Shown here: piece by piece, positions 1 through 64,000 of the stretch
Layout of the letters: each line of letters begins with the position of its first letter
How positions within the stretch are numbered: position 1 is the stretch's first letter
From: Knoellia flava TL1
GTDB taxonomy: Bacteria; Actinomycetota; Actinomycetes; Actinomycetales; Dermatophilaceae
Reading direction: 5' to 3'
Length of the DNA stretch: 64,000 bases
NCBI RefSeq assembly: GCF_000768675.1
Contig: NZ_AVPI01000087.1
Span: 1-64,000 of the forward strand
The notes under the pieces: generated by a model
The model's database searches: none
What the model was told of the DNA's origin: nothing
Seen by the model: only the letters and a program-made list of their open reading frames with translations
Translations under genes and position numbers: made by a program

Positions 1-696
1 GGGGCGGGCCGGGCGGGCGCCGAGAAGCGTCGGGTCGGCCTGCTTGCGCACCCGGGGTGCGGAGGGCGTGAAGCCGGGAGCGGGGGCAGCGGGAGGAGCG
101 GGTGTTGCCTCGGTCGCGGCAGCCGGATGGGGGCCGCGGACCGGGGCCGGTGCGAAGCCGGGGGCCGGTGTCGTCCGGTCGACGTGCGTCGGTGCGAAGC
201 CGGGCGCCGCAGCGACCTCGTGGGTGGGCACGAAGCCTGGCGACGGAGCGGTCGAGGCGCTGACCGAGGCGCCGAGGTCGCGTGAGGCGCCGACGGCCTG
301 GCTCGGACCACCGGCGACACCGACACCGACTCCGAGCACGAACGCCGCGACGCGCCGCGCCAGGGCCGGGGTGAGGCGGTCGGCCCACCGACCGGCCGCG
401 GCGCCTGTCCGGCCCGGCAGGTGGGAGCAGACCTCGAGGACGACGCCGAGGCAGAGCCATGCGGCGAGGGCGATCGCTGCCGACGCCGCCACGAGGGTCA
501 GGAGCTCGGCGGTCGAGGCGGGTCCGGTCGCGTCGACGCGGGTCCAGGCCGAGAGCCAGGCGAGCCACAGCATCCACGCCGCTGCCGTGGCGACCGCGAC
601 CGCGAGGAAGCCGACGAGGACAGGTCGAGCCGACCTCCCGACCCGCGCCGTGACCGTCGGAAGAGCGTCTTTGGTGTTGTTTGATGCCGTTTGCAT
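1..696 (-). CDS. Membrane protein with PGF repeats, truncated by window edge
   Basis: The frame is open from an ATG at 696 to base 1 (232 codons), so the C-terminal part lies outside the window. Visible: a short polar N-terminus, a hydrophobic segment at about residues 26-48, a second at about 61-85 and a third weaker one at about 115-130. A Pro/Ala-rich linker follows with four copies of a P-G-F-x-P motif at irregular spacing. In actinobacteria, proteins with this layout next to the downstream genes often end in a LysM peptidoglycan-binding domain, but that part is not visible, so this is inference. It is divergent from the gene at 770. Membrane location is likely; function is unknown. Confidence 0.65.
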   Translation of the reverse strand, partial: MQTASNNTKDALPTVTARVGRSARPVLVGFLAVAVATAAAWMLWLAWLSAWTRVDATGPASTAELLTLVAASAAIALAAWLCLGVVLEVCSHLPGRTGAAAGRWADRLTPALARRVAAFVLGVGVGVAGGPSQAVGASRDLGASVSASTAPSPGFVPTHEVAAAPGFAPTHVDRTTPAPGFAPAPVRGPHPAAATEATPAPPAAPAPGFTPSAPRVRKQADPTLLGARPARP

Positions 697-756
697 GTTT
701 TTGACGATAGATGATGTGCATCGGTGTCGCAACGGGAAGGGTGCCGTCGACGGCTC

Positions 757-762
757 TAGGCT
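757..762 (+). promoter_or_regulatory. -10 element TAGGCT, leaderless start
   Basis: TAGGCT ends 7 nt before the ATG at 770, which places the transcription start at or next to the start codon. There is no Shine-Dalgarno sequence before this ATG. No convincing -35 is seen. Confidence 0.5.
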
Positions 763-769
763 CCCGCTC

Positions 770-1312
770 ATGCGGTGGGACCGGCTCTTCGACGACCTCG
801 AGGCACAGCTCGGAGCCGAGGAGCGCCGCGAGCGCGACTCCGAGGTGGCCGACCGCACCCGTCGCGAGCGGGCCTCTGTCGAGCTGGGTGCCCGGTTCGC
901 CGCCGCCGTCGGTCAGGCCGTCCGGCTGCGCCTCGTCACCGGCGCCCATCTGGAGGGGGAGCTGCTCGACCTCGGTGAGGACTGGCTCCTGCTCCGGATG
1001 AGGACCGGCCGCGAGGCGGTCGTCCCCCTCGCTGCCGTCGTCGGGGCTCTCGGTCTCGCACCGCGCGCCACGGGTGCGCGGACGGCGCGCCGGTTCACCC
1101 TCGGCTACGCGCTCCGAGGACTGTCTCGGGACCGCGCGCACGTCGCGCTCACCGACACGAGCGGTCAGGTCGTCACGGGAACGATCGACGCCGTGGGCGC
1201 GGACCACCTCGACCTCGCCGAGCACGCGCTGGGGGAGGACCGCCGGCCCGAGAACGTGCGCGGACGGCATACGGTGCCGTTCCGAGCCGTCGTGCTCGTC
1301 GAGGCGCGCTGA
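770..1312 (+). CDS. Conserved actinobacterial protein of unknown function
   Basis: 180 residues starting at the ATG preceded by TAGGCT. An acidic, Arg-rich N-terminal helix (about residues 1-45) is followed by a region rich in short beta strands (V-R-L-R-L-V-T-G-A, then E-G-E-L-L-D-L-G), which resembles a small barrel fold; a second similar half follows from about residue 120. No catalytic motif is recognised. The upstream in-frame extension is antisense to the minus-strand membrane protein and has no support. It is convergent with the HTH gene, 36 nt apart. I do not recognise a function. Confidence 0.6.
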   Translation: MRWDRLFDDLEAQLGAEERRERDSEVADRTRRERASVELGARFAAAVGQAVRLRLVTGAHLEGELLDLGEDWLLLRMRTGREAVVPLAAVVGALGLAPRATGARTARRFTLGYALRGLSRDRAHVALTDTSGQVVTGTIDAVGADHLDLAEHALGEDRRPENVRGRHTVPFRAVVLVEAR

Positions 1313-1348
1313 CCCGCGAGGGCGGTCCGGGAGACGCGGACGGGCTCG

Positions 1349-1561
1349 TCAGTCGTCGCCCTGCGCGCGAACGAAGTCGCGGGTCTGCGAGTACATCCGC
1401 TGGATGTAGTCCTCCAGCTCGGAGGTCTCGACGCGCCACTGGCCGCGGCCGCCGACCTTGATGGCGGGGAGCTCGCCGGAGCGCACGAGGGCATAGGCCT
1501 GCGCCGAGGAGATGTCGAGGATCTCGGACACCTCGGTGAGCGGGATGAACCGCTTGGCCAC
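1349..1561 (-). CDS. Excisionase-type helix-turn-helix DNA-binding protein
   Basis: 70 residues from a GTG at 1561 with GAGGAG 8 nt upstream, which decides this start over an ATG 19 codons earlier. The sequence carries the MerR/excisionase pattern: a helix-turn-helix at about residues 7-30 (EVSEILDISSAQAYALVRSG), then the wing ELPAIKVGGRGQWRV and a helix ending in DYIQRMY. Such small proteins are common single-copy actinobacterial regulators rather than phage genes; no integrase is near. It is divergent from the SAF/CpaE pair at 1819. Target unknown. Confidence 0.75.
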   Translation of the reverse strand: MAKRFIPLTEVSEILDISSAQAYALVRSGELPAIKVGGRGQWRVETSELEDYIQRMYSQTRDFVRAQGDD

Positions 1562-1818
1562 GGGCGTGCTCCTCGGGGCTGGTCGGACGGGGACGGGATC
1601 GCCGCTCCAGTCTGCCACGCAGGGCCACGGCCGCCTCGGCGCTCATCCACACGACACGACACCGTCGTTCGGGTTGGTCGACGCGGCGCCGGTTGTCCAC
1701 AGGCGCACGATCTCGTCGCGCGTCGGGGCGCTGCGTGGGACACAATCGTCGGCGGGGGAAGAGCACGGCGATCCCTCATCCCTGCCCGACTGCCGAGTTC
1801 GACGATCCGGAGTCCTTG
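1562..1818. other. Divergent intergenic region, 257 nt
   Basis: The longest gap in the window that I see no gene in. It must hold the promoters of the minus-strand HTH gene and the plus-strand SAF gene. CACAAT at 1741-1746 is a candidate -10 for the plus strand; CAGACT on the minus strand, just upstream of the HTH gene, is a weaker candidate. No hairpin or repeat of note. Confidence 0.35.
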
Positions 1819-2496
1819 ATGAGCGAGACCTCCACGCCCACCGCCCAGCGCCTTCGCCGACCCTCGTGGCGCGACAGCCGGCTCGTCGTCGGCGTCCTCC
1901 TCGTGCTCGCGTCCACCGCGATCGGTGCCTACGTCATGAGCCGCGCCGACGACCGCGTCCCCATGTATGCCGCGAAGTCCGGTCTCATGGCCGGCCAGCC
2001 GCTCACGGCCGACGACGTCGTCCGGGTCGACGTGCAGCTGGGGGACGCCGGGAGCGGCTACGTCAGCGCTGCCGGTGACCTGCCGGCGGACCAGGTGGCG
2101 TTGCGGGAGGTGCGTGCGGGCGAGCTCATCCCCGCCTCGGCCGTGGGTCCGCGGGACAAGGCGACGAGCCAGCCGCTGGCGCTCCAGGTCGACGCGACGG
2201 CGGCCTCGACGCTCCAGCCGGGTTCCGTCGTCGACGTCTACGTCAACCGGCCGACGGCACCCACCAAGGGCAGTGTCGGGACCGAGACGTTCGAAGGACC
2301 CGAGCTCACCCTCGAGGGAGTGACCGTCGTCGCGCTGTCGAAGGACGACGGGATGATGGGCTCCTCGGGCGACACCAGGCCGGTGCAGGTCATGGTCCCC
2401 AAGGAGACCGTGCAGTCGCTCGTCGGCGACGTCGACCTCGGCGCCAAGATCACCCTCGTCGCGGTTCCCGGCGCGATCGCGGCCCCCACGTCATGA
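1819..2496 (+). CDS. SAF-domain protein, CpaB/RcpC-like
   Basis: 225 residues from the ATG at 1819 with GGAG about 8 nt upstream. One membrane anchor at about residues 20-41 is followed by an SAF-type domain (about 47-110, with AAKSGLMAGQPLTADDV and the LREVRAGELIPASAV strand-turn typical of CpaB/FlgA SAF modules) and a second beta-rich part. CpaB/RcpC proteins belong to Flp/Tad pilus assembly, but no tadA, tadB, tadC or pilin gene is seen here. Its stop overlaps the ATG of the ATPase gene by 4 nt, so the two are translationally coupled and probably act together. Pilus function is inference. Confidence 0.7.
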   Translation: MSETSTPTAQRLRRPSWRDSRLVVGVLLVLASTAIGAYVMSRADDRVPMYAAKSGLMAGQPLTADDVVRVDVQLGDAGSGYVSAAGDLPADQVALREVRAGELIPASAVGPRDKATSQPLALQVDATAASTLQPGSVVDVYVNRPTAPTKGSVGTETFEGPELTLEGVTVVALSKDDGMMGSSGDTRPVQVMVPKETVQSLVGDVDLGAKITLVAVPGAIAAPTS

Positions 2497-3968
2497 CGGT
2501 CGGCGTCGTCACCGGGGTCTCGCACCACCACGAGCAGGAGCTCGTGTCCGCGCTCGAGATCGCGTCGGGCGTGAGCGTCGTCCGTCGCTGTGCGGACGTC
2601 GCCGAGCTGCTGTCGACCGGCGCGTCCGGCGTGGCGGACCTCGCGGTCGTCTCCGCCGACTTCCGCGGCCTCGACCGCGATGCGCTGCGGCACCTCGCGG
2701 GTCACGGCGTGCGCGTGGCGGGGCTCGTCGCGACCGGCGACGACGCGGGCGAGGCGCGGCTGCGCCAGCTCGGGGTGCGGGTCCTCCTGCGTCCGGGAAC
2801 CGAGCCCGAGGAGGTCGCCCGGACCCTCGTGGACCTCGCCGAGGGTGGGTTCGCGCCCGGTGTCGGTGGCGCCGCGGGGAGGGCCGGCGTGGCGGGAACG
2901 GGTGGCCGTGCGAGTGCCGCTGGCCCCTCGGCCGCCGATGGGGCGACCGGGGGGTCGGTGGTGAGCGACGACGAGCTCGCCGCGTGGCTCGGCGGCTCCG
3001 CCGGTGAGGGCGAACCGCACCCGTCCGGCGGGGCCGTGCCCAACCGCGGCGGGACCTCCGACGGACCCGGCTCTTGGGGTGACGACGGGGACGGCATCCC
3101 CCGACGCACCCGCATCACCGCCGTCTGGGGGCCGACCGGCGCCCCGGGGCGCACCACCCTCGCGGTGACGATGGCCGCGACGCTCGCCGCGCGTGGCGTC
3201 AGCACCCTGCTCGTCGACCTCGACACATGGGGCGCGAGCGTCGCCCAGGCGCTTGCGCTCATCGACGAGGCGCCGGGCGTGGCCGCGGCCGCTCGCGCCT
3301 CGGAGCAGGGCACCCTCGACCGGGCGTCCCTGTCGCGGGTCGCGCCCGAGGTGACGCCCGGGCTGCGGGTGCTCACCGGCATACCCAAGCCCGACCGGTG
3401 GCCCGAGCTGCGGGCCGCGGCGGTCGAGGACGTCCTCGAGAAGTCGCGTACGCTCGTCGGCCACGTCGTCGTCGACTGCGGGTTCGCGATCGAGGACGAC
3501 GAGGAGCTCAGCTACGACACCGCTGCGCCGCGGCGCAACGCGACGACCCTCACCGCGCTCGAGTGCGCCGACGACCTCGTCGTCGTCGGGTCGGCCGACC
3601 CGGTCGGTCTCCAGCGACTCGTGCGTGCGGTGCAGGACGTCGGCGTCGTGCCGTCGCCGGAGCCGGTCGTCGTCGTCAACAAGGTGCGCGCGTCGGCCGC
3701 CGGGTCCGCCCCGGAGAAGGCGATCACCGAGGTCCTCGGCCGGTTCGCCGGGCTCGAGGACCCGCACTTCGTGCCGTGGGCGCCGGACGAGTGCGACGTC
3801 GCGTTGCTCGCCGGCCGCAGCCTCGTCGAGCAGCCCGGTGGCGGGCTCGTCGCCGCAGCCGTCGCCCGGGTCGTTGACGCGGTGTGTCCCGAGCACGCGG
3901 CACCCGACACCCGCGCCGGTCGCCGGAGCCGGGTGCGTCTCGGGAGGCGGGCCCGCCGCTCGGCCTGA
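2493..3968 (+). CDS. CpaE/MinD-like P-loop ATPase
   Basis: 491 residues. The N-terminal ~130 residues look like a receiver-type alpha/beta domain without obvious phospho-site conservation, then a Gly/Ala/Ser-rich linker, then a MinD/ParA-superfamily ATPase from about residue 205. The deviant Walker A reads GPTGAPGRTT, with Arg where Lys is usual, and the switch region contains LLVDLDTWGAS and HVVVDCGFAIED. This order (receiver-like plus MinD-like) is that of CpaE/TadZ and of the mycobacterial Ssd protein (Rv3660c). It follows the SAF gene with a 4-nt overlap. Role in pilus positioning or septum control is inferred from the family only. Confidence 0.7.
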   Translation: MTVGVVTGVSHHHEQELVSALEIASGVSVVRRCADVAELLSTGASGVADLAVVSADFRGLDRDALRHLAGHGVRVAGLVATGDDAGEARLRQLGVRVLLRPGTEPEEVARTLVDLAEGGFAPGVGGAAGRAGVAGTGGRASAAGPSAADGATGGSVVSDDELAAWLGGSAGEGEPHPSGGAVPNRGGTSDGPGSWGDDGDGIPRRTRITAVWGPTGAPGRTTLAVTMAATLAARGVSTLLVDLDTWGASVAQALALIDEAPGVAAAARASEQGTLDRASLSRVAPEVTPGLRVLTGIPKPDRWPELRAAAVEDVLEKSRTLVGHVVVDCGFAIEDDEELSYDTAAPRRNATTLTALECADDLVVVGSADPVGLQRLVRAVQDVGVVPSPEPVVVVNKVRASAAGSAPEKAITEVLGRFAGLEDPHFVPWAPDECDVALLAGRSLVEQPGGGLVAAAVARVVDAVCPEHAAPDTRAGRRSRVRLGRRARRSA

Positions 3969-4050
3969 CGGGTCGGGAGCGTGAGGCCAGCACGCTCATG
4001 ACGGTCCCCACAGTCCTCGTGGGCCGCACGACCGGACCTCGCGCATCTGA

Positions 4051-4056
4051 CACGAT
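4051..4056 (+). promoter_or_regulatory. -10 element CACGAT, leaderless start
   Basis: CACGAT ends 6 nt before the GTG at 4063. No Shine-Dalgarno sequence precedes the GTG, which supports a leaderless mRNA. Confidence 0.4.
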
Positions 4057-4062
4057 GGGCTC

Positions 4063-5493
4063 GTGGCCGACCGGATGAGCACCCTCGACAGCAGCTTCCT
4101 CACGCTCGAGAACTCGTCGACGCCGATGCACGTGGGGTCGGTCATGGTCTTCGACGCCCCCGACGAGGGGTTCGACTACGACCGCCTCGTCGGCATCATC
4201 TCGCGCCGGATCGCCTACGTCCCGCGCTACCGCCAGCGCGTCCGCTTCGTCCCGGGACGTCTCGCGAACCCGGTCTGGATCGACGACGAGCGATTCGACG
4301 TCACCTACCACGTGCGCCGATCGGCCCTGCCGCGTCCGGGCGGCGACGAGCAGCTCGAGGAGCTCATCGCGCGGATCCAGCCGCGCCAGCTCGACCGCAG
4401 CCGACCGCTGTGGGAGGTCTACCTCGTCGAGGGCCTCGCCGACGACCGGTTCGCGATCGTCACCAAGACCCACCAGGCGCTCGTCGACGGCGTCAACGCG
4501 GTCGACATCGCCCACCTCATCCTCGAGGACTCCGAGACCCCGAGCACCGAGAGCATCGACGACACATGGCGCCCGAGCCGCGAGCCGTCGCACACCGAGC
4601 TCATCGTCAGCGCGCTCGCCGACACCGTGCGCGCCCCCAGCCAGATCATCGACACGGTCCAGTCCGGGATCACCGACGTCAAGGAGACGGCCGGGCGGGT
4701 CCTCGGCGCCGCCGGCGAGGTCGTCTCGGCCGTCGCCCGGGCCTCGACCAGCCCGGCCCCCGAGTCACCGCTCAACGCCCGCGTCGGGCGCGCCCGCCGG
4801 TTCGTCATGGTCGGCACCGACCTCGACGACTACAAGAAGGTCCGGTCCCGTCTCACCAAGGGCGCCTTCGCCGACGACGTCTCGATCAACGACGTCATCC
4901 TCGCGACCGTGACCGGCGCCTTCCGCACCTGGCTCATGACCCGGGGCGAGAGCGTGCACGGCGCGACCACGGTCCGGGCGATGGTGCCGGTGAGCACGCA
5001 CGACGCCGAGAGCGAGATGGCTCCCGGCCGGCACCTCACCGCGTGCTTCGTCGACCTGCCCGTCGGCGAGCCCGGGGCGTCGATGCGCCTGCACCAGATC
5101 GCCTTCGCCATGCGCCAGCAGATGGAGGCAGGCCGGGCGGTCGACGCCGACACCCTGTCAGGACTGGGTGGCTTCGCCCCGCCGACGATGCACACGCTTG
5201 CCGCCCGCCTCGGGGGTGCGGTCTCGCGGCGGCTCTTCAACGTCGCCATCACCAACGTCCCCGGGCCGCAGCACCCGCTCTACATCGCGGGCGCACAGAT
5301 GGCCTCGACCTACCCGGTCATGCCGCTCGGCCCGTCGAAGGCGCTCTCGATCGGCCTCACGTCCTACGACGGCGGCGTCTACTACGGCCTCTACGCCGAC
5401 CGTGACGCCCTCCCGGACACCGACGTCCTCGGCCAGTCGATCGTCGACGCCCTGCAGGAGCTCCTCGAGGCCCCGCGCAGCCGAGCCCGCTGA
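4063..5493 (+). CDS. WS/DGAT-family wax ester/triacylglycerol synthase
   Basis: 476 residues, the family's usual length. WS/DGAT enzymes transfer acyl groups from acyl-CoA to diacylglycerol or fatty alcohols at the membrane to make storage lipid. Visible: N-terminal MSTLDSSFLTLE, the PLW motif (SRPLWEVYLVEG), the acyl-transfer motif at residues 137-143 read as HQALVDG, and an ND motif (SINDVILA). The canonical motif is HHxxxDG; the second, catalytic His is Gln here, so activity is uncertain. A GTG at 4063 fits the -10 spacing; an ATG four codons later is possible. The next gene starts 11 nt downstream and is probably cotranscribed. Confidence 0.85.
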   Translation: MADRMSTLDSSFLTLENSSTPMHVGSVMVFDAPDEGFDYDRLVGIISRRIAYVPRYRQRVRFVPGRLANPVWIDDERFDVTYHVRRSALPRPGGDEQLEELIARIQPRQLDRSRPLWEVYLVEGLADDRFAIVTKTHQALVDGVNAVDIAHLILEDSETPSTESIDDTWRPSREPSHTELIVSALADTVRAPSQIIDTVQSGITDVKETAGRVLGAAGEVVSAVARASTSPAPESPLNARVGRARRFVMVGTDLDDYKKVRSRLTKGAFADDVSINDVILATVTGAFRTWLMTRGESVHGATTVRAMVPVSTHDAESEMAPGRHLTACFVDLPVGEPGASMRLHQIAFAMRQQMEAGRAVDADTLSGLGGFAPPTMHTLAARLGGAVSRRLFNVAITNVPGPQHPLYIAGAQMASTYPVMPLGPSKALSIGLTSYDGGVYYGLYADRDALPDTDVLGQSIVDALQELLEAPRSRAR

Positions 5494-5504
5494 AAGGACC
5501 CGCC

Positions 5505-5936
5505 ATGCCCCTCGTTCGCGTCTACCTCCCGCTCGACGCCGGTGCGCTCGACACCCTGCGCCGCACCGGAGAGGTCGGACCGGCGCCGGTTGCCGGGCAC
5601 ACGGCGGTCGCGCCGAGCGCGCGTCCGGGCCTCGGCAACGACGACGAGGAACGCGAGTATGCCGCGTGGTCGGCTGCCGCCACCGACGCCGCCGCGCTCG
5701 CGCAGCGCGGGGAGCGGCGGGGCGTCGCGTCGGCGGACGTCGACGCCGCCGTCGTCAACGCGACAACCGAGGACGGCACAACCGTCGAGCTCGACAGCGT
5801 CGTCGCGCTGCCGCGCATCGCCTCCTTCCACATCGACGAGGAGCCGGGCGGCGAGGTCGCCGACCTCCTCTGGTACGACGTCACCGAGCTCGACGACGTC
5901 ATCCGCCTCGTCCGCGGCGACGAGCCCACCACCTAG
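5505..5936 (+). CDS. DUF6912-like conserved protein
   Basis: 143 residues. The ATG has GAAAGGA about 7 nt upstream. The sequence begins MPLVRVYLPLDAGALDTL, continues with a central DDEEREYAAWSAAATDA stretch and ends with acidic helices, which matches my memory of the actinobacterial DUF6912 family. No transmembrane segment, signal peptide or catalytic motif is visible, so it is probably a small cytoplasmic protein. It lies 11 nt behind the WS/DGAT gene. Biochemical function unknown. Confidence 0.65.
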   Translation: MPLVRVYLPLDAGALDTLRRTGEVGPAPVAGHTAVAPSARPGLGNDDEEREYAAWSAAATDAAALAQRGERRGVASADVDAAVVNATTEDGTTVELDSVVALPRIASFHIDEEPGGEVADLLWYDVTELDDVIRLVRGDEPTT

Positions 5937-6079
5937 CGTCCGCAACTCTGGTGGCCAGGGCGTCATCCCTGCGGACGCAAGCGGAGGTGCCCGGCACGGC
6001 ATACGCAGCGTCCGCAGATCTGGGGGTCAGGGCGCCAGACCTGCGGACGCAAGCGGAGGCGCGCGGCACGGCAGACGCG
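5936..6079. repeat. Two 72-bp tandem repeats with palindromic arms
   Basis: Units 5936-6007 and 6008-6079 are about 80% alike. Each starts GCGTCCGCA and carries the inverted arm TGCGGACGC 25 nt later (5936-5944/5970-5978 and 6008-6016/6042-6050), followed by AAGCGGAGG and GGCACGGCA. They lie between the DUF6912 gene and the P5C dehydrogenase gene. The core GAGTTGCGGACGC reappears at 29627-29639. Confidence 0.7.
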
Positions 6080-6159
6080 AGAGGGGGCGGCACGGCCCAC
6101 CGCGCCACCGTGGGACGATGGGCCGACCCCCAGAACCCCACGAATCGAGGAAGACACCG

Positions 6160-7791
6160 ATGGACGCTGTGACCCACGTCCCTGCCCCGATCAACGAGCC
6201 GGTCCGTGACTACGCGCCGGGCAGCCCCGAGCGCGCGGCCCTCGAGGTCGCGCTCGCCGAGGTCGGCAGCACGAAGTGGGACCTGCCGCATACGATCGAC
6301 GGCGAGCGCGTCGAGGGACGTGGCGCGAAGATCGACGTGCGCCAGCCGCACGCGCACCGCTCGGTGCTCGGAACCCTCCGGGACGCCACGAAGGCCGACG
6401 CGCGCGCCGCCGTCGACGCCGCGAACGCCGCCGCCCCCGCCTGGCGCGACATGTCCTTCGACGACCGGGCCTCGATCCTGCTCAAGGCCGCCGACCTGCT
6501 CGCCGGCCCGTGGCGCGCGAAGGTCAACGCCGCGACGATGCTGGGACAGAGCAAGACGGCATACCAGGCCGAGATCGACAGCGCGTGCGAGCTCATCGAC
6601 TTCTGGCGCTTCAACGTCCACTTCGCCCGCCAGATCCTCGAGGAGCAGCCGCCGGCCAACGCCCCGGGCATCTGGAACCGCACGGACTACCGCTCGCTCG
6701 AGGGCTTCGTCTACGCGATCACGCCGTTCAACTTCACCGCGATCGCCGGCAACCTGCCGACCGCGCCGGCGCTCATGGGCAACACCGTCGTCTGGAAGGC
6801 GTCGCACACGCAGGCGCTCGCGGCCCAGTTCGTCCTCGAGATCCTCGAGGAGGCCGGCATGCCGCCCGGCGTCATCAACCTCGTCACCGGTCACGGCACC
6901 GAGGTCTCGGACGTCGTCCTCAAGCACCCCGAGTTCGCGGGTCTGCACTTCACCGGCTCGACGCGCGTCTTCCAGCACCTGTGGCAGGAGATCGGCTCGA
7001 ACCTCACGACCTACCGGCACTACCCCCGGATCGTCGGGGAGACCGGTGGCAAGGACTTCATCCTCGCCCATCCGAGCGCCGACCCCGACGTCGTCCGGAC
7101 CGCCATGATCCGCGGCGCCTTCGAGTACCAGGGCCAGAAGTGCTCGGCCGCGTCGCGCGCGTTCATCCCGCGCAGCATCTGGAAGGTCATCAAGAAGGAC
7201 CTCGTCGAGCTCACCGAGGGCCTGACGATGGGCAACGTCACCGACCTGTCGAACTTCATGGGGGCCGTCATCGACGACCGTGCGTTCGCCAAGCACAAGG
7301 CCGCGATCGACCGGGCCCGGGCGACGAGCGGCATCGAGATCGTCGCCGGTGGCACCTACGACGACTCCGAGGGCTGGTTCGTCCGCCCGACGATCATGGT
7401 CGGTGAGGACCCGAACGACGAGATCTTCACGACCGAGTACTTCGGTCCGCTGCTCTCGGTCCACGTCTACCCGGACCGCCAGTTCGGCAAGGTCATGGAC
7501 ACCATCGACTCGGCCTCGGCCTACGCGCTCACCGGCTCGATCATCGCCCAGGACCGCGCCGCCGTCGCCGAGGCCACCCAGCGCCTGCGCTTCGCGGCGG
7601 GCAACTTCTACGTCAACGACAAGCCGACCGGTGCCGTCGTCGGCCAGCAGCCCTTCGGTGGCGGGCGTGCCTCGGGCACGAACGACAAGGCCGGTTCGGC
7701 GCAGAACCTCCTGCGCTGGACGAGCCCGCGCTCGATCAAGGAGACGTTCGTGCCACCGACGAACCACACCTACCCGCACATGGGCGTCTGA
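6160..7791 (+). CDS. pruA: L-glutamate gamma-semialdehyde dehydrogenase (P5C dehydrogenase)
   Basis: 543 residues from the ATG at 6160, preceded by GAGGAAG; longer in-frame starts cross the repeat region and are unlikely. The enzyme oxidises 1-pyrroline-5-carboxylate (as glutamate semialdehyde) to glutamate with NAD+, the second step of proline catabolism, in the cytoplasm. Visible aldehyde dehydrogenase motifs: ITPFNFTAIAGN, the glutamate loop VGETGGKDF, and the catalytic cysteine in YQGQKCSAASRAF, with NFYVNDKPTG and PFGGGRASGTNDKAG near the C-terminus. Length and N-terminus fit the monofunctional type; no proline dehydrogenase gene is in the window. NAD-glutamate dehydrogenase lies 1.7 kb downstream, so proline carbon could flow to 2-oxoglutarate. 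Confidence 0.93.
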   Translation: MDAVTHVPAPINEPVRDYAPGSPERAALEVALAEVGSTKWDLPHTIDGERVEGRGAKIDVRQPHAHRSVLGTLRDATKADARAAVDAANAAAPAWRDMSFDDRASILLKAADLLAGPWRAKVNAATMLGQSKTAYQAEIDSACELIDFWRFNVHFARQILEEQPPANAPGIWNRTDYRSLEGFVYAITPFNFTAIAGNLPTAPALMGNTVVWKASHTQALAAQFVLEILEEAGMPPGVINLVTGHGTEVSDVVLKHPEFAGLHFTGSTRVFQHLWQEIGSNLTTYRHYPRIVGETGGKDFILAHPSADPDVVRTAMIRGAFEYQGQKCSAASRAFIPRSIWKVIKKDLVELTEGLTMGNVTDLSNFMGAVIDDRAFAKHKAAIDRARATSGIEIVAGGTYDDSEGWFVRPTIMVGEDPNDEIFTTEYFGPLLSVHVYPDRQFGKVMDTIDSASAYALTGSIIAQDRAAVAEATQRLRFAAGNFYVNDKPTGAVVGQQPFGGGRASGTNDKAGSAQNLLRWTSPRSIKETFVPPTNHTYPHMGV

Positions 7792-7800
7792 CGCCTCGGG

Positions 7801-7873
7801 GAAGCAGTCGAGAGTAGACGGATCCCCGCCTGGCGACGCGCCGGGCGGGGATCTGTCTACTCTCGACTGCTTC
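7801..7873. terminator. Very long hairpin between convergent genes
   Basis: Arms 7801-7830 and 7844-7873 are complementary over 30 bp with a single mismatch, around a 13-nt loop. It starts 9 nt after the pruA stop and ends 27 nt before the stop of the convergent minus-strand gene. It probably acts as a bidirectional terminator or mRNA 3' stabiliser, although there is no U-tract. Confidence 0.6.
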
Positions 7874-7900
7874 GGACGGGTGGGGCGGGGCGGGGGCGGG

Positions 7901-8389
7901 TCAGCCCACGCGGCTGTGGAGCAGGTCCGTCTCGGTCCGGGCGGCGTGCAGCAGCGGGTCGGCGGCGGCCTTCTCGAGCTTGCCACCGATGAGCGGCACG
8001 CCGGCCTTGAGCTCCCCGACGAGCTCGTGCACGGTGCCGGAACCCTTGGGAGAGAGGCGCACCGCTCCCTTGAGAGTCATCGGCGCTCCCTTGACATGGA
8101 GGTTGAGGTCGCCGGTGCGCGACCCGTCCGCGGCAGCCTGACCCCACGTCTGGACCTCGACCACCGTGAGCGTCTCGCCGACGAACGACCGTGCGATGTC
8201 GGGCAGGCCGTCGGTCGGCAGGACCCGCTCGGTCGAGATGACGGTGCGGTCACCGCTCGTCGACACGTCGGCCTTCCACGTCCCTGTCGTCGTCGCGTCG
8301 CACTTGGCGTCCTGGAACTCCTGCTCGCACATCTGCGCGAAGACGACGTCGGGCGCTGCGGGGTACTCGGCGCGGTGGGTGAACTTCAC
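7901..8389 (-). CDS. DUF2505 / SRPBCC-fold lipid-binding-like protein
   Basis: 162 residues from a GTG with AAGGAGGAG 5 nt upstream. Opening MKFTHRAEYPAAPDVVFAQM, then the DAKCDATTTGTW stretch and a C-terminal amphipathic helix (GKLEKAAADPLLHAAR) match the DUF2505 family, a START/SRPBCC-like fold with a hydrophobic cavity. No signal peptide or membrane segment. It is convergent with pruA across the 30-bp hairpin. Ligand and role unknown. Confidence 0.75.
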   Translation of the reverse strand: MKFTHRAEYPAAPDVVFAQMCEQEFQDAKCDATTTGTWKADVSTSGDRTVISTERVLPTDGLPDIARSFVGETLTVVEVQTWGQAAADGSRTGDLNLHVKGAPMTLKGAVRLSPKGSGTVHELVGELKAGVPLIGGKLEKAAADPLLHAARTETDLLHSRVG

Positions 8390-8473
8390 GTGCTCCTCCT
8401 TGGCGTGGTCCGGCCCGCCGATCCTCTCACCGCGGACCCGTCACCGACGCGCCACCGCCCGAACGCCGGCCCC

Positions 8474-8998
8474 TCAGGACACACGCAGGCTGCGGGCGAG
8501 GGCCTCGAGCTCGGTCGTCGACGCCGCCACCTCGGCGAGGAACCGGTCGCGTCGGCGGCGGTGCTGCGCGGCCACGGCGTCGAGCTCGGCCTGCACCTTC
8601 GCGACCGTGTCGGCGCGGCCGCGGGTCGTCGCGGCGTCGGCCTCGCCGGTGACGCCCCACGCCAGCCGGGCCCTCCCGGCCTCGACCGTGATGCCCGCAG
8701 CCGACGCCTCGTCGAGGACCGCGCGGGCGCGCGCCTGCAACGCACTCAGCTCGACGGCATACGACTGGAGGGCGGCACCGACCGCCTCGGTGTGACGCCC
8801 GCCGACGGTGAGCGCGTCGAGGGCCCGGCGGCCCTCCTTGCGCACGCGGACCGACGTCGAGGTGCCCCACACGTCCTTGAGCGAGGCGTATGCCGTCCCG
8901 CTGGCCTCGCAGGCAGCCGCCAGCTCGCGCGAGGCGCGGGTGGCCGAGGCGCCGAGGGCGGAGAGCGAGGCCGGGTCACCCGGCACGAGCCCCCTCAC
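8474..8998 (-). CDS. Coiled-coil protein of unknown function
   Basis: 174 residues starting at the GTG of a GTGA overlap with the stop of the upstream gene. It is almost entirely helical, Ala/Glu/Arg-rich, with a central DVWGTSTSVRVRKEGRRALD segment and a long C-terminal coiled coil. No signal peptide or catalytic motif. The 4-nt overlap with the 107-residue gene says the two products work together. Size and helical character recall the small partner proteins of ESX-type systems, but I do not see a WXG motif in the right place and do not assign it. Confidence 0.55.
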   Translation of the reverse strand: MRGLVPGDPASLSALGASATRASRELAAACEASGTAYASLKDVWGTSTSVRVRKEGRRALDALTVGGRHTEAVGAALQSYAVELSALQARARAVLDEASAAGITVEAGRARLAWGVTGEADAATTRGRADTVAKVQAELDAVAAQHRRRRDRFLAEVAASTTELEALARSLRVS

Positions 8999-9318
8999 GG
9001 TGGGTCCCGCCGGGAGGAGTCGACGGTGGCCCGGACCTCGTCGCTCGCGGCGTCCTCCGGCGCGGAGCCGCCGCGGGCAGTGGCGCGGGAGTGGGCCAGG
9101 GCGAGCGTCGTGCGGTGCTGCGCGGCCACCTCGTCGACCGCACGGAGGAGGTCGACGACCTGGTCGACCCATCCGTCGACGGAGCGCTGCGGGTCGCTCT
9201 CGCCGAGGACGACGAGGCTCGCGAGGAGGTCGTCCTCGACGCTCGCGATGGTGGCGGACAGGCCCTCGAGGACGGTGCTCACCCCAGGCAGCGAGGGAGC
9301 TTCCGGGAGCCTGCGCAC
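8995..9318 (-). CDS. Small helical protein, partner of the coiled-coil gene
   Basis: 107 residues, first gene of a two-gene minus-strand operon, divergent from the NAD-glutamate dehydrogenase gene. The middle is a helix-rich stretch (EGLSATIASVEDDLLASLV and VDGWVDQVVDLLRAVDEVA), the C-terminus is short and charged. It ends in a GTGA overlap with the next gene. I do not recognise a family. Confidence 0.5.
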   Translation of the reverse strand: MRRLPEAPSLPGVSTVLEGLSATIASVEDDLLASLVVLGESDPQRSVDGWVDQVVDLLRAVDEVAAQHRTTLALAHSRATARGGSAPEDAASDEVRATVDSSRRDPP

Positions 9319-9461
9319 CTCGTCACTCTAGTGCTCACGTGCCCCACCTCCGACCCCTCATCCACAGGGTGCGGCAAGTGAGTAGTCTCGGTGCTGGACA
9401 CAGTGCAGTGTCCCGCCGTGGCCATCGGCGAAGCCGCAACTCAAAGGATCTGCAGCGCACC

Positions 9462-12400
9462 ATGACTGAGTCATCGGTCCACCCCCGATCGACCACACTG
9501 GACGCCATCGTCTCGGCTTTCGCCGGTCTCGACCCACGACCGGACGGCGCGGAGATCGTCGGACGCTACTTCCGCCACGTGCCCGACGAGGAGCTGAGCG
9601 CACGCCCTGCGCGCATCCTCGCCGGAGCGGTGAAGTCGCACCTCGACCTCGCCGAGAGCCGCACGCCCGGCACCGCCGCGGTGCGGGTCTTCAACCCGAC
9701 GACCGACACCGACGGGTGGTCGAGCGCCCGCACCGTCATCCAGGTCGTCACCGACGACATGCCCTTCCTCGTCGACTCGGTCACCGGCGCCCTCGTGCAG
9801 CGCGACATCGACATCCACCTCGTCATCCACCCGCAGTTCCGCGTCCGTCGCGACGAGTCCGGACACCTCCTCGAGACCTGCGACGCCGACGACCCCGGCG
9901 TGCGCGAGGGCGACGCCGACGTCCACAACGAGTCGTGGATCCTGCTCACCGTCGACCGCGAGAGCGAGCAGACCGCGCGCGACCAGCTCACCGCCGTCCT
10001 CGAGAACGTGCTGCTCGACGTGCGCGAGGCCGTCACCGACTGGCCCTCGATGCGGACCCGCTGCCTCGTCATCGCCGCCGAGCTCGAGGGCACGCCGCCG
10101 CGTGGCGTCGACCCCGCGGAGGTCAGCCAGGCGGCCGCCTTCCTCCGGTGGATGGCCGACAACCACTTCACCTTCCTCGGCTACCGCGAGTACGCCCTCG
10201 AGGACACCGCCGAGGGAGACGTCATCCGGCCGCTGAGCGGCACCGGCCTCGGCATGCTCAAGCAGGACCCGCCGGCCGACAAGAAGATCGTGCCGCTCTC
10301 GCCCGAGTCGAGCCGCAAGGCCCGCGAGCGGGGCGTCCTCGTCCTCACCAAGGCGAACTCGCGCTCGACGGTGCACCGCCCGACCTACCTCGACTACGTC
10401 GGCATCCGCACCTACGCTCCGGACGGCAGCACGGCGGGGGAGAAGCGCTTTCTCGGCCTCTATGCGTCGACGGCCTACACCGAGTCGGTGCTGCGACTGC
10501 CCGTCGTCGCCGAGAAGGTCCAGTCGGTGCTCGAGCAGTCCGGGCTCGCGCCCGACTCGCACACCGGCAAGGACCTCCTCGAGGTCCTCGAGACCTATCC
10601 GCGCGACGAGCTCATCCAGGCGACGCCGGAGGACCTCTACGAGACGGCGATGGCCGTCACCCAGCTCCAGGAGCGGCGTCGCACCAAGCTCTTCCTGCGC
10701 GAGGACGACTTCGGCCGGTTCGTCTCGTGCCAGGTCTACATCCCGCGCGACCGCTACAACACCGGCGTCCGGACCCGCATGGCGGCGATCCTCAAGGACG
10801 CCTTCGGTGGCGAGAGCGTCGAGTTCACCGCACGCGTGAGCGAGCGCGCGCTCTCCCGGTTGCAGTTCGTCGTCCGGGTCCCCGTCGGAGAGCGCGTCCG
10901 ACACCTCGACGAGGACGAGCGGGAGCGGCTCGAGCGCCGGCTCGTCGAGGTCAGCCGGACGTGGGCGGACCGCCTCGGTGACGGCCTGCGCGACCGCCTC
11001 GGCGAGGTCGAGGGCGACCGGCTGCTCGACCGGTTCGGGCGCGGCTTTCCCACGGCATACGAGGAGACGTTCTCCGTCGTCCAGGGTGTGGCCGACCTGC
11101 ACCACCTCGACGGGCTGAGCGACGAGCGCCGCACGAGCGTCGCGCTATACCGCCCCGCCGACTCGCCCGAGGGGCTGCGCCGCTTCAAGCTCTTCCGCGT
11201 GGACCCGTTGTCGCTCACCGACATCCTGCCGATCTTCACCGACATGGGGGTCGAGGTCGTCGACGAGCAGCCCTACGAGGTGAACCGGTCCGACGGTGCG
11301 CAGCTGCACGTCTACGACTTCGGTCTGCGGGTGCAGGACCAGGAGATCTGGTCGGGCATCGCGCACGAGGACCTGCGCGAGCTCTTCGAGGGTGCCGTCC
11401 TCGCCGTGTGGGACGGGCGTGCCGAGTCCGACGGGTTCAACCAGCTCGTCCTCGCGGCGCGCCTCAGCTGGCGGCAGGTCGTCGTGCTGCGGACGGTCGC
11501 GAAGTACCTCCGCCAGACGCAGGCGACGTTCAGCCAGTCCTACTTCGAGGACGCACTCGTCGGGAACCCGTCGATCGCGGCCGACCTCGTCGCCTTCTTC
11601 GAGGCACGCTTCGACCCAGAGGCCTTCCGCGCCGACGAGGACGAGCAGCGCCAGGAGCGACAGGACGAGATCGCCGCGCGGATCACCGCCGCCCTCGACG
11701 ACGTGAGCTCGCTCGACGAGGACCGCATCATCCGGTCCTTCCTCGCCGTCATGCGCGCGACGCTGCGCACGAACTTCTTCCAGCCCGCCGCCGACGGCGA
11801 GCCCCGCGCCTACGTCTCGCTCAAGCTCGACCCGACGGCGATCCCCGACCTGCCGGCGCCGCGACCGGCATACGAGATCTGGGTCTACAGCCCGCAGGTC
11901 GAGGGCGTGCACCTCCGGTTCGGGTCGGTGGCCCGCGGTGGTCTGCGCTGGAGCGACCGGCGCGAGGACTTCCGCACGGAGATCCTCGGACTCGTCAAGG
12001 CGCAGATGGTCAAGAACGCCGTCATCGTGCCGACCGGCTCCAAGGGCGGCTTCTATGCCAAGAAGCTGCCCGACCCGGCCGTCTCGCGCGAAGCGTGGCT
12101 CGAGGAGGGCCAGTCGGCCTACCGGACCTTCATCTCCGGCCTGCTCGACATCACCGACAACCGCGTCGGCTCCGAGATCGTCCCCCCGGAGCGCGTCGTG
12201 CGCCACGACGGCGACGACCCCTACCTCGTCGTCGCCGCAGACAAGGGCACGGCGACCTTCTCGGACATCGCCAACGGCGTCGCCCAGTCCTACGGTTTCT
12301 GGCTCGACGACGCGTTCGCGTCCGGTGGCTCGGCCGGCTACGACCACAAGGCGATGGGCATCACGGCCCGAGGTGCCTGGGAGTCGGTCAAGCGGCACTT

Positions 12401-14360
12401 CCGCGAGATGGGCGTCGACACCCAGACCGAGGACTTCACCGCGGTCGGCGTCGGCGACATGAGCGGCGACGTCTTCGGCAACGGCATGCTGCTCTCCGAG
12501 CACATCCGCCTCGTCGCGGCGTTCGACCACCGTCACGTCTTCATCGACCCCGAACCCGTTGCGGCACAGTCGTTCCGGGAGCGCAAGCGCCTCTTCGAGC
12601 TGCCGCGCTCGTCATGGGACGACTACGACCGCTCGCTCATCTCCGCCGGCGGCGGCGTCTTCCCCCGCTCTCTCAAGTCGGTGACGGTCACGCCCGAGAT
12701 GCGGGCGGCCCTCGGGCTCGACGACGGCGTCACGACGATGACCCCGACCGAGCTCATCCACGCGATCCTGCTCGCGCCGGTCGACCTGCTGTGGAACGGC
12801 GGCATCGGCACCTACGTCAAGGCGGCGAGCGAGGACCACCTGTCGATCGGCGACCGTGCCAACGACGCCATTCGCGTCAACGGCAACGAGCTGCGCGTCA
12901 AGGTCGTCGGCGAGGGCGGCAACCTCGGCCTCTCCCAGCTCGGCCGCATCGAGGCCTCGCTGTCCGGCGTCCGGGTCAACACCGACGCCATCGACAACAG
13001 CGCGGGCGTCGACACCTCCGACCACGAGGTCAACATCAAGATCCTCCTCGGCGACGTCGTGCGCCGCGGCGACCTCACGACCGAGGAGCGCAACACCCTC
13101 CTCGCGTCGATGACCGACGACGTCGCCGAGCACGTGCTGCGCGACAACTACGAGCAGAACGTCCTCCTCGGCAACGCCCGTGCGCAGGACCTCTCGATGG
13201 TGCCGGTCCACCAGCGCCTCATGAGCTGGCTCGAGGAGCGCGGCGAGCTCGACAGGTCGCTCGAGTTCCTCCCGACGGACGCCGAGATCGCCAAGCGCGC
13301 CTCCGAGGGGCTCGGGCTCAAGTCGCCCGAGTTCTCGGTCCTCGTCGCCTACGCCAAGCTCGCGCTCAAGAAGGACATCCTCGCGAGTGACCTGCCGGAC
13401 GACCCGTACTTCGCGGCGACCCTCGCTCACTACTTCCCGAAGGCACTGCGCGAGCCGTATGCCGCGGAGCTGGGTGAGCACCCGCTGCGCCGCGAGATCA
13501 TCACGAACTCGGTCGTCAACTCGATGGTCAACCGAGGTGGCATCACGTTCGCCTTCCGCGCGGCGGAGGAGGTAACGTGCACGCCCGACCAGGTGGCCCG
13601 CGCGTTCATCGTCTGCCGTGAGGTCTTCGACCTGCGGGGCTACGTCAAGGCGGTCGAGGAGCTCGACAACAAGCTGCCGACCAAGGTGCAGACGGGTCTC
13701 TACCTCGAGTTCCGGCGCCTGCTCGACCGTGCGGTGCGCTGGCTGCTCGGTGCCCGGCCCAGCGGTCTCGACATCACGACCGAGGTCGAGCGGTTCGCCC
13801 CGGTCGTCGCGGACCTCGTGCCGCGCATCCCCGAGCTGCTCCAGGGCGGCGAGCGCGAGCGAGTCCTCGCGCAGACCGCCGCGTGGGAGGAGGCCGGGGT
13901 GCCGAGCGAGCTCGCGGCCCGCGCCGCCTCGCTGCTCGACAGCTACTCGCTGCTCGACGTGGTCGAGATCGCCTCGGACGTCGACCACACCGCCCACGAG
14001 GTGGCCGAGGTGTACTTCCGGCTCTCCGAGCGGTTCGGGATCGACGGGATGCTCAACCGGGTCGCCGGCCTGCCGCGCGACGACCGCTGGGACGCGCTCG
14101 CTCGCGGCGCCCTGCGCGACGACCTCTACTCCGTCCTCGAGTCGTTCACCCGCAACGCGTTCGAGTTCGCCAAGGACCTCGACGGCGACGGCGTCGTCAC
14201 GGCCGACGAGCGGATCGAGGCGTGGGACGCGGCCGGCGACGGAGCCGTGGAGCGGGTCAGCAGCCAGCTGGCCGGCATACGGTCGCTCGAGAAGCCCAAC
14301 ATCGCTGCGCTCTCGGTGGCCCTGCGGACGCTTCGGTCCGTGGTCCGGCAGGGAGGCTGA
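9462..14360 (+). CDS. gdh: NAD-specific glutamate dehydrogenase, 180-kDa class
   Basis: 1632 residues from the ATG at 9462; this matches the large GDH class. It deaminates glutamate to 2-oxoglutarate with NAD+, mainly for amino-acid catabolism. Visible: regulatory ACT-like N-terminal half, then the catalytic domain with GLRWSDRREDFRTEILGL, the lysine region VPTGSKGGFYAKKL, and the nucleotide-binding stretch GVGDMSGDVFGNGML. Near the C-terminus, residues 1572-1583 read DLDGDGVVTADE, a full EF-hand-type calcium loop, which I would not expect in this family. AAAGGAT lies 13 nt before the ATG, a long spacing. Longer in-frame starts run antisense to the upstream operon and are rejected. Confidence 0.92.
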   Translation: MTESSVHPRSTTLDAIVSAFAGLDPRPDGAEIVGRYFRHVPDEELSARPARILAGAVKSHLDLAESRTPGTAAVRVFNPTTDTDGWSSARTVIQVVTDDMPFLVDSVTGALVQRDIDIHLVIHPQFRVRRDESGHLLETCDADDPGVREGDADVHNESWILLTVDRESEQTARDQLTAVLENVLLDVREAVTDWPSMRTRCLVIAAELEGTPPRGVDPAEVSQAAAFLRWMADNHFTFLGYREYALEDTAEGDVIRPLSGTGLGMLKQDPPADKKIVPLSPESSRKARERGVLVLTKANSRSTVHRPTYLDYVGIRTYAPDGSTAGEKRFLGLYASTAYTESVLRLPVVAEKVQSVLEQSGLAPDSHTGKDLLEVLETYPRDELIQATPEDLYETAMAVTQLQERRRTKLFLREDDFGRFVSCQVYIPRDRYNTGVRTRMAAILKDAFGGESVEFTARVSERALSRLQFVVRVPVGERVRHLDEDERERLERRLVEVSRTWADRLGDGLRDRLGEVEGDRLLDRFGRGFPTAYEETFSVVQGVADLHHLDGLSDERRTSVALYRPADSPEGLRRFKLFRVDPLSLTDILPIFTDMGVEVVDEQPYEVNRSDGAQLHVYDFGLRVQDQEIWSGIAHEDLRELFEGAVLAVWDGRAESDGFNQLVLAARLSWRQVVVLRTVAKYLRQTQATFSQSYFEDALVGNPSIAADLVAFFEARFDPEAFRADEDEQRQERQDEIAARITAALDDVSSLDEDRIIRSFLAVMRATLRTNFFQPAADGEPRAYVSLKLDPTAIPDLPAPRPAYEIWVYSPQVEGVHLRFGSVARGGLRWSDRREDFRTEILGLVKAQMVKNAVIVPTGSKGGFYAKKLPDPAVSREAWLEEGQSAYRTFISGLLDITDNRVGSEIVPPERVVRHDGDDPYLVVAADKGTATFSDIANGVAQSYGFWLDDAFASGGSAGYDHKAMGITARGAWESVKRHFREMGVDTQTEDFTAVGVGDMSGDVFGNGMLLSEHIRLVAAFDHRHVFIDPEPVAAQSFRERKRLFELPRSSWDDYDRSLISAGGGVFPRSLKSVTVTPEMRAALGLDDGVTTMTPTELIHAILLAPVDLLWNGGIGTYVKAASEDHLSIGDRANDAIRVNGNELRVKVVGEGGNLGLSQLGRIEASLSGVRVNTDAIDNSAGVDTSDHEVNIKILLGDVVRRGDLTTEERNTLLASMTDDVAEHVLRDNYEQNVLLGNARAQDLSMVPVHQRLMSWLEERGELDRSLEFLPTDAEIAKRASEGLGLKSPEFSVLVAYAKLALKKDILASDLPDDPYFAATLAHYFPKALREPYAAELGEHPLRREIITNSVVNSMVNRGGITFAFRAAEEVTCTPDQVARAFIVCREVFDLRGYVKAVEELDNKLPTKVQTGLYLEFRRLLDRAVRWLLGARPSGLDITTEVERFAPVVADLVPRIPELLQGGERERVLAQTAAWEEAGVPSELAARAASLLDSYSLLDVVEIASDVDHTAHEVAEVYFRLSERFGIDGMLNRVAGLPRDDRWDALARGALRDDLYSVLESFTRNAFEFAKDLDGDGVVTADERIEAWDAAGDGAVERVSSQLAGIRSLEKPNIAALSVALRTLRSVVRQGG

Positions 14361-14373
14361 CGAGGTCACGCCC

Positions 14374-14379
14374 TAGGCT
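14374..14379 (+). promoter_or_regulatory. -10 element TAGGCT, leaderless start
   Basis: TAGGCT ends 6 nt before the GTG of the histidine kinase at 14386, with no Shine-Dalgarno sequence between them. It lies in the 25-nt gap after the glutamate dehydrogenase stop, so the kinase probably has its own start site. Confidence 0.5.
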
Positions 14380-14385
14380 CGCCGC

Positions 14386-15867
14386 GTGAGCACCCTCGCA
14401 GAGTCCCTCCGGGCGTCGACGACCCTCGAGGACCACGACATCGAATGGGTCCACCTCGTCGTGGGGGACTGGCAGCTCATCGCGGACCTGTCCTTCGCGG
14501 ACCTCGTGCTGTGGGTGCCGACCGGCCTCGACGGATGGCGCGCGGTCGCGCACGTGCGCCCCAACACCGGCCCGATGGTCTTCTACGAGGACATCGTCGG
14601 ACGGTCGTCGGGGCGGTGGCGCGAACCCATCCTGTCCGAGGCCTACCGTCACCGGCGGATCGTCAACGGGCGCGAACCCGAGAGCCAGGGCGAGACGGCG
14701 GTGCGCGAGCAGGCGATCCCCGTCGTGCGCGAGGGACGGTCGCTCGCGGTCATCACGAAGCACAGCAACGTCGTCACTGGTCGCACGCCGAGCCGTCTCG
14801 AGCTGACCTACCGGCTGCTCGCCGAGTCGATGACGACGATGATCGCTGCTGGGGAGTTCCCGAGCACGGCGGCGCCGACGGGTGCGCGTCGAGGGGCGCC
14901 GCGTGTGGGTGACGGTGTCGTGCACCTCGACCTCGAGGGCACGGTCCTCTATGCGAGCCCCAACGCGATCAGCGCCATCCACCGGCTAGGCCACCGCGGT
15001 GACGTCATCGGCGAGGTGCTCGCGACGGTCGTGGCCGACCTGCTCCAGGCCTCGGGCTCGACGGTCGACGAGTCGCTGGCGGTCGTCATCACGGGCCGGG
15101 CCCCCTGGTGGACCGAGGTCTCGACGCAGTCGGCGAGCGTGAGCCTGCGCGCCATCCCGCTGACGCAGAACGGCACGCGGACGAGTGCCCTGCTGCTCCT
15201 GCGCGACGTGAGCGAGCTGCGGCGCCGCGAGCAGGAGCTCATCACCAAGGACGCGACGATCCGGGAGATCCACCACCGGGTCAAGAACAACCTCCAGACC
15301 GTGGCCGCGCTGCTGCGCCTCCAGTCACGCAGGGTCCCGGACCAGACGGCGCGCAACGCCCTCGACGAGGCCGTGCGTCGGGTGGGCACGATCGCCCTCG
15401 TCCACGAGACCCTGAGCCAGGGGATCGACGAGACGGTGAACTTCGACGAGATCGCACTGCGCGGGCTCCGAGCGGTCGTCGACGTCGCGGTCACCGAGCA
15501 CCGCGTGGACTCCTCGGTCACCGGCTCGTTCGGCCGGATGCGCGCCGAGGACGCGACGTCGCTGGCGATGATCGTCTCCGAGCTCGTCCAGAACGCCGTC
15601 GAGCACGGGCTCGCGTCGCGCGGCGGGACGATCAACGTCCACGTCGACCGGGCGGAGGTCGATCCGGGTGTCGACGGCCTCACCGTGGCGATCACCGACG
15701 ACGGCACGGGACTGCCCGCCGGCTTCCGTCCCGTCCTCGCCGGACTCGGCACGCGCATCGTCACCTCGCTCGTGCAGGACCTCCAGGGCAGGATCCGCTG
15801 GGAGCCGGCCACGCCACACGGCACGCGGGTGGAGTTCACCGCACGACTGCGCCCGCTCACGCGCTGA
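14386..15867 (+). CDS. pdtaS: PdtaS-type sensor histidine kinase
   Basis: 493 residues, soluble: no membrane segment. Order: GAF-like N-terminal domain (about 1-165), PAS domain (about 170-275), HisKA_2 dimerisation domain with the phospho-acceptor motif EIHHRVKNNLQTV (His about 296), then an ATPase domain with the N box ELVQNAVEHGL and G box DDGTGLPAGF. This is the architecture of mycobacterial PdtaS (Rv3220c), which signals to the ANTAR regulator PdtaR; no pdtaR is in the window. The neighbour whiB1 is also next to pdtaS in M. tuberculosis, which supports the assignment. Ligand not visible. Confidence 0.88.
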   Translation: MSTLAESLRASTTLEDHDIEWVHLVVGDWQLIADLSFADLVLWVPTGLDGWRAVAHVRPNTGPMVFYEDIVGRSSGRWREPILSEAYRHRRIVNGREPESQGETAVREQAIPVVREGRSLAVITKHSNVVTGRTPSRLELTYRLLAESMTTMIAAGEFPSTAAPTGARRGAPRVGDGVVHLDLEGTVLYASPNAISAIHRLGHRGDVIGEVLATVVADLLQASGSTVDESLAVVITGRAPWWTEVSTQSASVSLRAIPLTQNGTRTSALLLLRDVSELRRREQELITKDATIREIHHRVKNNLQTVAALLRLQSRRVPDQTARNALDEAVRRVGTIALVHETLSQGIDETVNFDEIALRGLRAVVDVAVTEHRVDSSVTGSFGRMRAEDATSLAMIVSELVQNAVEHGLASRGGTINVHVDRAEVDPGVDGLTVAITDDGTGLPAGFRPVLAGLGTRIVTSLVQDLQGRIRWEPATPHGTRVEFTARLRPLTR

Positions 15868-15884
15868 GCGGGCGGGCAAAGCAA

Positions 15885-15910
15885 ACGGCCCCGCCGGGAG
15901 GCGGGGCCGT
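15885..15910. terminator. Bidirectional hairpin between pdtaS and whiB1
   Basis: 11-bp perfect stem ACGGCCCCGCC/GGCGGGGCCGT with a GGGA loop, in the 59-nt gap between two convergent genes. G+C-rich, without a U-tract, as usual in actinobacteria. Confidence 0.8.
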
Positions 15911-15926
15911 CATGTCCGGGCTGCGG

Positions 15927-16175
15927 TCAGCCTGCGCGGCGGGCTCGGGCGTTGCGACGCTTGAGAGCGCGGCGCTCGTCCTCGGAGAGTCCGCCCCAGA
16001 CGCCGGCGTCCTGACCGGACTCGAGCGCCCACTTGAGGCAGGTGTCGACGACGTCGCAGCGGCGGCAGACGGCCTTGGCCTCCTCGATCTGCATGATCGC
16101 CGGGCCGGTGTTCCCGATGGGGAAGAACAGCTCGGGATCCTCATCGAGGCAGGCAGCGCGGTCGCGCCAATCCAT
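15927..16175 (-). CDS. whiB1: WhiB1-type [4Fe-4S] transcription regulator
   Basis: 82 residues, ATG with AAGGAG upstream. The four iron-sulfur cysteines are at 9, 37, 40 and 46 (C37-x2-C40-x5-C46), followed by the G(V/I)WGG turn (GVWGGLSEDERRALKRR) and a basic C-terminal tail that binds DNA. Start MDWRDRAACLDEDPELFFP and length match M. tuberculosis WhiB1, an essential NO-responsive partner of the principal sigma factor. Adjacent to pdtaS, as in Mycobacterium. The 125-nt upstream gap holds its promoter, with an inverted repeat GGACGT...ACGTCC at about 16270-16290 that may be an operator. Confidence 0.95.
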   Translation of the reverse strand: MDWRDRAACLDEDPELFFPIGNTGPAIMQIEEAKAVCRRCDVVDTCLKWALESGQDAGVWGGLSEDERRALKRRNARARRAG

Positions 16176-16300
16176 GGGTGGTGCTCCTTGTCCGTGGAGT
16201 TCAGTGGTGCTGGCCGCTAGCGGGGGTGGAGCAGGGCCAACAGGAGGTTGCGCCCTTGCAAACCATCGGACGTCAACACGCAGACGTCCGAAGTGCCAGT

Positions 16301-19300
16301 CTAGACCCCGCTACCCAATTTGGACAGGGTCAGAACCGCAGAATCTGGGACGCCGCTGCGCCGCGAACGGCTTCCGTCAGGGGCAACGAGCGGCCTGCCG
16401 CAGACGTTCCGGCACGTGCGGTCCGCAGTCCGGAGCGAGACCGTGCCGACCTGGAGCTCCCGAGCCTCGCGGCCGCTCACGTGGAGGGCGCGCCCCGGCA
16501 CGGGTGCCGTCCCACGCGGTGCGCTGATGCCGAACACCTCGCCGTCTCCCGGTGTGCGCGGCGCGAGGAGCAGACCACTCTGGGCCCGGGCCACCGCGGG
16601 GACGACGCCGCGGAACTGGGCCGCGACGGAGGTGATGGTGCAGGAGGCGACGACGAGCCCGCCGACGCGGTCCACGAGCGAGGTCAGCTCGAGCAGGGGC
16701 GCCTCGACGGGGGTGCCCTCGAGGCGGTCGGCGTCGTCGACGAGGACGACGAGGTCGGGGTGCGTGCGTCGCGCCGCGACGAGGGACCGCGGGTCCCACG
16801 GGTCGATGCGGAGGCAGCGGCCCTCTCCGAGAGCGCCCGCATTCGCCGTGCCCGCCTCCGTGGCCGTCTCCGTGCCCGACTCCATGCCCGTCTCCGTGCC
16901 GGCCGCCGTGCCCGACCCCGTGCCCGTCTCCATGGCGCCCGCCGCACCTCCACTCACGTCCGCCGCTGACTCGATGGCGGAAGCCACCGACCCGCCAGGC
17001 CCCTCGACGACGGCGACGACGCGCCCGGCCTCCACGGCTGCGACACCAATCGTCGCGAGGGTCGTCGAACGGCCCGTCCGCGGGTGGCCGGCGACGAGGA
17101 TCCGGCGCCCGTCCCGGGCCGGGTCGAGGAGGGCGGCACCGCCGGTGTCCGCCGAGAGACCCACCACCAGTGCCTCTGGTCCGGCGGCAGGCCAGGGCAC
17201 GACGGCCAGCTCGGCGCGGTCGATGCGCGCAGGAAGCCTGGGCACGGAAAAGGGCACGTCGCTCGCTGCATCCGGCACTGCCGCGACGGATCCGACGGCC
17301 TCGGCCACCGGGTCGCGGAGCGCGAGCTGGACCTCGACCCGGTCGCGCAGCCGCAGTGCCCGTCCGGGCGCACGGCTGGAGGGAAGGTCGCGCCGGGAGA
17401 GGCCGGCATACGTCGCGTCGGCCGGGTCGGCGAGGGGAAGCAGCAGCGTCTCCGTGACGACGGAGCCGAGCCGGCTCGAGAGGGCGCTGCGGTCCCCGGT
17501 GACGACGACGCGCAGGGTCGGATCGCCACCGCGCAGCAGGTCGAGGAGGTCGTCCTGCAGCCCACCGAGTCCGAGGTCCGGTGTGGGGTCGAGGCGCTCC
17601 CACCCGTCGACGAGGAGCAGCCCGGGCGGGGTCGCGTCCCCGGCCGAAGAACCTCGAGCACGCAATGCGGTGAGAAGGCGGCGCACGCGAGAGCCGTCGG
17701 CGGCGTGGACGACCGCCCCGACCTGGTGCAGAGCCTCGAGGTCGGCGAGCTCCCCCGTCGTGTCGAGGACCCAGGCGTGCCTCGGGCCGGGCTCGGCGAG
17801 GTGGGCGGCGAGCACCGTCCGCAGCGCCGCTGTCCGGCCCGACCGCGGACCTCCGACGACGAGCCAGTGCCCTTCGCCCGTGTGCGTCAGGACCTCCTGT
17901 CGCTGCTTCGAGGGCAGGTCCACGAGCCCGAGGCGGTCCGCTCCGACCCGGGCCAGGTCGACGCACTCGGGCAGCGGGGGCAGCCAGGGGCGGTGCGGAG
18001 AGGGCATGCCGGTCGTGGAGGCGGCGGTCCGCAGGAGTCGCACGAGTGGTGCCAGACCCGAGTCGGGCTCGTCGTCCACGTCGGATCCGTCGGCGGCACG
18101 GCGCCGACCGACCAGCCCGTCGGCCTCCCCGGCGCCCGGACCGCGCACGACGAGCCCCGTCGGCTCCCCGTCGGCGCCAAGGACACAGACCTGTATCCCT
18201 GCGTGCTCACTCGCGCCCCCGACCCGAGCGGCCTGGAACTCGACGAGGTAGCCGTCGCCGCCACGGGCGAGGCCCCGACCGGGCGTCTGGGGCGAGATGA
18301 GGGCGGCGTCGGCGGCGCCGACGACGTCGTGGGAGTCGGCCGCGTCCCGCACCCGCATGGCGATGCGAAGGTTGACGTTGGCGGCGATGTCGGGGGTGAC
18401 AGCACCCGCCGGACGCTGCGTCGCGAGGACGAGGTGGACGCCGAGCGACCGCCCGACTGCGGCGAGGGCGACGACGCCGTCGACGAAGTCGGGGAGCTCC
18501 TCGGCCAACAGCCGGAACTCGTCGACGACGATGACGAGCCGCGGGAGCGGCGCCCTCGAGCCCGAGCCCGAGCCCGAGCCCGAGCACGACCTCGAACCCG
18601 AGTCCGAGCCGGCCGTCCGGTGGTAGTCGTCGTAGTCGCGCGCACCGGCCTCGGCGAGGACCCGTTCGCGCCGCGTGATCTCGGCCTCGAGGCTGACGAG
18701 CGCCCGGGCCGCCAGCCCCTCGTCGAGGTTCGTCACCGACCCCACGGTGTGCGGCAGGTCGGCGCACTCGCCGAACGCCGAACCGCCCTTGTAGTCGACG
18801 AGGACGAACGACATGTCCTCGGGCGAGCACTCGAGGGCGAGCGACGTGACGAGGGTCCGAAGCAGCTCGGACTTGCCCGACCCGGTCGTGCCACCGACGA
18901 GCACGTGGGGGCCGTCGCTCGCGAGGTCCACGACCCACTCGCCACCCGCCCGACGACCCAGCCGGGCCACCGGTCGGCCGTTGCCGGAGCGCCAGTGCGC
19001 CACGACGTCGTCGACCGCGTCGAGGGACCCTGCCCGTGCCGAGCCGCCGTCCAGCCAGCCGACGAGGTCGAGCAGGTCGACGACGTCGGGCAGCGCCTCG
19101 CCACCGCCGGAGGTGTCGACGAGGGGCGCCAGCGCCCGCCCGATGCGCTCGCCCCACCACGATCCAACGAGGTCGGGGACGAACGAGAGTACGGGCTCGG
19201 CCCCGTCGACGTCGAGCCGTGCGGACCCGTCGACACCCTGCCCGAGCCCGACCACCGCGTGGCACGAGCCGGGAAGGGCGCCGACGTGCCCGGCCCCGAC

Positions 19301-20803
19301 GAGACAGCGCACGCCCAGGTCGCGGCCACGCTCGAGGAGGTCGAGCAGCTCGGGGTCGGCGTCGTCGGCACCGGAGAGCACGACGACCACCCGCGGACCG
19401 GCCACGGACCCCCCGCGCTCGCGCTCCTCCTCGCGTCTCGCCACGAGCTCCCGAACCACGCCGACGCACCTCTCGACCGACCCGTATGCCGTGGTGTGCG
19501 GCAGCCATCTCGCCCAACCGAGGGCGGTGGCGCCGGTCGGTTCGTGGACGACGAGCCGGAGGTCGCGAGGCGAGTGCAGGGTGGCGAGCTGGCCCACGAG
19601 GTGCCGCAGGACGGCCTCGACCTCTCGGGCGGGGCCGGCGACGCCGAGACCTCCGACACCGTCGAGGTCGACCTCGACGGGCAGGTCCCGCAGCAGCGGG
19701 TGCTCCAGGTCGCCCTGTGCCGGAGCCCATGCCGTGCGGGCCGGCAGCTCGCCGACCCCGACCCGCATGCGGCCGAAGTCGGAGGCGTTCGGCCTCCGCT
19801 CCCACAGCCGCGTGCCGGGGCCACCGGCGACCGCGAGAAGAAGGGCGGGGTCCAGCCCGGAGTGCCAGCGCTGCCGCCGTTCGAGGGCGAGGAAGCGGTC
19901 GAGCTCCGACCGTCGCTCGGCCAGGAGACGTTCGTGCGCCGCGACGTCTCGGGCGTGGTCGCGTCGGGAACCGAACCTGTCGGTGACGACGGACCCGACC
20001 ACCATGAGCGGCGAGAGGAGGGCGAAGGCGAGCATCTGCGGACCGACGACGACCGCGAGCAGCACCGCGAACGGCAGGGGCAGCAGGGCCGCCAGCCACG
20101 GGATGCGCACGCGACGCGGGGCGCTCGGCGGGGTGGGGGAGCGGACGGTCGACGCGACCTCGGGCGGGAGCGTGCGCGGAGCCCGGTTGACGGCGAGCCG
20201 GCCGGCGCCGTCCGGGCGCGTGGGGGCGCACGCTCCGCCCGCGCGGTCGAGGCGGAGCAGCGACGACCCGACCGAGACGAGGTCGCTGCCGTCGACGAGG
20301 GCCTCGTCCGACTCGGTGCTCAGTGTCGTGTCACCGCAGCGTGTGCCGTTCGTCGAGCCGAGGTCGGTGATGCGAAAACCGTTGTCAGAAGGCGTGATCG
20401 ACACATGGCGACGGCTGAGACGCTCGTCGTCGAGGCTGAGCCCGAGGCCGGCCGCGCGCCCGACGACGAGCCCGTCCCGGGGCAGCGCGTGGCGCCTCCC
20501 GGCGTCGGGGCCGCCGACGACGACGAGGTCGGTGGGGGTGGCCGGGGTCGTCGCCGGGCCGGGTGGCTCCCCGAGGACGAGGGTCGCGCCGTGCAGCAGC
20601 GGGGGAACGCCGAGGAGCGACGTCGCCGCAACCTCGACGCCCCGCGAGGTCACCCGCCCGACGTCGGTCCCGAGGGTGTCCGCGAGCAGCGGCAGGACCT
20701 CCGCGAGCGTCGTCCCGGCCGGCACCGCCACCCTGACGTCGACGGCGTCGCCACGACGTGTGGGCAGCAGGACGGTCAGGTCGAGCTCGACGGCGGTCTC
20801 CAT
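16301..20803 (-). CDS. EccC/EssC-like FHA-FtsK/SpoIIIE ATPase
   Basis: 1500 residues. N-terminal ubiquitin-like stretch, FHA domain at about 100-170 (LSRRHVSI and DLGSTNGT), two hydrophobic segments at about 235-285, then three FtsK/SpoIIIE-type modules. Module 1 has an intact Walker A (GGTTGSGKSELL, about residue 634) and Walker B (RLVIVVDEF). Modules 2 and 3 have Arg in place of Lys (GPRSGRTA, GHPRTGRST), so are probably inactive. This is the EssC/EccC plan of type VII secretion motors, which pull WXG100/EspC-type substrates across the membrane. No eccB, eccD, eccE or WXG100 gene is nearby. Low-complexity Ser/Gly and Thr/Gly/Glu runs sit in modules 1 and 3. TAGCCT 6 nt before the ATG suggests a leaderless mRNA. 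Confidence 0.85.
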   Translation of the reverse strand: METAVELDLTVLLPTRRGDAVDVRVAVPAGTTLAEVLPLLADTLGTDVGRVTSRGVEVAATSLLGVPPLLHGATLVLGEPPGPATTPATPTDLVVVGGPDAGRRHALPRDGLVVGRAAGLGLSLDDERLSRRHVSITPSDNGFRITDLGSTNGTRCGDTTLSTESDEALVDGSDLVSVGSSLLRLDRAGGACAPTRPDGAGRLAVNRAPRTLPPEVASTVRSPTPPSAPRRVRIPWLAALLPLPFAVLLAVVVGPQMLAFALLSPLMVVGSVVTDRFGSRRDHARDVAAHERLLAERRSELDRFLALERRQRWHSGLDPALLLAVAGGPGTRLWERRPNASDFGRMRVGVGELPARTAWAPAQGDLEHPLLRDLPVEVDLDGVGGLGVAGPAREVEAVLRHLVGQLATLHSPRDLRLVVHEPTGATALGWARWLPHTTAYGSVERCVGVVRELVARREEERERGGSVAGPRVVVVLSGADDADPELLDLLERGRDLGVRCLVGAGHVGALPGSCHAVVGLGQGVDGSARLDVDGAEPVLSFVPDLVGSWWGERIGRALAPLVDTSGGGEALPDVVDLLDLVGWLDGGSARAGSLDAVDDVVAHWRSGNGRPVARLGRRAGGEWVVDLASDGPHVLVGGTTGSGKSELLRTLVTSLALECSPEDMSFVLVDYKGGSAFGECADLPHTVGSVTNLDEGLAARALVSLEAEITRRERVLAEAGARDYDDYHRTAGSDSGSRSCSGSGSGSGSRAPLPRLVIVVDEFRLLAEELPDFVDGVVALAAVGRSLGVHLVLATQRPAGAVTPDIAANVNLRIAMRVRDAADSHDVVGAADAALISPQTPGRGLARGGDGYLVEFQAARVGGASEHAGIQVCVLGADGEPTGLVVRGPGAGEADGLVGRRRAADGSDVDDEPDSGLAPLVRLLRTAASTTGMPSPHRPWLPPLPECVDLARVGADRLGLVDLPSKQRQEVLTHTGEGHWLVVGGPRSGRTAALRTVLAAHLAEPGPRHAWVLDTTGELADLEALHQVGAVVHAADGSRVRRLLTALRARGSSAGDATPPGLLLVDGWERLDPTPDLGLGGLQDDLLDLLRGGDPTLRVVVTGDRSALSSRLGSVVTETLLLPLADPADATYAGLSRRDLPSSRAPGRALRLRDRVEVQLALRDPVAEAVGSVAAVPDAASDVPFSVPRLPARIDRAELAVVPWPAAGPEALVVGLSADTGGAALLDPARDGRRILVAGHPRTGRSTTLATIGVAAVEAGRVVAVVEGPGGSVASAIESAADVSGGAAGAMETGTGSGTAAGTETGMESGTETATEAGTANAGALGEGRCLRIDPWDPRSLVAARRTHPDLVVLVDDADRLEGTPVEAPLLELTSLVDRVGGLVVASCTITSVAAQFRGVVPAVARAQSGLLLAPRTPGDGEVFGISAPRGTAPVPGRALHVSGREARELQVGTVSLRTADRTCRNVCGRPLVAPDGSRSRRSGVPDSAVLTLSKLGSGV
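16853..16935. repeat. Degenerate repeat coding Thr/Gly/Glu-rich run in ATPase module 3
   Basis: Repeated blocks of the type CGTGCCCG and CGTCTCCATG on the plus strand encode, on the minus strand, a run of T, G, E, S, A and M. It sits between the Walker A-like motif and the following beta strand of the third ATPase module. Confidence 0.6.
18558..18585. repeat. GAGCCC hexanucleotide repeat in ATPase module 1
   Basis: About four and a half copies of GAGCCC, with degenerate copies on both sides (18545-18615). On the minus strand it encodes a Ser-Gly run. Changes by whole units would keep the frame and only change loop length. Confidence 0.7.
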
Positions 20804-20809
20804 GCCGAG

Positions 20810-20815
20810 AGGCTA
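20810..20815 (-). promoter_or_regulatory. -10 element TAGCCT for the EccC-like gene
   Basis: On the minus strand TAGCCT ends 6 nt before the ATG at 20803, with no Shine-Dalgarno sequence; predicted leaderless start within the 80-nt gap to glgX. Confidence 0.45.
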
Positions 20816-20883
20816 GGAAGAAGCCGAGAAACCGCCGCAGGCTTTTCCACAGCCACCGCGCGACGACGCGAACGCGAGCAGCC

Positions 20884-23049
20884 TCAGGTCGGGTCGGTCA
20901 CGGCATACACGCGCATGCTCAAGGGCGCCATGGCGACCTCCTCGCCGGCCGGGGTCGGCTCGGTGTGCTCGGGTCGCTTCCAGACGCTGTCCCAGAGCAG
21001 GCGGTACGCGGAGAGCCCCGGCGCCTTCGGCAGCACGACCGGCTGCTCCTCGCGTCCGCCGTGCAGGACGACGAGCACCGACTCGTGCCCGAGCCACGCG
21101 CCGTTGACGAGCATCTGGAGCGTTCGCTGGCCGGGGGCCGACCAGTCGCGCATCGCTTCACCGTCGGCGGCGTACCACGCGAGGTCGATCGACCCGTCCG
21201 CGTGGACCTCCTTGCCCTCGGCCCAGGTTCGCTGGCGCAGCGCCGGGTGCTCGCGGCGGATCGCGATGAGGTGCTTGGTGGTCGCGAGCAGGTCCTCCTG
21301 CCACGGCTCGAGGTCCCAGTCGAACCATGTCGTCGGGTTGTCCTGGTTGTAGGGGTTGTTGTTGCCGCCCTGGCTGCGCCCGAGCTCGTCGCCGGCGTTG
21401 ATCATCGGGATCCCCGACGACAGCAGGAGCGTCCCGAGCAGGTTGCGCATCGACCGCCGCCGCAGCGCCAGCAGGTCCTCGTCGTCGGTCGGCCCCTCGA
21501 CCCCGTGGTTCCACGACCGGTTCCCGTTCGAGCCGTCGCGGTTCTCCTCGCCGTTGGCCTCGTTGTGCTTCTCGTCGTATGCCGTGAGGTCGGCGAGCGT
21601 GAACCCGTCGTGGGCGGCGACGAAGTTCACCGAGGCTGTGGGGCCGCGGTCGCGGGTGCCGAAGAGGTCACGCGACCCGGCGAGCCGGGTGGCGAGGTCC
21701 TGCACGCCGTGCGCGACCTGGCCCGGCCCCGACGACCGGTGGTCGCCGAGCCAGAAGTCACGCACGGAGTCCCGGAAGCGGTCGTTCCACTCCGAGAAGG
21801 GCGGCGGGAACTGGCCGGTGCGCCAGCCGTGCATGCCGACGTCCCACGGCTCGACGATGAGCTTGGTGCGGGAGAGGACCGGGTCGGTGCGCATGCCGAC
21901 GAGGAAGGGGTGGTCGGGGTCGAACTCGTCGGTGCGGCCGCGGCCGAGCGCGACGGCCAGGTCGAACCGGAAGCCGTCGACGTGGCACTCCTGCACCCAG
22001 TAGCGCAGCGAGTCCAGCGCGAGCCGGCACATCACGGGGTGGCGCAGGTCGAGCGTGTTGCCCGTGCCGGTGACGTCGATGTCGCGCCCGCGCTCGTCGA
22101 GGCGGTAGTAGGCCCGGTTGTCGAGCCCGCGGAACGAGAGCGTCGGACCGGTGCCGTCGGCCTCGGCGGTGTGGTTGTAGACGACGTCGAGGAGGACCTC
22201 GAGGCCGGCGGCGTGGAGCAGCTTGACCATGCCCTTGAACTCGTCCACGACGCCCTGCGGGTCGGTCGCCGCGGCATAGGGCGCGTGCGGGGCGAAGAAG
22301 CCGAGGGTGTTGTAGCCCCAGTGGTTGGCCAGCCCCTTGCGCACGAGGAACGGCTCCGAGGCGAAGGCGTGCACCGGCAGCAGCTCGATGGCCGTGACGC
22401 CCAGCCCGACGAGGTACTCGACGGTCGCTGGGTGGGCGAGACCGGCATACGTCCCCCGAAGCTCCTCGGGCACCCCCGGGAGGGTCTTCGTGAGGTTGAC
22501 GACATGGGTCTCGTAGATGACCGTCTCGCTGCGGGTCGTGGCCGGCGGCACGTCGTCGCCCCAGTCGAAGGACGGGTCGACGACGACCGAGCGCGGCATG
22601 TCGGGGGCCGAGTCCGTGTCCGACGGCGCCGTGCCGTCGCCGCGCCACTCCTCGTCGTCGACGACGTGGCCGAAGACCGACGGGCCCCAACGGACCTCAC
22701 CCTCGATGGCGCGCGCGTAGGGGTCCATGAGCAGCTGGGCCGGGTTGTGCCGCATGCCCTGCTCGGGATCCCAGGCGCCACCGACCCGGAAGCCGTAGCG
22801 CTGGCCGACCCCGACGTCGGGCACGAACCCGAACCACCATCCGTGGGCATGGTCGACGAGCGGCACTCGACGCTCGCTCGCGCCCTCGGAGTCCCCGGTG
22901 TCGAAGAGGCACAGCTCGACGGAGTCGGCGTGCCCGGCGTAGACGCAGACCTCGATCCCGCCGTCGTGGAGGGTGACGCCCGGGGCCGGCGGCAGGTCGG
23001 GGGCGACCCGCAGCGAGGGGGCGGCGGCAGCGGACGTCACGGGCGTCAT
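20884..23049 (-). CDS. glgX: Glycogen debranching enzyme GlgX
   Basis: 721 residues from the ATG at 23049; the longer frame upstream overlaps the divergent YbjN gene antisense and is rejected. A GH13 enzyme that hydrolyses alpha-1,6 branches of limit dextrins in glycogen breakdown. Visible: N-terminal CBM48-like domain (about 20-130), then catalytic motifs DVVYNHTAE (region I), GFRFDLAVALG with the nucleophile Asp (region II), IVEPWDVG with the acid Glu (region III) and VAAHDGFTLADL (region IV). NNPYNQDNPTTW is typical of GlgX. TAGGCT ends 7 nt before the ATG, a leaderless arrangement. No other glycogen gene is nearby. Confidence 0.92.
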   Translation of the reverse strand: MTPVTSAAAAPSLRVAPDLPPAPGVTLHDGGIEVCVYAGHADSVELCLFDTGDSEGASERRVPLVDHAHGWWFGFVPDVGVGQRYGFRVGGAWDPEQGMRHNPAQLLMDPYARAIEGEVRWGPSVFGHVVDDEEWRGDGTAPSDTDSAPDMPRSVVVDPSFDWGDDVPPATTRSETVIYETHVVNLTKTLPGVPEELRGTYAGLAHPATVEYLVGLGVTAIELLPVHAFASEPFLVRKGLANHWGYNTLGFFAPHAPYAAATDPQGVVDEFKGMVKLLHAAGLEVLLDVVYNHTAEADGTGPTLSFRGLDNRAYYRLDERGRDIDVTGTGNTLDLRHPVMCRLALDSLRYWVQECHVDGFRFDLAVALGRGRTDEFDPDHPFLVGMRTDPVLSRTKLIVEPWDVGMHGWRTGQFPPPFSEWNDRFRDSVRDFWLGDHRSSGPGQVAHGVQDLATRLAGSRDLFGTRDRGPTASVNFVAAHDGFTLADLTAYDEKHNEANGEENRDGSNGNRSWNHGVEGPTDDEDLLALRRRSMRNLLGTLLLSSGIPMINAGDELGRSQGGNNNPYNQDNPTTWFDWDLEPWQEDLLATTKHLIAIRREHPALRQRTWAEGKEVHADGSIDLAWYAADGEAMRDWSAPGQRTLQMLVNGAWLGHESVLVVLHGGREEQPVVLPKAPGLSAYRLLWDSVWKRPEHTEPTPAGEEVAMAPLSMRVYAVTDPT

Positions 23050-23056
23050 GCCCGGC

Positions 23057-23062
23057 AGCCTA
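23057..23062 (-). promoter_or_regulatory. -10 element TAGGCT for glgX
   Basis: Minus-strand TAGGCT, 7 nt from the glgX ATG at 23049. Faces the promoter of the divergent YbjN gene in an 87-nt gap. Confidence 0.45.
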
Positions 23063-23124
23063 TTGACCACCACCACCCGGCCGCAGCGTCCAGTCCTCCC
23101 GCGCGAGTCGTCCGCAGGCCGTGA

Positions 23125-23130
23125 CAAGGT
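23125..23130 (+). promoter_or_regulatory. -10 element CAAGGT for the YbjN gene
   Basis: CAAGGT ends 6 nt before the ATG at 23137, the same spacing as at the other leaderless starts in this window; the hexamer keeps only the conserved A and final T. Confidence 0.3.
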
Positions 23131-23136
23131 GGACCC

Positions 23137-23661
23137 ATGAGTGATCCCACCTCCCTCCCGAACTTCCCGCCGCCGGCGAACGAGCACCCCCTGCGCGGTC
23201 GCGTCCTCGACGTCCTCGTCGACGCCGGCGCCCAGCCCAACATCGACACCGACGGCGACGTGGCCTACCAGGCCAACGACCAGACGATCTTCGTGCGCGT
23301 CACCGAGGGCGACCTGCCCGTCATGCGCGTCTTCGGCCAGTGGACCCTGCCCGAGGAGGTGGCGAGCGACGCCGAGAAGGTGTCCGCGACGTGCAACGAG
23401 GTCAACCTCTCGCTCAACTGCGTCAAGACCGGCGTCGCCAACAACACCCTCGTCGTCACGAGCGAGCACCTCGTCGTCCAGGGCGCCGACGTCGCCACGC
23501 TCGTGCAGGTGAGCACGTCGATCATCCTCTCGGCGGTCCAGCTGTGGCACGAGCGCGCGCTCGGCCTCGAGCCCGGACAGGGCTCCCAGACGCAGGCCGA
23601 CCAGGACGGCGGTCAGTCCGGCCCCGACGCCAACGGCTCCACCCCCGGCCAGGGCAGCTGA
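23137..23661 (+). CDS. YbjN-domain protein
   Basis: 174 residues. The alternating helix/strand pattern with HPLRGRVLDVLVDAGAQPN, QTIFVRVTEGDLPVMRVFGQW and NEVNLSLNCVKTGV fits the YbjN fold, which resembles type III secretion chaperones and is widespread as a stress or chaperone-like protein. A Gln/Gly-rich disordered tail follows (about 150-174). Its TGA overlaps the ATG of the enoyl-CoA hydratase by one base, so the two are cotranscribed. Molecular role unknown. Confidence 0.78.
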   Translation: MSDPTSLPNFPPPANEHPLRGRVLDVLVDAGAQPNIDTDGDVAYQANDQTIFVRVTEGDLPVMRVFGQWTLPEEVASDAEKVSATCNEVNLSLNCVKTGVANNTLVVTSEHLVVQGADVATLVQVSTSIILSAVQLWHERALGLEPGQGSQTQADQDGGQSGPDANGSTPGQGS

Positions 23662-24464
23662 TGTCGTCGGCGGCCCCGGTCGTGCGCCTCGAGGTCGAGG
23701 ACGGCATCGGCGTCATCCGGCTCGACCGCCCGCCGATGAACGCGCTCGACGCCGACGTCCAGCGCGGCATCATCGCCGCCGCGGAGGAGGCCACCGAGCG
23801 CAAGGACGTCTCCGCCGTCATCGTCTACGGCGGCGAGAAGGTCTTCGCCGCCGGCGTCGACATCAAGCAGATGGCCGACTGGTCCTACACCGACATGGTC
23901 GACCACTCGCAACTCTTCCAGGACTTCACCCGCGCGCTCGCGCGGATCCCGAAGCCGACGGTCGCCGCGATCACCGGCTATGCCCTCGGCGGGGGCTGCG
24001 AGGTCACCCTGGCGTGCGACTTCCGCATCACGGCGAGCAACGCCAAGCTCGGCCAGCCTGAGGTGCTCCTCGGCGTCATCCCCGGCGCCGGCGGCACCCA
24101 GCGCCTCGCCCGTCTCGTCGGCCCGGCCAAGGCCAAGGACCTCATCTTCACCGGCCGCTTCGTCGACGCCGACGAGGCGCTCGCGATTGGCCTCGTCGAC
24201 GCGGTCGTCGATCCCGGTGAGCGGGGCTCGGAGGCCGTCCTCGCTGCCGCCAAGGACATGATGAAGAAGTATGCCGGCGGGCCGGCCTACGCGATCCGCG
24301 CGGCCAAGGAGGCGATCGACTCCGGTCTCGAGGTGGACCTGCAGAGCGGGCTCGAGATCGAGCGGCTGCTCTTCGCCTCGGTCTTCGCGACGAAGGACCG
24401 TGACGCCGGCATGCGCTCGTTCATCGAGAACGGACCCGGCAAGGCGACCTTCGAGGGAGCCTGA
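23661..24464 (+). CDS. Enoyl-CoA hydratase/isomerase family protein
   Basis: 267 residues from the ATG in TGATG. Crotonase-fold enzyme that hydrates trans-2-enoyl-CoA in fatty-acid beta-oxidation. Visible: AGVDIKQMADW (oxyanion region), ALGGGCEVTLACDFRI with the first catalytic Glu, PEVLLGVIPGAGGTQRL with the second, both conserved as in EchA8-type hydratases. Length is typical. The etfBA genes 0.9 kb downstream could accept electrons from acyl-CoA dehydrogenases of the same pathway. Confidence 0.9.
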   Translation: MSSAAPVVRLEVEDGIGVIRLDRPPMNALDADVQRGIIAAAEEATERKDVSAVIVYGGEKVFAAGVDIKQMADWSYTDMVDHSQLFQDFTRALARIPKPTVAAITGYALGGGCEVTLACDFRITASNAKLGQPEVLLGVIPGAGGTQRLARLVGPAKAKDLIFTGRFVDADEALAIGLVDAVVDPGERGSEAVLAAAKDMMKKYAGGPAYAIRAAKEAIDSGLEVDLQSGLEIERLLFASVFATKDRDAGMRSFIENGPGKATFEGA

Positions 24465-24484
24465 CCCACCACCGACGGGCAGCG

Positions 24485-24522
24485 ACGTGCCCGGGGCGTC
24501 CTGACGGGCGTTCCGGGCACGT
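24485..24522. terminator. Hairpin between convergent genes
   Basis: 10-bp perfect stem, ACGTGCCCGG at 24485-24494 and CCGGGCACGT at 24513-24522, in the 85-nt gap between the hydratase and the HAD gene. Probably terminates both. Confidence 0.65.
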
Positions 24523-24549
24523 CCTTCGTGCGGGGCTCGGCCGGATGGG

Positions 24550-25167
24550 TCAGCAGTGCACCTTGGTCGACTGGACGATCTCCTCGACGAACTCCTCGAG
24601 GCCCTCGACGCCCTCGTAGAGGTGCGCGCGGATCCCGAGGATCTCGGCCGACGCGATGCTCGCGCGCGAGGTGTCGACGTAGGCCATCTGGCTGAAGAGG
24701 AGCTGCGTCCGCAGGGCGGCCCGGCTGAAGACGTCGGGGTCGGGCTTGGCGAGGCCGATGTCCGCGCTGCACACCCACCCGTCGACCTCGTCGGTGAGGC
24801 CGAGCCGCTCGAGGTCCGCCTCGAGCCGGCTCGTCGCGTTGACGAGGAGGATGACCCGCACCCGCGACCGGGCCCGGCGCACGACGGCGAGGGCCTCGGC
24901 GTCGACGCTCCCGGACGGGCTCATCCACTCCTCGACGGCGGCCCTCGCCTGCTCCCCGTGGCCGCTGACGATCTCGTCGGCGACCGAGTCGCGCCACGCC
25001 CGGTCGTCGAGGTCGCCGGTGAGCGCGCGGTCGAGCCCTCCGTGCGCGCTGGCCGCCGCGGCGAGGGCACCCGCAGGCAACCCGTATGCCGTCTCGACCG
25101 AGGGGGTGAGCGCGGAGTCCCAGATCCGCAGCACGCCGTCGAGGTCGAGAAGCAACGCGGTGATCAC
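24550..25167 (-). CDS. HAD-superfamily hydrolase
   Basis: 205 residues from a GTG with GGGAGGCGAG upstream. Motif I is LLLDLDGVL with the nucleophile Asp, motif II region LLVNATSRL, motif III lysine in GLAKPDPDVF. Motif IV reads YVDTSRASIASAEILG; the family usually has two Asp here (DDS), so one Mg-coordinating residue is missing. A cap domain is predicted at about 15-85. Probably a small-molecule phosphatase or a relative with lowered activity; substrate not predictable. Convergent with the hydratase gene. Confidence 0.8.
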   Translation of the reverse strand: MITALLLDLDGVLRIWDSALTPSVETAYGLPAGALAAAASAHGGLDRALTGDLDDRAWRDSVADEIVSGHGEQARAAVEEWMSPSGSVDAEALAVVRRARSRVRVILLVNATSRLEADLERLGLTDEVDGWVCSADIGLAKPDPDVFSRAALRTQLLFSQMAYVDTSRASIASAEILGIRAHLYEGVEGLEEFVEEIVQSTKVHC

Positions 25168-25390
25168 CGTCTCGCCTCCCGGCTTCTTCGGGTACCTGAC
25201 GAGTCGATGGTCTCTCACTCCCCCGGTCGGGAGGGCTTTCGGCGTCGGGCAATCTCCCGGGCAGTCCGTGGTGGGGCTGTGCCCACCATCACGCCGGGAG
25301 GATTCTTCGGAGGGCGAGCACCCGGCATACGCTCGGACCTGGACCAGTAACCAGTCCGGAAGCCATCCCAGAGAAGAGGACGAGGCACGC
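25168..25390. promoter_or_regulatory. Divergent region with nested stem-loops upstream of etfB
   Basis: 223 nt without a gene. Visible: a hairpin CTCCC/GGGAG at 25218-25233; an outer stem AATCTCCCGG (25251-25260) with CCGGGAGGATT (25294-25304), one bulge; an inner stem GGTGGG/CCCACC (25270-25287). A copy of GGCATAC is at 25324-25330. If transcription of etfB starts upstream, these could form a structured leader; no known riboswitch class is recognised. Confidence 0.35.
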
Positions 25391-26182
25391 ATGAACATCG
25401 TCGTCTGCGTCAAGTACGTGCCCGACGCACAGTCCGACCGCACCTTCAACGAGGCCGACAACACGACCGACCGCGAAGGCGTCGAGGGCCTCCTGTCGGA
25501 GCTCGACGAGTACGCCGTCGAGGAGGCGCTCAAGCTCGCCGAGGCCGGTGAGGGCGAGGTCACCGTCGTCACCGTGGGCCCGGAGCAGGCCGTCGCCGCC
25601 GTCAAGAAGGCGCTGCAGATGGGTGCCGACAAGGCCGTCCACGTGAGCGACGAGGCCATCCACGGCTCCGACGCCGCCGCGACGTCGCTCATCCTCGCCG
25701 AGGCCGTCAAGAAGGCGGCGGGCGGCGAGACGCCCCAGCTCGTCCTCACCGGCATGTCATCGACGGACGGCGTCATGGGCGTCGTGCCCGCGATGCTCGC
25801 CGAGCGCCTCGGCCTCCCGCAGGTCACCTACGCCTCCGAGCTGACCATCGACGGCGACAAGGTCTCGATCCGCCGCGACGGCGACGCCGCGTCCGAGACC
25901 ATCGAGTCGACCCTGCCGGCTCTGGTCTCGGTCACCGACCAGATCAACGAGCCGCGCTACCCCTCGTTCAAGGGGATCATGGCCGCGAAGAAGAAGCCGG
26001 TCGAGACGTGGACCCTCGCCGACCTCGGTGTCGACGCCGGCCAGGTCGGCCTCGACGCCGCCTGGACCAAGGTGACCGCGTTCGCCAAGCGCCCGCCGCG
26101 CGAGCAGGGCCAGCTCGTCACCGACGAGGGCGACGGTGGCACCAAGCTCGCCGAGTTCCTGTCCGCCCAGAAGTTCCTCTGA
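25391..26182 (+). CDS. etfB: Electron transfer flavoprotein beta subunit
   Basis: 263 residues from the ATG at 25391, with GAGGAC upstream. EtfB pairs with EtfA to carry electrons from acyl-CoA and other dehydrogenases to the respiratory chain; it binds AMP. Visible: MNIVVCVKYVPD start, the conserved DEYAVEEALKLAE, GADKAVHVSDEAIHG, and the signature VSVTDQINEPRYPSFKGIM. Length is normal. etfA follows after 13 nt. Confidence 0.95.
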   Translation: MNIVVCVKYVPDAQSDRTFNEADNTTDREGVEGLLSELDEYAVEEALKLAEAGEGEVTVVTVGPEQAVAAVKKALQMGADKAVHVSDEAIHGSDAAATSLILAEAVKKAAGGETPQLVLTGMSSTDGVMGVVPAMLAERLGLPQVTYASELTIDGDKVSIRRDGDAASETIESTLPALVSVTDQINEPRYPSFKGIMAAKKKPVETWTLADLGVDAGQVGLDAAWTKVTAFAKRPPREQGQLVTDEGDGGTKLAEFLSAQKFL

Positions 26183-26195
26183 GGAGTACGCACCC

Positions 26196-27152
26196 ATGGC
26201 TGAAGTTCTCGTCCTCGTCGACCACGCCAGCGGCAAGATCCGCAAGGCGACCGCCGAGCTCCTGACCCTCGCCCGCCGCCTCGGCGAGCCCTCCGCGGTC
26301 TACGTCGGCCCCAACGCCGAGACCGCGCAGGTCACCCTCGCCAAGTACGGCGCCCACAAGGTCTACGTCTACGACGCGGCCGACGCCCTCGAGTACCTCG
26401 TCGCCCCCCAGGTCGAGATCCTCACCGCGGTCGTCGAGAAGACCTCCCCGCTCGCCGTGCTCATCCCGAGCAACGCGGCCGGCAAGGAGATCGCTGCCCG
26501 CCTCGCGATCCGCACGGAGTCCGGTGTCATCACGGACGCCGTCGACGTCAAGCCCGGTGGCGAGGGCGTCGAGACCACGCAGTCGGTCTTCGCCGGCTCC
26601 TACAGCGTGACGTCGACCGTCACCAAGGGCACCGCGATCGTCGCGGTCAAGCCCAACTCGGTCGCCATCGAGCCGGCCCCGGCCGCCGGTGAGGTCGAGA
26701 AGGTCGACGTCACCCTCTCCGACGCCGCCAAGGCCGTTCGGATCGTCGAGTCCAAGCCCAAGGCCGCGACCGGTCGTCCCGAGCTCACCGAGGCGGCGAT
26801 CGTCGTCTCCGGTGGCCGCGGCACCGGTGGCGACTTCGGCCCGGTCGAGCAGTTCGCCGACAGCCTCGGCGCCGCCGTCGGCGCCTCGCGCGCCGCGGTC
26901 GACGCCGGCTGGTACCCGCACAGCAACCAGGTCGGCCAGACCGGCAAGCAGGTGTCGCCGCAGCTCTACGTCGCCGCGGGCATCTCCGGTGCCATCCAGC
27001 ACCGCGCCGGCATGCAGACGTCGAAGACGATCGTCGCCGTCAACAAGGACGAGGAGGCCCCGATCTTCGAGCTCGTCGACTTCGGTGTCGTCGGTGATCT
27101 CTTCACCGTCCTGCCGCAGGCGACCGAGGCCGTGAAGAAGGCCAAGGGCTGA
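26196..27152 (+). CDS. etfA: Electron transfer flavoprotein alpha subunit
   Basis: 318 residues. The Shine-Dalgarno GAGGAG overlaps the end of etfB. FAD-binding C-terminal half with [43 protein letters not shown] and AIQHRAGM. Forms a heterodimer with EtfB. Order etfB-etfA followed by a cysteine desulfurase and mnmA is the same as in M. tuberculosis (Rv3029c-Rv3024c). A long hairpin follows the stop. Confidence 0.95.
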
Positions 27153-27170
27153 CCCACCCCGCCTCCGACC

Positions 27171-27236
27171 TGTTGCCCGTTCCAGCGCGTCATCGGCACC
27201 GTCCACCGGTGCTGGGAGCCGCTGGAACGGGCAACA
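27171..27236. terminator. Nested hairpin after etfA
   Basis: 17-bp perfect outer stem (27171-27187 with 27220-27236) enclosing an inner stem GCACCG/CGGTGC. It lies between etfA and the nifS-like gene on the same strand, so it probably ends the etf transcript. There is no U-tract. Confidence 0.7.
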
Positions 27237-27258
27237 TGTCGTTCTGGGGGGACGAACG

Positions 27259-27264
27259 TAGGAT
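27259..27264 (+). promoter_or_regulatory. -10 element TAGGAT, leaderless start
   Basis: TAGGAT ends 6 nt before the GTG at 27271. No Shine-Dalgarno sequence. Decides the GTG over the TTG six bases upstream. Confidence 0.5.
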
Positions 27265-27270
27265 TTGCTC

Positions 27271-28455
27271 GTGAGCGCGTACTTGGACCATGCCGCGACG
27301 ACCCCCATGCGGACGTCGGCGCGCGAGGCGTGGGTCGAGCAGGCGCAGCGGGGCGGCAACCCGTCCTCGCTCCACACCTCAGGCCGCGCCGCCCGTGCCG
27401 TCGTCGAGGAGTCCCGCGAGCAGATCGCCGACGCGCTCGGCGCGCGCCCGTCCGAGGTCGTCTTCACCTCGGGGGGAACCGAAGCGGACAACCTCGCCGT
27501 CAAGGGCACGTATGCCGCCCGCCACCGGTCCGTGGGTGCCACCCGTCTCGTGGCCAGCGGCATCGAGCACCACGCGGTCCTCGACCCGGTCCAGCACCTC
27601 GTGCGGCGCCAGGGCGCCGAGGTCTCGTGGCTCGAGCCCGACCGTTGCGGCCACATCGCCGTCGACGACCTCCGCGCCGCCCTCGACGGTGCCGGCCCCG
27701 ACTCGGTGGCGGTCGTCAGCGTCATGTGGGCCAACAACGAGGTCGGCACCGTCCAGCCCGTGGCCGAGCTCGCGGCGGTCGCTCGTGAGGCAGGCGTGCC
27801 GTTCCACACCGACGCGGTGCAGGCCGTCGGCCAGCTGCCCGTCGACTTCGCGCAGAGCGGCGCCGACCTCCTCACGGTCTCGGCGCACAAGGTCGGCGGT
27901 CCCGTCGGCGTGGGCGCCCTGCTCGCCCGTCGCGACGCGCCCCTCGTGCCCCTCGTGCACGGTGGTGGGCAAGAGCGGCACGTGCGCTCGGGCACCCTCG
28001 ACGCGGCCGGCATACGGGCGTTCGCGGTGGCCCTCACCGAGGCGGTGGCCGAGCAGGAGGTTGCGGCCGCCCGGCTCACGGCCCTGCGCGACCGGCTCGT
28101 CACCGGCGCCCTCGGCCTCGACCTCGGCATCACGGTGAGCGGCTGCTGGACCGCCGGCGACGCGACCGGGCGGCTCCCGGGCAACGCGCACCTCCTCGTG
28201 CCCGGGTGCGAGGGTGACTCGCTGCTCTACCTCCTCGACGCCGCCGGGGTCGAGTGCTCCACCGGGTCCGCCTGCCAGGCCGGCGTGCCGCGGCCCAGCC
28301 ACGTGCTGCTGGCGATGGGCTACGAGGAGGCGGAGGCGCGCGGGGCGCTGCGACTCTCGCTCGGCCACACGTCGACCGAGTCCGACGTCGACGCCTTCCT
28401 TGCGGCGCTGCCGGCGGTGGTCGAGCGCGCCCGCCGCGCGAGCGGGGCGGCCTGA
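27271..28455 (+). CDS. Cysteine desulfurase, NifS/IscS family
   Basis: 394 residues. PLP enzyme that takes sulfur from cysteine as a persulfide. Visible: [11 protein letters not shown] start, [15 protein letters not shown], the Schiff-base lysine 207 in [12 protein letters not shown], and the persulfide cysteine 329 in [12 protein letters not shown]. Its stop overlaps the ATG of mnmA by one base (TGATG), so the desulfurase is the likely sulfur donor for tRNA thiolation. Corresponds by context to M. tuberculosis Rv3025c. Confidence 0.92.
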
Positions 28456-29573
28456 TGCGGGTCGTCGCCGCGATGAGCGGGGGAGTCGACTCGGCCGTGG
28501 CCGCGGCCCGGATGCTCGATGCCGGTCACGAGGTCGTCGGCGTGCACCTCGCCCTGTCGCGCTCGGCGGCGACGCTGCGGGAGTCGGCCCGCGGCTGCTG
28601 CACGATCGAGGACGCAGGCGATGCCCGCCGCGTGGCCGACCGGCTCGGCATCCCGTTCTACGTCTGGGACATGGCCGAGCGGTTCCAGCGCGACGTGATG
28701 GACGACTTCGTCGCGGAGTACGCCGCAGGGCGCACGCCGAACCCCTGCCTGCGCTGCAACGAGTCGATCAAGTTCGCAGCGCTGCTCGACAAGGCGCTCG
28801 CGCTCGGGTTCGACGCGGTGGCGACCGGTCACTACGCGCAGGTCGTCGAGCGGGTGGCGCCGGACGGCGAGGTCGTGCGCGAGCTGCACCGGGCCGTCGA
28901 CGCCGACAAGGACCAGTCCTACGTCCTCGGGGTTCTCGACGCAGACCAGCTCGCCAGGGCGTTCTTCCCGCTCGGCGACACGACGAAGCCGCGGATCCGC
29001 GAAGAGGCCGCCGCCCGCGGGTTCTCTGTCGCGAAGAAGCCGGACTCCTACGACATCTGCTTCATCGCCGACGGCGACACCCGCGGCTGGCTGACGAAGC
29101 ACCTCGGCGAGCAGCCCGGTGAGGTCGTCGACGCCGGCAGCGGCGAGGTCGTCGGAACGCACCAGGGCGCCTACGGCTTCACCGTCGGACAGAGGCGCGG
29201 GTTGGGGCTCGACCGGTCGGCCCTCGACGGAGACCCGCGCTACGTCGTCGGCGTCGACGCCCCGACCAACCGCGTCCTCATCGGCACCTCCGACCTCCTC
29301 GGCGTCGACCTGCTCACCGCCGACCACGCCCGCTGGTGCGGGCCGGCGCCGACCGCGGAGGTCCGTGTCGGCGCGCAGGTGCGCGCGCACGGCGAGGAGG
29401 TCGCAGCGTGGGCTCGCGTCGACGACACCGACCCCGAGGTCGTCCACGTGCGGCTCGACGCACGACTGCGCGGCGTCGCGCCGGGGCAGTCGGTCGTGCT
29501 CTACGAGGGGACGCGCGTCGTCGGGTCGGCGACGATCGCCGCGACCGACCGCGCCCGGGTCACCGCCGGCTGA
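28455..29573 (+). CDS. mnmA: tRNA-specific 2-thiouridylase MnmA
   Basis: 372 residues. Adenylates and thiolates U34 of tRNA Lys, Glu and Gln. Visible: PP-loop [10 protein letters not shown] at the N-terminus, the catalytic cysteine in [12 protein letters not shown], the second cysteine in [15 protein letters not shown], and [12 protein letters not shown] short stretch ARGCCTIED has an extra cysteine pair typical of actinobacterial forms. Translationally coupled to the cysteine desulfurase. Confidence 0.94.
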
Positions 29574-29626
29574 CGCGGGCAGCTCCGAGCAGGCTGTCCG
29601 TTCGGCTGACGACGTGCGCGGGAGTC

Positions 29627-29643
29627 GAGTTGCGGACGCAAGC
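29627..29643. repeat. Isolated copy of the 5.9-kb repeat core
   Basis: GAGTTGCGGACGCAAGC lies in the gap between mnmA and the convergent MocR gene. Its first 13 bases equal the reverse complement of the start of the 72-bp repeat at 5936, and TGCGGACGCAAGC matches 5970-5982. The centre TTGCGGACGCAA is palindromic. Confidence 0.5.
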
Positions 29644-29654
29644 AGCGCGACGGG

Positions 29655-31073
29655 TCAGGGGAGACCGCAGGCGAGGGCCCGGACGGCGACGTCGGCAGCC
29701 GACTCGGGCAGGCCGGCATACCCGATGACGAGTCCGCGACGGTCCGACTCGACGGCGTAGGCCGAGAGAGGGTTGACCGCGACGCCGTGCCGCAGCAGCG
29801 ACATCGCGACCTCGTGGTCGTCGACGTCGTCGCCGAGGAGCAGGACGAGATGGAGGCCGGCGTCGACGCCGCTGAGCCGGTGGTGGGGCAGGTGGCGGGA
29901 GAGGGCGTCGACGAGCCGGGCGCGACGGGCGGCGTAGGTGCGGGCGGCGCGGGCGTGGTGTGCCGCCAGGGAGCCGCCGGCGATGAACTCGGCGACCGCC
30001 TCCCCGGTCATCTCGTTGACGAGCAGGCCACGGCGCTCGAGCTCGGTGCGGATGCGGTCGCGCAGGTGGCGTGGGGGCGCGAGCCAAGAGACGCGCAGGG
30101 TCGGAACGAGGATCTTCGACGCCGTCCCCATGTAGAGGACGTGGTCGTCGGCACCCTCGAGGGAGCGCAGTGCGGGCAGCGGTGAGACGTCGTAGCGGAA
30201 CTCGCCGTCGTAGTCGTCCTCGAGGATCAGGGCATCCGAGCTCCGCGCCCAGTCGAGCAGCGCCGTCCGCCGGACGACCGGCATACGGGCTCCGAGGGGG
30301 TACTGGTGCGACGGGGTGACGTAGACCGCGGCGTCGGTGCGGCGCAGCATCGCCGGGTCGAGGCCGTCGTCGTCGACGGGCAGGGCCCGCACGCGACATT
30401 CGCTGTCGGAGAACGCCGTCCACGCCTCGACGTAACCCGGGTCCTCGACGGCGACGCTGCGTCCGCGCAGGCAGAGCGCCTCGGGCAGTGCCTGGACGGT
30501 GGCGCTCACGCCGGGCGTGACGAGGAGGTCGTCGGGGTCGACGGCGATGCCACGGCTGCGCCGGATGTGGTCGGCGAGGACCGTCCGCAGCCGGGTGTGC
30601 GCGGGGCCGCTGTCCAGGTCGTTGGTCGGCACGAGCGAGGCCGCGTGCCGCCACGCCCGGCGCCACGCCGTGCGGTCGAGGAAGCCGATGTCCGGTCGCC
30701 CGGGACGCAGGTCGTGGCGCACCTCCGCACGCGCGGGCCGGGAGGGTGCTGGGCGGCACGGCGCCATCGGCTCGACCGACGAGAGCGCACCGGCACGGGC
30801 CGCCCGGTCGGCGCCCTGGGCGATCACGGCCCCCGACCCGGCGTGTGTCTCGATGAAGCCGGCCGACGCGAGCTCGTCGTAGGCCGCGACGACCGGTCCG
30901 CGCGACACCCGCAGCTCCGAGGCGAGGACCCGGGTCGAGGGCAGGGGGTCGCCCGGGCGGAGCCGTCCCTCGCGCAGCTGTGTGACGACGGCGTCGGCGA
31001 TCCGGTGGCGCAGCGGCCGGTCGCCGTCGTCGAGGACGAGAGGCAGGTCGACCGGGCGGGCGGAACGCGGCAT
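29655..31073 (-). CDS. MocR-family regulator (GntR HTH fused to aminotransferase domain)
   Basis: 472 residues from the ATG at 31073. Winged HTH at about residues 10-80 (RPLRHRIADAVVTQL, PLPSTRVLASELRVSRGPV), linker, then a fold-type I PLP domain with the lysine in YMGTASKILVPTLRVSWL and a conserved DDYDGEFRY. MocR proteins such as PdxR use PLP or an aldimine as signal. It is divergent from an FMN split-barrel (pyridoxamine-oxidase-like) gene, a common partner, which suggests it controls that gene. Two direct repeats in the 79-nt gap are operator candidates. TATCGT 7 nt before the ATG implies a leaderless mRNA. Confidence 0.9.
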   Translation of the reverse strand: MPRSARPVDLPLVLDDGDRPLRHRIADAVVTQLREGRLRPGDPLPSTRVLASELRVSRGPVVAAYDELASAGFIETHAGSGAVIAQGADRAARAGALSSVEPMAPCRPAPSRPARAEVRHDLRPGRPDIGFLDRTAWRRAWRHAASLVPTNDLDSGPAHTRLRTVLADHIRRSRGIAVDPDDLLVTPGVSATVQALPEALCLRGRSVAVEDPGYVEAWTAFSDSECRVRALPVDDDGLDPAMLRRTDAAVYVTPSHQYPLGARMPVVRRTALLDWARSSDALILEDDYDGEFRYDVSPLPALRSLEGADDHVLYMGTASKILVPTLRVSWLAPPRHLRDRIRTELERRGLLVNEMTGEAVAEFIAGGSLAAHHARAARTYAARRARLVDALSRHLPHHRLSGVDAGLHLVLLLGDDVDDHEVAMSLLRHGVAVNPLSAYAVESDRRGLVIGYAGLPESAADVAVRALACGLP

Positions 31074-31080
31074 GCGAGGG

Positions 31081-31086
31081 ACGATA
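31081..31086 (-). promoter_or_regulatory. -10 element TATCGT for the MocR gene
   Basis: Minus-strand TATCGT, 7 nt from the ATG at 31073. It overlaps the first operator repeat at 31082-31091, which would let the protein repress its own gene. Confidence 0.45.
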
Positions 31087-31114
31087 CTGGTCCTGTGCCG
31101 GTGGCGATAGTGGT
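31082..31114. promoter_or_regulatory. Direct-repeat operator candidate for MocR
   Basis: CGATACTGGT at 31082-31091 and CGATAGTGGT at 31105-31114 differ at one base and start 23 bp apart, about two helical turns. MocR dimers typically bind direct repeats in the divergent promoter region. Confidence 0.5.
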
Positions 31115-31152
31115 TCTCGATGGAGGTCCACTTGCAGCCGAGGATGGCCTGC

Positions 31153-31794
31153 ATGACGCACCTCTCCCTGCACCGGCACAAGGAGCGCGGCAGCACCGAG
31201 CGCGCCGTCCTCGACGCGATCCTCGACGACGTCCTGGCCGGAACCCTGAGCACGGTCGTCGACGGCCGGCCGTGGGTCGTGCCCATGCTCTTCGCGCGGC
31301 AGGATGACCGTGTCCTCCTCCACGGCAGCACGGGCGCGGGCGCGCTGCGGCACGTCGCCGCCGGCGCACCGGCCGCGCTCGCGGTCGTCGCCGTCGACGC
31401 GCTCGTCGTCGGCCACACGACCTTCGACTCGTCGGCGAACTACCGCTCCGTCGTCGTCCACGGACACCTCGAGCCGCTGGCCGACGACGAGCGACCGGCG
31501 GCGCTCGACGCGCTGTCCGAGCGGATCCTGCCCGGTCGCACCGCCGAGGTGCGCCCGATGACCCGGCAGGAGATGGCCAAGACCCTCGTCATGTCGCTGC
31601 CGATCACCGCCGGCGCGTACCTGACCAAGACCCGCACGGGCACGGCGAGCGCCCCGGACGAGGCGACCGAGGCGTGGCACGGGGTCGTCGAGCTGCGCAC
31701 CGTCGCCCTCCCGCCGGAGCCCGCGCCGACCTCCGTCGCGGCCGAGGTCCCTGCGTCGGTCCGTGACTTCGCGGGTGCGAGAGTTCTCGCGTGA
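31153..31794 (+). CDS. FMN-binding split-barrel (pyridoxamine 5'-phosphate oxidase family) protein
   Basis: 213 residues from the ATG preceded by GAGGATGG. Visible: TLSTVVDGRPWVVPMLFARQ and VLLHGSTGAGALRHVAAG, the strands that hold FMN phosphate in the NimA/Pyridox_ox_2 branch, then SSANYRSVVVHGHLE. Members are flavin reductases or nitroreductase-like enzymes rather than true PdxH. The divergent MocR regulator fits a vitamin-B6-linked or flavin-linked role, which is inference. A 4-nt overlap (GTGA) couples it to the MetE-like gene. Confidence 0.8.
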   Translation: MTHLSLHRHKERGSTERAVLDAILDDVLAGTLSTVVDGRPWVVPMLFARQDDRVLLHGSTGAGALRHVAAGAPAALAVVAVDALVVGHTTFDSSANYRSVVVHGHLEPLADDERPAALDALSERILPGRTAEVRPMTRQEMAKTLVMSLPITAGAYLTKTRTGTASAPDEATEAWHGVVELRTVALPPEPAPTSVAAEVPASVRDFAGARVLA

Positions 31795-32792
31795 CACACG
31801 TATCCGGAGTCGGCTCCTGGCCGGGGGAGTCCGCACGCGAGGCCATCGTCACGGTGCGCGACCTCCTCACCGACGCCGACGGCCTCGGCCTGCCCTACCT
31901 CCCCGAGCTGCCCGCCCGCGGTCCGGGGGCCGACGTCATCGGCCGGTCCGCGGCGCTGCTCGCCGACCTCGCCGTCGACCTCCAGCCGTCGGGCTGGCGC
32001 TTCACCGACCGACCGGGCCGCGACCACGCGCGCGCCACCTCGCTCTGGCGCCAGGACCTCGACGAGCTCGCCGAGGCCTACGACGGGTATGCCGGCCCGC
32101 TCAAGATCCAGATCGCCGGTCCGTGGACGCTCGCCGCGTCGATCGAACTCAACCGGGGCGAGCGCTCCGTCACCGACGAGGGCGCCCGGCGCGACCTCGT
32201 CGCCTCGCTCGCCGAGGGCGTGCGCCGCCATGTCGCCGAGGTGCGGCGCCTCGTGCCCGGTGCCGTCGTCACGGTGCAGGTCGACGAGCCGTCGGTCGTC
32301 GCGGTGCTGCGCGGCGAGCTGCCCACCGCCTCCGGCTACGGCCGGGTGAGGGCGGTCGAGCGCGTCGAGGTGGCGGCCGGCATACGGGAGGTCCGGGAGG
32401 CGCACGACGGTGACGTCGTCCTGCACTCGTGCCACCCGGCCGCGCCCGTCGACCTCCTTGCATCGACGGGTGTCAGCGCCGTTGCGCTGGACCTCACCGA
32501 GGCCTCGCCGCAGCGCTGGGAGCAGGTCGCCGGCGTCGTCGAGTCCGGGACGCGGCTGTGGGCCGGCGTCGTCCCGACGAGCGCGCCGGCCTCGACCGCC
32601 GACGCCGTGCGGGCGGCGACCGCACGGGTCCGCGACGGGTTCGCCCGGGTCGGGCTGCCGGTCGCGACCCTCGCCGACGTCACCGTGACCCCGGCCTGCG
32701 GACTGCCCTCGCTCACACCCCGGGGGGCCGTCGACGTTTCACGGGTGGCGGTCGCCACCGCCCGCGAGCTCACCGAGAAGGAGCAGGACTGA
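31791..32792 (+). CDS. MetE-like (cobalamin-independent methionine synthase family) protein
   Basis: 333 residues, only the size of the catalytic half of MetE (about 750). A UROD/MetE TIM barrel: start GVGSWPGESAREAI, QIAGPWTLAAS, the aspartate/glutamate of TVQVDEPSV, and zinc ligands His-x-Cys in LHSCHPAAP and Cys in TPACGLPS. The homologue lies between mnmA and ligA in M. tuberculosis (Rv3015c). The lack of the N-terminal barrel means the methyl donor is probably not polyglutamyl-THF; the reaction is not known. Confidence 0.8.
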   Translation: MTHVSGVGSWPGESAREAIVTVRDLLTDADGLGLPYLPELPARGPGADVIGRSAALLADLAVDLQPSGWRFTDRPGRDHARATSLWRQDLDELAEAYDGYAGPLKIQIAGPWTLAASIELNRGERSVTDEGARRDLVASLAEGVRRHVAEVRRLVPGAVVTVQVDEPSVVAVLRGELPTASGYGRVRAVERVEVAAGIREVREAHDGDVVLHSCHPAAPVDLLASTGVSAVALDLTEASPQRWEQVAGVVESGTRLWAGVVPTSAPASTADAVRAATARVRDGFARVGLPVATLADVTVTPACGLPSLTPRGAVDVSRVAVATARELTEKEQD

Positions 32793-33799
32793 TGTCACCC
32801 GTGCCCAAGGTTCCGTGGCAGGCGAAGTACCTCGCGCTCGTCCTCATCTGGGGCTCGAGCTTCCTCCTCATGAAGGTCGGGCTCGAGTCGCTGTCGGCGG
32901 TGCAGATCGCGGCGCTCCGGCTCGTGACGGGTGCCGCGACGATCCTCACCTTGCTGTGGATGCGCGGCGGCTCGCTGCCGCGCGAGCGGTGGGTGTGGGG
33001 GCATCTCATCGTCACCGGCCTGCTGCTCGGGACGATCCCCTTCACGCTCTTCGCACTCTCCGAGACCCGGGTCAGCTCGGCGCTCGCGGGCATCGGCAAC
33101 GCGACGACGCCGATCGCGACCGTGCTCGCGACGATGGCCTTCCTGCCCGGTGCGCGCGCCACGCGCCCGAAGGTGATCGCGGTCGTCGTCGGCTTCCTGG
33201 GGGTCGTGACGATCATGCAGCCGTGGACCTCGGCCCGGCCCGACCTCGTCGGCTTCGGCATGGCCCTGGCCGGAGGTGTCTGCTACGGGCTCGGTTGGAC
33301 CTACAACCGTCGCTTCCTCGCGGGCGCCGACCTCGGCGGGCTGAGCCAGCCGGCGGCGACGTTGCTCATGGGGTGCCTCCTCATGGTGCCGGTGACGCTC
33401 GTCTGGGGTGCGCTGCAGCCGGGTGGCGTCGGGTCGATCTGGGCCTACGACACCGCACGGCTCGGCACCTCGACGATCGAGGCGGGCAGCGACGGTGGCG
33501 GGTGGCCGTGGCTGCCGCTGCTCTGCATCCTCGCCCTCGGCATCATCGGCACCGGCGCGGCCTACATCCTCCAGTTCGACGTCGTCCGCGGCGCCGGGCC
33601 GGTCGTCGGCTCGACGATCACCTACCTCATCCCGATCGTCTCGGTGCTCCTCGGCGTGCTCGTCCTCGGTGAGGCGCTCGGCGTCTGGGAGGTCGTCGGC
33701 TTCGTCATCGTCCTCGCCGCGGCCGCGGTCATCAACGCCCCGGCGCGGCGGGTGGCCACGCCTGCACCGGAGGTCGCAGCGGCCGGTCGGCACGCCTGA
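32792..33799 (+). CDS. EamA/DMT-family transporter
   Basis: 335 residues, ATG overlapping the previous stop by one base. About ten hydrophobic segments in two EamA repeats: the first from LALVLIWGSSFLLMKVGLES, the second from GFGMALAGGVCYGLGWTYNRR. C-terminal part TYLIPIVSVLLGVLVLGEAL is typical of the drug/metabolite transporter superfamily. Insertion of about 35 soluble residues between helices near 210-245. Substrate unknown; probably an efflux or uptake carrier for a small metabolite. Confidence 0.88.
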   Translation: MSPVPKVPWQAKYLALVLIWGSSFLLMKVGLESLSAVQIAALRLVTGAATILTLLWMRGGSLPRERWVWGHLIVTGLLLGTIPFTLFALSETRVSSALAGIGNATTPIATVLATMAFLPGARATRPKVIAVVVGFLGVVTIMQPWTSARPDLVGFGMALAGGVCYGLGWTYNRRFLAGADLGGLSQPAATLLMGCLLMVPVTLVWGALQPGGVGSIWAYDTARLGTSTIEAGSDGGGWPWLPLLCILALGIIGTGAAYILQFDVVRGAGPVVGSTITYLIPIVSVLLGVLVLGEALGVWEVVGFVIVLAAAAVINAPARRVATPAPEVAAAGRHA

Positions 33800-33818
33800 C
33801 CCGCACCGCGACCATCGG

Positions 33819-33870
33819 GTGTCGGGAATCCGGGGTCATGCACCTCGTGATGACCCCGGATCTCCGACAC
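33819..33870. terminator. Hairpin between convergent genes
   Basis: GTGTCGG (33819-33825) pairs with CCGACAC (33864-33870) and ATCCGGGGTCAT with ATGACCCCGGAT inside, one internal mismatch zone; total stem about 20 bp. Lies between the DMT transporter and the acyl-CoA ligase stop. Confidence 0.7.
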
Positions 33871-33897
33871 TCCCGCCGCTCCCGCCGCTCCCGCCGC
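33871..33897. repeat. Three tandem TCCCGCCGC units
   Basis: A 9-bp unit repeated three times directly after the hairpin and just before the stop of the minus-strand ligase gene. Noncoding. Confidence 0.75.
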
Positions 33898-35409
33898 TCA
33901 GGATTCTGCCGGCGCCTTCACCTCGCGCCGGAGGATCTTGCCCGTCGGGCCCTTGGGAAGCTCGTCGAGCAGCCACACCTGACGGGGGTACTTGTAGGCC
34001 GCGATCCGCTCCTTCGTGAAGGCGATGATGTCCTCGGGCGTGGCCGTCGAGCCCTCGCGCAGGGCGACCCCGGCACCGACCTGCTCACCGAGGAGCTCGT
34101 CGGGCACGGCGACGACGGCGACCTCGAGGACGTCGGGGTGCTGGTAGATGACCTCCTCGACCTCGCGCGGGTAGACGTTCATCCCCCCGCGCAGGATCAT
34201 GTCCTTCTTGCGGTCGACGATGGTGAAGTAGCCCTCGTCGTCGCGGGTCGCGAGGTCGCCGGTGCGGAACCAGCCGTCTGGGATGGCCTCGGCCGTCGCC
34301 TCCGGGTTGTCCCAGTAGCCCTTCATGACGTTGTCGCCGCGGATCGCGATCTCGCCCACCTCGCCGTTCGCCACCTCGTTGCCGTCGAGGTCGACGACGC
34401 GCATCTCGCAGCCGGGGATGGCCAGGCCGATGGTGCCCGGCTTGCGCTCGCGGTCGGGCATGTTGAACGACGCGACCGGCGAGGTCTCGGAGAGGCCGTA
34501 GCCCTCGAGGATGACGCAGCCGAACTTCTCCTCGAACGCCTTCATCACCTCGAGCGGCATCGCCGACCCGCCGGAGGCGCAGGTGCGCAGGGACGAGGCG
34601 TCGAGCGAGTCCGAGTCCGGGTGGTTGAGGATCGCGGCATACATCGTCGGGACGCCCTGCATGACGGTGACCTTCTCGTCGCCGATGACCTTGATGGCGG
34701 CCGCCGGGTCGAAGCGGGGGATGAGGGCAAGCGATGCGCCGACCCGGACCGCGGCGTTGAGCCCCACGACGAGGCCGAACACGTGGAAGAGCGGGAGGCA
34801 GCCCATGATGACGTCGTCGGGGGTGATCTGCTGGATGACCTCTGCGCAGCGCATCGCGTTGAGCGAGACGTTGTCGTGCGTGAGCTCGGCGCCCTTGGGT
34901 CGGCCTGTCGTGCCCGAGGTGTAGAGGATGATCGCCGTGTCGTCACCCTCTCGCTCGGTGGGCTCGGTGATCGGCTCGCCGCCTTCGAACGAGCCCTCGA
35001 CCGGCCCCATCGGCCCGCACGGGACGATCGTCGTGCCGGACGTCTGCGCTCCCTTGGTCGCCTCGTCGACGAAATCGGGCCAGACGAAGGCGACCTTGGC
35101 GCCCGAGTTCGTGAAGAAGAAGTCGATCTCACCGGCCTTGAGCAGCGGGTTCATCGGGACGACGACACCGCCCGCGAGCAGGGTCCCGAAGAAGGCGACG
35201 GGGAAGGCCGGCACGTTCGGCAGGATGAGCGCGACCCGGTCTCCGGGCTGGATTCCATTGGCGCGCAGCGCTCCTGCGAGCTTCGCCGCCATGCCGTGGA
35301 GCTGGCCGTAGGTGACGTCCTGCCCGTTGATCTTGAGCGCCGGGCGGTCCGGGCTCGACGTGGCGGTGCGGACGAGGTGCGATGCGAGGTTGGACTCTGC
35401 GCTGCCCAT
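33898..35409 (-). CDS. Long-chain acyl-CoA ligase family (AMP-forming)
   Basis: 503 residues from the ATG at 35409 with AAAGGAG upstream; an in-frame start 33 codons earlier has no such signal. Adenylates a carboxylate and makes its CoA thioester. Visible: P-loop YTSGTTGRPKGAELTHDN, GYGLSETSPV, the hinge YFTIVDRKKDMILRGGMNV and the C-terminal catalytic lysine in LPKGPTGKILRREV. Length and motifs fit medium/long-chain FadD-type enzymes; chain length cannot be read. Opposite in direction to its neighbours. Confidence 0.9.
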   Translation of the reverse strand: MGSAESNLASHLVRTATSSPDRPALKINGQDVTYGQLHGMAAKLAGALRANGIQPGDRVALILPNVPAFPVAFFGTLLAGGVVVPMNPLLKAGEIDFFFTNSGAKVAFVWPDFVDEATKGAQTSGTTIVPCGPMGPVEGSFEGGEPITEPTEREGDDTAIILYTSGTTGRPKGAELTHDNVSLNAMRCAEVIQQITPDDVIMGCLPLFHVFGLVVGLNAAVRVGASLALIPRFDPAAAIKVIGDEKVTVMQGVPTMYAAILNHPDSDSLDASSLRTCASGGSAMPLEVMKAFEEKFGCVILEGYGLSETSPVASFNMPDRERKPGTIGLAIPGCEMRVVDLDGNEVANGEVGEIAIRGDNVMKGYWDNPEATAEAIPDGWFRTGDLATRDDEGYFTIVDRKKDMILRGGMNVYPREVEEVIYQHPDVLEVAVVAVPDELLGEQVGAGVALREGSTATPEDIIAFTKERIAAYKYPRQVWLLDELPKGPTGKILRREVKAPAES

Positions 35410-35487
35410 GGGCTGGCTCCTTTGCCGAGACGGGGTCGTCGGCCATTGTGGTCCGCGGGGCCCCCGCGTGGGGAGAGCGGCGCCTGA

Positions 35488-35493
35488 AAGACT
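35488..35493 (+). promoter_or_regulatory. -10-like element AAGACT for the DinB-like gene
   Basis: AAGACT ends 7 nt before the GTG at 35501 and no Shine-Dalgarno sequence is seen. Weak hexamer; accepted mainly for its spacing. Confidence 0.3.
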
Positions 35494-35500
35494 CCTGAGC

Positions 35501-35977
35501 GTGATCACCCGCGACTCCTACCTCGCCTTCTGCGACGACGCCCTCGACGCGTATGCCGTCATCGCCCGTCAGCTGGGCGACTCCCGTGTCAACGCGGTCG
35601 CCCCCGGCGTCCCCGGCTCGAACTCGGCCTTCGCCCTCGTCGCACACGTCGTCGGCGTCATGGGCCGGTGGGGTCGCACCGTCAACCGCGGCATCGTCGT
35701 GCCTCGCGACCGCGACGCCGAGTTCACCGCGACCGGGACGGTCGAGGAGGCGCTCGCCCTGCTCGAGTCCGGCCGCGCCCGCTTCCACGAGGACGTGCGC
35801 GCCTGCGACCCGACCGCAGCGCCGGTGAACCCGCCCACGGGACGGGACGGCACGGCATACGCGACGCAGGGGGACGTCCTGCTCCACGTCTACGAGGAGC
35901 TCGCCCAGCACCTGGGCCAGCTCGAGGTGACGCGCGACGTGCTCCTCACCGACGAGGTGGACGACGCGGCGCCGTGA
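35501..35977 (+). CDS. DinB/DUF664-type putative thiol-dependent transferase
   Basis: 158 residues from the GTG at 35501. Four-helix-bundle pattern with the metal-ligand histidines in FALVAHVVGVMGRW and HVYEELAQHLGQLEVTRD, as in DinB/YfiT/mycothiol-dependent maleylpyruvate isomerase relatives. These zinc proteins use mycothiol or bacillithiol in actinobacteria and firmicutes; many act in detoxification. Substrate not predictable. Divergent from the acyl-CoA ligase gene. Confidence 0.75.
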   Translation: MITRDSYLAFCDDALDAYAVIARQLGDSRVNAVAPGVPGSNSAFALVAHVVGVMGRWGRTVNRGIVVPRDRDAEFTATGTVEEALALLESGRARFHEDVRACDPTAAPVNPPTGRDGTAYATQGDVLLHVYEELAQHLGQLEVTRDVLLTDEVDDAAP

Positions 35978-36026
35978 CCTCGAAGGGGCGCGCGCGAACG
36001 CGGGTCCCCGCCGGCCTCCCGCGAAC

Positions 36027-36032
36027 TAGGAT
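36027..36032 (+). promoter_or_regulatory. -10 element TAGGAT for xdhA
   Basis: TAGGAT ends 8 nt before the ATG at 36041. Start of the xdhABC transcript, with at most a one- or two-base leader. Confidence 0.45.
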
Positions 36033-36040
36033 CGGCGATC

Positions 36041-37528
36041 ATGACGACCACGGCGCCCACGGAGGCCGCGGCGGCCTCCCTCACCGTCAACGGCACGCCG
36101 GTGCCGCTGGGCGACCGCGCGACGCCGCACACGACGACACTCGACTGGCTGCGCGACCAAGGGCTCACCGGTTCGAAGGAGGGGTGCGCCGAGGGTGAGT
36201 GCGGCGCGTGCGCCGTCCTCGTCGCCCGCCCGGCCGTCGACGGGACGAGCACCGAGTGGGTCGCGCTCAACTCGTGCCTGGTCCCGGTCGCCGCGCTCGA
36301 CGGCCAGGAGGTCGTCACGGTCGAGGGGCTCGGCGAGCCCGGGCGGCTGCACCCGGTGCAGCGCGAGCTGGCGGAGCGGGGTGGGTCGCAGTGCGGCTAC
36401 TGCACACCGGGTTTCGTGTGCTCGATGGCTGCCGAGTACTACCGGCCCGGCCGCGTCGACGCCGCTCACGGCGCCAATGACGGCGCCCGCGACGGCTCCT
36501 GCGGCCCGAACGGGTTCGACCTCCACGCGATCTCGGGCAACCTCTGCCGCTGCACCGGCTACCGGCCGATCCGCGACGCCGCCTGGGCCCTCGGCGCTCC
36601 CGACGAGTCCGACCCGCTCGCCGAGCGCCGCCGGACCGCCCCCACCCCCGCGCGACGCACCCACCTGCGCGCCGACGGTGCCGAGCTCGTGCGCCCAGCC
36701 GACCTCTCCGAGGCGCTGGGGCTCCTGCTGTCGCGGCCGGAGGCGGTGCTCCTCGCCGGCGCGACCGACCTCGGCGTGGACGTCAACCTCAAGGGCGCGC
36801 GGCCACCGCTCCTCGTCGCCGTGGACCGGCTGCCCGAGCTCCGTGGTCTCGACGTCGACGACGACGAGATCCGGATCGGCGCCGGGCTCACGCTCACCGA
36901 GGTCGAGCGCGGGCTCGCCGGCCGTGTGCCGCTGCTCGCGCAGCTCTTCCCGCAGTTCGCCTCGCCGCTCATCCGCAACGGCGCCACGCTCGGCGGCAAC
37001 CTCGGCACCGCCTCGCCCATCGGCGACGCCGCGCCCGTGCTGCTCGCCCTCGACGCCGCGCTGGTGCTCACGAGCGCCACGGGGGAGCGGGTCGTGCCGC
37101 TCGCCGACTACTTCACCGGCTACCGGGAGAGCGTCCGCCGGCCCGGCGAGCTCATCCGCGAGGTGCGGATCCCCTTGCCCCTGGCCGCCACCAGCAACTT
37201 CCACAAGGTGGCGAAGCGTCGCGTCGACGACATCTCGAGCGTCGCGGTCGCCGTCGCGCTCGACCTCGTCGACGGGTCGGTCGCCCGAGCGCGCATCGGG
37301 CTCGGCGGGGTGGCGCCCACGCCGCTGCGGGCCCTGCGGACGGAGGAGTCCCTCGTCGGCCGTCCGTGGACGCGCGCCACCGTCGACGCCGCGGCAGCCG
37401 TCCTCGCGACCGAGGGCACCCCGCTCTCGGACCACCGCGCGAGCGCGCGCTACCGCAGCGCGATGCTCGGGCAGTCGCTCCTGCGCCTGTATGCCGTGCA
37501 GTCCCGTGAGCGCGAGGCGCAGCCGTGA
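36041..37528 (+). CDS. xdhA: Xanthine dehydrogenase small subunit (2Fe-2S and FAD)
   Basis: 495 residues. Plant-type 2Fe-2S domain (CAEGECGACAV), helical 2Fe-2S domain (QCGYCTPGFVCSM and NLCRCTGYRPI), then the FAD domain with LLAGATDLGVDV and NGATLGGNLGTASPIGD and a CO-dehydrogenase flavoprotein C-terminal domain. A linker of about 20 residues (HGANDGARDGSCGPNGF) is inserted in the second cluster domain. Oxidises hypoxanthine/xanthine with the large subunit; NAD+ is the probable acceptor. Overlaps xdhB by 4 nt. Confidence 0.93.
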   Translation: MTTTAPTEAAAASLTVNGTPVPLGDRATPHTTTLDWLRDQGLTGSKEGCAEGECGACAVLVARPAVDGTSTEWVALNSCLVPVAALDGQEVVTVEGLGEPGRLHPVQRELAERGGSQCGYCTPGFVCSMAAEYYRPGRVDAAHGANDGARDGSCGPNGFDLHAISGNLCRCTGYRPIRDAAWALGAPDESDPLAERRRTAPTPARRTHLRADGAELVRPADLSEALGLLLSRPEAVLLAGATDLGVDVNLKGARPPLLVAVDRLPELRGLDVDDDEIRIGAGLTLTEVERGLAGRVPLLAQLFPQFASPLIRNGATLGGNLGTASPIGDAAPVLLALDAALVLTSATGERVVPLADYFTGYRESVRRPGELIREVRIPLPLAATSNFHKVAKRRVDDISSVAVAVALDLVDGSVARARIGLGGVAPTPLRALRTEESLVGRPWTRATVDAAAAVLATEGTPLSDHRASARYRSAMLGQSLLRLYAVQSREREAQP

Positions 37529-39969
37529 GCCGCCTCTCGCAGCGACCCGACGACGCGGTCGTCGGGCAGGCGCTGCCGCACGAGTCCGCCGAGCTGCACG
37601 TCACCGGTCGGGCGCTCTACACCGACGACCTGCACCCCCGGACCAAGGACGTGCTCCACGCGTGGCCCGTGCAGGCGCCGCACGCGCACGCCCTCGTCAC
37701 GGGGCTGCGCGTGGCGCCCGCCCTCGCCGTGCCCGGCGTCGTGCGGGTGCTCACCGCCGAGGACGTGCCGGGCACCAACGACGCAGGGATCAAGGGCGAC
37801 GAGCCGCTCTTCCCGAGCGAGGTGTGCTTCCACGGTCACGCCGTCTGCTGGGTGCTCGGCGAGAGCGCCGAGGCCGCGCGCCGAGGTGCCCTCGCGGTCG
37901 AGGTCGACTACGACGTGCTCCCGTCGACGCTCACCCTCACCGAGGCCATCGCCGCCGAGAGCTTCCAGGGAGCCCAGCCGACGGTGCAGCGCGGCGACGC
38001 GCAGGCGGCGCTCGACGGTGCGGCGCACGTCTTCCACGGCGAGACCGAGATGGCGGGCCAGGAGCACTTCTACCTCGAGACCCACGCGTCGCTCGCGCGG
38101 GTCGAGGACGACGGACGGGTCTTCGTCGAGAGCAGCACCCAGCACCCCACCGAGACGCAGGAGATCGTCGCCCACGTCCTCGGTCTGCAGAGCTCCGAGG
38201 TCACCGTGCAGTGCCTGCGGATGGGTGGCGGGTTCGGCGGCAAGGAGATGCAGCCACACGGGTTCGCGGCCGTCGCCGCCCTTGGCGCACGGCTCACCGG
38301 CCGACCGGTCCGGGTACGGCTCAACCGCACGCAGGACCTCACGATGTCGGGCAAGCGCCACGGGTTCCACGCGACGTGGCGGGTCGGCTTCGACGACGAC
38401 GGGCGCCTCTTGGCCCTCGAGGCCACCCTCACGTCCGACGGCGGCTGGAGCCTCGACCTCTCCGAGCCGGTGCTCGCCCGAGCCCTGTGCCACGTCGACA
38501 ACGCCTACTGGGTCCCCGACATCCGGGTCACCGGACGCGTGGCCCGCACCCACAAGACGTCCCAGACCGCCTTCCGCGGCTTCGGCGGGCCGCAGGGGAT
38601 GCTCGTCGTCGAGGACATCCTGGGCCGGTGCGCGCCGTTGCTCGGCATCGAGCCGCACGAGCTGCGGCGCCGCAACTTCTATGCCGACGGCCAGACCACC
38701 CACTACGGGCAGGTCATCACCCAGGCCGACCGCCTCGAGCGGGCGTGGGAGCAGGTCGCCGTGGACGCCGAGCTCGACCGCCGGCGCGCGGAGGTCGCGG
38801 AGTTCAACGCCACCCACGAGCACGCGCGCAGGGGGCTGGCCGTCACGCCCGTGAAGTTCGGGATCTCGTTCAACCTCACCGCCTTCAACCAGGCCGGCGC
38901 GCTCGTGCACGTCTACAAGGACGGGTCGGTCCTCGTGAACCACGGGGGCACCGAGATGGGCCAGGGCCTGCACACGAAGATGCTCCAGGTAGCGGCGACG
39001 ACGCTCGGCGTGCCGCTGCGGATCGTGCGGCTCGCGCCCACCCGCACCGACAAGGTGCCCAACACGTCGGCGACCGCGGCGTCCTCGGGCGCCGACCTCA
39101 ACGGCGGGGCGGTCAAGGACGCGTGCGAGCAGATCCTCGGGCGGCTCGCCGTCGTCGCGGGGGAGCGCCTCGGGGTGCCCGCCGAGGACGTGTCCGTCGT
39201 CGACGGCCTCGTCTCGGCCACGGGCACCGACGAGACGCTCACCTGGGCGGACCTCGTGCACACCGCCTACTTCGCGCGTGTCCAGCTGTCCGCCGCCGGC
39301 TACTACCGGACCGAGGGGCTGCACTGGGACTCGAGCGTGATGCAGGGCAGCCCGTTCAAGTACTTCGCGCACGGTGTCGCCGCGACCGAGGTCGAGGTCG
39401 ACGCCTTCACCGGGATGCACCGCACTCTGCGGGTCGACATCGTCCACGACGTGGGCGACAGCCTCTCGCCGCTCGTCGACATCGGCCAGATCGAGGGCGG
39501 CTTCGTCCAAGGGGCCGGCTGGCTCACCCTCGAGGACCTGCGCTGGGACACGGGCGACGGCGAGCAGCGCGGCCGGCTCGCGACGGCCTCGGCGAGCACC
39601 TACAAGCTGCCGAGCATCGCCGACCTGCCGGAGGTCCTCAATGTCGCGCTGCTCGCCCGCGCCCACGAGGAGGGGGCCGTCTACGGCTCGAAGGCCGTCG
39701 GCGAGCCGCCGCTCATGCTCGCCCTCTCGGTGAGGGAGGCGCTGCGCCAGGCGTGCGCCGCCTTCGGCCCGCCGGGGACGAGCGTCGACCTGCCGAGCCC
39801 AGCCACGCCCGAGGCGGTGTTCTGGGCACTCCAGGGAGCCCGTGCCGGTGCCGAGCCCGACGGCGAAGTGGCCCCCGGGGTCGGGCCGACCCCGCCTTCA
39901 CCCGACCCCGGCGCGCCCGTCCGTCGCCCCGAGTCCGAGGCCGCCGTCGACGACCTCGCGAAGCCCTGA
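37525..39969 (+). CDS. xdhB: Xanthine dehydrogenase molybdopterin-binding subunit
   Basis: 814 residues. Large molybdenum-cofactor subunit. Visible: GRALYTDDL near the N-terminus, MAGQEHFYLETHASLA, the Moco signature RMGGGFGGKEMQ, TSQTAFRGFGGPQGML, NHGGTEMGQGLHTKM, and the catalytic glutamate in KAVGEPPLMLAL. A Pro-rich tail of about 50 residues at the C-terminus is probably disordered. Second gene of xdhABC, cytoplasmic. Confidence 0.94.
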   Translation: MSRLSQRPDDAVVGQALPHESAELHVTGRALYTDDLHPRTKDVLHAWPVQAPHAHALVTGLRVAPALAVPGVVRVLTAEDVPGTNDAGIKGDEPLFPSEVCFHGHAVCWVLGESAEAARRGALAVEVDYDVLPSTLTLTEAIAAESFQGAQPTVQRGDAQAALDGAAHVFHGETEMAGQEHFYLETHASLARVEDDGRVFVESSTQHPTETQEIVAHVLGLQSSEVTVQCLRMGGGFGGKEMQPHGFAAVAALGARLTGRPVRVRLNRTQDLTMSGKRHGFHATWRVGFDDDGRLLALEATLTSDGGWSLDLSEPVLARALCHVDNAYWVPDIRVTGRVARTHKTSQTAFRGFGGPQGMLVVEDILGRCAPLLGIEPHELRRRNFYADGQTTHYGQVITQADRLERAWEQVAVDAELDRRRAEVAEFNATHEHARRGLAVTPVKFGISFNLTAFNQAGALVHVYKDGSVLVNHGGTEMGQGLHTKMLQVAATTLGVPLRIVRLAPTRTDKVPNTSATAASSGADLNGGAVKDACEQILGRLAVVAGERLGVPAEDVSVVDGLVSATGTDETLTWADLVHTAYFARVQLSAAGYYRTEGLHWDSSVMQGSPFKYFAHGVAATEVEVDAFTGMHRTLRVDIVHDVGDSLSPLVDIGQIEGGFVQGAGWLTLEDLRWDTGDGEQRGRLATASASTYKLPSIADLPEVLNVALLARAHEEGAVYGSKAVGEPPLMLALSVREALRQACAAFGPPGTSVDLPSPATPEAVFWALQGARAGAEPDGEVAPGVGPTPPSPDPGAPVRRPESEAAVDDLAKP

Positions 39970-39971
39970 CC

Positions 39972-40814
39972 GTGCGCTGGCTGCGAGCCCTCGAGCAGCT
40001 CCGGGAGACCCGGGAGCCGGGCGTCCTCGTCACCGTGACGTCGGTCCGTGGGCACGCGCCGCGGGAGGCCGGGGCCAAGATGGTCGTGGGCCGGACGCGG
40101 GCATGGGACACCATCGGCGGCGGCAACCTCGAGGCGGTCGCCGTCGCCCGGGCGCGCGAGATGATCGCCGATGGGCGTCGGGCCCCCGAGTCCTTCACGT
40201 CGTCGCTGTCCGACCGGGCACCGTTCGAGCACGGCATGCAGTGCTGCGGCGGCGAGGTCGGCGTGCTGCTCGAGCCCGTCGTCGTGCCTCCCGTCGTCGC
40301 GATCTTCGGGATGGGCCACGTCGGCCACGAGCTCGCCCGCATCCTCGCCCGGCACGACGTCGACCTGCACCTCGTCGACACGCGTCCGGAGGCGCTGACC
40401 GAGGAGGCGCTGGCCCCTCTCGCCGACGCCGATGCGCGGGTGCACGTCCATCGGGTCCCCGTGCTGCCCGAGCTCGTCCTCGGCGAGCTGCCCACCGGGG
40501 CCCATGTCCTCGTCATGACCCACGACCACGCCGAGGACGCCGCCATCGTCGATGCCGCCCTGCGCACCACGGGCGTCGGCGACATCGGGCTCATCGGGTC
40601 GCGCGCCAAGTGGTCCCGGCTGCGGCACCGCCTCGAGACCGAGGGCGGCTTCGGCGAGGACGAGCTCGCCCGCGTCACGACCCCCATCGGGCTGCCGGGG
40701 CTCGTCGGCAAGGAGCCGGCCACCATCGCCGTGGGCGTGGCCGCCGACCTCCTGATGCGGTGGAGCCGTGACGGCGAGCCCGCGTCAACGGGGGAGTCCT
40801 CCACGGTGCGCTGA
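39972..40814 (+). CDS. xdhC: Xanthine dehydrogenase accessory protein XdhC
   Basis: 280 residues from a GTG 2 nt after the xdhB stop. XdhC binds and sulfurates the molybdenum cofactor before insertion into XdhB. Visible: VTVTSVRGHAPREAGAKM, GMQCCGGEVGVLLEP with the conserved cysteine pair, and a Rossmann fold with VAIFGMGHVGHELA followed by DHAEDAAIVDAAL and GLIGSRAKWSRLRHRL. Complete three-gene module; no purine transporter or uricase gene is in the window. Confidence 0.92.
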   Translation: MRWLRALEQLRETREPGVLVTVTSVRGHAPREAGAKMVVGRTRAWDTIGGGNLEAVAVARAREMIADGRRAPESFTSSLSDRAPFEHGMQCCGGEVGVLLEPVVVPPVVAIFGMGHVGHELARILARHDVDLHLVDTRPEALTEEALAPLADADARVHVHRVPVLPELVLGELPTGAHVLVMTHDHAEDAAIVDAALRTTGVGDIGLIGSRAKWSRLRHRLETEGGFGEDELARVTTPIGLPGLVGKEPATIAVGVAADLLMRWSRDGEPASTGESSTVR

Positions 40815-40825
40815 GCGTGCCGGAC

Positions 40826-40891
40826 GGGGACCGTATGCCGGCCACCCGGCATACGCACGGGGGACCGTATGCCGGCCACCCGGCATACGGT
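40826..40891. repeat. Two 34-bp tandem units, each a GTATGCC hairpin
   Basis: Unit starts GGGGACCG at 40826 and 40860. Hairpin 1: 40832-40841 with 40846-40855, loop CCAC. Hairpin 2: 40864-40875 with 40880-40891, 12-bp stem, same loop. Each stem is made of GTATGCC and its complement. Located between xdhC and the glycosyltransferase operon; may end the xdh transcript. Confidence 0.8.
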
Positions 40892-40910
40892 CGGAGAACG
40901 GTGAGGCGTG

Positions 40911-40948
40911 TCCAAGGTTTGTCCAAGGTTTGGACGTAGTATGGTCGG
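40911..40948 (+). promoter_or_regulatory. Leaderless promoter with repeat operator for the glycosyltransferase operon
   Basis: TAGTAT at 40937-40942 ends 6 nt before the GTG at 40949. Upstream is a direct repeat TCCAAGGTTTG (40911-40921) and TCCAAGGTTT (40922-40931). The second copy is part of a palindrome GTCCAA-GGT-TTGGAC at 40921-40935, where a repressor could block the -10/-35 zone. Confidence 0.5.
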
Positions 40949-42885
40949 GTGACCACCACCTGTGCCGCAGCGACGCTCGCCATGCTCGACGAGGTCCGGG
41001 CGGCTCCCTCGATCCTCGATGCGCTCGAGCTCGTCGACGAGGTCTCACGGGCCGCCGCCGGAGACGGCGACGCGGCCGTGCCCCCGCTCGCCGACGCCAT
41101 CGAGGACGAGACCGACCAGGTGACGGCGATCGTCGCGGTGCACGCCGCCGCGGCTGGAGGCGCCGCGACCGCCGCCGCGCTCGTCGTCCGGCTGCTGGGC
41201 TCGCCCGTGGGCCACCTGCGCGAGCACGCCGCGTGGGCGCTGCGGTCGAGCACCCCGCTTCTCGAGGCCGTCGAGCCGCTTCGCGCGCTGCAGCAGGAAG
41301 GTGGCTTCGGGGGCGTGCTCGCCGAGTCCACCCTCGAGGCGTGGGGGCTCGCCGGGGGAGACGGATCGGACGGTCCGGGTGACGACAACGGGCTGGTTGC
41401 CAAGCCCACTGAGGCCGGCACCGACGCACCCTCGATCCGTTCGGGTCTCACGGTCGCCCAGCTCTTCCTTCACGCCGACGTTGACGGCAGCCTCCTGCAG
41501 AGCGGCAAGGGGGACACCGGCGGGATCGCGACGCTGCTCGTGCACCTCGGCGACGCCCTCGTCGCGGACCCGCGGGTCGACCGGGTGCTCACGCTCTCGC
41601 GCCGGCACGGGTCCGACGTGGTCGGGCACGACGGGGGCGTGCCCGAGGACGTCTCGGCGCCCGGTCACCACTACCTCGGAGTGCCGCTCCCGGGACCGGT
41701 CCGCTCCGCCGCCGACGCGTGGCCGCTGCACGTGGCGGTGCGCCGGGGTCTGCGGCGGGTGCTGCGGGCCGCCGGGCCCGTCGACGTCCTCCACCTGCGG
41801 ATGGCCGAGGTCGGGTCGTGGGCCGCGGCCGAGGTGGCGGTCGAACTCGGCATCCCCACCGTGCTCACCCTCGCACCCGACCCGCACGCGCTCGTCGCCG
41901 CCCGAGAGGCGTCGGGGGCGCTCACCCGCGCCACGTTCGGCGCCGCGGACGAGGTCGAGCACCTCGTCTTCCGGATCCGGCTGCTGCGCGACCTCGCGGC
42001 GGGGGCCGCCGGCCTCGTGGCCTTCCCTCGTCCACGGTTCGAGCACGACCTGCGCACCCTGCTGCACATCGACCCCGACGAGCAGGCGGTGGCCGTCGTC
42101 CCGGAGGGCATCGACCTCGAGCCGATCGACCGGGCCGTGGCGGAGGTGGCCGCGGCCGACGAGGGTGGCACGAGCGCCATGGGCGTCGGCGGCTTCGGCG
42201 ACGCAGCCGACCGGTCGGTCCACCGAGCGCTCGCCGAGCTCGACGCCCTCCTCGAGCAGCTGCCACACGCACGCAGGGCACTCCCGATCGCCGTCACCGT
42301 GGGCCGGTTGCACCGCGTCAAGGGCATGGCGACCCTCGTCGAGGCCTGGGCGAACGACACGCTCAGCGAGCGGTGCAACCTGCTCGTCGTCGGCGGCGAC
42401 CTCGACGACCCGTCCGGTGACGAGGCCGAACAGCTCCACCGGATAGAGGCCATGGTGCCTCGCGCCTCCGCCGCCGAGAGCGGGCTGGTCCTCGCCGGCC
42501 ACCGGCCGAACGGCGTGGTCGCCGCGTGGCTCGCGGCGGTGCGGTTCGGGCGGCCCGGTCTCAGCGCGCCCGGGGGCGTCTATGTCTCCGCGAGCCTCAA
42601 GGAGGAGTTCGGCATCGCCATCCTCGAAGCCATGGCGTCTGGGCTCGTCGTCGTCGCGCCGGACTCGGGTGGCCCGGCGACCTACGTCGACGACGGCGTG
42701 ACCGGGCTGCTCGTCGACACGACCTCGCCGGCGCTTCTCGGGAAGGCCGTCGGGGCCGCGCTCGACCTCGCCTCGTCGCCGGACGCGCCCGTGCGCGCCG
42801 AGAAGGCGAGGGACGCCGTCGCCCGCGACTTCGGCATCTCCACGATGGCCGCCTCGCTCGTCGAGGTCTATGCGAAGGTCGCCCG

Positions 42886-42889
<4 letters not shown>
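40949..42889 (+). CDS. HEAT-like domain fused to GT4 glycosyltransferase
   Basis: 646 residues. The first ~140 residues are helical with HEAT-like pairs (ALVVRLLGSPVGHLREHAAW, STLEAWGLA). A short linker leads to a GT4/GT-B domain: GDTGGIATLLVHLGDALV, VLHLRMAEVGSWAAAEVA, a donor-side VGRLHRVKGMATLVEAW, and the EX7E region EEFGIAILEAMASGLVVVA. The sugar is probably transferred with retention, as in sucrose-phosphate-synthase-like enzymes. It overlaps the next glycosyltransferase gene by 4 nt. Acceptor unknown; possibly a glycolipid or secondary metabolite. Confidence 0.8.
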
Positions 42890-46457
<3,568 letters not shown>

Positions 46458-46475
46458 GGCGGCCCCGCCGACAGG

Positions 46476-46910
46476 TCAGCGGCGGTCGCGGCCGTCGCCC
46501 CACTGCACCGAGTCGCCGAAGTCGGTCTCAATGACCGAGGCCGAGCGCCCGAACCGCTGCGCGCTTCCCTCGCTCACCGTGCGGGCCTGCGCCGAGTCCT
46601 CGCCGAAGGTCAGGGTCGCCGAACGGCGGACCTGCTCCGCGAGGTCGTCCTGGGCGGCGCGCACCGCAGCGATGATGCGGCGGCTCAGCTCCTCGCCGCC
46701 GTCCGCGCAGGCCGCGTCGCTGACGTCGAGGCGCGAGACGGCGCCACCCCCGGTCACGGACGCGGAGACGCCGTCGGCCTCGCCGCTCCCGATGAGCCGG
46801 TCGACCTCGGCGCGCCAGCGGAACGCCGCCTGAGCCTGCTCCATGAGCCGGGCGAGGTCGCCCGAGGCGAGGGGGGTGTCCTCGAAGAGGTGCGGGTCGA
46901 GGTTCGTCAC
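46476..46910 (-). CDS. YbaB/EbfC-like protein, ESX-type context
   Basis: 144 residues from a GTG at 46910 (MTNLDPHLFEDTPLASGDLA in the mature reading). Helix, then three strands (SASVTGGGAVSRLDVSD), then a long helix (LSRRIIAAVRAAQDDLAEQV) is the YbaB fold. Such proteins commonly accompany EspC-like genes in actinobacterial ESX loci, and that pattern recurs here. The gene at 46912-47340 ends 1 nt upstream, so they form an operon. Convergent with ligA, 18 nt apart. Confidence 0.6.
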   Translation of the reverse strand: MTNLDPHLFEDTPLASGDLARLMEQAQAAFRWRAEVDRLIGSGEADGVSASVTGGGAVSRLDVSDAACADGGEELSRRIIAAVRAAQDDLAEQVRRSATLTFGEDSAQARTVSEGSAQRFGRSASVIETDFGDSVQWGDGRDRR

Positions 46911-46911
46911 G

Positions 46912-47340
46912 TCACCACGTCCCTTCGGTGGGTCGCGTCGCAAGTGGGGGAGTGTCGTCGCCGTCGTGCAGCGAGGGGTTGTCGGCGGCGACCTCGGCGT
47001 TGAGCGCACCGGTCGTGGACGCGTCGGCACCCCACATGTGCGACGAGGACGCGTCGACCTTGGCCCGCACGTCCTCGTGCGCCGCCGTGATGGCGGCGAG
47101 CACGGCGGGGCCGACGACGCGGCCACCGCGCGCGGCGACGATGTCGCTCACGGCCAGACCGGTGAGCACACCTTGCAGGTCGACCTCGGCGACCACCCGG
47201 CCGGCGGCGGCGGTCCCGCGGCCGGTGGTGGCCAGCACCTCGTCGCGCCACCGGTCGACCGTCGCCGGCCGCTCCTCCGCCTCGCTCGTCTGGGCCTGGA
47301 TCCGCGCCAGGATCTGCTGCGCGACGTCGTCGGAGCTCAT
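46912..47340 (-). CDS. Second YbaB/EbfC-like protein
   Basis: 142 residues from the ATG with GAGGATGATG upstream. Same fold pattern: helix (about 1-25), strands AAGRVVAEVDLQGVLTGLAV, helix VLAAITAAHEDVRAKVD, then a disordered acidic tail. Paired with the downstream YbaB-like gene. Possible DNA-binding or chaperone role in secretion; not known. Confidence 0.6.
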   Translation of the reverse strand: MSSDDVAQQILARIQAQTSEAEERPATVDRWRDEVLATTGRGTAAAGRVVAEVDLQGVLTGLAVSDIVAARGGRVVGPAVLAAITAAHEDVRAKVDASSSHMWGADASTTGALNAEVAADNPSLHDGDDTPPLATRPTEGTW

Positions 47341-47404
47341 GACATCATCCTCACATCAGGACGGCGGGCAGTCTCGCCGTGGGGGTCGACAGGAGAGTGG
47401 GCGC

Positions 47405-47731
47405 ATGGATCCGGCTCCCGAGGGCTCGAACGACATCTACGTCTGGTCGCTGACGTTCTTCGGCGTGATCTGGGCGCTCTTCGCGGTGCCGTGGGTGTTT
47501 CACCTCGTGCGCGCGGTGGCGGCGCACAACCCGTGGCTGCCGTTCGAGCGCAAACCGAGCGGTGGATACACCTTCATGGCGCAGAACCGCTGGTTCGCGG
47601 CATTCCGTGCACCGCAGCCCGAGGCGCGGACGACGACCGGGCTCGTGGTGCGCCACGTCGTCTGGCTCTGGGTCATCGGTGTCCTGTCCTACCTGCCGAT
47701 CGACGTGCTCGTCCAGCTGCTCCGCCGCTGA
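47405..47731 (+). CDS. Small membrane protein with WLPF...NRW signature
   Basis: 108 residues from the ATG with AGGAGAG upstream. Membrane helices at about 12-36 (YVWSLTFFGVIWALFAVPWV) and about 82-104 (VVWLWVIGVLSYLPIDVLV). Between them NPWLPFERKPSGGYTFMAQN and RWFAAFRA. The gene at 61719 encodes the same plan (WLPFTERPDGGWGPLAANRW), so these are paralogues 14 kb apart. Lies between YbaB-like and EspC-like genes, so an ESX-linked role is possible. Confidence 0.65.
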   Translation: MDPAPEGSNDIYVWSLTFFGVIWALFAVPWVFHLVRAVAAHNPWLPFERKPSGGYTFMAQNRWFAAFRAPQPEARTTTGLVVRHVVWLWVIGVLSYLPIDVLVQLLRR

Positions 47732-47768
47732 CTGACAACCCGACAACCCCACCGCCGACGAGGCCCGG

Positions 47769-49080
47769 TCAGTCGTCGTCGGTGCCGGTCTGACCCGCCT
47801 GCGATCCGGCGTTGACCGTCGAGTCGCGCCAGGGGAGGTTCCCGGGGATCTCGACGAGGTTGTCCCACGGAGTCTTGGCGTGGTCGCCCCGAGGTGGGGT
47901 CCAGCCGGGTGGGGGGCGCCAGGGCCCCGCCGGCACCGGTGCTCCCGGCGGTCCACCGTGCCGCGGCGTGTAGAGATGCGGGTTCGGGGTGATCTTGTTG
48001 AGGAAGCGCAGGATGTCGTCGCCGAAGCCCTTGAGAGCCTTGAGCAGGCTGGCGAGCTTGGTGCCCGACTTCGTGAGGGCGGTGACGTAGCGGGAGCACT
48101 TGCCGACGACGGAGGCGATGCGCGTCGCGATCTGGCTGCAGACCCACGGGATGAGGGTGCCGAGCGAGAGCACTGTCTGGGCAACCCAGCTGAGGATCGC
48201 CCCGACGAGCGAGGAGAGGATGGTCGCGCAGGAAGCTGTGGACGAACGAGACCACCATGGCCACGAGGTCCATCGCCTGTGCCGCGCCCTCGCTGCTGCC
48301 CTTGAGGCGTCGGAGTGTCGTGATGCGGGCGTCGGCCTGGGCTCGGTAGGACGAGATGGCATCGCCCGACATCCAGGCGATCTTGTCGAGCGAGTCCTGC
48401 CACGACTGCGCCAGCGGCTCCATGCCGCCCGCGATGTTGGCCCAGCTCTCGCCCTTGGCCGCCACCGACTCGGGGTTGCCGGCCACGTCGTTGAACCAGT
48501 CCTTGATGGGGTTGAGGTGGTCAAGGGCCCAGCCGATCCCTGCCGCGAGGAGGGACCCGAGCGGGTCGGCAGCCGTCGCGGCTGCGTCGAGCACGGTCGA
48601 GACACCGGAGAGCGCTGCGTCGACCCAGTTGCCCGAGCAGAGCGCGTTGATCGTCGTCGATCCGCTGTCGAGGATGCCGGCGCCGGAGAGGATGCTGCGC
48701 TCGGACGGTGAGGCGGCATAGGAGGGCCCGATGCTCGCACCCCCACCACCGCCACCACCACTGCTGGGAGCCGGGCCGATCACGGGAACCGTCGGCTTGA
48801 GGAGGAAGGCGGCCATGTCGTCGTCGACGTCGTAGCGGTCGGCCATGTGGTTGAGGCCGTTCTCGACCTGACCGGTGCCGGTGTGCGCGGCGTTGATCGC
48901 GTCCCACACCGCATCGACCGAGCCGGTGACGGCCCCGGGCAGCCCGAGGAGCCCCAGCAGCGCGCCATAGGCCTCGGCGTCCGGCGCGCCGGCGTCGCTC
49001 ATGACGGCCAGGTTGCCCTGGACACCGCCGACGGCGGTGGCGTGCGTCCTGATCTGCTCCGTGTCGACGTTGAATGTCAT
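47769..49080 (-). CDS. EspC-like type VII secretion target, apparently frameshifted
   Basis: Starts MTFNVDTEQIRTHATAVGGV; the first ~95 residues (YGALLGLLGLPGAVTG, NAAHTGTGQVENGLNHMADR) resemble EspC-family ESX-1 secretion-associated proteins. Then a Gly-rich linker and amphipathic/hydrophobic segments. After VVSFVHSF the reading continues naturally in the next frame (CATILSSLVGAILSWVAQTV ... GTDDD, stop at 47769). The shift lies at the GG at 48231-48232: removing one base joins both parts. Without it the first frame runs on in unlikely Arg/Pro-rich sequence to 47689 and overlaps the convergent gene. Real mutation or sequencing error cannot be told apart. Confidence 0.6.
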
Positions 49081-49144
49081 CCGCGCTCCCTCTCGGCTGG
49101 CGCCGGCCCACCCCCGGTGGAGTGCGTCGCCTCGCCGACCAGAC

Positions 49145-49150
49145 GATACT
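49145..49150 (+). promoter_or_regulatory. -10 element GATACT, leaderless start
   Basis: GATACT ends 6 nt before the GTG at 49157, in the 76-nt gap to the divergent EspC-like gene. Confidence 0.45.
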
Positions 49151-49156
49151 GAGGCG

Positions 49157-49714
49157 GTGACGGACGCTCAATGGGGAGGACTCCCCGCCCCGGTCGTGGT
49201 GCGACCTCCGACGTGGATGAGGTGGCTCGGGCCACCGCTGCTCCTCGGCACCTGGGTCCTCTTCCTCTCACCGGTCGTGCTCGCCGTCCGCGAACGGGAC
49301 TGGATGGCACACGTGCGTGACTCCGGGCTCGGGGTGGGAGGCGCCCTCGTGGGGTGGTTCATCCTCGCCGTGCTGCTCGTCGTCATCCCGCCGGCGATCA
49401 AGGTGCTCCTCACCTACCGCACGGTCCTCGATGCCGGCGGTGTCGACCCTCCCTTGGGGCGTGCCCGGGTCGACCTCGGAGAGGTCCGGAAGATCAGGTG
49501 GGTCCCCCAGGGCGGCCCTGTCAACGCCGCCAACCGACCCGAGCGCTTCGAGGTCATCAGCGAGCAGTCGGGGCTCGTCGCGCGGGTGGCCCGTGGGGAG
49601 GCCGACTGGGGTGCAACCCAGGCTGTCCTGCGCCACTGGGCGCGTCAGCGACCCGAGATCGTCGAGGACGAGCCGACTGCTGCAGCCCTCGCGGGTGGGA
49701 GCATCGACTCGTGA
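49157..49714 (+). CDS. Membrane protein with PH-like cytoplasmic domain
   Basis: 185 residues. Two hydrophobic helices (about 20-42, WLGPPLLLGTWVLFLSPVVL; about 60-85, ALVGWFILAVLLVVIPPAI) and then a beta-rich soluble part (TYRTVLDAGGVDPPLGRARV, EVRKIRWVPQGG) as in bacterial PH-domain membrane proteins. The last four bases overlap the start of the substrate-binding protein gene. Divergent from the EspC-like gene, so it may belong to the same set. Function unknown. Confidence 0.6.
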   Translation: MTDAQWGGLPAPVVVRPPTWMRWLGPPLLLGTWVLFLSPVVLAVRERDWMAHVRDSGLGVGGALVGWFILAVLLVVIPPAIKVLLTYRTVLDAGGVDPPLGRARVDLGEVRKIRWVPQGGPVNAANRPERFEVISEQSGLVARVARGEADWGATQAVLRHWARQRPEIVEDEPTAAALAGGSIDS

Positions 49715-50424
49715 CCGGACCCCTCGACCTCGCTCCCACCGGCGCGCTGCGCGCCTCGATCAACCTCGGCAATGCGGTGCTCACCAACGGCTCGTCCGAG
49801 TCGCCCGGGGGCATCAGCGTCGACATCGCGCACGAGCTCGGCAGTCGCCTCGGCGTCCCCGTGGAGCTCGTGCTCTGGGACGCCGCGCGCAAGTCGGTCG
49901 ACGCCGTTCGCGACGGCGAGGCAGACGTCTGCTTCCTCGCCGTCGACCCGGTCCGCGCGGAGGAGCTCGCCTTCACGTCGCCCTACGTCCTCATCGAGGG
50001 CGCGTATGCCGTCCGCGACGACTCGTCGCTGCGCGCGGCCGACGAGGTCGACCGGGACGGCATACGGATCGGGGTCAAGACGGGCTCGGCCTACGACCTC
50101 CACCTCACCCGCGAGATCACGTCGGCCGAGATCGTGCGCGGCCCCGACGGCATCGACGTCTTCGAGGAGCAGGGGCTCGAGGTGGCTGCCGGTGTCGCAC
50201 AACCGATCGCGGCCTACGTCGAGGCACACCCGGGGCTGCGTGTCCTTGAGGGGGCGTTCATGCAGATCCCGCAGGCGGTGGCCGTGTCACGTCGCCACGA
50301 CGAGGCGACCGTCGCGTGGGTGCGCGGAGCCGTCGACGAGCTCATCGACAGCGGGTGGGTCGCCGAGGCGCTGGCCCGGCACGGCCAGGACCCAGGACTC
50401 GCCGCCCCGGCTGCCGGTCACTGA
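49711..50424 (+). CDS. Amino-acid-type substrate-binding protein without signal peptide
   Basis: 237 residues from a GTG in a GTGA overlap. Type II periplasmic-binding fold (SBP_bac_3): GALRASINLGNAVLTNG, GGISVDIAHELGSRLGVPVEL, DVCFLAVDPVRAEELAFTSP and IRIGVKTGSAYDLHL. The family normally has a signal peptide or lipobox; here the fold starts within ten residues of the start codon and there is no hydrophobic stretch, and no permease or ATPase gene follows. It could be a cytosolic sensor or solute binder, or depend on the membrane protein it is coupled to. Convergent with the GntR gene. Confidence 0.75.
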   Translation: MTGPLDLAPTGALRASINLGNAVLTNGSSESPGGISVDIAHELGSRLGVPVELVLWDAARKSVDAVRDGEADVCFLAVDPVRAEELAFTSPYVLIEGAYAVRDDSSLRAADEVDRDGIRIGVKTGSAYDLHLTREITSAEIVRGPDGIDVFEEQGLEVAAGVAQPIAAYVEAHPGLRVLEGAFMQIPQAVAVSRRHDEATVAWVRGAVDELIDSGWVAEALARHGQDPGLAAPAAGH

Positions 50425-50465
50425 CCGAGCCGCCCCGCCATCGACGACCGTCGAGGTCGAGTTGC

Positions 50466-51170
50466 TCAGGAGCGGGGGAGTGATCCCGATGATCCTGCGT
50501 CGCTGGACGGACCGAGGCTGACCTCGAGCTCGGCCACGGTGACCTCGCGCGCGGCGAGGACGTGCTCCTCCGCCAGGGCGCCGGCGAGCGCCGGGTCGCC
50601 GGCCGCGACGGCCTCGATGATGCTGCGGTGCTCGGCGAGCGCGGCCTCCCGGCGCTCGGGCGAGGCGTTGCTGAACCTGCGGTAGCGCGCGAGCTGACCC
50701 TCGATCTGGGCGAGGACCCGTGAGGCCCAGGCGTGGTCGGCGATGCGCTCCAGCTCGACGTGGATCGCGTGGCCGGACTCCATCGCCCCGTTGGCGAGAC
50801 CGGCGAGCGCCTCGTTGCGGTGCAGCAACGCCATGAGCCGGTCGACGTCCGCGGGCTCCGCTCGTTCGGCCGCAGCCGCCGCGACGAGACCCTCGAGTCG
50901 GGCGCGGACGGCATACAGCTCGGCGGCGTCCCGCGGGGTGAGCCGGCGCACGACCATGCCACCGGTCGGGAGCTGCTCGAGCAGCTCCTCGGCGAGGAGC
51001 AGGCGCAGCGCCTCGCGCAGCGGGGTGCGGCTCACCCCCAGCGACGTGGCGAGCTCGGCCTCGTTGAGGCGGCGTCCGGGCTCGAGCCGCATGTCCTGGA
51101 TGCGGTCGAGCAGCTCCTCGTAGACGAACTGGGCGCCACTGCGCCGGCGGGGGCTCGGGTTCGTCGCCAT
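50466..51170 (-). CDS. GntR/FCD-family transcription regulator
   Basis: 234 residues from the ATG at 51170. Winged HTH at about 12-75 (GRRLNEAELATSLGVSRTPL, REALRLLLAEELLEQL) and an all-helical FCD ligand domain with the metal-binding His/Asp pattern (HVELERIADH, AEHRSIIEAVAAGD). FCD regulators bind carboxylates or amino acids. The 16-bp palindrome at 51204 is its likely operator and would control both this gene and the divergent dehydrogenase operon, probably as a repressor released by the substrate. Confidence 0.9.
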   Translation of the reverse strand: MATNPSPRRRSGAQFVYEELLDRIQDMRLEPGRRLNEAELATSLGVSRTPLREALRLLLAEELLEQLPTGGMVVRRLTPRDAAELYAVRARLEGLVAAAAAERAEPADVDRLMALLHRNEALAGLANGAMESGHAIHVELERIADHAWASRVLAQIEGQLARYRRFSNASPERREAALAEHRSIIEAVAAGDPALAGALAEEHVLAAREVTVAELEVSLGPSSDAGSSGSLPRS

Positions 51171-51198
51171 GGGGGCATCGTGCCGGTGGAGTCGCGTC

Positions 51199-51228
51199 TT
51201 GTCTACTTGTATACAAGTATGCGAGTAT
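51199..51228 (+). promoter_or_regulatory. Promoter of the dehydrogenase operon with central operator
   Basis: TTGTCT (51199-51204), 18-bp spacer, GAGTAT (51223-51228), which ends 6 nt before the ATG at 51235. The operator palindrome fills the spacer, a classic repressor arrangement. Confidence 0.5.
51204..51219. promoter_or_regulatory. Perfect 16-bp palindrome, GntR operator candidate
   Basis: TACTTGTATACAAGTA, perfectly symmetric. Its core TTGTATACAA fits the FCD-GntR consensus (T-x-GT-x3-AC-x-A) and equals the site I recall for the malonate regulator MatR. Confidence 0.75.
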
Positions 51229-51234
51229 GGCTCC

Positions 51235-52314
51235 ATGACCTCGCGCACCGTCGAGCCCGCGGCACTCGCCGCCTTCCTCACCGACGTCACGCGCGCCCAC
51301 GGCGTCCCGTGGGACGACGCCGCGCTCCTCGCGGACACGCTCCTCGTCGCCGAGCTGTGGGGGCACCCGTCCCACGGCGCCATCCGGCTGCCGTGGTACC
51401 TCGCGCGGCTCCGCAGTGGCGCGATGCGGGCGGTGACCGAGGTCGAGACGGTCCGTGACACGGGCAGCGTCGTCGTCCTCGACGGACACGACGGCCTCGG
51501 CCAGGTCGTCGCGCAGCGTGCGGTGGAGCTCGGCGTCGAGCGCGCGCGCACGCACGGCATCTGCGCGGTCGCCGTGCGCCGGTCGGGTCACTTCGGGACC
51601 GCCGCCTACTTCACGAGGTATGCCGCGGAGCGAGGCTGCGTCGCGATCCTCGCCACGAACGCCTCGCCGGCCATGGCTCCGTGGGGCGGGCGGACCAAGC
51701 TCGTCGGCACGAACCCGTGGTCGATCGCCGCGCCCGGGCCCGACGGTGACGTCCTCGTCATGGACATGGCCAACACGGCGGTCGCGCGCGGCAAGGTCTA
51801 TGTCGCCGCCGACCGTGGCGAGCCGATCCCCGATGGCTGGGGAGCCCGGGCCGACGGGACGCCGACCACCGACCCTCGCGAGGCGATCGAGGGGCTCATC
51901 TCGCCGGTCGGGGGTGCCAAGGGCTACGTCATGGCGTTCATGTTCGACGTCCTGGCCGGGGTGCTCACCGGGAGCGCCTTCGGGTCCGACGTCGTCGGTC
52001 CCTACCGGCCCGAGGGCGCGAGCGGCGCCGGGCACCTCCTCATCACGCTCGACGTCGCAGCCGTGGCCGACCCCGACGACTACGCCGCGCGCGTGGCCGC
52101 CCTCGTGGCACAGGTCCGCGGCAGCGAGGCCGCTGCCTGGTCCGACGGCGTGCTCACCCCGGGCGAGCTCGAGGACCGCAGCCGGCGACGCGCGGAGGCG
52201 GACGGCATACGGGTCTCGGAGCAGACCTGGTCCGAGCTCACGACGCTCGCGGACGCCACGGGGGTCCCCCTGCCACCTGCCTTCGACACCACCACGACCA
52301 AGGAGCACGCATGA
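51235..52314 (+). CDS. Malate/L-lactate/sulfolactate dehydrogenase family (Ldh2-type)
   Basis: 359 residues. Distinct NAD(P)-dependent 2-hydroxy-acid dehydrogenase family (malate, ureidoglycolate, (R)-sulfolactate, diketogulonate). Visible: WGHPSHGAIRLPWY, GICAVAVRRSGHFGTAAYFT with the catalytic His, LATNASPAMAPWGG and KLVGTNPWSIAAPG, GGAKGYVMAFMFDVLAGVLT. First gene of a five-gene operon with 4-nt overlaps throughout. The exact acid is not predictable; the operon suggests a C3/C4 hydroxy-acid pathway. Confidence 0.88.
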   Translation: MTSRTVEPAALAAFLTDVTRAHGVPWDDAALLADTLLVAELWGHPSHGAIRLPWYLARLRSGAMRAVTEVETVRDTGSVVVLDGHDGLGQVVAQRAVELGVERARTHGICAVAVRRSGHFGTAAYFTRYAAERGCVAILATNASPAMAPWGGRTKLVGTNPWSIAAPGPDGDVLVMDMANTAVARGKVYVAADRGEPIPDGWGARADGTPTTDPREAIEGLISPVGGAKGYVMAFMFDVLAGVLTGSAFGSDVVGPYRPEGASGAGHLLITLDVAAVADPDDYAARVAALVAQVRGSEAAAWSDGVLTPGELEDRSRRRAEADGIRVSEQTWSELTTLADATGVPLPPAFDTTTTKEHA

Positions 52315-52640
52315 TCTCGCTCGTCGTCCGCCTGGACGTCATCCCCGAGCGCCGCGAGGAGTTCCTCGAGGCCATCACGGCCAACGCGGCCTCGACCTTC
52401 GCGGACGAGCCGGGGTGCCTGCGCTTCGACGTGTGCCGGTCGCAGAGCGACCCGGACCACTTCGTCCTCTACGAGATCTACCGCGACGAGGCCGCGCTCG
52501 CGGCCCACCGGGAGGCGCCGCACTTCGGGCGGTGGCGCGAGGCCGTCGCGCGCACGGTCGTCCCGGGCAGCCAGGTCAACACCATCACCGAGCTCGTCGT
52601 CGCGCACCGTGAGACCGACAAGGCCGAGGTGGCGTCATGA
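52311..52640 (+). CDS. ABM-domain (antibiotic biosynthesis monooxygenase-like) protein
   Basis: 109 residues. Single alpha+beta ferredoxin-like ABM domain: LVVRLDVIPERREEFLEAI, EPGCLRFDVCRSQSDP, FVLYEIYRDEAALAAHREAP. Such small dimeric enzymes or aldehyde/quinone-binding proteins often accompany carbohydrate or aromatic acid catabolism. Overlaps its neighbours by 4 nt on both sides. Confidence 0.88.
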   Translation: MISLVVRLDVIPERREEFLEAITANAASTFADEPGCLRFDVCRSQSDPDHFVLYEIYRDEAALAAHREAPHFGRWREAVARTVVPGSQVNTITELVVAHRETDKAEVAS

Positions 52641-53704
52641 GGATCCTCGTGCTGCCCGGCGACGCCATCGGGCCGGAGATCGCCGCCGCGACCGAGCGGG
52701 TGCTGAGGGCCGCCGACGACACGTTCGGCCTCGGCCTCGAGCTCGAGCACCGTGACATCGGCTGGGCGGCGCACGAGGCCGTCGGCGAGACGATGCCCCG
52801 CGACGTCCTCGACCGCGTCGGAGAGGTGGACGGCACGATCCTCGGACCTGTCTCGCACCTCGACTACCCCTCGCGCGCCGAGGGTGGCTGGAACCCGTCG
52901 GCGGCGATCCGCACGACCTACCGCCTCTACTCCAACATCCGCCCGGTGCGGAGCCTCCCGGACCTCACCGTCCTGCCTGAGCCGCTCGACCTCGTCATCG
53001 TCCGCGAGAACACCGAGGGGTTCTACAGCGACCGCAACATGGTCGCCGGGAGCGGCGAGTTCATGCCGGACGAGGACCTCGCCCTGTCGGTGCGCAAGGT
53101 CTCGCGGCGGGCGTGCAACGCCGTCGCCGAGGAGGCCTTCCGCCTCGCGGGTGGACGCCGTGGCCGTGTCACCGCCGTGCACAAGGCGAACGTCCTCACG
53201 CTCTCGGACGGGCTCTTCCTCGACGAGGTCCGGGCCGTGGCCGCGCGCCATCCCGAGGTCGAGCTGCGCGAGCTCATCGTCGACGCCGCGACTGCCCACC
53301 TCGTGCGCTCGCCGGGGGAGTTCGACGTCGTCGTGACGACGAACATGTTCGGCGACATCCTCAGCGACCTCGCCTGCGCGCTGTCGGGAAGCCTCGGCCT
53401 CGGCGGGTCGCTCAACGTCGGTGGCGGGGTCGCGGTGGCCCAGGCACAGCACGGCTCGGCACCGGACATCGCCGGACAGGGGGTCGCCAACCCGACCTCG
53501 CTCATCCTGTCGGCCACGATGCTGCTCCGCTGGTGGGGCCGGCGGAGCGGTGCCGAGCAGTTCGAGCGGGCTGCCGACGCCGTCGACGCGGCCGTCGACG
53601 CCTGCCTCACCGACCCCGCGACACGGACCCGCGACCTGCGCGGGAACCTCGACACCGACCAGTTCACCTCAGCCCTCCTCACGACGCTGGAGACCGCCCG
53701 ATGA
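52637..53704 (+). CDS. Isocitrate/isopropylmalate/tartrate dehydrogenase family protein
   Basis: 355 residues. Beta-decarboxylating dehydrogenase: LPGDAIGPEIAAATERVL, NIRPVRSLPDL, VIVRENTEGFYSDRN, VHKANVLTLSDGLFLDEV, TNMFGDILSDLACALSGSLG. The chromosome must have leuB and icd elsewhere; location in a hydroxy-acid operon under a GntR regulator argues for a tartrate/malate-type substrate. Assignment to tartrate dehydrogenase is inference. Confidence 0.85.
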   Translation: MRILVLPGDAIGPEIAAATERVLRAADDTFGLGLELEHRDIGWAAHEAVGETMPRDVLDRVGEVDGTILGPVSHLDYPSRAEGGWNPSAAIRTTYRLYSNIRPVRSLPDLTVLPEPLDLVIVRENTEGFYSDRNMVAGSGEFMPDEDLALSVRKVSRRACNAVAEEAFRLAGGRRGRVTAVHKANVLTLSDGLFLDEVRAVAARHPEVELRELIVDAATAHLVRSPGEFDVVVTTNMFGDILSDLACALSGSLGLGGSLNVGGGVAVAQAQHGSAPDIAGQGVANPTSLILSATMLLRWWGRRSGAEQFERAADAVDAAVDACLTDPATRTRDLRGNLDTDQFTSALLTTLETAR

Positions 53705-54150
53705 CCGACCGCACCACGCCCGCCGCCCCCGAGGCGCCCAACCTGCTCGTCCGCCCCGACGACGTCGAGCCCTTCGACCGCGGCAACGGAGTCCGCACCA
53801 TCCCCTACGTCGGGAAGTGGAACTGCGAGACCAACCGGGTGACGACCGGGCAGACCCAGTTCGCCGAGGGCACCGGCCTGCCGCTGCACAGCCACAACGT
53901 CGAGGAGTCGGTGCTCATCCTCGAGGGCGAGGCCGTCGCCGAGATCGACGGCGAGGAGTTCGAGCTCGTCGCCGGGGAGGCCACGTGGGTCCCGGCCGGT
54001 GTGCCGCACCGGTTCTACAACCGCGGCACCGGCACCATGCGGATCTACTGGGTCTACGGCGGTCGTGACGTCACGCGGACCATCACCGCGACCGGCGAGA
54101 TCTTCGAGCACCTCTCCGAGTCCGACCGGGGCGGACTGAGCACGCCGTGA
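53701..54150 (+). CDS. Cupin-domain protein
   Basis: 149 residues from the ATG at 53701. Conserved cupin motifs: GTGLPLHSHNVEESVLILEG (motif 1, metal-binding His and Glu) and VPAGVPHRFYNRG (motif 2, His). Single-domain, cytoplasmic. Could be a metal-dependent isomerase, dioxygenase or small-molecule sensor for the pathway. Coupled on both sides by 4-nt overlaps. Confidence 0.88.
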   Translation: MTDRTTPAAPEAPNLLVRPDDVEPFDRGNGVRTIPYVGKWNCETNRVTTGQTQFAEGTGLPLHSHNVEESVLILEGEAVAEIDGEEFELVAGEATWVPAGVPHRFYNRGTGTMRIYWVYGGRDVTRTITATGEIFEHLSESDRGGLSTP

Positions 54151-55556
54151 CGACCGCGGACACCGTCATCGAGACCATCGACCCGACGACCGGGACGCCG
54201 CTCGCGACCCATCCGGTCATGGACGACGCCGCGATCGAGTCCGCCGTCGCCGAGGTGGACCAGGCCGCCCGGACCTGGGGTGCCTCCTCGGTCGAGGAGC
54301 GCGCCGCGTTCCTCACCGCGATCGCGGACTCCCTTGTCGCACAGCGGGACTCGCTCGCCGAGCTCATCACGTCCGAGATGGGCAAGCCCCTGCGCGAGGC
54401 GCGTGGTGAGGTCGACAAGTCCGCGACCACGGCCCGCTGGTACGCCGACAACCTCGAGCGCCTGCTCGAGCCCCGGCAGGTCGACGTGGGCGACGGCGCG
54501 CAGGCCTGGGTGACGCGCGAGCCCATCGGGCCCGTGCTCGCCGTCATGCCGTGGAACTTCCCGCTGTGGCAGGTGATGCGCTTCGTCCTCCCGGCGCTGG
54601 GAGCCGGCAACACGGTGCTGCTCAAGCACTCACCCAACGTCACCGGGTGCGCGCTGGCGATCGAGTCGCTCGTGCGCGACTCCGCTCCGGCCGGCGACGT
54701 TCCTCACGGCGTCCTGCGCACCCTCGTCGTCGACGAGCCACGCGTGCCCGAGGTGACCGAGCGGCTCGTCGCCGACCCACGCGTGGCCGGGGTGACGCTC
54801 ACGGGCAGCAACCGCGCGGGAGCTGCCGTCGGCGCCGCGGCCGGTCGAGCGGTCAAGCCCTCGGTCCTCGAGCTCGGCGGGTCGGACGCGTTCGTCGTGC
54901 TCTCGGACGCCGACGTGCCGGCGGCCGCCGACGCCGCGGTGCGGGCGAGGTTCCACAACGCCGGTCAGTCCTGCGTGTGCGCCAAGCGGTTCGTCGTCGC
55001 CGCAGAGGTCGCCGACGCCTTCGTCGACCGCTTCCTCCTGGGCGTCGCCGGGCTCCGTGTCGGCGACCCCACCGACGAGTCCGTCGACGTCGGCCCGATG
55101 GCACGCGACGACCTCCGGACGGAGATCCAGCGCCAGGTCGACGCCTCGGTGGTCGGCGGTGCGAGGCTCCTCGCCGGCGGCTCGGCGGTCGAGGGTGAGG
55201 GATGGTTCTTCGAGCCGACGGTGCTCACCGTCGACGGCCCCGGCGTCCCCGCGTTCGACGAGGAGACGTTCGGCCCGCTCGCCGCCATCGTCGTCGCGAA
55301 GGACGACGAGGACGCGGCACGCCTCGCCGGCGCGACGGCATACGGGCTGGGTCTGTCGGTGTGGAGCGCCTCGACCGAGCGCGCCGTGGCGCTGGCGCGG
55401 AAGGTGACCACGGGCGCGGTCTTCGTCAACGCGGTCGTCGCGTCCGACGTGCGCGTGCCCTTCGGCGGGACCAAGCAGTCGGGCTACGGTCGCGAGCTGT
55501 CGGCCGAGGGCATGTATGCCTTCATGAACCAGCGGACCTACTGGGCCGCGCGCTGA
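54147..55556 (+). CDS. NAD(P)-dependent aldehyde dehydrogenase
   Basis: 469 residues, of the succinate-semialdehyde dehydrogenase-like branch. Visible: MPWNFPLWQVMRFVLPALGA, TLTGSNRAGAAVG, the general-base Glu in VLELGGSDAFVV, the catalytic Cys in NAGQSCVCAKRFV, and EETFGPLAAIVV. Last gene of the GntR-controlled operon; it would oxidise an aldehyde made by the upstream dehydrogenases. Its end overlaps the convergent response-regulator gene by 19 nt. Confidence 0.92.
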   Translation: MTTADTVIETIDPTTGTPLATHPVMDDAAIESAVAEVDQAARTWGASSVEERAAFLTAIADSLVAQRDSLAELITSEMGKPLREARGEVDKSATTARWYADNLERLLEPRQVDVGDGAQAWVTREPIGPVLAVMPWNFPLWQVMRFVLPALGAGNTVLLKHSPNVTGCALAIESLVRDSAPAGDVPHGVLRTLVVDEPRVPEVTERLVADPRVAGVTLTGSNRAGAAVGAAAGRAVKPSVLELGGSDAFVVLSDADVPAAADAAVRARFHNAGQSCVCAKRFVVAAEVADAFVDRFLLGVAGLRVGDPTDESVDVGPMARDDLRTEIQRQVDASVVGGARLLAGGSAVEGEGWFFEPTVLTVDGPGVPAFDEETFGPLAAIVVAKDDEDAARLAGATAYGLGLSVWSASTERAVALARKVTTGAVFVNAVVASDVRVPFGGTKQSGYGRELSAEGMYAFMNQRTYWAAR

Positions 55557-56245
55557 TAGCGCCGCTCGGGCCGGCCGGCCGAGCCGTAGCGGTGGCGGAC
55601 GTCGGCCGCGCCCGACTCGACGAGGTACTCGAGGTAGCGGCGGGCGCTGCTGCGGGCGATCCCGACGGCCTCGCCGCACTCCGTCGCGGAGAGGCCGTCG
55701 TCGCCCGCGGTGGCGAGGGCGCCGCTGACGAGCTGGACGGTCTCGGCGCTGATGCCCTTGGGCAGCGACGTGCGTGAGCGCCCACTCGACCCGGTGCGGA
55801 AGAGCCGGTCGGCCTCCTCCTGCTCGACGGTCGTGCCCGGGTCCTGGCCGCGCATGCGGGCGCGGTGCCGCGCGTACTCGTCGAGACGACGGCGCAGCTC
55901 CTCGAGCTCGAACGGCTTGACGAGGTACTGGTAGACGCCCGACTGCATGGCCTGCCGCAGTGAGTCGAGGTCTCGGGCGGCGCTGATGACGATGACGTCG
56001 CAGTCGACGCCGATGCCGCGCAGCCGGCGCAGCACCTCGAGGCCGGTGAGGTCGGGCAGGTAGACGTCGAGCAGCACGAGGTCGGGCCGCTTGTCCTTGA
56101 CCATCGCCAGCGCCTGCCCGCCGGTGCTCGCGACGCCGACGACCTCGAAGCCGTCGAGCCGGGCCACGGTGCTCGAGTGCAGGCGCGCGACCATGAAGTC
56201 GTCGTCGACGACGACGGTGCGGATGGGGACGGCCTCGGACGTCAT
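55538..56245 (-). CDS. CitB/DcuR-type response regulator
   Basis: 235 residues. Receiver domain: acidic pair in VVVDDDFMVARL, phospho-acceptor Asp60 in LVLLDVYLPDLTG, Lys in YLVKPFELEEL. C-terminal HTH (SATECGEAVGIARSSARRYL) as in CitB/DpiA regulators. Overlaps the stop of the kinase gene upstream by 1 nt (56245). It most likely activates the tctCBA genes that start beyond the kinase gene, as CitAB/TctDE systems do. Confidence 0.92.
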   Translation of the reverse strand: MTSEAVPIRTVVVDDDFMVARLHSSTVARLDGFEVVGVASTGGQALAMVKDKRPDLVLLDVYLPDLTGLEVLRRLRGIGVDCDVIVISAARDLDSLRQAMQSGVYQYLVKPFELEELRRRLDEYARHRARMRGQDPGTTVEQEEADRLFRTGSSGRSRTSLPKGISAETVQLVSGALATAGDDGLSATECGEAVGIARSSARRYLEYLVESGAADVRHRYGSAGRPERRYQRAAQ

Positions 56246-57912
56246 CAGGCCGTGGGGAGGCTGACCGTGAAGACGGCACCGTCGTCGTTGCTCACGCTCA
56301 CCTCTCCTCCTCGCTTGGTGCAGACCATACGCACGAGGGCGAGCCCGATGCCGCGCGAGGACCCGGGTTCGGCGTCCTTGGTCGAGTAGCCGCGCACGAA
56401 GAGGGTGCCCGTGTCGTCGGTCGGGACGCCGGGACCGTTGTCGCGCACCGTGAGCCGCACCGCGCCGTCGTCCGGACCGAGCAGCGCCACGCGGACGCGC
56501 CCGCTCACCTCGGGCACGGCGTCGAGGGCGTTGTCGACGAGGTTGCCGAGGATGGTGTTGAGGTCGGTCGAGAGGTCGCCGTCGAGACGGGCGAGCCGGG
56601 AGTCGTCGTCGAGGTCGAGGGTGATGCCGCGCTCGGCCGCCTGGCGCGACTTGGCCATGAGCATCGCCGCGACCGCGGGGTCCGCGACGGCCGTCCCCAC
56701 GCGGGCGGTGAGCTCGGCCTCGTCGGCGGTGATGTGGCGGATGTAGTCCTGCACGTCGTCGTACTCCTCGAGCGCGATGAGCCCGGCGACGACGTGCATG
56801 CGGTTGCTGAACTCGTGTGCCTGGGCGCGCAGCGAGTCGGTCGTCGCCCGGGTGACGTCGAGGTCGCGCTGGAGCTCGAGGAGCTCGGTGCGGTCGCGCA
56901 GGGTCGCCACGTGACCCACGAGCCGGCCCTGCTGGCGCACCGGCATGACGTTGGCGGTGACGAGCCGGCCGCGCACCAGCAGCACCCGGTCGACCGAGGA
57001 CACCTCGGACTCGTCGGAGACGCTCACGGTCGGCCCGCTGCGCAGGCGCCGGTCGGGGAAGAGCGAGAGCAGGGCCCGGTCCGCGCCGAGCTCGGCGAGG
57101 GAGTGCCCGGTCGAGCCCGCCTGCGGGATCGAGAGAAGGGTCGCGGCCTCGTCGTTGAGCAGGGTGACCCGTCCCGCGAGGTCGACAGCGAGGAGGCCCT
57201 CCTTGATCCCGTGCAGGACGGCCTCGCGCTGCTCGACGAGGCCGGCGATCTCACGCGGCTCGAGGCCCAGCGTCTGTCGCTTGACCTTGCGGGCGAGGAG
57301 CAGCGAACCGAGGACGCCGATGACCCCGGCGAGCCCGAGGTAGGTGAGCAGGTTGGGCGTGATCGTCGCGAGGTCGTCCCACACCGAGGGGGACGGCCGG
57401 GTCACGGCGACGACGCCGACCGGCTCGAGCTCGCCGGCGACGATGACCGGCGCCATCGCCATGATCGTCTCAGGGTCGTCGTCGTCGTTCTCGCCGCCGA
57501 GCCACGAGCTGCCCTCGAACGCGTCGGTCCGGGGGAGGCGTCGCAGGGGGTCGTCGGCCGCCGCGGCGACGACGCGGCCGTCGCTCGTCCGGGCGAGGTA
57601 GACGCCCTCGGAGTCGGACAGCGTGCGGGCGGACTCGAGCGCCGCCACCGCCTGCGACATCCACGCCTCGCCCTGCGAGCCGAGCACCTGGCGGACACCG
57701 GGCTCCTGGGTGACCTGCTCGGCGACCTGGCGGGCGCGGCGCACCTCACGGTCGGTCACGCCCTCGCCCTGCTGGGCGACGGACAGCGCGCCCACGCCGA
57801 CGAAGACGATGCTCACGATGAGCATCTGGGTGGCGAGCATGCGACCGGCGAGGGTCTGCGGCCACAGACGGCGCATCAGCGCACGCACGCGTCCTGCTCG
57901 TCCTCTCGCCAC
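56245..57912 (-). CDS. CitA/DcuS-type sensor histidine kinase
   Basis: 555 residues from a GTG at 57912. Membrane helices at about 26-48 and about 190-210 flank an extracytoplasmic PAS-like domain (about 50-185, VYLARTSDGRVVAAAADDP) that senses carboxylates. A cytoplasmic PAS (about 240-330) and kinase core follow, with the phospho-acceptor His366 in AQAHEFSNRMHVVAGL, N box NLVDNALDAV and G box RDNGPGVP. CACAAT 6 nt before the GTG suggests a leaderless mRNA; the ATG 12 codons later is the alternative start. Confidence 0.92.
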   Translation of the reverse strand: MARGRAGRVRALMRRLWPQTLAGRMLATQMLIVSIVFVGVGALSVAQQGEGVTDREVRRARQVAEQVTQEPGVRQVLGSQGEAWMSQAVAALESARTLSDSEGVYLARTSDGRVVAAAADDPLRRLPRTDAFEGSSWLGGENDDDDPETIMAMAPVIVAGELEPVGVVAVTRPSPSVWDDLATITPNLLTYLGLAGVIGVLGSLLLARKVKRQTLGLEPREIAGLVEQREAVLHGIKEGLLAVDLAGRVTLLNDEAATLLSIPQAGSTGHSLAELGADRALLSLFPDRRLRSGPTVSVSDESEVSSVDRVLLVRGRLVTANVMPVRQQGRLVGHVATLRDRTELLELQRDLDVTRATTDSLRAQAHEFSNRMHVVAGLIALEEYDDVQDYIRHITADEAELTARVGTAVADPAVAAMLMAKSRQAAERGITLDLDDDSRLARLDGDLSTDLNTILGNLVDNALDAVPEVSGRVRVALLGPDDGAVRLTVRDNGPGVPTDDTGTLFVRGYSTKDAEPGSSRGIGLALVRMVCTKRGGEVSVSNDDGAVFTVSLPTA

Positions 57913-57918
57913 ACGACG

Positions 57919-57924
57919 ATTGTG
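57919..57924 (-). promoter_or_regulatory. -10-like element CACAAT for the kinase gene
   Basis: Minus-strand CACAAT ends 6 nt before the GTG at 57912. Confidence 0.35.
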
Positions 57925-58092
57925 CCGGTGCCGGGCGCGAGCCGGCCGCGGGGCGTGAGCACAAAGAACTCAACGGTGTCTGTGCCCGCAACCGTGACAC
58001 CGGGCCCGACACCCGCGACCGTTGGCTGCGACGCACCTGCCGACGCACCCCAGCCGACGCATCCCACGCACCCCTCGACAAAGGAGTCCCCC
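57925..58092. promoter_or_regulatory. Divergent region between kinase gene and tctC
   Basis: Presumed site of action of the response regulator. Contains an A-rich stretch GAGCACAAAGAACTCAACGG at about 57956-57975 and repeated GCCGACGCA words near 58035-58065. No clear -10/-35 for tctC seen. Confidence 0.3.
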
Positions 58093-59112
58093 GTGCGCAT
58101 GACCACCCTGGTTCGCAGCGCCACCCTCACGGCGGCCGCGGCCCTCGCCCTCACCGCCTGCGGCGTGAGCAAGACCGACGACGCCGAGTCCGGCTCGGGA
58201 TCGAGCAGCAGCGCCTCGGCCGAGAAGCTCTCGGGCCTGCGCATCATGGTCCCGAACTCGCCCGGCTCGGGCTACGACCAGACGGCCCGCGCCGTCTCGG
58301 CCGACCTCCAGTCCGCCGGTCTCAGTGGCTCGATCGAGGTCTTCAACCAGGCCGGTGCCGGCGGCACCGTCGGCCTGTCCCGCCTCGTCAACGAGAAGGG
58401 CAAGGGTGACCTGCTCATGCAGATGGGCCTCGGCGTCGTCGGCGCCTCCTACAGCAACAAGACGGAGGCCAAGCTCACCGACACCACGCCCATCGCCAAG
58501 CTCATCGAGGAGTCCGAGGCGATCGTCGTCGCGAAGGACTCGCCCTTCAAGACGCTCGACGACCTCATCAACGCGTGGAAGGCCAACCCGGGCGCCGTGC
58601 CCGTCGGTGGCGCCTCCAACGTCGGTGGCCCCGACCACCTCACCCCGATGCTCCTCGCCAAGACCGTCGGCCTCGACGCCAAGAAGGTCAACTACGTCGC
58701 TTACGACGGCGGTGGCGAGCTCATGACCGCCGTCCTCGGCAAGAAGCTCGGCTTCGCCGCCACCGGCGTCAGCGAGGTCGTCGAGCAGGCCAAGTCCGGT
58801 GACGTGCGCGTCCTCGCCGTGACGAGCGACAAGCCGGTCGAGGGTGTCGACGCCAAGCCCCTCAAGGACCAGGGCGTCGACCTCACCTTCACCAACTGGC
58901 GTGGCCTCGTCGCCGCCCCGGAGATCTCCGACGCCGACAAGAACAAGCTCATCGCGGCCGTCACGGCCCTGCACGGCACCGAGGAGTGGAAGAAGACGCT
59001 GGCCGACAAGGGCTGGACCGATGCCTTCGTCCCCGGCGACGAGTTCAAGACGTTCCTGACCTCCGAGAGCGACCGCGTCGCCGGCGTGCTCAAGGAGCTG
59101 GGTCTCGCCTGA
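58093..59112 (+). CDS. tctC: Tripartite tricarboxylate transporter substrate-binding lipoprotein
   Basis: 339 residues from a GTG with AAAGGAG 6 nt upstream; the ATG two codons later has worse spacing. Signal peptide with lipobox LTAC, lipidated Cys23, then a Ser/Gly linker. Bug/TctC fold: RIMVPNSPGSGYDQTARAVS, NQAGAGGTVGLSRLV, GPDHLTPMLLAKTVG, YVAYDGGGELMTAVLGKK. Binds the carboxylate outside the membrane and hands it to TctAB. Overlaps tctB by one base. Substrate: citrate or another di/tricarboxylate, to judge from the CitAB-like system beside it. Confidence 0.93.
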   Translation: MRMTTLVRSATLTAAAALALTACGVSKTDDAESGSGSSSSASAEKLSGLRIMVPNSPGSGYDQTARAVSADLQSAGLSGSIEVFNQAGAGGTVGLSRLVNEKGKGDLLMQMGLGVVGASYSNKTEAKLTDTTPIAKLIEESEAIVVAKDSPFKTLDDLINAWKANPGAVPVGGASNVGGPDHLTPMLLAKTVGLDAKKVNYVAYDGGGELMTAVLGKKLGFAATGVSEVVEQAKSGDVRVLAVTSDKPVEGVDAKPLKDQGVDLTFTNWRGLVAAPEISDADKNKLIAAVTALHGTEEWKKTLADKGWTDAFVPGDEFKTFLTSESDRVAGVLKELGLA

Positions 59113-59615
59113 TGAGCGACCAGGTGCAGAAGCGGGGGGAGGGGCGCTCCGAGTACGGAGTGTCCCTCCTCCTGCTGGCCCTCGGCGTCGTCGCCATCGT
59201 CGACGCCCTCGGCCTCATCGAGCGGGGCGCCCGCGGCTTCATGACCGCGCGGACCGTCCCCATGTTCGTCGGCGGCCTCCTCATCCTCTGTGCCGTTCTC
59301 CTCGCGGTCGACATCGCCCGCGGTGGGCGCGGTGAGCAGGAGGAGGGCGAGGACGTCGACCTCAGCCACGGCTCCGACTTCCGGACGGTCGGTCTGCTCG
59401 CGGTGGCCTTCGCCTTCAACGCCGCCTTCATCGACCGGCTCGGCTGGCCGATCACCGGTGCGGTGCTCTTCTTCGGCGCCGCCTTCGCCCTCGGCAACCG
59501 TCACTACGTTCGCCTCGCGGTGATCTCGGTCCTGCTCTCGGTCGTCACGTGGTACGGCTTCTTCCTCGGCCTGGACGTCAAGCTCCCGGCCGGGCTCCTG
59601 GACGGGATCCTCTGA
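59112..59615 (+). CDS. tctB: Tripartite tricarboxylate transporter small membrane subunit
   Basis: 167 residues from the ATG in TGATG. Four predicted membrane helices (about 17-37, 47-68, 92-112, 120-160) as in TctB. It forms the small subunit beside TctA. tctA starts 1 nt after its stop. Confidence 0.9.
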
Positions 59616-59616
59616 C

Positions 59617-61173
59617 ATGGACGGCATCAACGCCCTGCTCGAGGGGATGTCGTCGGCCCTGACGCCGATGAACCTCCTCTACGCCTTCCTCGGTGTCCTT
59701 CTCGGCACCGCCATCGGCGTCCTGCCCGGCATCGGCCCGGCCATGGCCATCGCCCTGCTCCTGCCGCTCACCTACACCCTCGAGGTCGAGCAGGCGATCA
59801 TCATGTTCGCCGGTCTCTACTACGGCGGCATGTACGGCGGCTCGACGACCTCGATCCTGCTCAACACACCGGGCGAGAGCGCATCGGTGATGACGGCGAT
59901 CGAGGGCAACAAGATGGCCAAGGCGGGTCGCGGCGCCGCCGCCCTCGCCACCGCGGCCATCGGTTCCTTCGTCGCCGGCACCATCGCCACCCTCTGCCTC
60001 GCGCTGCTCGCGCCCCAGGTCGTCAAGTTCGCGATCCAGCTCGGCGACCCTGACTACCTCGCCGTCATGGTCTTCGCGTTCGTCGCGGTGACGACCGTCC
60101 TCGGCTCGTCGAAGATCCGTGGCTTCGCCAGCCTCGGCCTCGGCGTGTGGATCGGTCTCATCGGCATCGACCAGACCTCCGGCCAGCAGCGGCTCACCTT
60201 CGGCATCGACCAGCTCTCCGACGGCATCGACGTCGTCGTCGTCGCCGTCGCGGTCTTCGCGATGGGCGAGGCGCTGTGGATCGCCGCGCACCTGCGCCGG
60301 GCCCCGGCGCGGATCATCCCCATCAAGGGCCGGCTCATGACCCGCGAGGACCTCTCGCGCTCGTGGAAGCCGTGGCTGCGCGGCTCCGCGATCGGCTTCC
60401 CCTTCGGTGCGATCCCGGCCGGTGGTGCGGAGATCCCGACGTTCCTCTCCTACATCACCGAGCGCAAGCTCGCGAAGAAGCCGGAGGAGTTCGGCAAGGG
60501 CGCCATCGAGGGCGTCGCCGGGCCCGAGGCGACCAACAACGCCTCCGCCGCGGGCAGCCTCGTCCCGCTCCTCACCCTCGGCATCCCGACGACCGCCACG
60601 GCGGCCGTCATGATCCTCGCGTTCCAGACCTACGGCATCCAGCCCGGTCCGCGGCTCTTCGACGAGCAGGGCCCGCTCGTGTGGACGCTCATCGCGAGCC
60701 TCCTCATCGGCAACGCGATGCTCCTCGCGCTCAACCTGCCGATGGCAGGCCTGTGGGCCAAGCTCCTGCTCATCCCCAGGCCCTACCTGTATGCCGGCAT
60801 CCTCATGTTCGCGTCGCTCGGCGCCTACGCGGCCAACGGCACGGCGTTCGACCTGTGGCTGCTCCTGCTCATCGGCGGACTGGGCTTCGCGATGCGGCGC
60901 TACGGCCTGCCGGTGGTGCCGCTCATCGTCGGCCTCATCCTCGCCCCGCGGGCCGAGGTCTTCATGCGGCGCGCACTGCAGATCAGCGACGGGCACCTCT
61001 CGGGCCTCGTCAACACGCCCTTCTCGAAGGTCGTCTACGCGCTCGTCCTGCTCGTCGTCCTCGTGCCGCTCGTCTGGGGCCAGGTCAGGAAGCGCCGCAC
61101 CCCGCCGGAGGACCCGACCTCGGGACCCGACGGCACCCGCCTGCAGCAGCACGCCAACAGCGAAGGAGCCTGA
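59617..61173 (+). CDS. tctA: Tripartite tricarboxylate transporter large membrane subunit
   Basis: 518 residues with 11-12 membrane helices. Family signatures: [40 protein letters not shown], and [20 protein letters not shown]. Ion-driven uptake subunit. Complete tctCBA set followed by a universal stress gene 1 nt after its stop, an arrangement often seen with TTT transporters. Confidence 0.95.
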
Positions 61174-61174
61174 C

Positions 61175-61570
61175 ATGCCGGTCATCGTGGGGTTCGTGCC
61201 CACCAAGGAGGGGCGTGCGGCGCTCGACGCGGCCGTCGTCGAGGCCCGCAGCCGCGGCAGCCGGCTCCTCGTCGTCAACGCGAGCACCGGGTCGGCCTCG
61301 GCCGACAACCGCTACGTCGACGACGCGCAGCTCGACGACCTGCGCGCCGAGCTCGACGCGTCCGGTCTCGACTACGAGATCTCGCACGCCGTGCACCGCA
61401 AGGACCCGGCCGAGGTCCTCGTCGACCTCGCGGATCAGACCAACGCCGAGCTCATCGTCATCGGGGTGCGCCGGCGCACGCCCGTCGGCAAGCTCCTGCT
61501 CGGCAGCCAGGCCCAGCAGGTCCTCCTCGACGCCGAGTGCCCCGTGCTCGCCGTCAAGGCGCCGCGCTAG
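61175..61570 (+). CDS. Universal stress protein (UspA family)
   Basis: 131 residues, SD GAAGGAG. Single Usp domain with MPVIVGFVPTKEGRAALDAA and the ATP-binding C-terminal motif VIGVRRRTPVGKLLLGSQAQ followed by VLLDAECPVLAV. Last gene of the tct operon, so it may couple transport to energy status. Followed by two hairpins. Confidence 0.9.
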   Translation: MPVIVGFVPTKEGRAALDAAVVEARSRGSRLLVVNASTGSASADNRYVDDAQLDDLRAELDASGLDYEISHAVHRKDPAEVLVDLADQTNAELIVIGVRRRTPVGKLLLGSQAQQVLLDAECPVLAVKAPR

Positions 61571-61575
61571 CGAGA

Positions 61576-61629
61576 GGTCCTCGCCGCCGCGGCACCCCCT
61601 GCCAGGCCGCGGCGGCAGGCGCGAGGACC
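61576..61629 (+). terminator. Hairpin after the tct operon
   Basis: Arms 61576-61592 and 61607-61629 pair over about 17 bp with a 4-nt bulge (61617-61620). Confidence 0.65.
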
Positions 61630-61638
61630 GCGCGGCCC

Positions 61639-61669
61639 GGAGCCGCCCACGACACCCGTGGGCGGCTCC
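61639..61669 (+). terminator. Second hairpin after the tct operon
   Basis: 12-bp perfect stem GGAGCCGCCCAC/GTGGGCGGCTCC with loop GACACCC. Confidence 0.75.
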
Positions 61670-61706
61670 GTCGCGTCGCACCCCCTGCCGCGGGAGACCC
61701 ACGGGT

Positions 61707-61712
61707 TAGGGT
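61707..61712 (+). promoter_or_regulatory. -10 element TAGGGT, leaderless start
   Basis: TAGGGT ends 6 nt before the GTG at 61719. Confidence 0.5.
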
Positions 61713-61718
61713 CGCCCG

Positions 61719-62087
61719 GTGGGGACCGACACGGAGCTCGTGCTGCTTCTGTGGGCCGCGCGCGCCTTCGCGATCCTCGCGTTGCTCGGTGTCCTCGCGG
61801 TGCTCGGCTCGGTGTGGTGGACCCTCGTCCTACCGGTGCTCACCGAAGCGAGGCGTGCTAGGACGGCGGGGGACTGGTGGCTGCCGTTCACCGAGCGGCC
61901 GGACGGCGGCTGGGGCCCGCTCGCCGCGAACCGCTGGTGGAGCGGGATGCGTGCCAGCACGCGCGGCAGCACCGGTGGTCTCGCGGTGCGGTGGGGCTTC
62001 TGGTCGCTCGCCGCGGTCGGCCTCACCCTCGGCATCGGCCAGTCCGTGTGGCAGCTGGGCCGGTTGGCCGCACTCGCACTGAGCTGA
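61719..62087 (+). CDS. Small membrane protein, paralogue of the 47.4-kb gene
   Basis: 122 residues from the GTG. Membrane helices at about 8-40 (AARAFAILALLGVLAVLGSV) and about 90-115. The segment between them, DWWLPFTERPDGGWGPLAAN then RWWSGMRA, aligns with the protein at 47405 (WLPF, P-x-GG, A-x-NRW, RA). Stands alone before gatC. Function unknown. Confidence 0.65.
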   Translation: MGTDTELVLLLWAARAFAILALLGVLAVLGSVWWTLVLPVLTEARRARTAGDWWLPFTERPDGGWGPLAANRWWSGMRASTRGSTGGLAVRWGFWSLAAVGLTLGIGQSVWQLGRLAALALS

Positions 62088-62152
62088 CGCCGGACACCGG
62101 ACGTCGGGTGAGCGGCCGCCGGAGCCGCGACGAGGCATCGATCACGGAGTCC

Positions 62153-62158
62153 TAGACT
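62153..62158 (+). promoter_or_regulatory. -10 element TAGACT for gatC
   Basis: TAGACT ends 7 nt before the ATG at 62166; no Shine-Dalgarno sequence. Confidence 0.5.
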
Positions 62159-62165
62159 GGCGCCC

Positions 62166-62462
62166 ATGGCTGAACTCACCCGCGACGACGTGGCGCACCT
62201 CGCCGGTCTCGCCCGCATCGACCTCTCCGACGCCGAGCTCGACAGGATGGTCGGCGAGCTGGGCGTCATCCTCGAGTCCGTCGCCGTCGTCCAGCAGTCG
62301 CCGATCGAGGGCGTCGAGCCGATGAGCCACCCGATGCCGATCGTTAACGTCACGCGACCCGACGTCGTCCGGCCGAGCCTCGGCGCCGAGGCCGCCCTCG
62401 CGGGCGCCCCCGAGGCCGACCAGCAGCGCTTCTCCGTCCCCCGCATCCTCGACGAGGACTGA
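62166..62462 (+). CDS. gatC: Asp-tRNA(Asn)/Glu-tRNA(Gln) amidotransferase subunit C
   Basis: 98 residues, full length. GatC wraps GatA and GatB in the GatCAB complex, which makes Gln-tRNA and Asn-tRNA by transamidation. Visible: LTRDDVAHLAGLARIDLSDA, ELGVILESV, MSHPMPIVNVTRPDVV, RFSVPRILDED. gatA follows after a 99-nt gap that holds a hairpin. Confidence 0.95.
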   Translation: MAELTRDDVAHLAGLARIDLSDAELDRMVGELGVILESVAVVQQSPIEGVEPMSHPMPIVNVTRPDVVRPSLGAEAALAGAPEADQQRFSVPRILDED

Positions 62463-62481
62463 GCGAGCGACGGCGGCTCCC

Positions 62482-62510
62482 GTATGCCGTGAGGTGAGCT
62501 CCCGGCATAC
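62482..62510. repeat. GTATGCC inverted pair between gatC and gatA
   Basis: GTATGCCG at 62482-62489 and CGGCATAC at 62503-62510, 13-nt loop. Same word as in the tandem hairpins at 40.8 kb. Confidence 0.7.
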
Positions 62511-62561
62511 CCCTTCCGTTTCCTTCCCCGCACGACGCAGACCCAGACCGCAAGGACCGAC

Positions 62562-64000
62562 GTGACCACAGACCTGACCCGCGCCAGCGCCGCCGAGCTC
62601 GCCGACCTCCTGACCTCCGGGGGGACGAGCTCGGTCGAGGTGACGCAGGCGCTGCTCGACCGGACCGACGCCGTCGACGGCGACGTCCACGCCTACCTTC
62701 ACGTCGACCGCGAGGGCGCCCTCGCCACCGCGCGCGACATCGACCAGCGACGGGCCGCCGGGGAGCAGCTCCACCGGCTCGCCGGCGTGCCGATCGCCGT
62801 CAAGGACGTCATGACGACCAAGGGCCTGCCGACGACGTGCGGCAGCCGGATCCTCGAGGGGTGGATCCCGCCCTACGACGCGACCGTCGTCACCCGCATC
62901 AAGGCCGCGGGCATGCCGATCCTCGGCAAGACCAACATGGACGAGTTCGCCATGGGGTCCTCGACCGAGCACTCGGCCTACGGCCCGACGCGCAACCCCT
63001 GGGACCTCGAGCGCATCCCCGGCGGCTCCGGTGGTGGCTCGAGTGCCGTCGTCGCGTCGTTCCAGGCGCCGCTCGCCACCGGCACCGACACCGGCGGCTC
63101 GATCCGCCAGCCCGCGGCTGTCACCGGGACCGTCGGGACCAAGCCGACCTACGGCGGCGTCTCCCGCTACGGCCTCGTCGCCCTCGCGTCCTCGCTCGAC
63201 CAGGCCGGCCCGTGCACGCGCACCGTCCTCGACGCGGCGCTGCTCCACGAGGTCATGGGCGGTCACGACCCGATGGACTCGACGTCGATCGACGCCCCCG
63301 TGCCCGCCGTCGTCGAGGCCGCGCGCCGCGCGGACGTCAAGGGGATGCGCATCGGCATCGTCCGCGAGCTCACCGGCGAGGGCTTCCAGGCCGGGGTGCA
63401 GCAGCGCTTCGAGGAGTCGGTCCAGCACCTTGTCGACGCCGGCGCCGAGGTCGTCGAGGTCTCGTGCCCGAGCTTCACCGCGGCGCTCGCCGCCTACTAC
63501 CTCATCCTCCCGTCGGAGGCGTCGAGCAACCTCGCGAAGTTCGACGCGATGCGCTACGGCATGCGCGTGCTGCCCGAGGGCATCGACGACCCCAGCGCGG
63601 AGCAGGTCATGGCCGCGACGCGCGACGCCGGCTTCGGCGACGAGGTCAAGCGCCGCATCATCCTCGGCACCTACGCCCTCTCGTCGGGCTACTACGACGC
63701 CTACTACGGCTCGGCGCAGAAGGTCCGCCGCCTCATCGCCGACGACTTCGCCAAGGCCTTCGAGACGGCCGACGTCCTCGTCTCGCCGACCGCGCCGACG
63801 ACGGCCTTCCGCTTCGGCGACAAGATCGACGACCCGATGGCGATGTACCTCAACGACATCGCGACGATCCCCGCCAACCTCGCCGGCGTCCCTGGCATGT
63901 CGCTCCCGAGCGGCCTCGCGGACGAGGACGGCCTCCCCGCGGGCTTCCAGATCCTCGCGCCGGCCGCCGCCGACGAGCGCCTGTATGCCGTCGGCTCGGC
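62562..64000 (+). CDS. gatA: Asp-tRNA(Asn)/Glu-tRNA(Gln) amidotransferase subunit A, truncated by window edge
   Basis: Starts at a GTG with AAGGA about 6 nt upstream and is open to the end of the window (479 codons; about 500 expected). Amidase-signature family: catalytic lysine 81 in [24 protein letters not shown], and the nucleophile serine region [15 protein letters not shown]. Produces ammonia from glutamine or asparagine for GatB. The order gatC-gatA after ligA matches M. tuberculosis. Confidence 0.95.

Follow-up and report, generated by a model that had tools for sequence, protein, structure and literature searches.

The window, that is, the whole stretch of 64,000 nt analysed here from Knoellia flava TL1 (contig NZ_AVPI01000087.1), contains an xdhC-like gene, ligA and gatA, and is scattered with copies of a short word. 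Its plus strand holds 26 GGCATAC and 21 GTATGCC, exactly as counted in a preliminary description of this DNA, and 46 of these 47 heptamers belong to the non-palindromic octamer CGGCATAC/GTATGCCG; the single exception has an A replacing the leading C (Table 1). The organism carrying the word is a soil actinobacterium. The reading frames named in that description, GGC-ATA for the heptamers at 3378, 14274, 28009, 32379, 44811, 50059 and 52204, CGG-CAT-ACG at 1266 and ATG-CCG at 30280 and 45106, agree with our gene call. The array of four words next to the xdhC-like gene is apparently a small duplication, and apart from it the flanks of the sites are unrelated; the array is predicted to fold as a long hairpin (-45.8 kcal/mol) and the inverted pair at the predicted start of gatA as a second hairpin (-17.3 kcal/mol), both energies being calculated without a shuffle control. 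The true start of gatA is probably further downstream than the predicted one. Scanning the window for Rfam families and tRNAs gave no match.

Table 1. Copies of the word CGGCATAC in the window, with the strand on which each is read.
Feature	Coordinates	Strand	Frame or location
Word	1265..1272	+	CGG CAT AC frame
Word	1965..1972	-	
Word	3377..3384	+	GGC ATA frame
Word	5657..5664	-	
Word	5997..6004	+	noncoding
Word	6557..6564	+	
Word	8755..8762	+	
Word	8888..8895	-	
Word	11053..11060	+	
Word	11866..11873	+	
Word	13457..13464	-	
Word	14273..14280	+	GGC ATA frame
Word	17404..17411	+	
Word	19484..19491	-	
Word	20901..20908	+	
Word	21577..21584	-	
Word	22443..22450	+	
Word	24269..24276	-	
Word	25084..25091	-	
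Word	25323..25330	+	noncoding
Word	27510..27517	-	
Word	28008..28015	+	GGC ATA frame
Word	29714..29721	+	
Word	30279..30286	+	ATG CCG frame of minus-strand gene
Word	32087..32094	-	
Word	32378..32385	+	GGC ATA frame
Word	34635..34642	+	
Word	35551..35558	-	
Word	35853..35860	+	
Word	37489..37496	-	
Four words, two inverted pairs	40833..40888	40833-, 40847+, 40867-, 40881+	between xdhC-like gene and next gene
Word	44810..44817	+	GGC ATA frame, in ligA
Word	45106..45113	-	ATG CCG frame, in ligA
Word	50004..50011	-	
Word	50058..50065	+	GGC ATA frame
Word	50909..50916	+	
Word	51618..51625	-	
Word	52203..52210	+	GGC ATA frame
Word	55336..55343	+	
Heptamer only, A for leading C	55514..55520	-	
Word	60789..60796	-	
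Inverted pair of words	62482..62510	62482-, 62503+	predicted gatA start
Word	63983..63990	-	in gatA

The over-representation claimed in the preliminary description is borne out by Markov models of the window, with 47 heptamers on both strands against 5.1 expected at third order and 2.3 at second order. Among the 7-mers occurring at least six times, TATGCCG ranked first and GTATGCC second in either model; with the order raised to four, TATGCCG still came out on top (49 against 17.0 expected) and GTATGCC fell outside the leading words, and at fifth order neither was among them, because the shorter words behind the expectation then hold nearly the whole motif. At 320 sites CGGCATAC is preceded by A or C, and G is the preferred letter following it. 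Its 24 one-letter variants, taken together, show no excess in coding DNA (181 observed, 244 expected).

Counting over the whole genome (3.56 Mb) gave 2,541 copies of CGGCATAC, one per 1.4 kb, against 94 of the reversed word; the Markov expectation was computed on 439 kb, where the octamer occurs 321 times and 15.7 would be expected at third order. The density of 713 copies per Mb compares with fewer than 52 per Mb in all 174 genomes sampled outside the family, and the genomes counted held up to about 4,700 copies each. Codon usage does not explain this excess: synonymous-codon shuffling of 375 kb reduced the coding copies from 197 to 9.9. Where Tyr-Ala is flanked by two Gs it is written TAT GCC in 109 of 131 cases, whereas the remaining Tyr-Ala pairs use TAT in 41 of 220; likewise, GCA TAC is found in 76 of 124 cases following CG and in 1 of 188 elsewhere, and 21 of the 29 ATA codons lie inside the word. 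Nor is the excess confined to Tyr-Ala and Ala-Tyr pairs, since of 309 sites in 424 kb, split approximately with genes from a home-made codon model, 82 are noncoding and 227 coding, 185 of the latter in Ala-Tyr/Tyr-Ala frames and 42 in others. Neither of the outcomes named as refuting in the preliminary description, a frequency near the third-order expectation and an excess limited to these codon pairs, was seen. Although the majority of sites are single and within genes, the word is denser in noncoding (1.37 per kb) than in coding DNA (0.62 per kb); among intergenic gaps, the word is densest in tandem ones (2.21 per kb), ahead of divergent (1.78 per kb) and convergent ones (1.56 per kb). An explanation by codons or amino acids was rejected on the codon-context and shuffling tests.

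The word is also conserved between species. In comparisons at 81–85% identity it was intact at 33/45, 28/35, 24/32, 23/34 and 34/40 aligned sites, against 25–35% for other 8-mers and 33–43% for 8-mers with three A/T; at three named Knoellia loci it was kept at 9/9, 7/8 and 7/9 sites. Conservation, codon context and shuffling together support maintenance at the DNA level, in line with the earlier proposal of selection on the word itself. Close pairs of words are inverted in all 10 cases in this genome and in 9/11, 12/12 and 9/12 cases in other sets. A low-GC island adjoining a tRNA, picked post hoc as the longest gap, has a single copy over its 27.5 kb, against an expectation of about 20. It is the one case in which rarity in recently acquired DNA, as expected of uptake sequences, was examined.

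Three other members of the taxonomic family of Knoellia (genomes G026, G016 and G064) have GGATGCCG in place of CGGCATAC, clearly a second dialect: they contain 3,949, 3,816 and 3,838 copies of GGATGCCG, against 289, 392 and 439 of reversed controls, and only 40, 235 and 272 of CGGCATAC. The 30 other genomes searched have 260–1,038 copies of GGATGCCG, 1.3 to 3.6 times the controls. A survey of 32 groups, picked mainly for scarcity of CGGCATAC, yielded a codon-shuffle result for 28 (G019, L052, G084 and G014 being left out); 12 of these have a member of the word family, three a Janibacter-type word, 10 no clear member, and three are outgroups without any. Here GTATGNCG from Flexivirga (28 observed, 3.0 expected) and GTACGNCG, at 2.4 to 4.8 times expectation in seven samples of 20–60 kb each, are probable further dialects, GTACGNCG being less sure than the others; G088, counted as having no clear member, shows GTACGNCG 28 times against 13.0 expected (2.2 times). 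The unrelated Janibacter word CGAAGGGGG is likely a further case. The dialects fit the pattern G[T/G]A[T/C]G[C/N]CG, with an invariant core G.A.G.CG. At orthologous sites, GTATGCCG of L027 appears as GGATGCCG in L032 at 3 of 12, and in further pairs switched sites numbered 3/10 (L046 to L032), 2/9 (L027 to L031), 2/7 (L046 to L031), 2/8 (L025 to L032) and 3/6 (L028 to L032), with the old word retained at one to three sites; numbers are small throughout. Within one dialect, GGATGCCG was retained at 16 of 18 orthologous sites.

The word might be recognised by a protein of chromosome organisation, replication or recombination, as a nucleoid-protein site or in the manner of Chi or KOPS, the specificity of that protein drifting between genera. 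Conservation between species is consistent with this, as is the occurrence of the word throughout one complete chromosome from the genus, where 24 stretches have between 5 and 21 copies per 20 kb. Chi and KOPS are over-represented octamers as well, strand-biased relative to replication; in contrast, CGGCATAC has no strand bias, either on 360 kb of one contig (131 and 132) or on the complete chromosome (164 and 163 in the 24 stretches), where the half up to 2.0 Mb has 64 forward and 66 reverse copies and the other half 100 and 97, the origin being set close to position 1 on the strength of six DnaA-box matches and the terminus assumed opposite. KOPS, one of the parallels offered in the preliminary description, is therefore disfavoured, as is an oriented Chi-like use, and the near absence from the island and the genus-specific dialects would require extra assumptions; we consider such a protein site unlikely.

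A word tied to a methyltransferase or restriction-modification system, methylated itself and created or maintained by a methylation-dependent process, appears quite unlikely. In cyanobacteria, the octamer HIP1 is in great excess and other words take its place in some lineages, which resembles the dialects found here, and HIP1 and the alternate HIPs are tied to matching methyltransferases (Elhai 2015, PMC4390886). However, HIPs are palindromic and CGGCATAC is not, and no methyltransferase of three families is common to the nine genomes of the genus, all word-rich: PF01555 occurs in five, PF02384 in six and PF00145 in seven, the first two missing from this genome and the third from G121 and G129. 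HIP1, also offered as a parallel, is for these two reasons a poor fit. A mark sparing the chromosome from a defence or DNA-degradation system, be it a Chi-like shield or a self/non-self tag, would agree with the ubiquity of the word, its near absence from one island and the equal frequency of both orientations; yet at that island, the one place where a defence link was examined, PADLOC matched 0 of 10 proteins, and we hold such a mark to be very unlikely. PHROGs matched one of 10 island proteins, and Pfam gave a few matches, mostly of unknown function. Codon or dipeptide bias, mobile repeats, terminators or mutation bias, which the prevalence of Ala-Tyr/Tyr-Ala frames and the hairpins formed by close pairs could suggest, are extremely improbable sources of the word in view of the codon shuffle, the denser noncoding DNA, the lower density of convergent gaps, the unrelated flanks outside 40833–40888, the mostly single sites within genes and the lack of excess of one-letter variants.

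Of the parallels proposed earlier, uptake sequences fit best because of the density, the dialects, the inverted pairs and the near absence from one island, and we give an even chance to the reading that the word is a self-recognition tag for natural transformation, of the DNA-uptake-sequence type. A surface DNA receptor of the transformation machinery would bind CGGCATAC, giving kin DNA that bears it a better chance of uptake and recombination; this bias in import, or selection in favour of such import, would maintain the word on both strands at about one per 1.4 kb, and changes in the receptor would lead to changes in the word and hence to genus-specific dialects. We infer that these cells are competent and that the word favours uptake, probably through a Tad/Flp-ComEA/EC machinery in which a Tad/Flp minor pilin or a ComEA-type protein might be the receptor. 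Among 149 genomes of the family, ComEC is found in 145, ComEA in 144 (75 above the model cut-off, this genome included) and TadE-like proteins in 146 (136 above cut-off); this genome has all three. These genes are near universal and just as frequent in genera poor in the word; their presence or absence was accordingly rejected as a predictor of it. Comparison of the Tad locus with 19 others, limited to genes called in the own locus and missing parts of it, revealed no gene tracking the word. PilM, the marker of type IVa pili, occurs in 5 of the 149 genomes, four of the five matches being weak and partial; this genome and the eight others of the genus lack it. A type IVa pilus was therefore rejected as the uptake machine, and any receptor would differ from ComP. 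M. luteus belongs to the same order and needs ComEA/EC; term searches within two M. luteus papers returned no mention of uptake sequences. In agreement with the preliminary description, the open-licence PMC literature yielded no described role for the word, matches to it being off subject (Ralstonia typing, human genes), and the open-licence literature yielded no uptake experiments on these bacteria.

More tentatively, and with somewhat less than an even chance of being right, the uptake-tag reading can be extended to a first Gram-positive code of sequence recognition for DNA sharing: family-wide words in two clear dialects (GTATGCCG and GGATGCCG), two probable ones (GTATGNCG and GTACGNCG) and the unrelated CGAAGGGGG of Janibacter, which would be read by a transformation machine with a Tad/Flp pilus and without a ComP-type receptor and would set a species barrier in Actinomycetota. 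If true, this would add a third, independent case of uptake specificity from a different phylum, one that has several dialects and another pilus, and would show that such specificity arises repeatedly; it would also provide a comparative system for finding receptors and a way to transform environmental actinobacteria efficiently. Should the function be another, such copy numbers and genus-specific spellings would still need a reading machine.

To our knowledge, DNA-uptake tags have so far been reported from two proteobacterial families; what defines the class is that the word raises the binding, uptake or transformation of DNA. Known uptake sequences occur about once per 1–2 kb, and the USS of Pasteurellaceae have a density similar to that of CGGCATAC and no polarity. 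CGGCATAC shares with HIP1 the great excess of an octamer and its replacement in some lineages (PMC4390886), but, as far as tested, neither the palindromy nor the tracking of a matching methyltransferase. PMC12616744 gives known uptake sequences ca. 9–12 letters, slightly more than the eight of CGGCATAC, and describes the USS as a short enriched motif with two dialects whose receptor is not established by experiment; our word is likewise short, enriched and split into dialects, although its sequence is unrelated and its host has a Gram-positive envelope. Mismatched uptake sequences are over-represented in H. influenzae and N. gonorrhoeae, although a single mismatch lowers the excess 92- and 82-fold (PMC1939737), whereas the variants of CGGCATAC are not enriched, a difference from both DUS and USS in a trait that does not strictly define the class. 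The DUS of Neisseriaceae have dialects and inverted pairs linked to terminators (PMC3630211); they differ in that the host here is a high-G+C member of Actinomycetota, the uptake bias is putative, and the rarity of PilM leads us to expect no ComP-type receptor. Like these DUS (PMC3630211), CGGCATAC is short, non-palindromic and present in thousands of copies, with dialects one or two letters apart around an invariant core and inverted pairs able to form stem-loops.

The heptamer GGCATAC/GTATGCC is over-represented in the window, as the preliminary description had claimed: the plus strand contains 26 copies of GGCATAC and 21 of GTATGCC, against an expectation for both strands together of 5.1 under a third-order and 2.3 under a second-order Markov model. 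With either model the highest-ranking 7-mer of the window, among those occurring at least six times, is TATGCCG, followed by GTATGCC, and with a fifth-order model the hexamer counts absorb the heptamer excess. The real unit is longer, the octamer CGGCATAC being found at 46 of the 47 window sites. Among 320 sites in 439 kb of the Knoellia flava TL1 genome, the octamer is preceded by A (56%) or C (30%), almost never by T, and preferentially followed by G (57%). One-letter variants of CGGCATAC, when pooled, show no excess (181 observed vs. 244 expected).

The over-representation of CGGCATAC is an effect at the DNA level. Within 424 kb there were 227 coding sites (0.62/kb) and 82 noncoding sites (1.37/kb); the coding copies are read in six frames (TAT GCC, 109; GCA TAC, 76; GGC ATA, 21; ATG CCG, 16; CGG CAT, 4; GTA TGC, 1), which agrees with the earlier claim of several frames plus noncoding copies, and the individual frames reported then were all correct. 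Tyr-Ala pairs with a G on either side use TAT GCC in 109 of 131 cases, vs. TAT in 41 of the 220 other Tyr-Ala pairs; likewise, Ala-Tyr preceded by CG is written GCA TAC in 76 of 124 cases, and elsewhere in 1 of 188, while 21 of the 29 ATA codons lie inside the word. Synonymous-codon shuffling of 375 kb predicted 9.9 genic copies and 197 were observed, which upholds the argument that a codon effect is insufficient.

The whole genome (3.56 Mb in 94 contigs) contains 1,273 + 1,268 copies of CGGCATAC, vs. 50 + 44 of the reversed word, and the nine genomes of the genus, including this one, contain 1,971–3,277 copies each. Across 149 genomes of the family, which we take to be Dermatophilaceae/Intrasporangiaceae and which were an even draw from a larger group, the count ranges from 7 (genome G037) to 4,724 (G007) and is patchy by genus. 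All 174 genomes outside the family, of 178 sampled class-wide, have fewer than 52 copies/Mb, vs. 713/Mb here; a few are several-fold above the small reversed-word control, yet with only tens of copies. In a protein search of named genomes with LigA from the window, the first four among the best 80 loci were from Knoellia (89–92% identity, best segment). Separately, two MAG loci labeled Nocardioidaceae (L052 and L074) show an excess of GTATG[A/C]CG and GTACGNCG, hinting that the word family reaches past Dermatophilaceae, unless these bins are mislabeled.

CGGCATAC is maintained between species. In alignments with five other genomes of the genus (39–58 kb aligned, 81–85% identity), the word was intact at 33/45, 28/35, 24/32, 23/34, and 34/40 aligned sites, more often than ordinary 8-mers (25–35%) or 8-mers with three A/T (33–43%). 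Pooling the ungapped copies, 142 were intact, 12 had one difference and 29 two or more; in three named Knoellia loci the word was intact at 9/9, 7/8, and 7/9 sites. Against genome G017, GCA was retained in 8 of 10 cases inside the word vs. 14 of 83 elsewhere, and TAT in 17 of 18 vs. 5 of 14.

The longest word-poor stretch, chosen after the gap was seen, spans 27.5 kb and contains one word vs. about 20 expected. The neighboring integrase gene is presumably of the IS3 type, judging from its rve/HTH_21 domains. The proteins of this island are mostly of no known function, with TY-Chap2, DUF6308, DUF6994, and OmpA-domain proteins among them as well as a protein of 1,475 aa that matches WD40 weakly, and PADLOC gave no matches among 10 of them. 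Word density is 0.28/kb in low-G+C windows vs. 0.66–0.93/kb, mainly on account of the island alone, because 6 of the 10 lowest-G+C windows fall inside it.

Location of the word-poor island and of other features observed in the genome
Feature	Location	Strand	Remarks
Word-poor island	L102:10928 to L103:about 14000 (own genome G000, contig C1)		Mostly low G+C; adjoins tRNA-Thr and an rve integrase/transposase gene
1,500-aa protein	Window 16301–20803	−	FHA-like (Yop-YscD_cpl) and FtsK/SpoIIIE domains; presumably an EssC/EccC-like type VII secretion ATPase
Two proteins near the Tad genes	L217:7219–8597 (own Tad locus)		One small and secreted-looking, the second presumably sortase-like; neither matched in Tad loci of 19 other genomes

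Genera poor in CGGCATAC frequently have another word instead. The clearest, GGATGCCG (= CGGCATCC), reaches 3,949, 3,816, and 3,838 copies in genomes G026, G016, and G064 (reversed controls 289, 392, and 439), and 260–1,038 copies, 1.3 to 3.6 times the controls, in 30 other searched genomes. Codon shuffling gave 31 vs. 3.9 expected in G026, 22 vs. 4.2 in G016 and 33 vs. 7.8 in two Humibacillus loci. In Flexivirga, GTATGNCG with all four N occurs 28 times vs. 3.0 expected (22 kb, codon shuffle). GTACGNCG is a weaker, probable dialect, 2.4- to 4.8-fold in total (G081, 95 vs. 30.5; G040, 69 vs. 26.8, not its G form; G024, 39 vs. 16.1; G023, 61 vs. 15.8; G069, 88 vs. 28.6; MAG AUS1, 43 vs. 13.7; L074, 48 vs. 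9.9), with G088 intermediate (28 vs. 13.0). The related dialects have the core G.A.G.CG in common; 3 of 12 aligned GTATGCCG sites of locus L027 read GGATGCCG in L032, and within its own dialect GGATGCCG was retained at 16 of 18.

An unrelated word, CGAAGGGGG/CGAAGGGAG, occurs in Janibacter loci L022, L023, and L024 and in loci L149–L152 of two further genomes (G037, G126); CCCCCTTC is found 21 times in genes of L022–L023 vs. 3.1 expected by codon shuffle, plus 12 noncoding copies, and the Janibacter-type word also forms long inverted hairpins (close pairs inverted, 11/11). None of these words was found in samples of Mycobacterium, Rhodococcus, and Cellulomonas, and, among the family groups that gave a codon-shuffle result, ten further ones showed no clear word. 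Genus g19 (G019; L136, L137) has words around GGCCGTAGCCCTG, with GGCTACGG at 15 vs. 1.2 expected, which could represent either a further word or an interspersed repeat; in genus g9 (G057; L125, L126), 9-mers including GTGGGCTCC and CTCGGGGCT occur in 20–27 copies in 40 kb, probably reflecting a repetitive gene or an interspersed repeat.

No strand bias was seen on a 360-kb contig (131/132, with nine of nine 40-kb bins near even) or on the complete chromosome of G121 (164/163 in 24 stretches, with first- and second-half counts of 64/66 and 100/97), where six DnaA-box matches lie near position 1. The sites are spaced almost randomly (CV 0.91 and 1.13). All 10 close pairs (<40 bp) in the own genome are inverted, and 9 of these lie in noncoding DNA; inverted pairs make up 9/11 of the close pairs in other Knoellia-type genomes, 12/12 in other genera with the same word, and 9/12 in GGATGCCG genera; both word clusters of the window fold as hairpins.

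As the most likely function we favor, with about even confidence, an uptake-type self-recognition word, by which own-type DNA would be recognized at uptake. The density, the lack of polarity, the dialects on a fixed core, and the inverted hairpin pairs match DNA uptake sequences, as may the near absence from the putatively acquired island, and the genome carries comEA, comEC, and a TadE-type pilus gene; against this, the occurrence of com and tad genes shows no relation to that of the word. Alternatively, CGGCATAC may be a nucleoid protein site or a defense self-mark. A methylation word similar to HIP1, one of the parallels drawn earlier, is disfavored: HIPs are described as palindromic (in part of PMC4390886), and none of three methyltransferase families searched for is common to the nine genomes of the genus (PF01555, 5/9; PF02384, 6/9; PF00145, 7/9). 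Chi- or KOPS-like use is likewise disfavored by the lack of strand polarity, uptake sequences being the closest match among the parallels proposed. Searches of open-licence PMC papers for these words and for uptake sequences in Actinobacteria/Actinomycetota/Intrasporangiaceae yielded no description of such words, consistent with the preliminary description.

According to a passage of PMC12616744, only Neisseriaceae and Pasteurellaceae are known to discriminate in this way at the binding step. The uptake-type reading is weakened by the one-mismatch words, which are not enriched here; in H. influenzae and N. gonorrhoeae, by contrast, forms with mismatches do occur in excess, although this excess falls steeply from that of the perfect form (part of PMC1939737). 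Conversely, the uptake sequences of Neisseriaceae are described as varying between dialects around an invariant CTG core and as forming inverted pairs (part of PMC3630211), two respects in which they resemble the Knoellia word.
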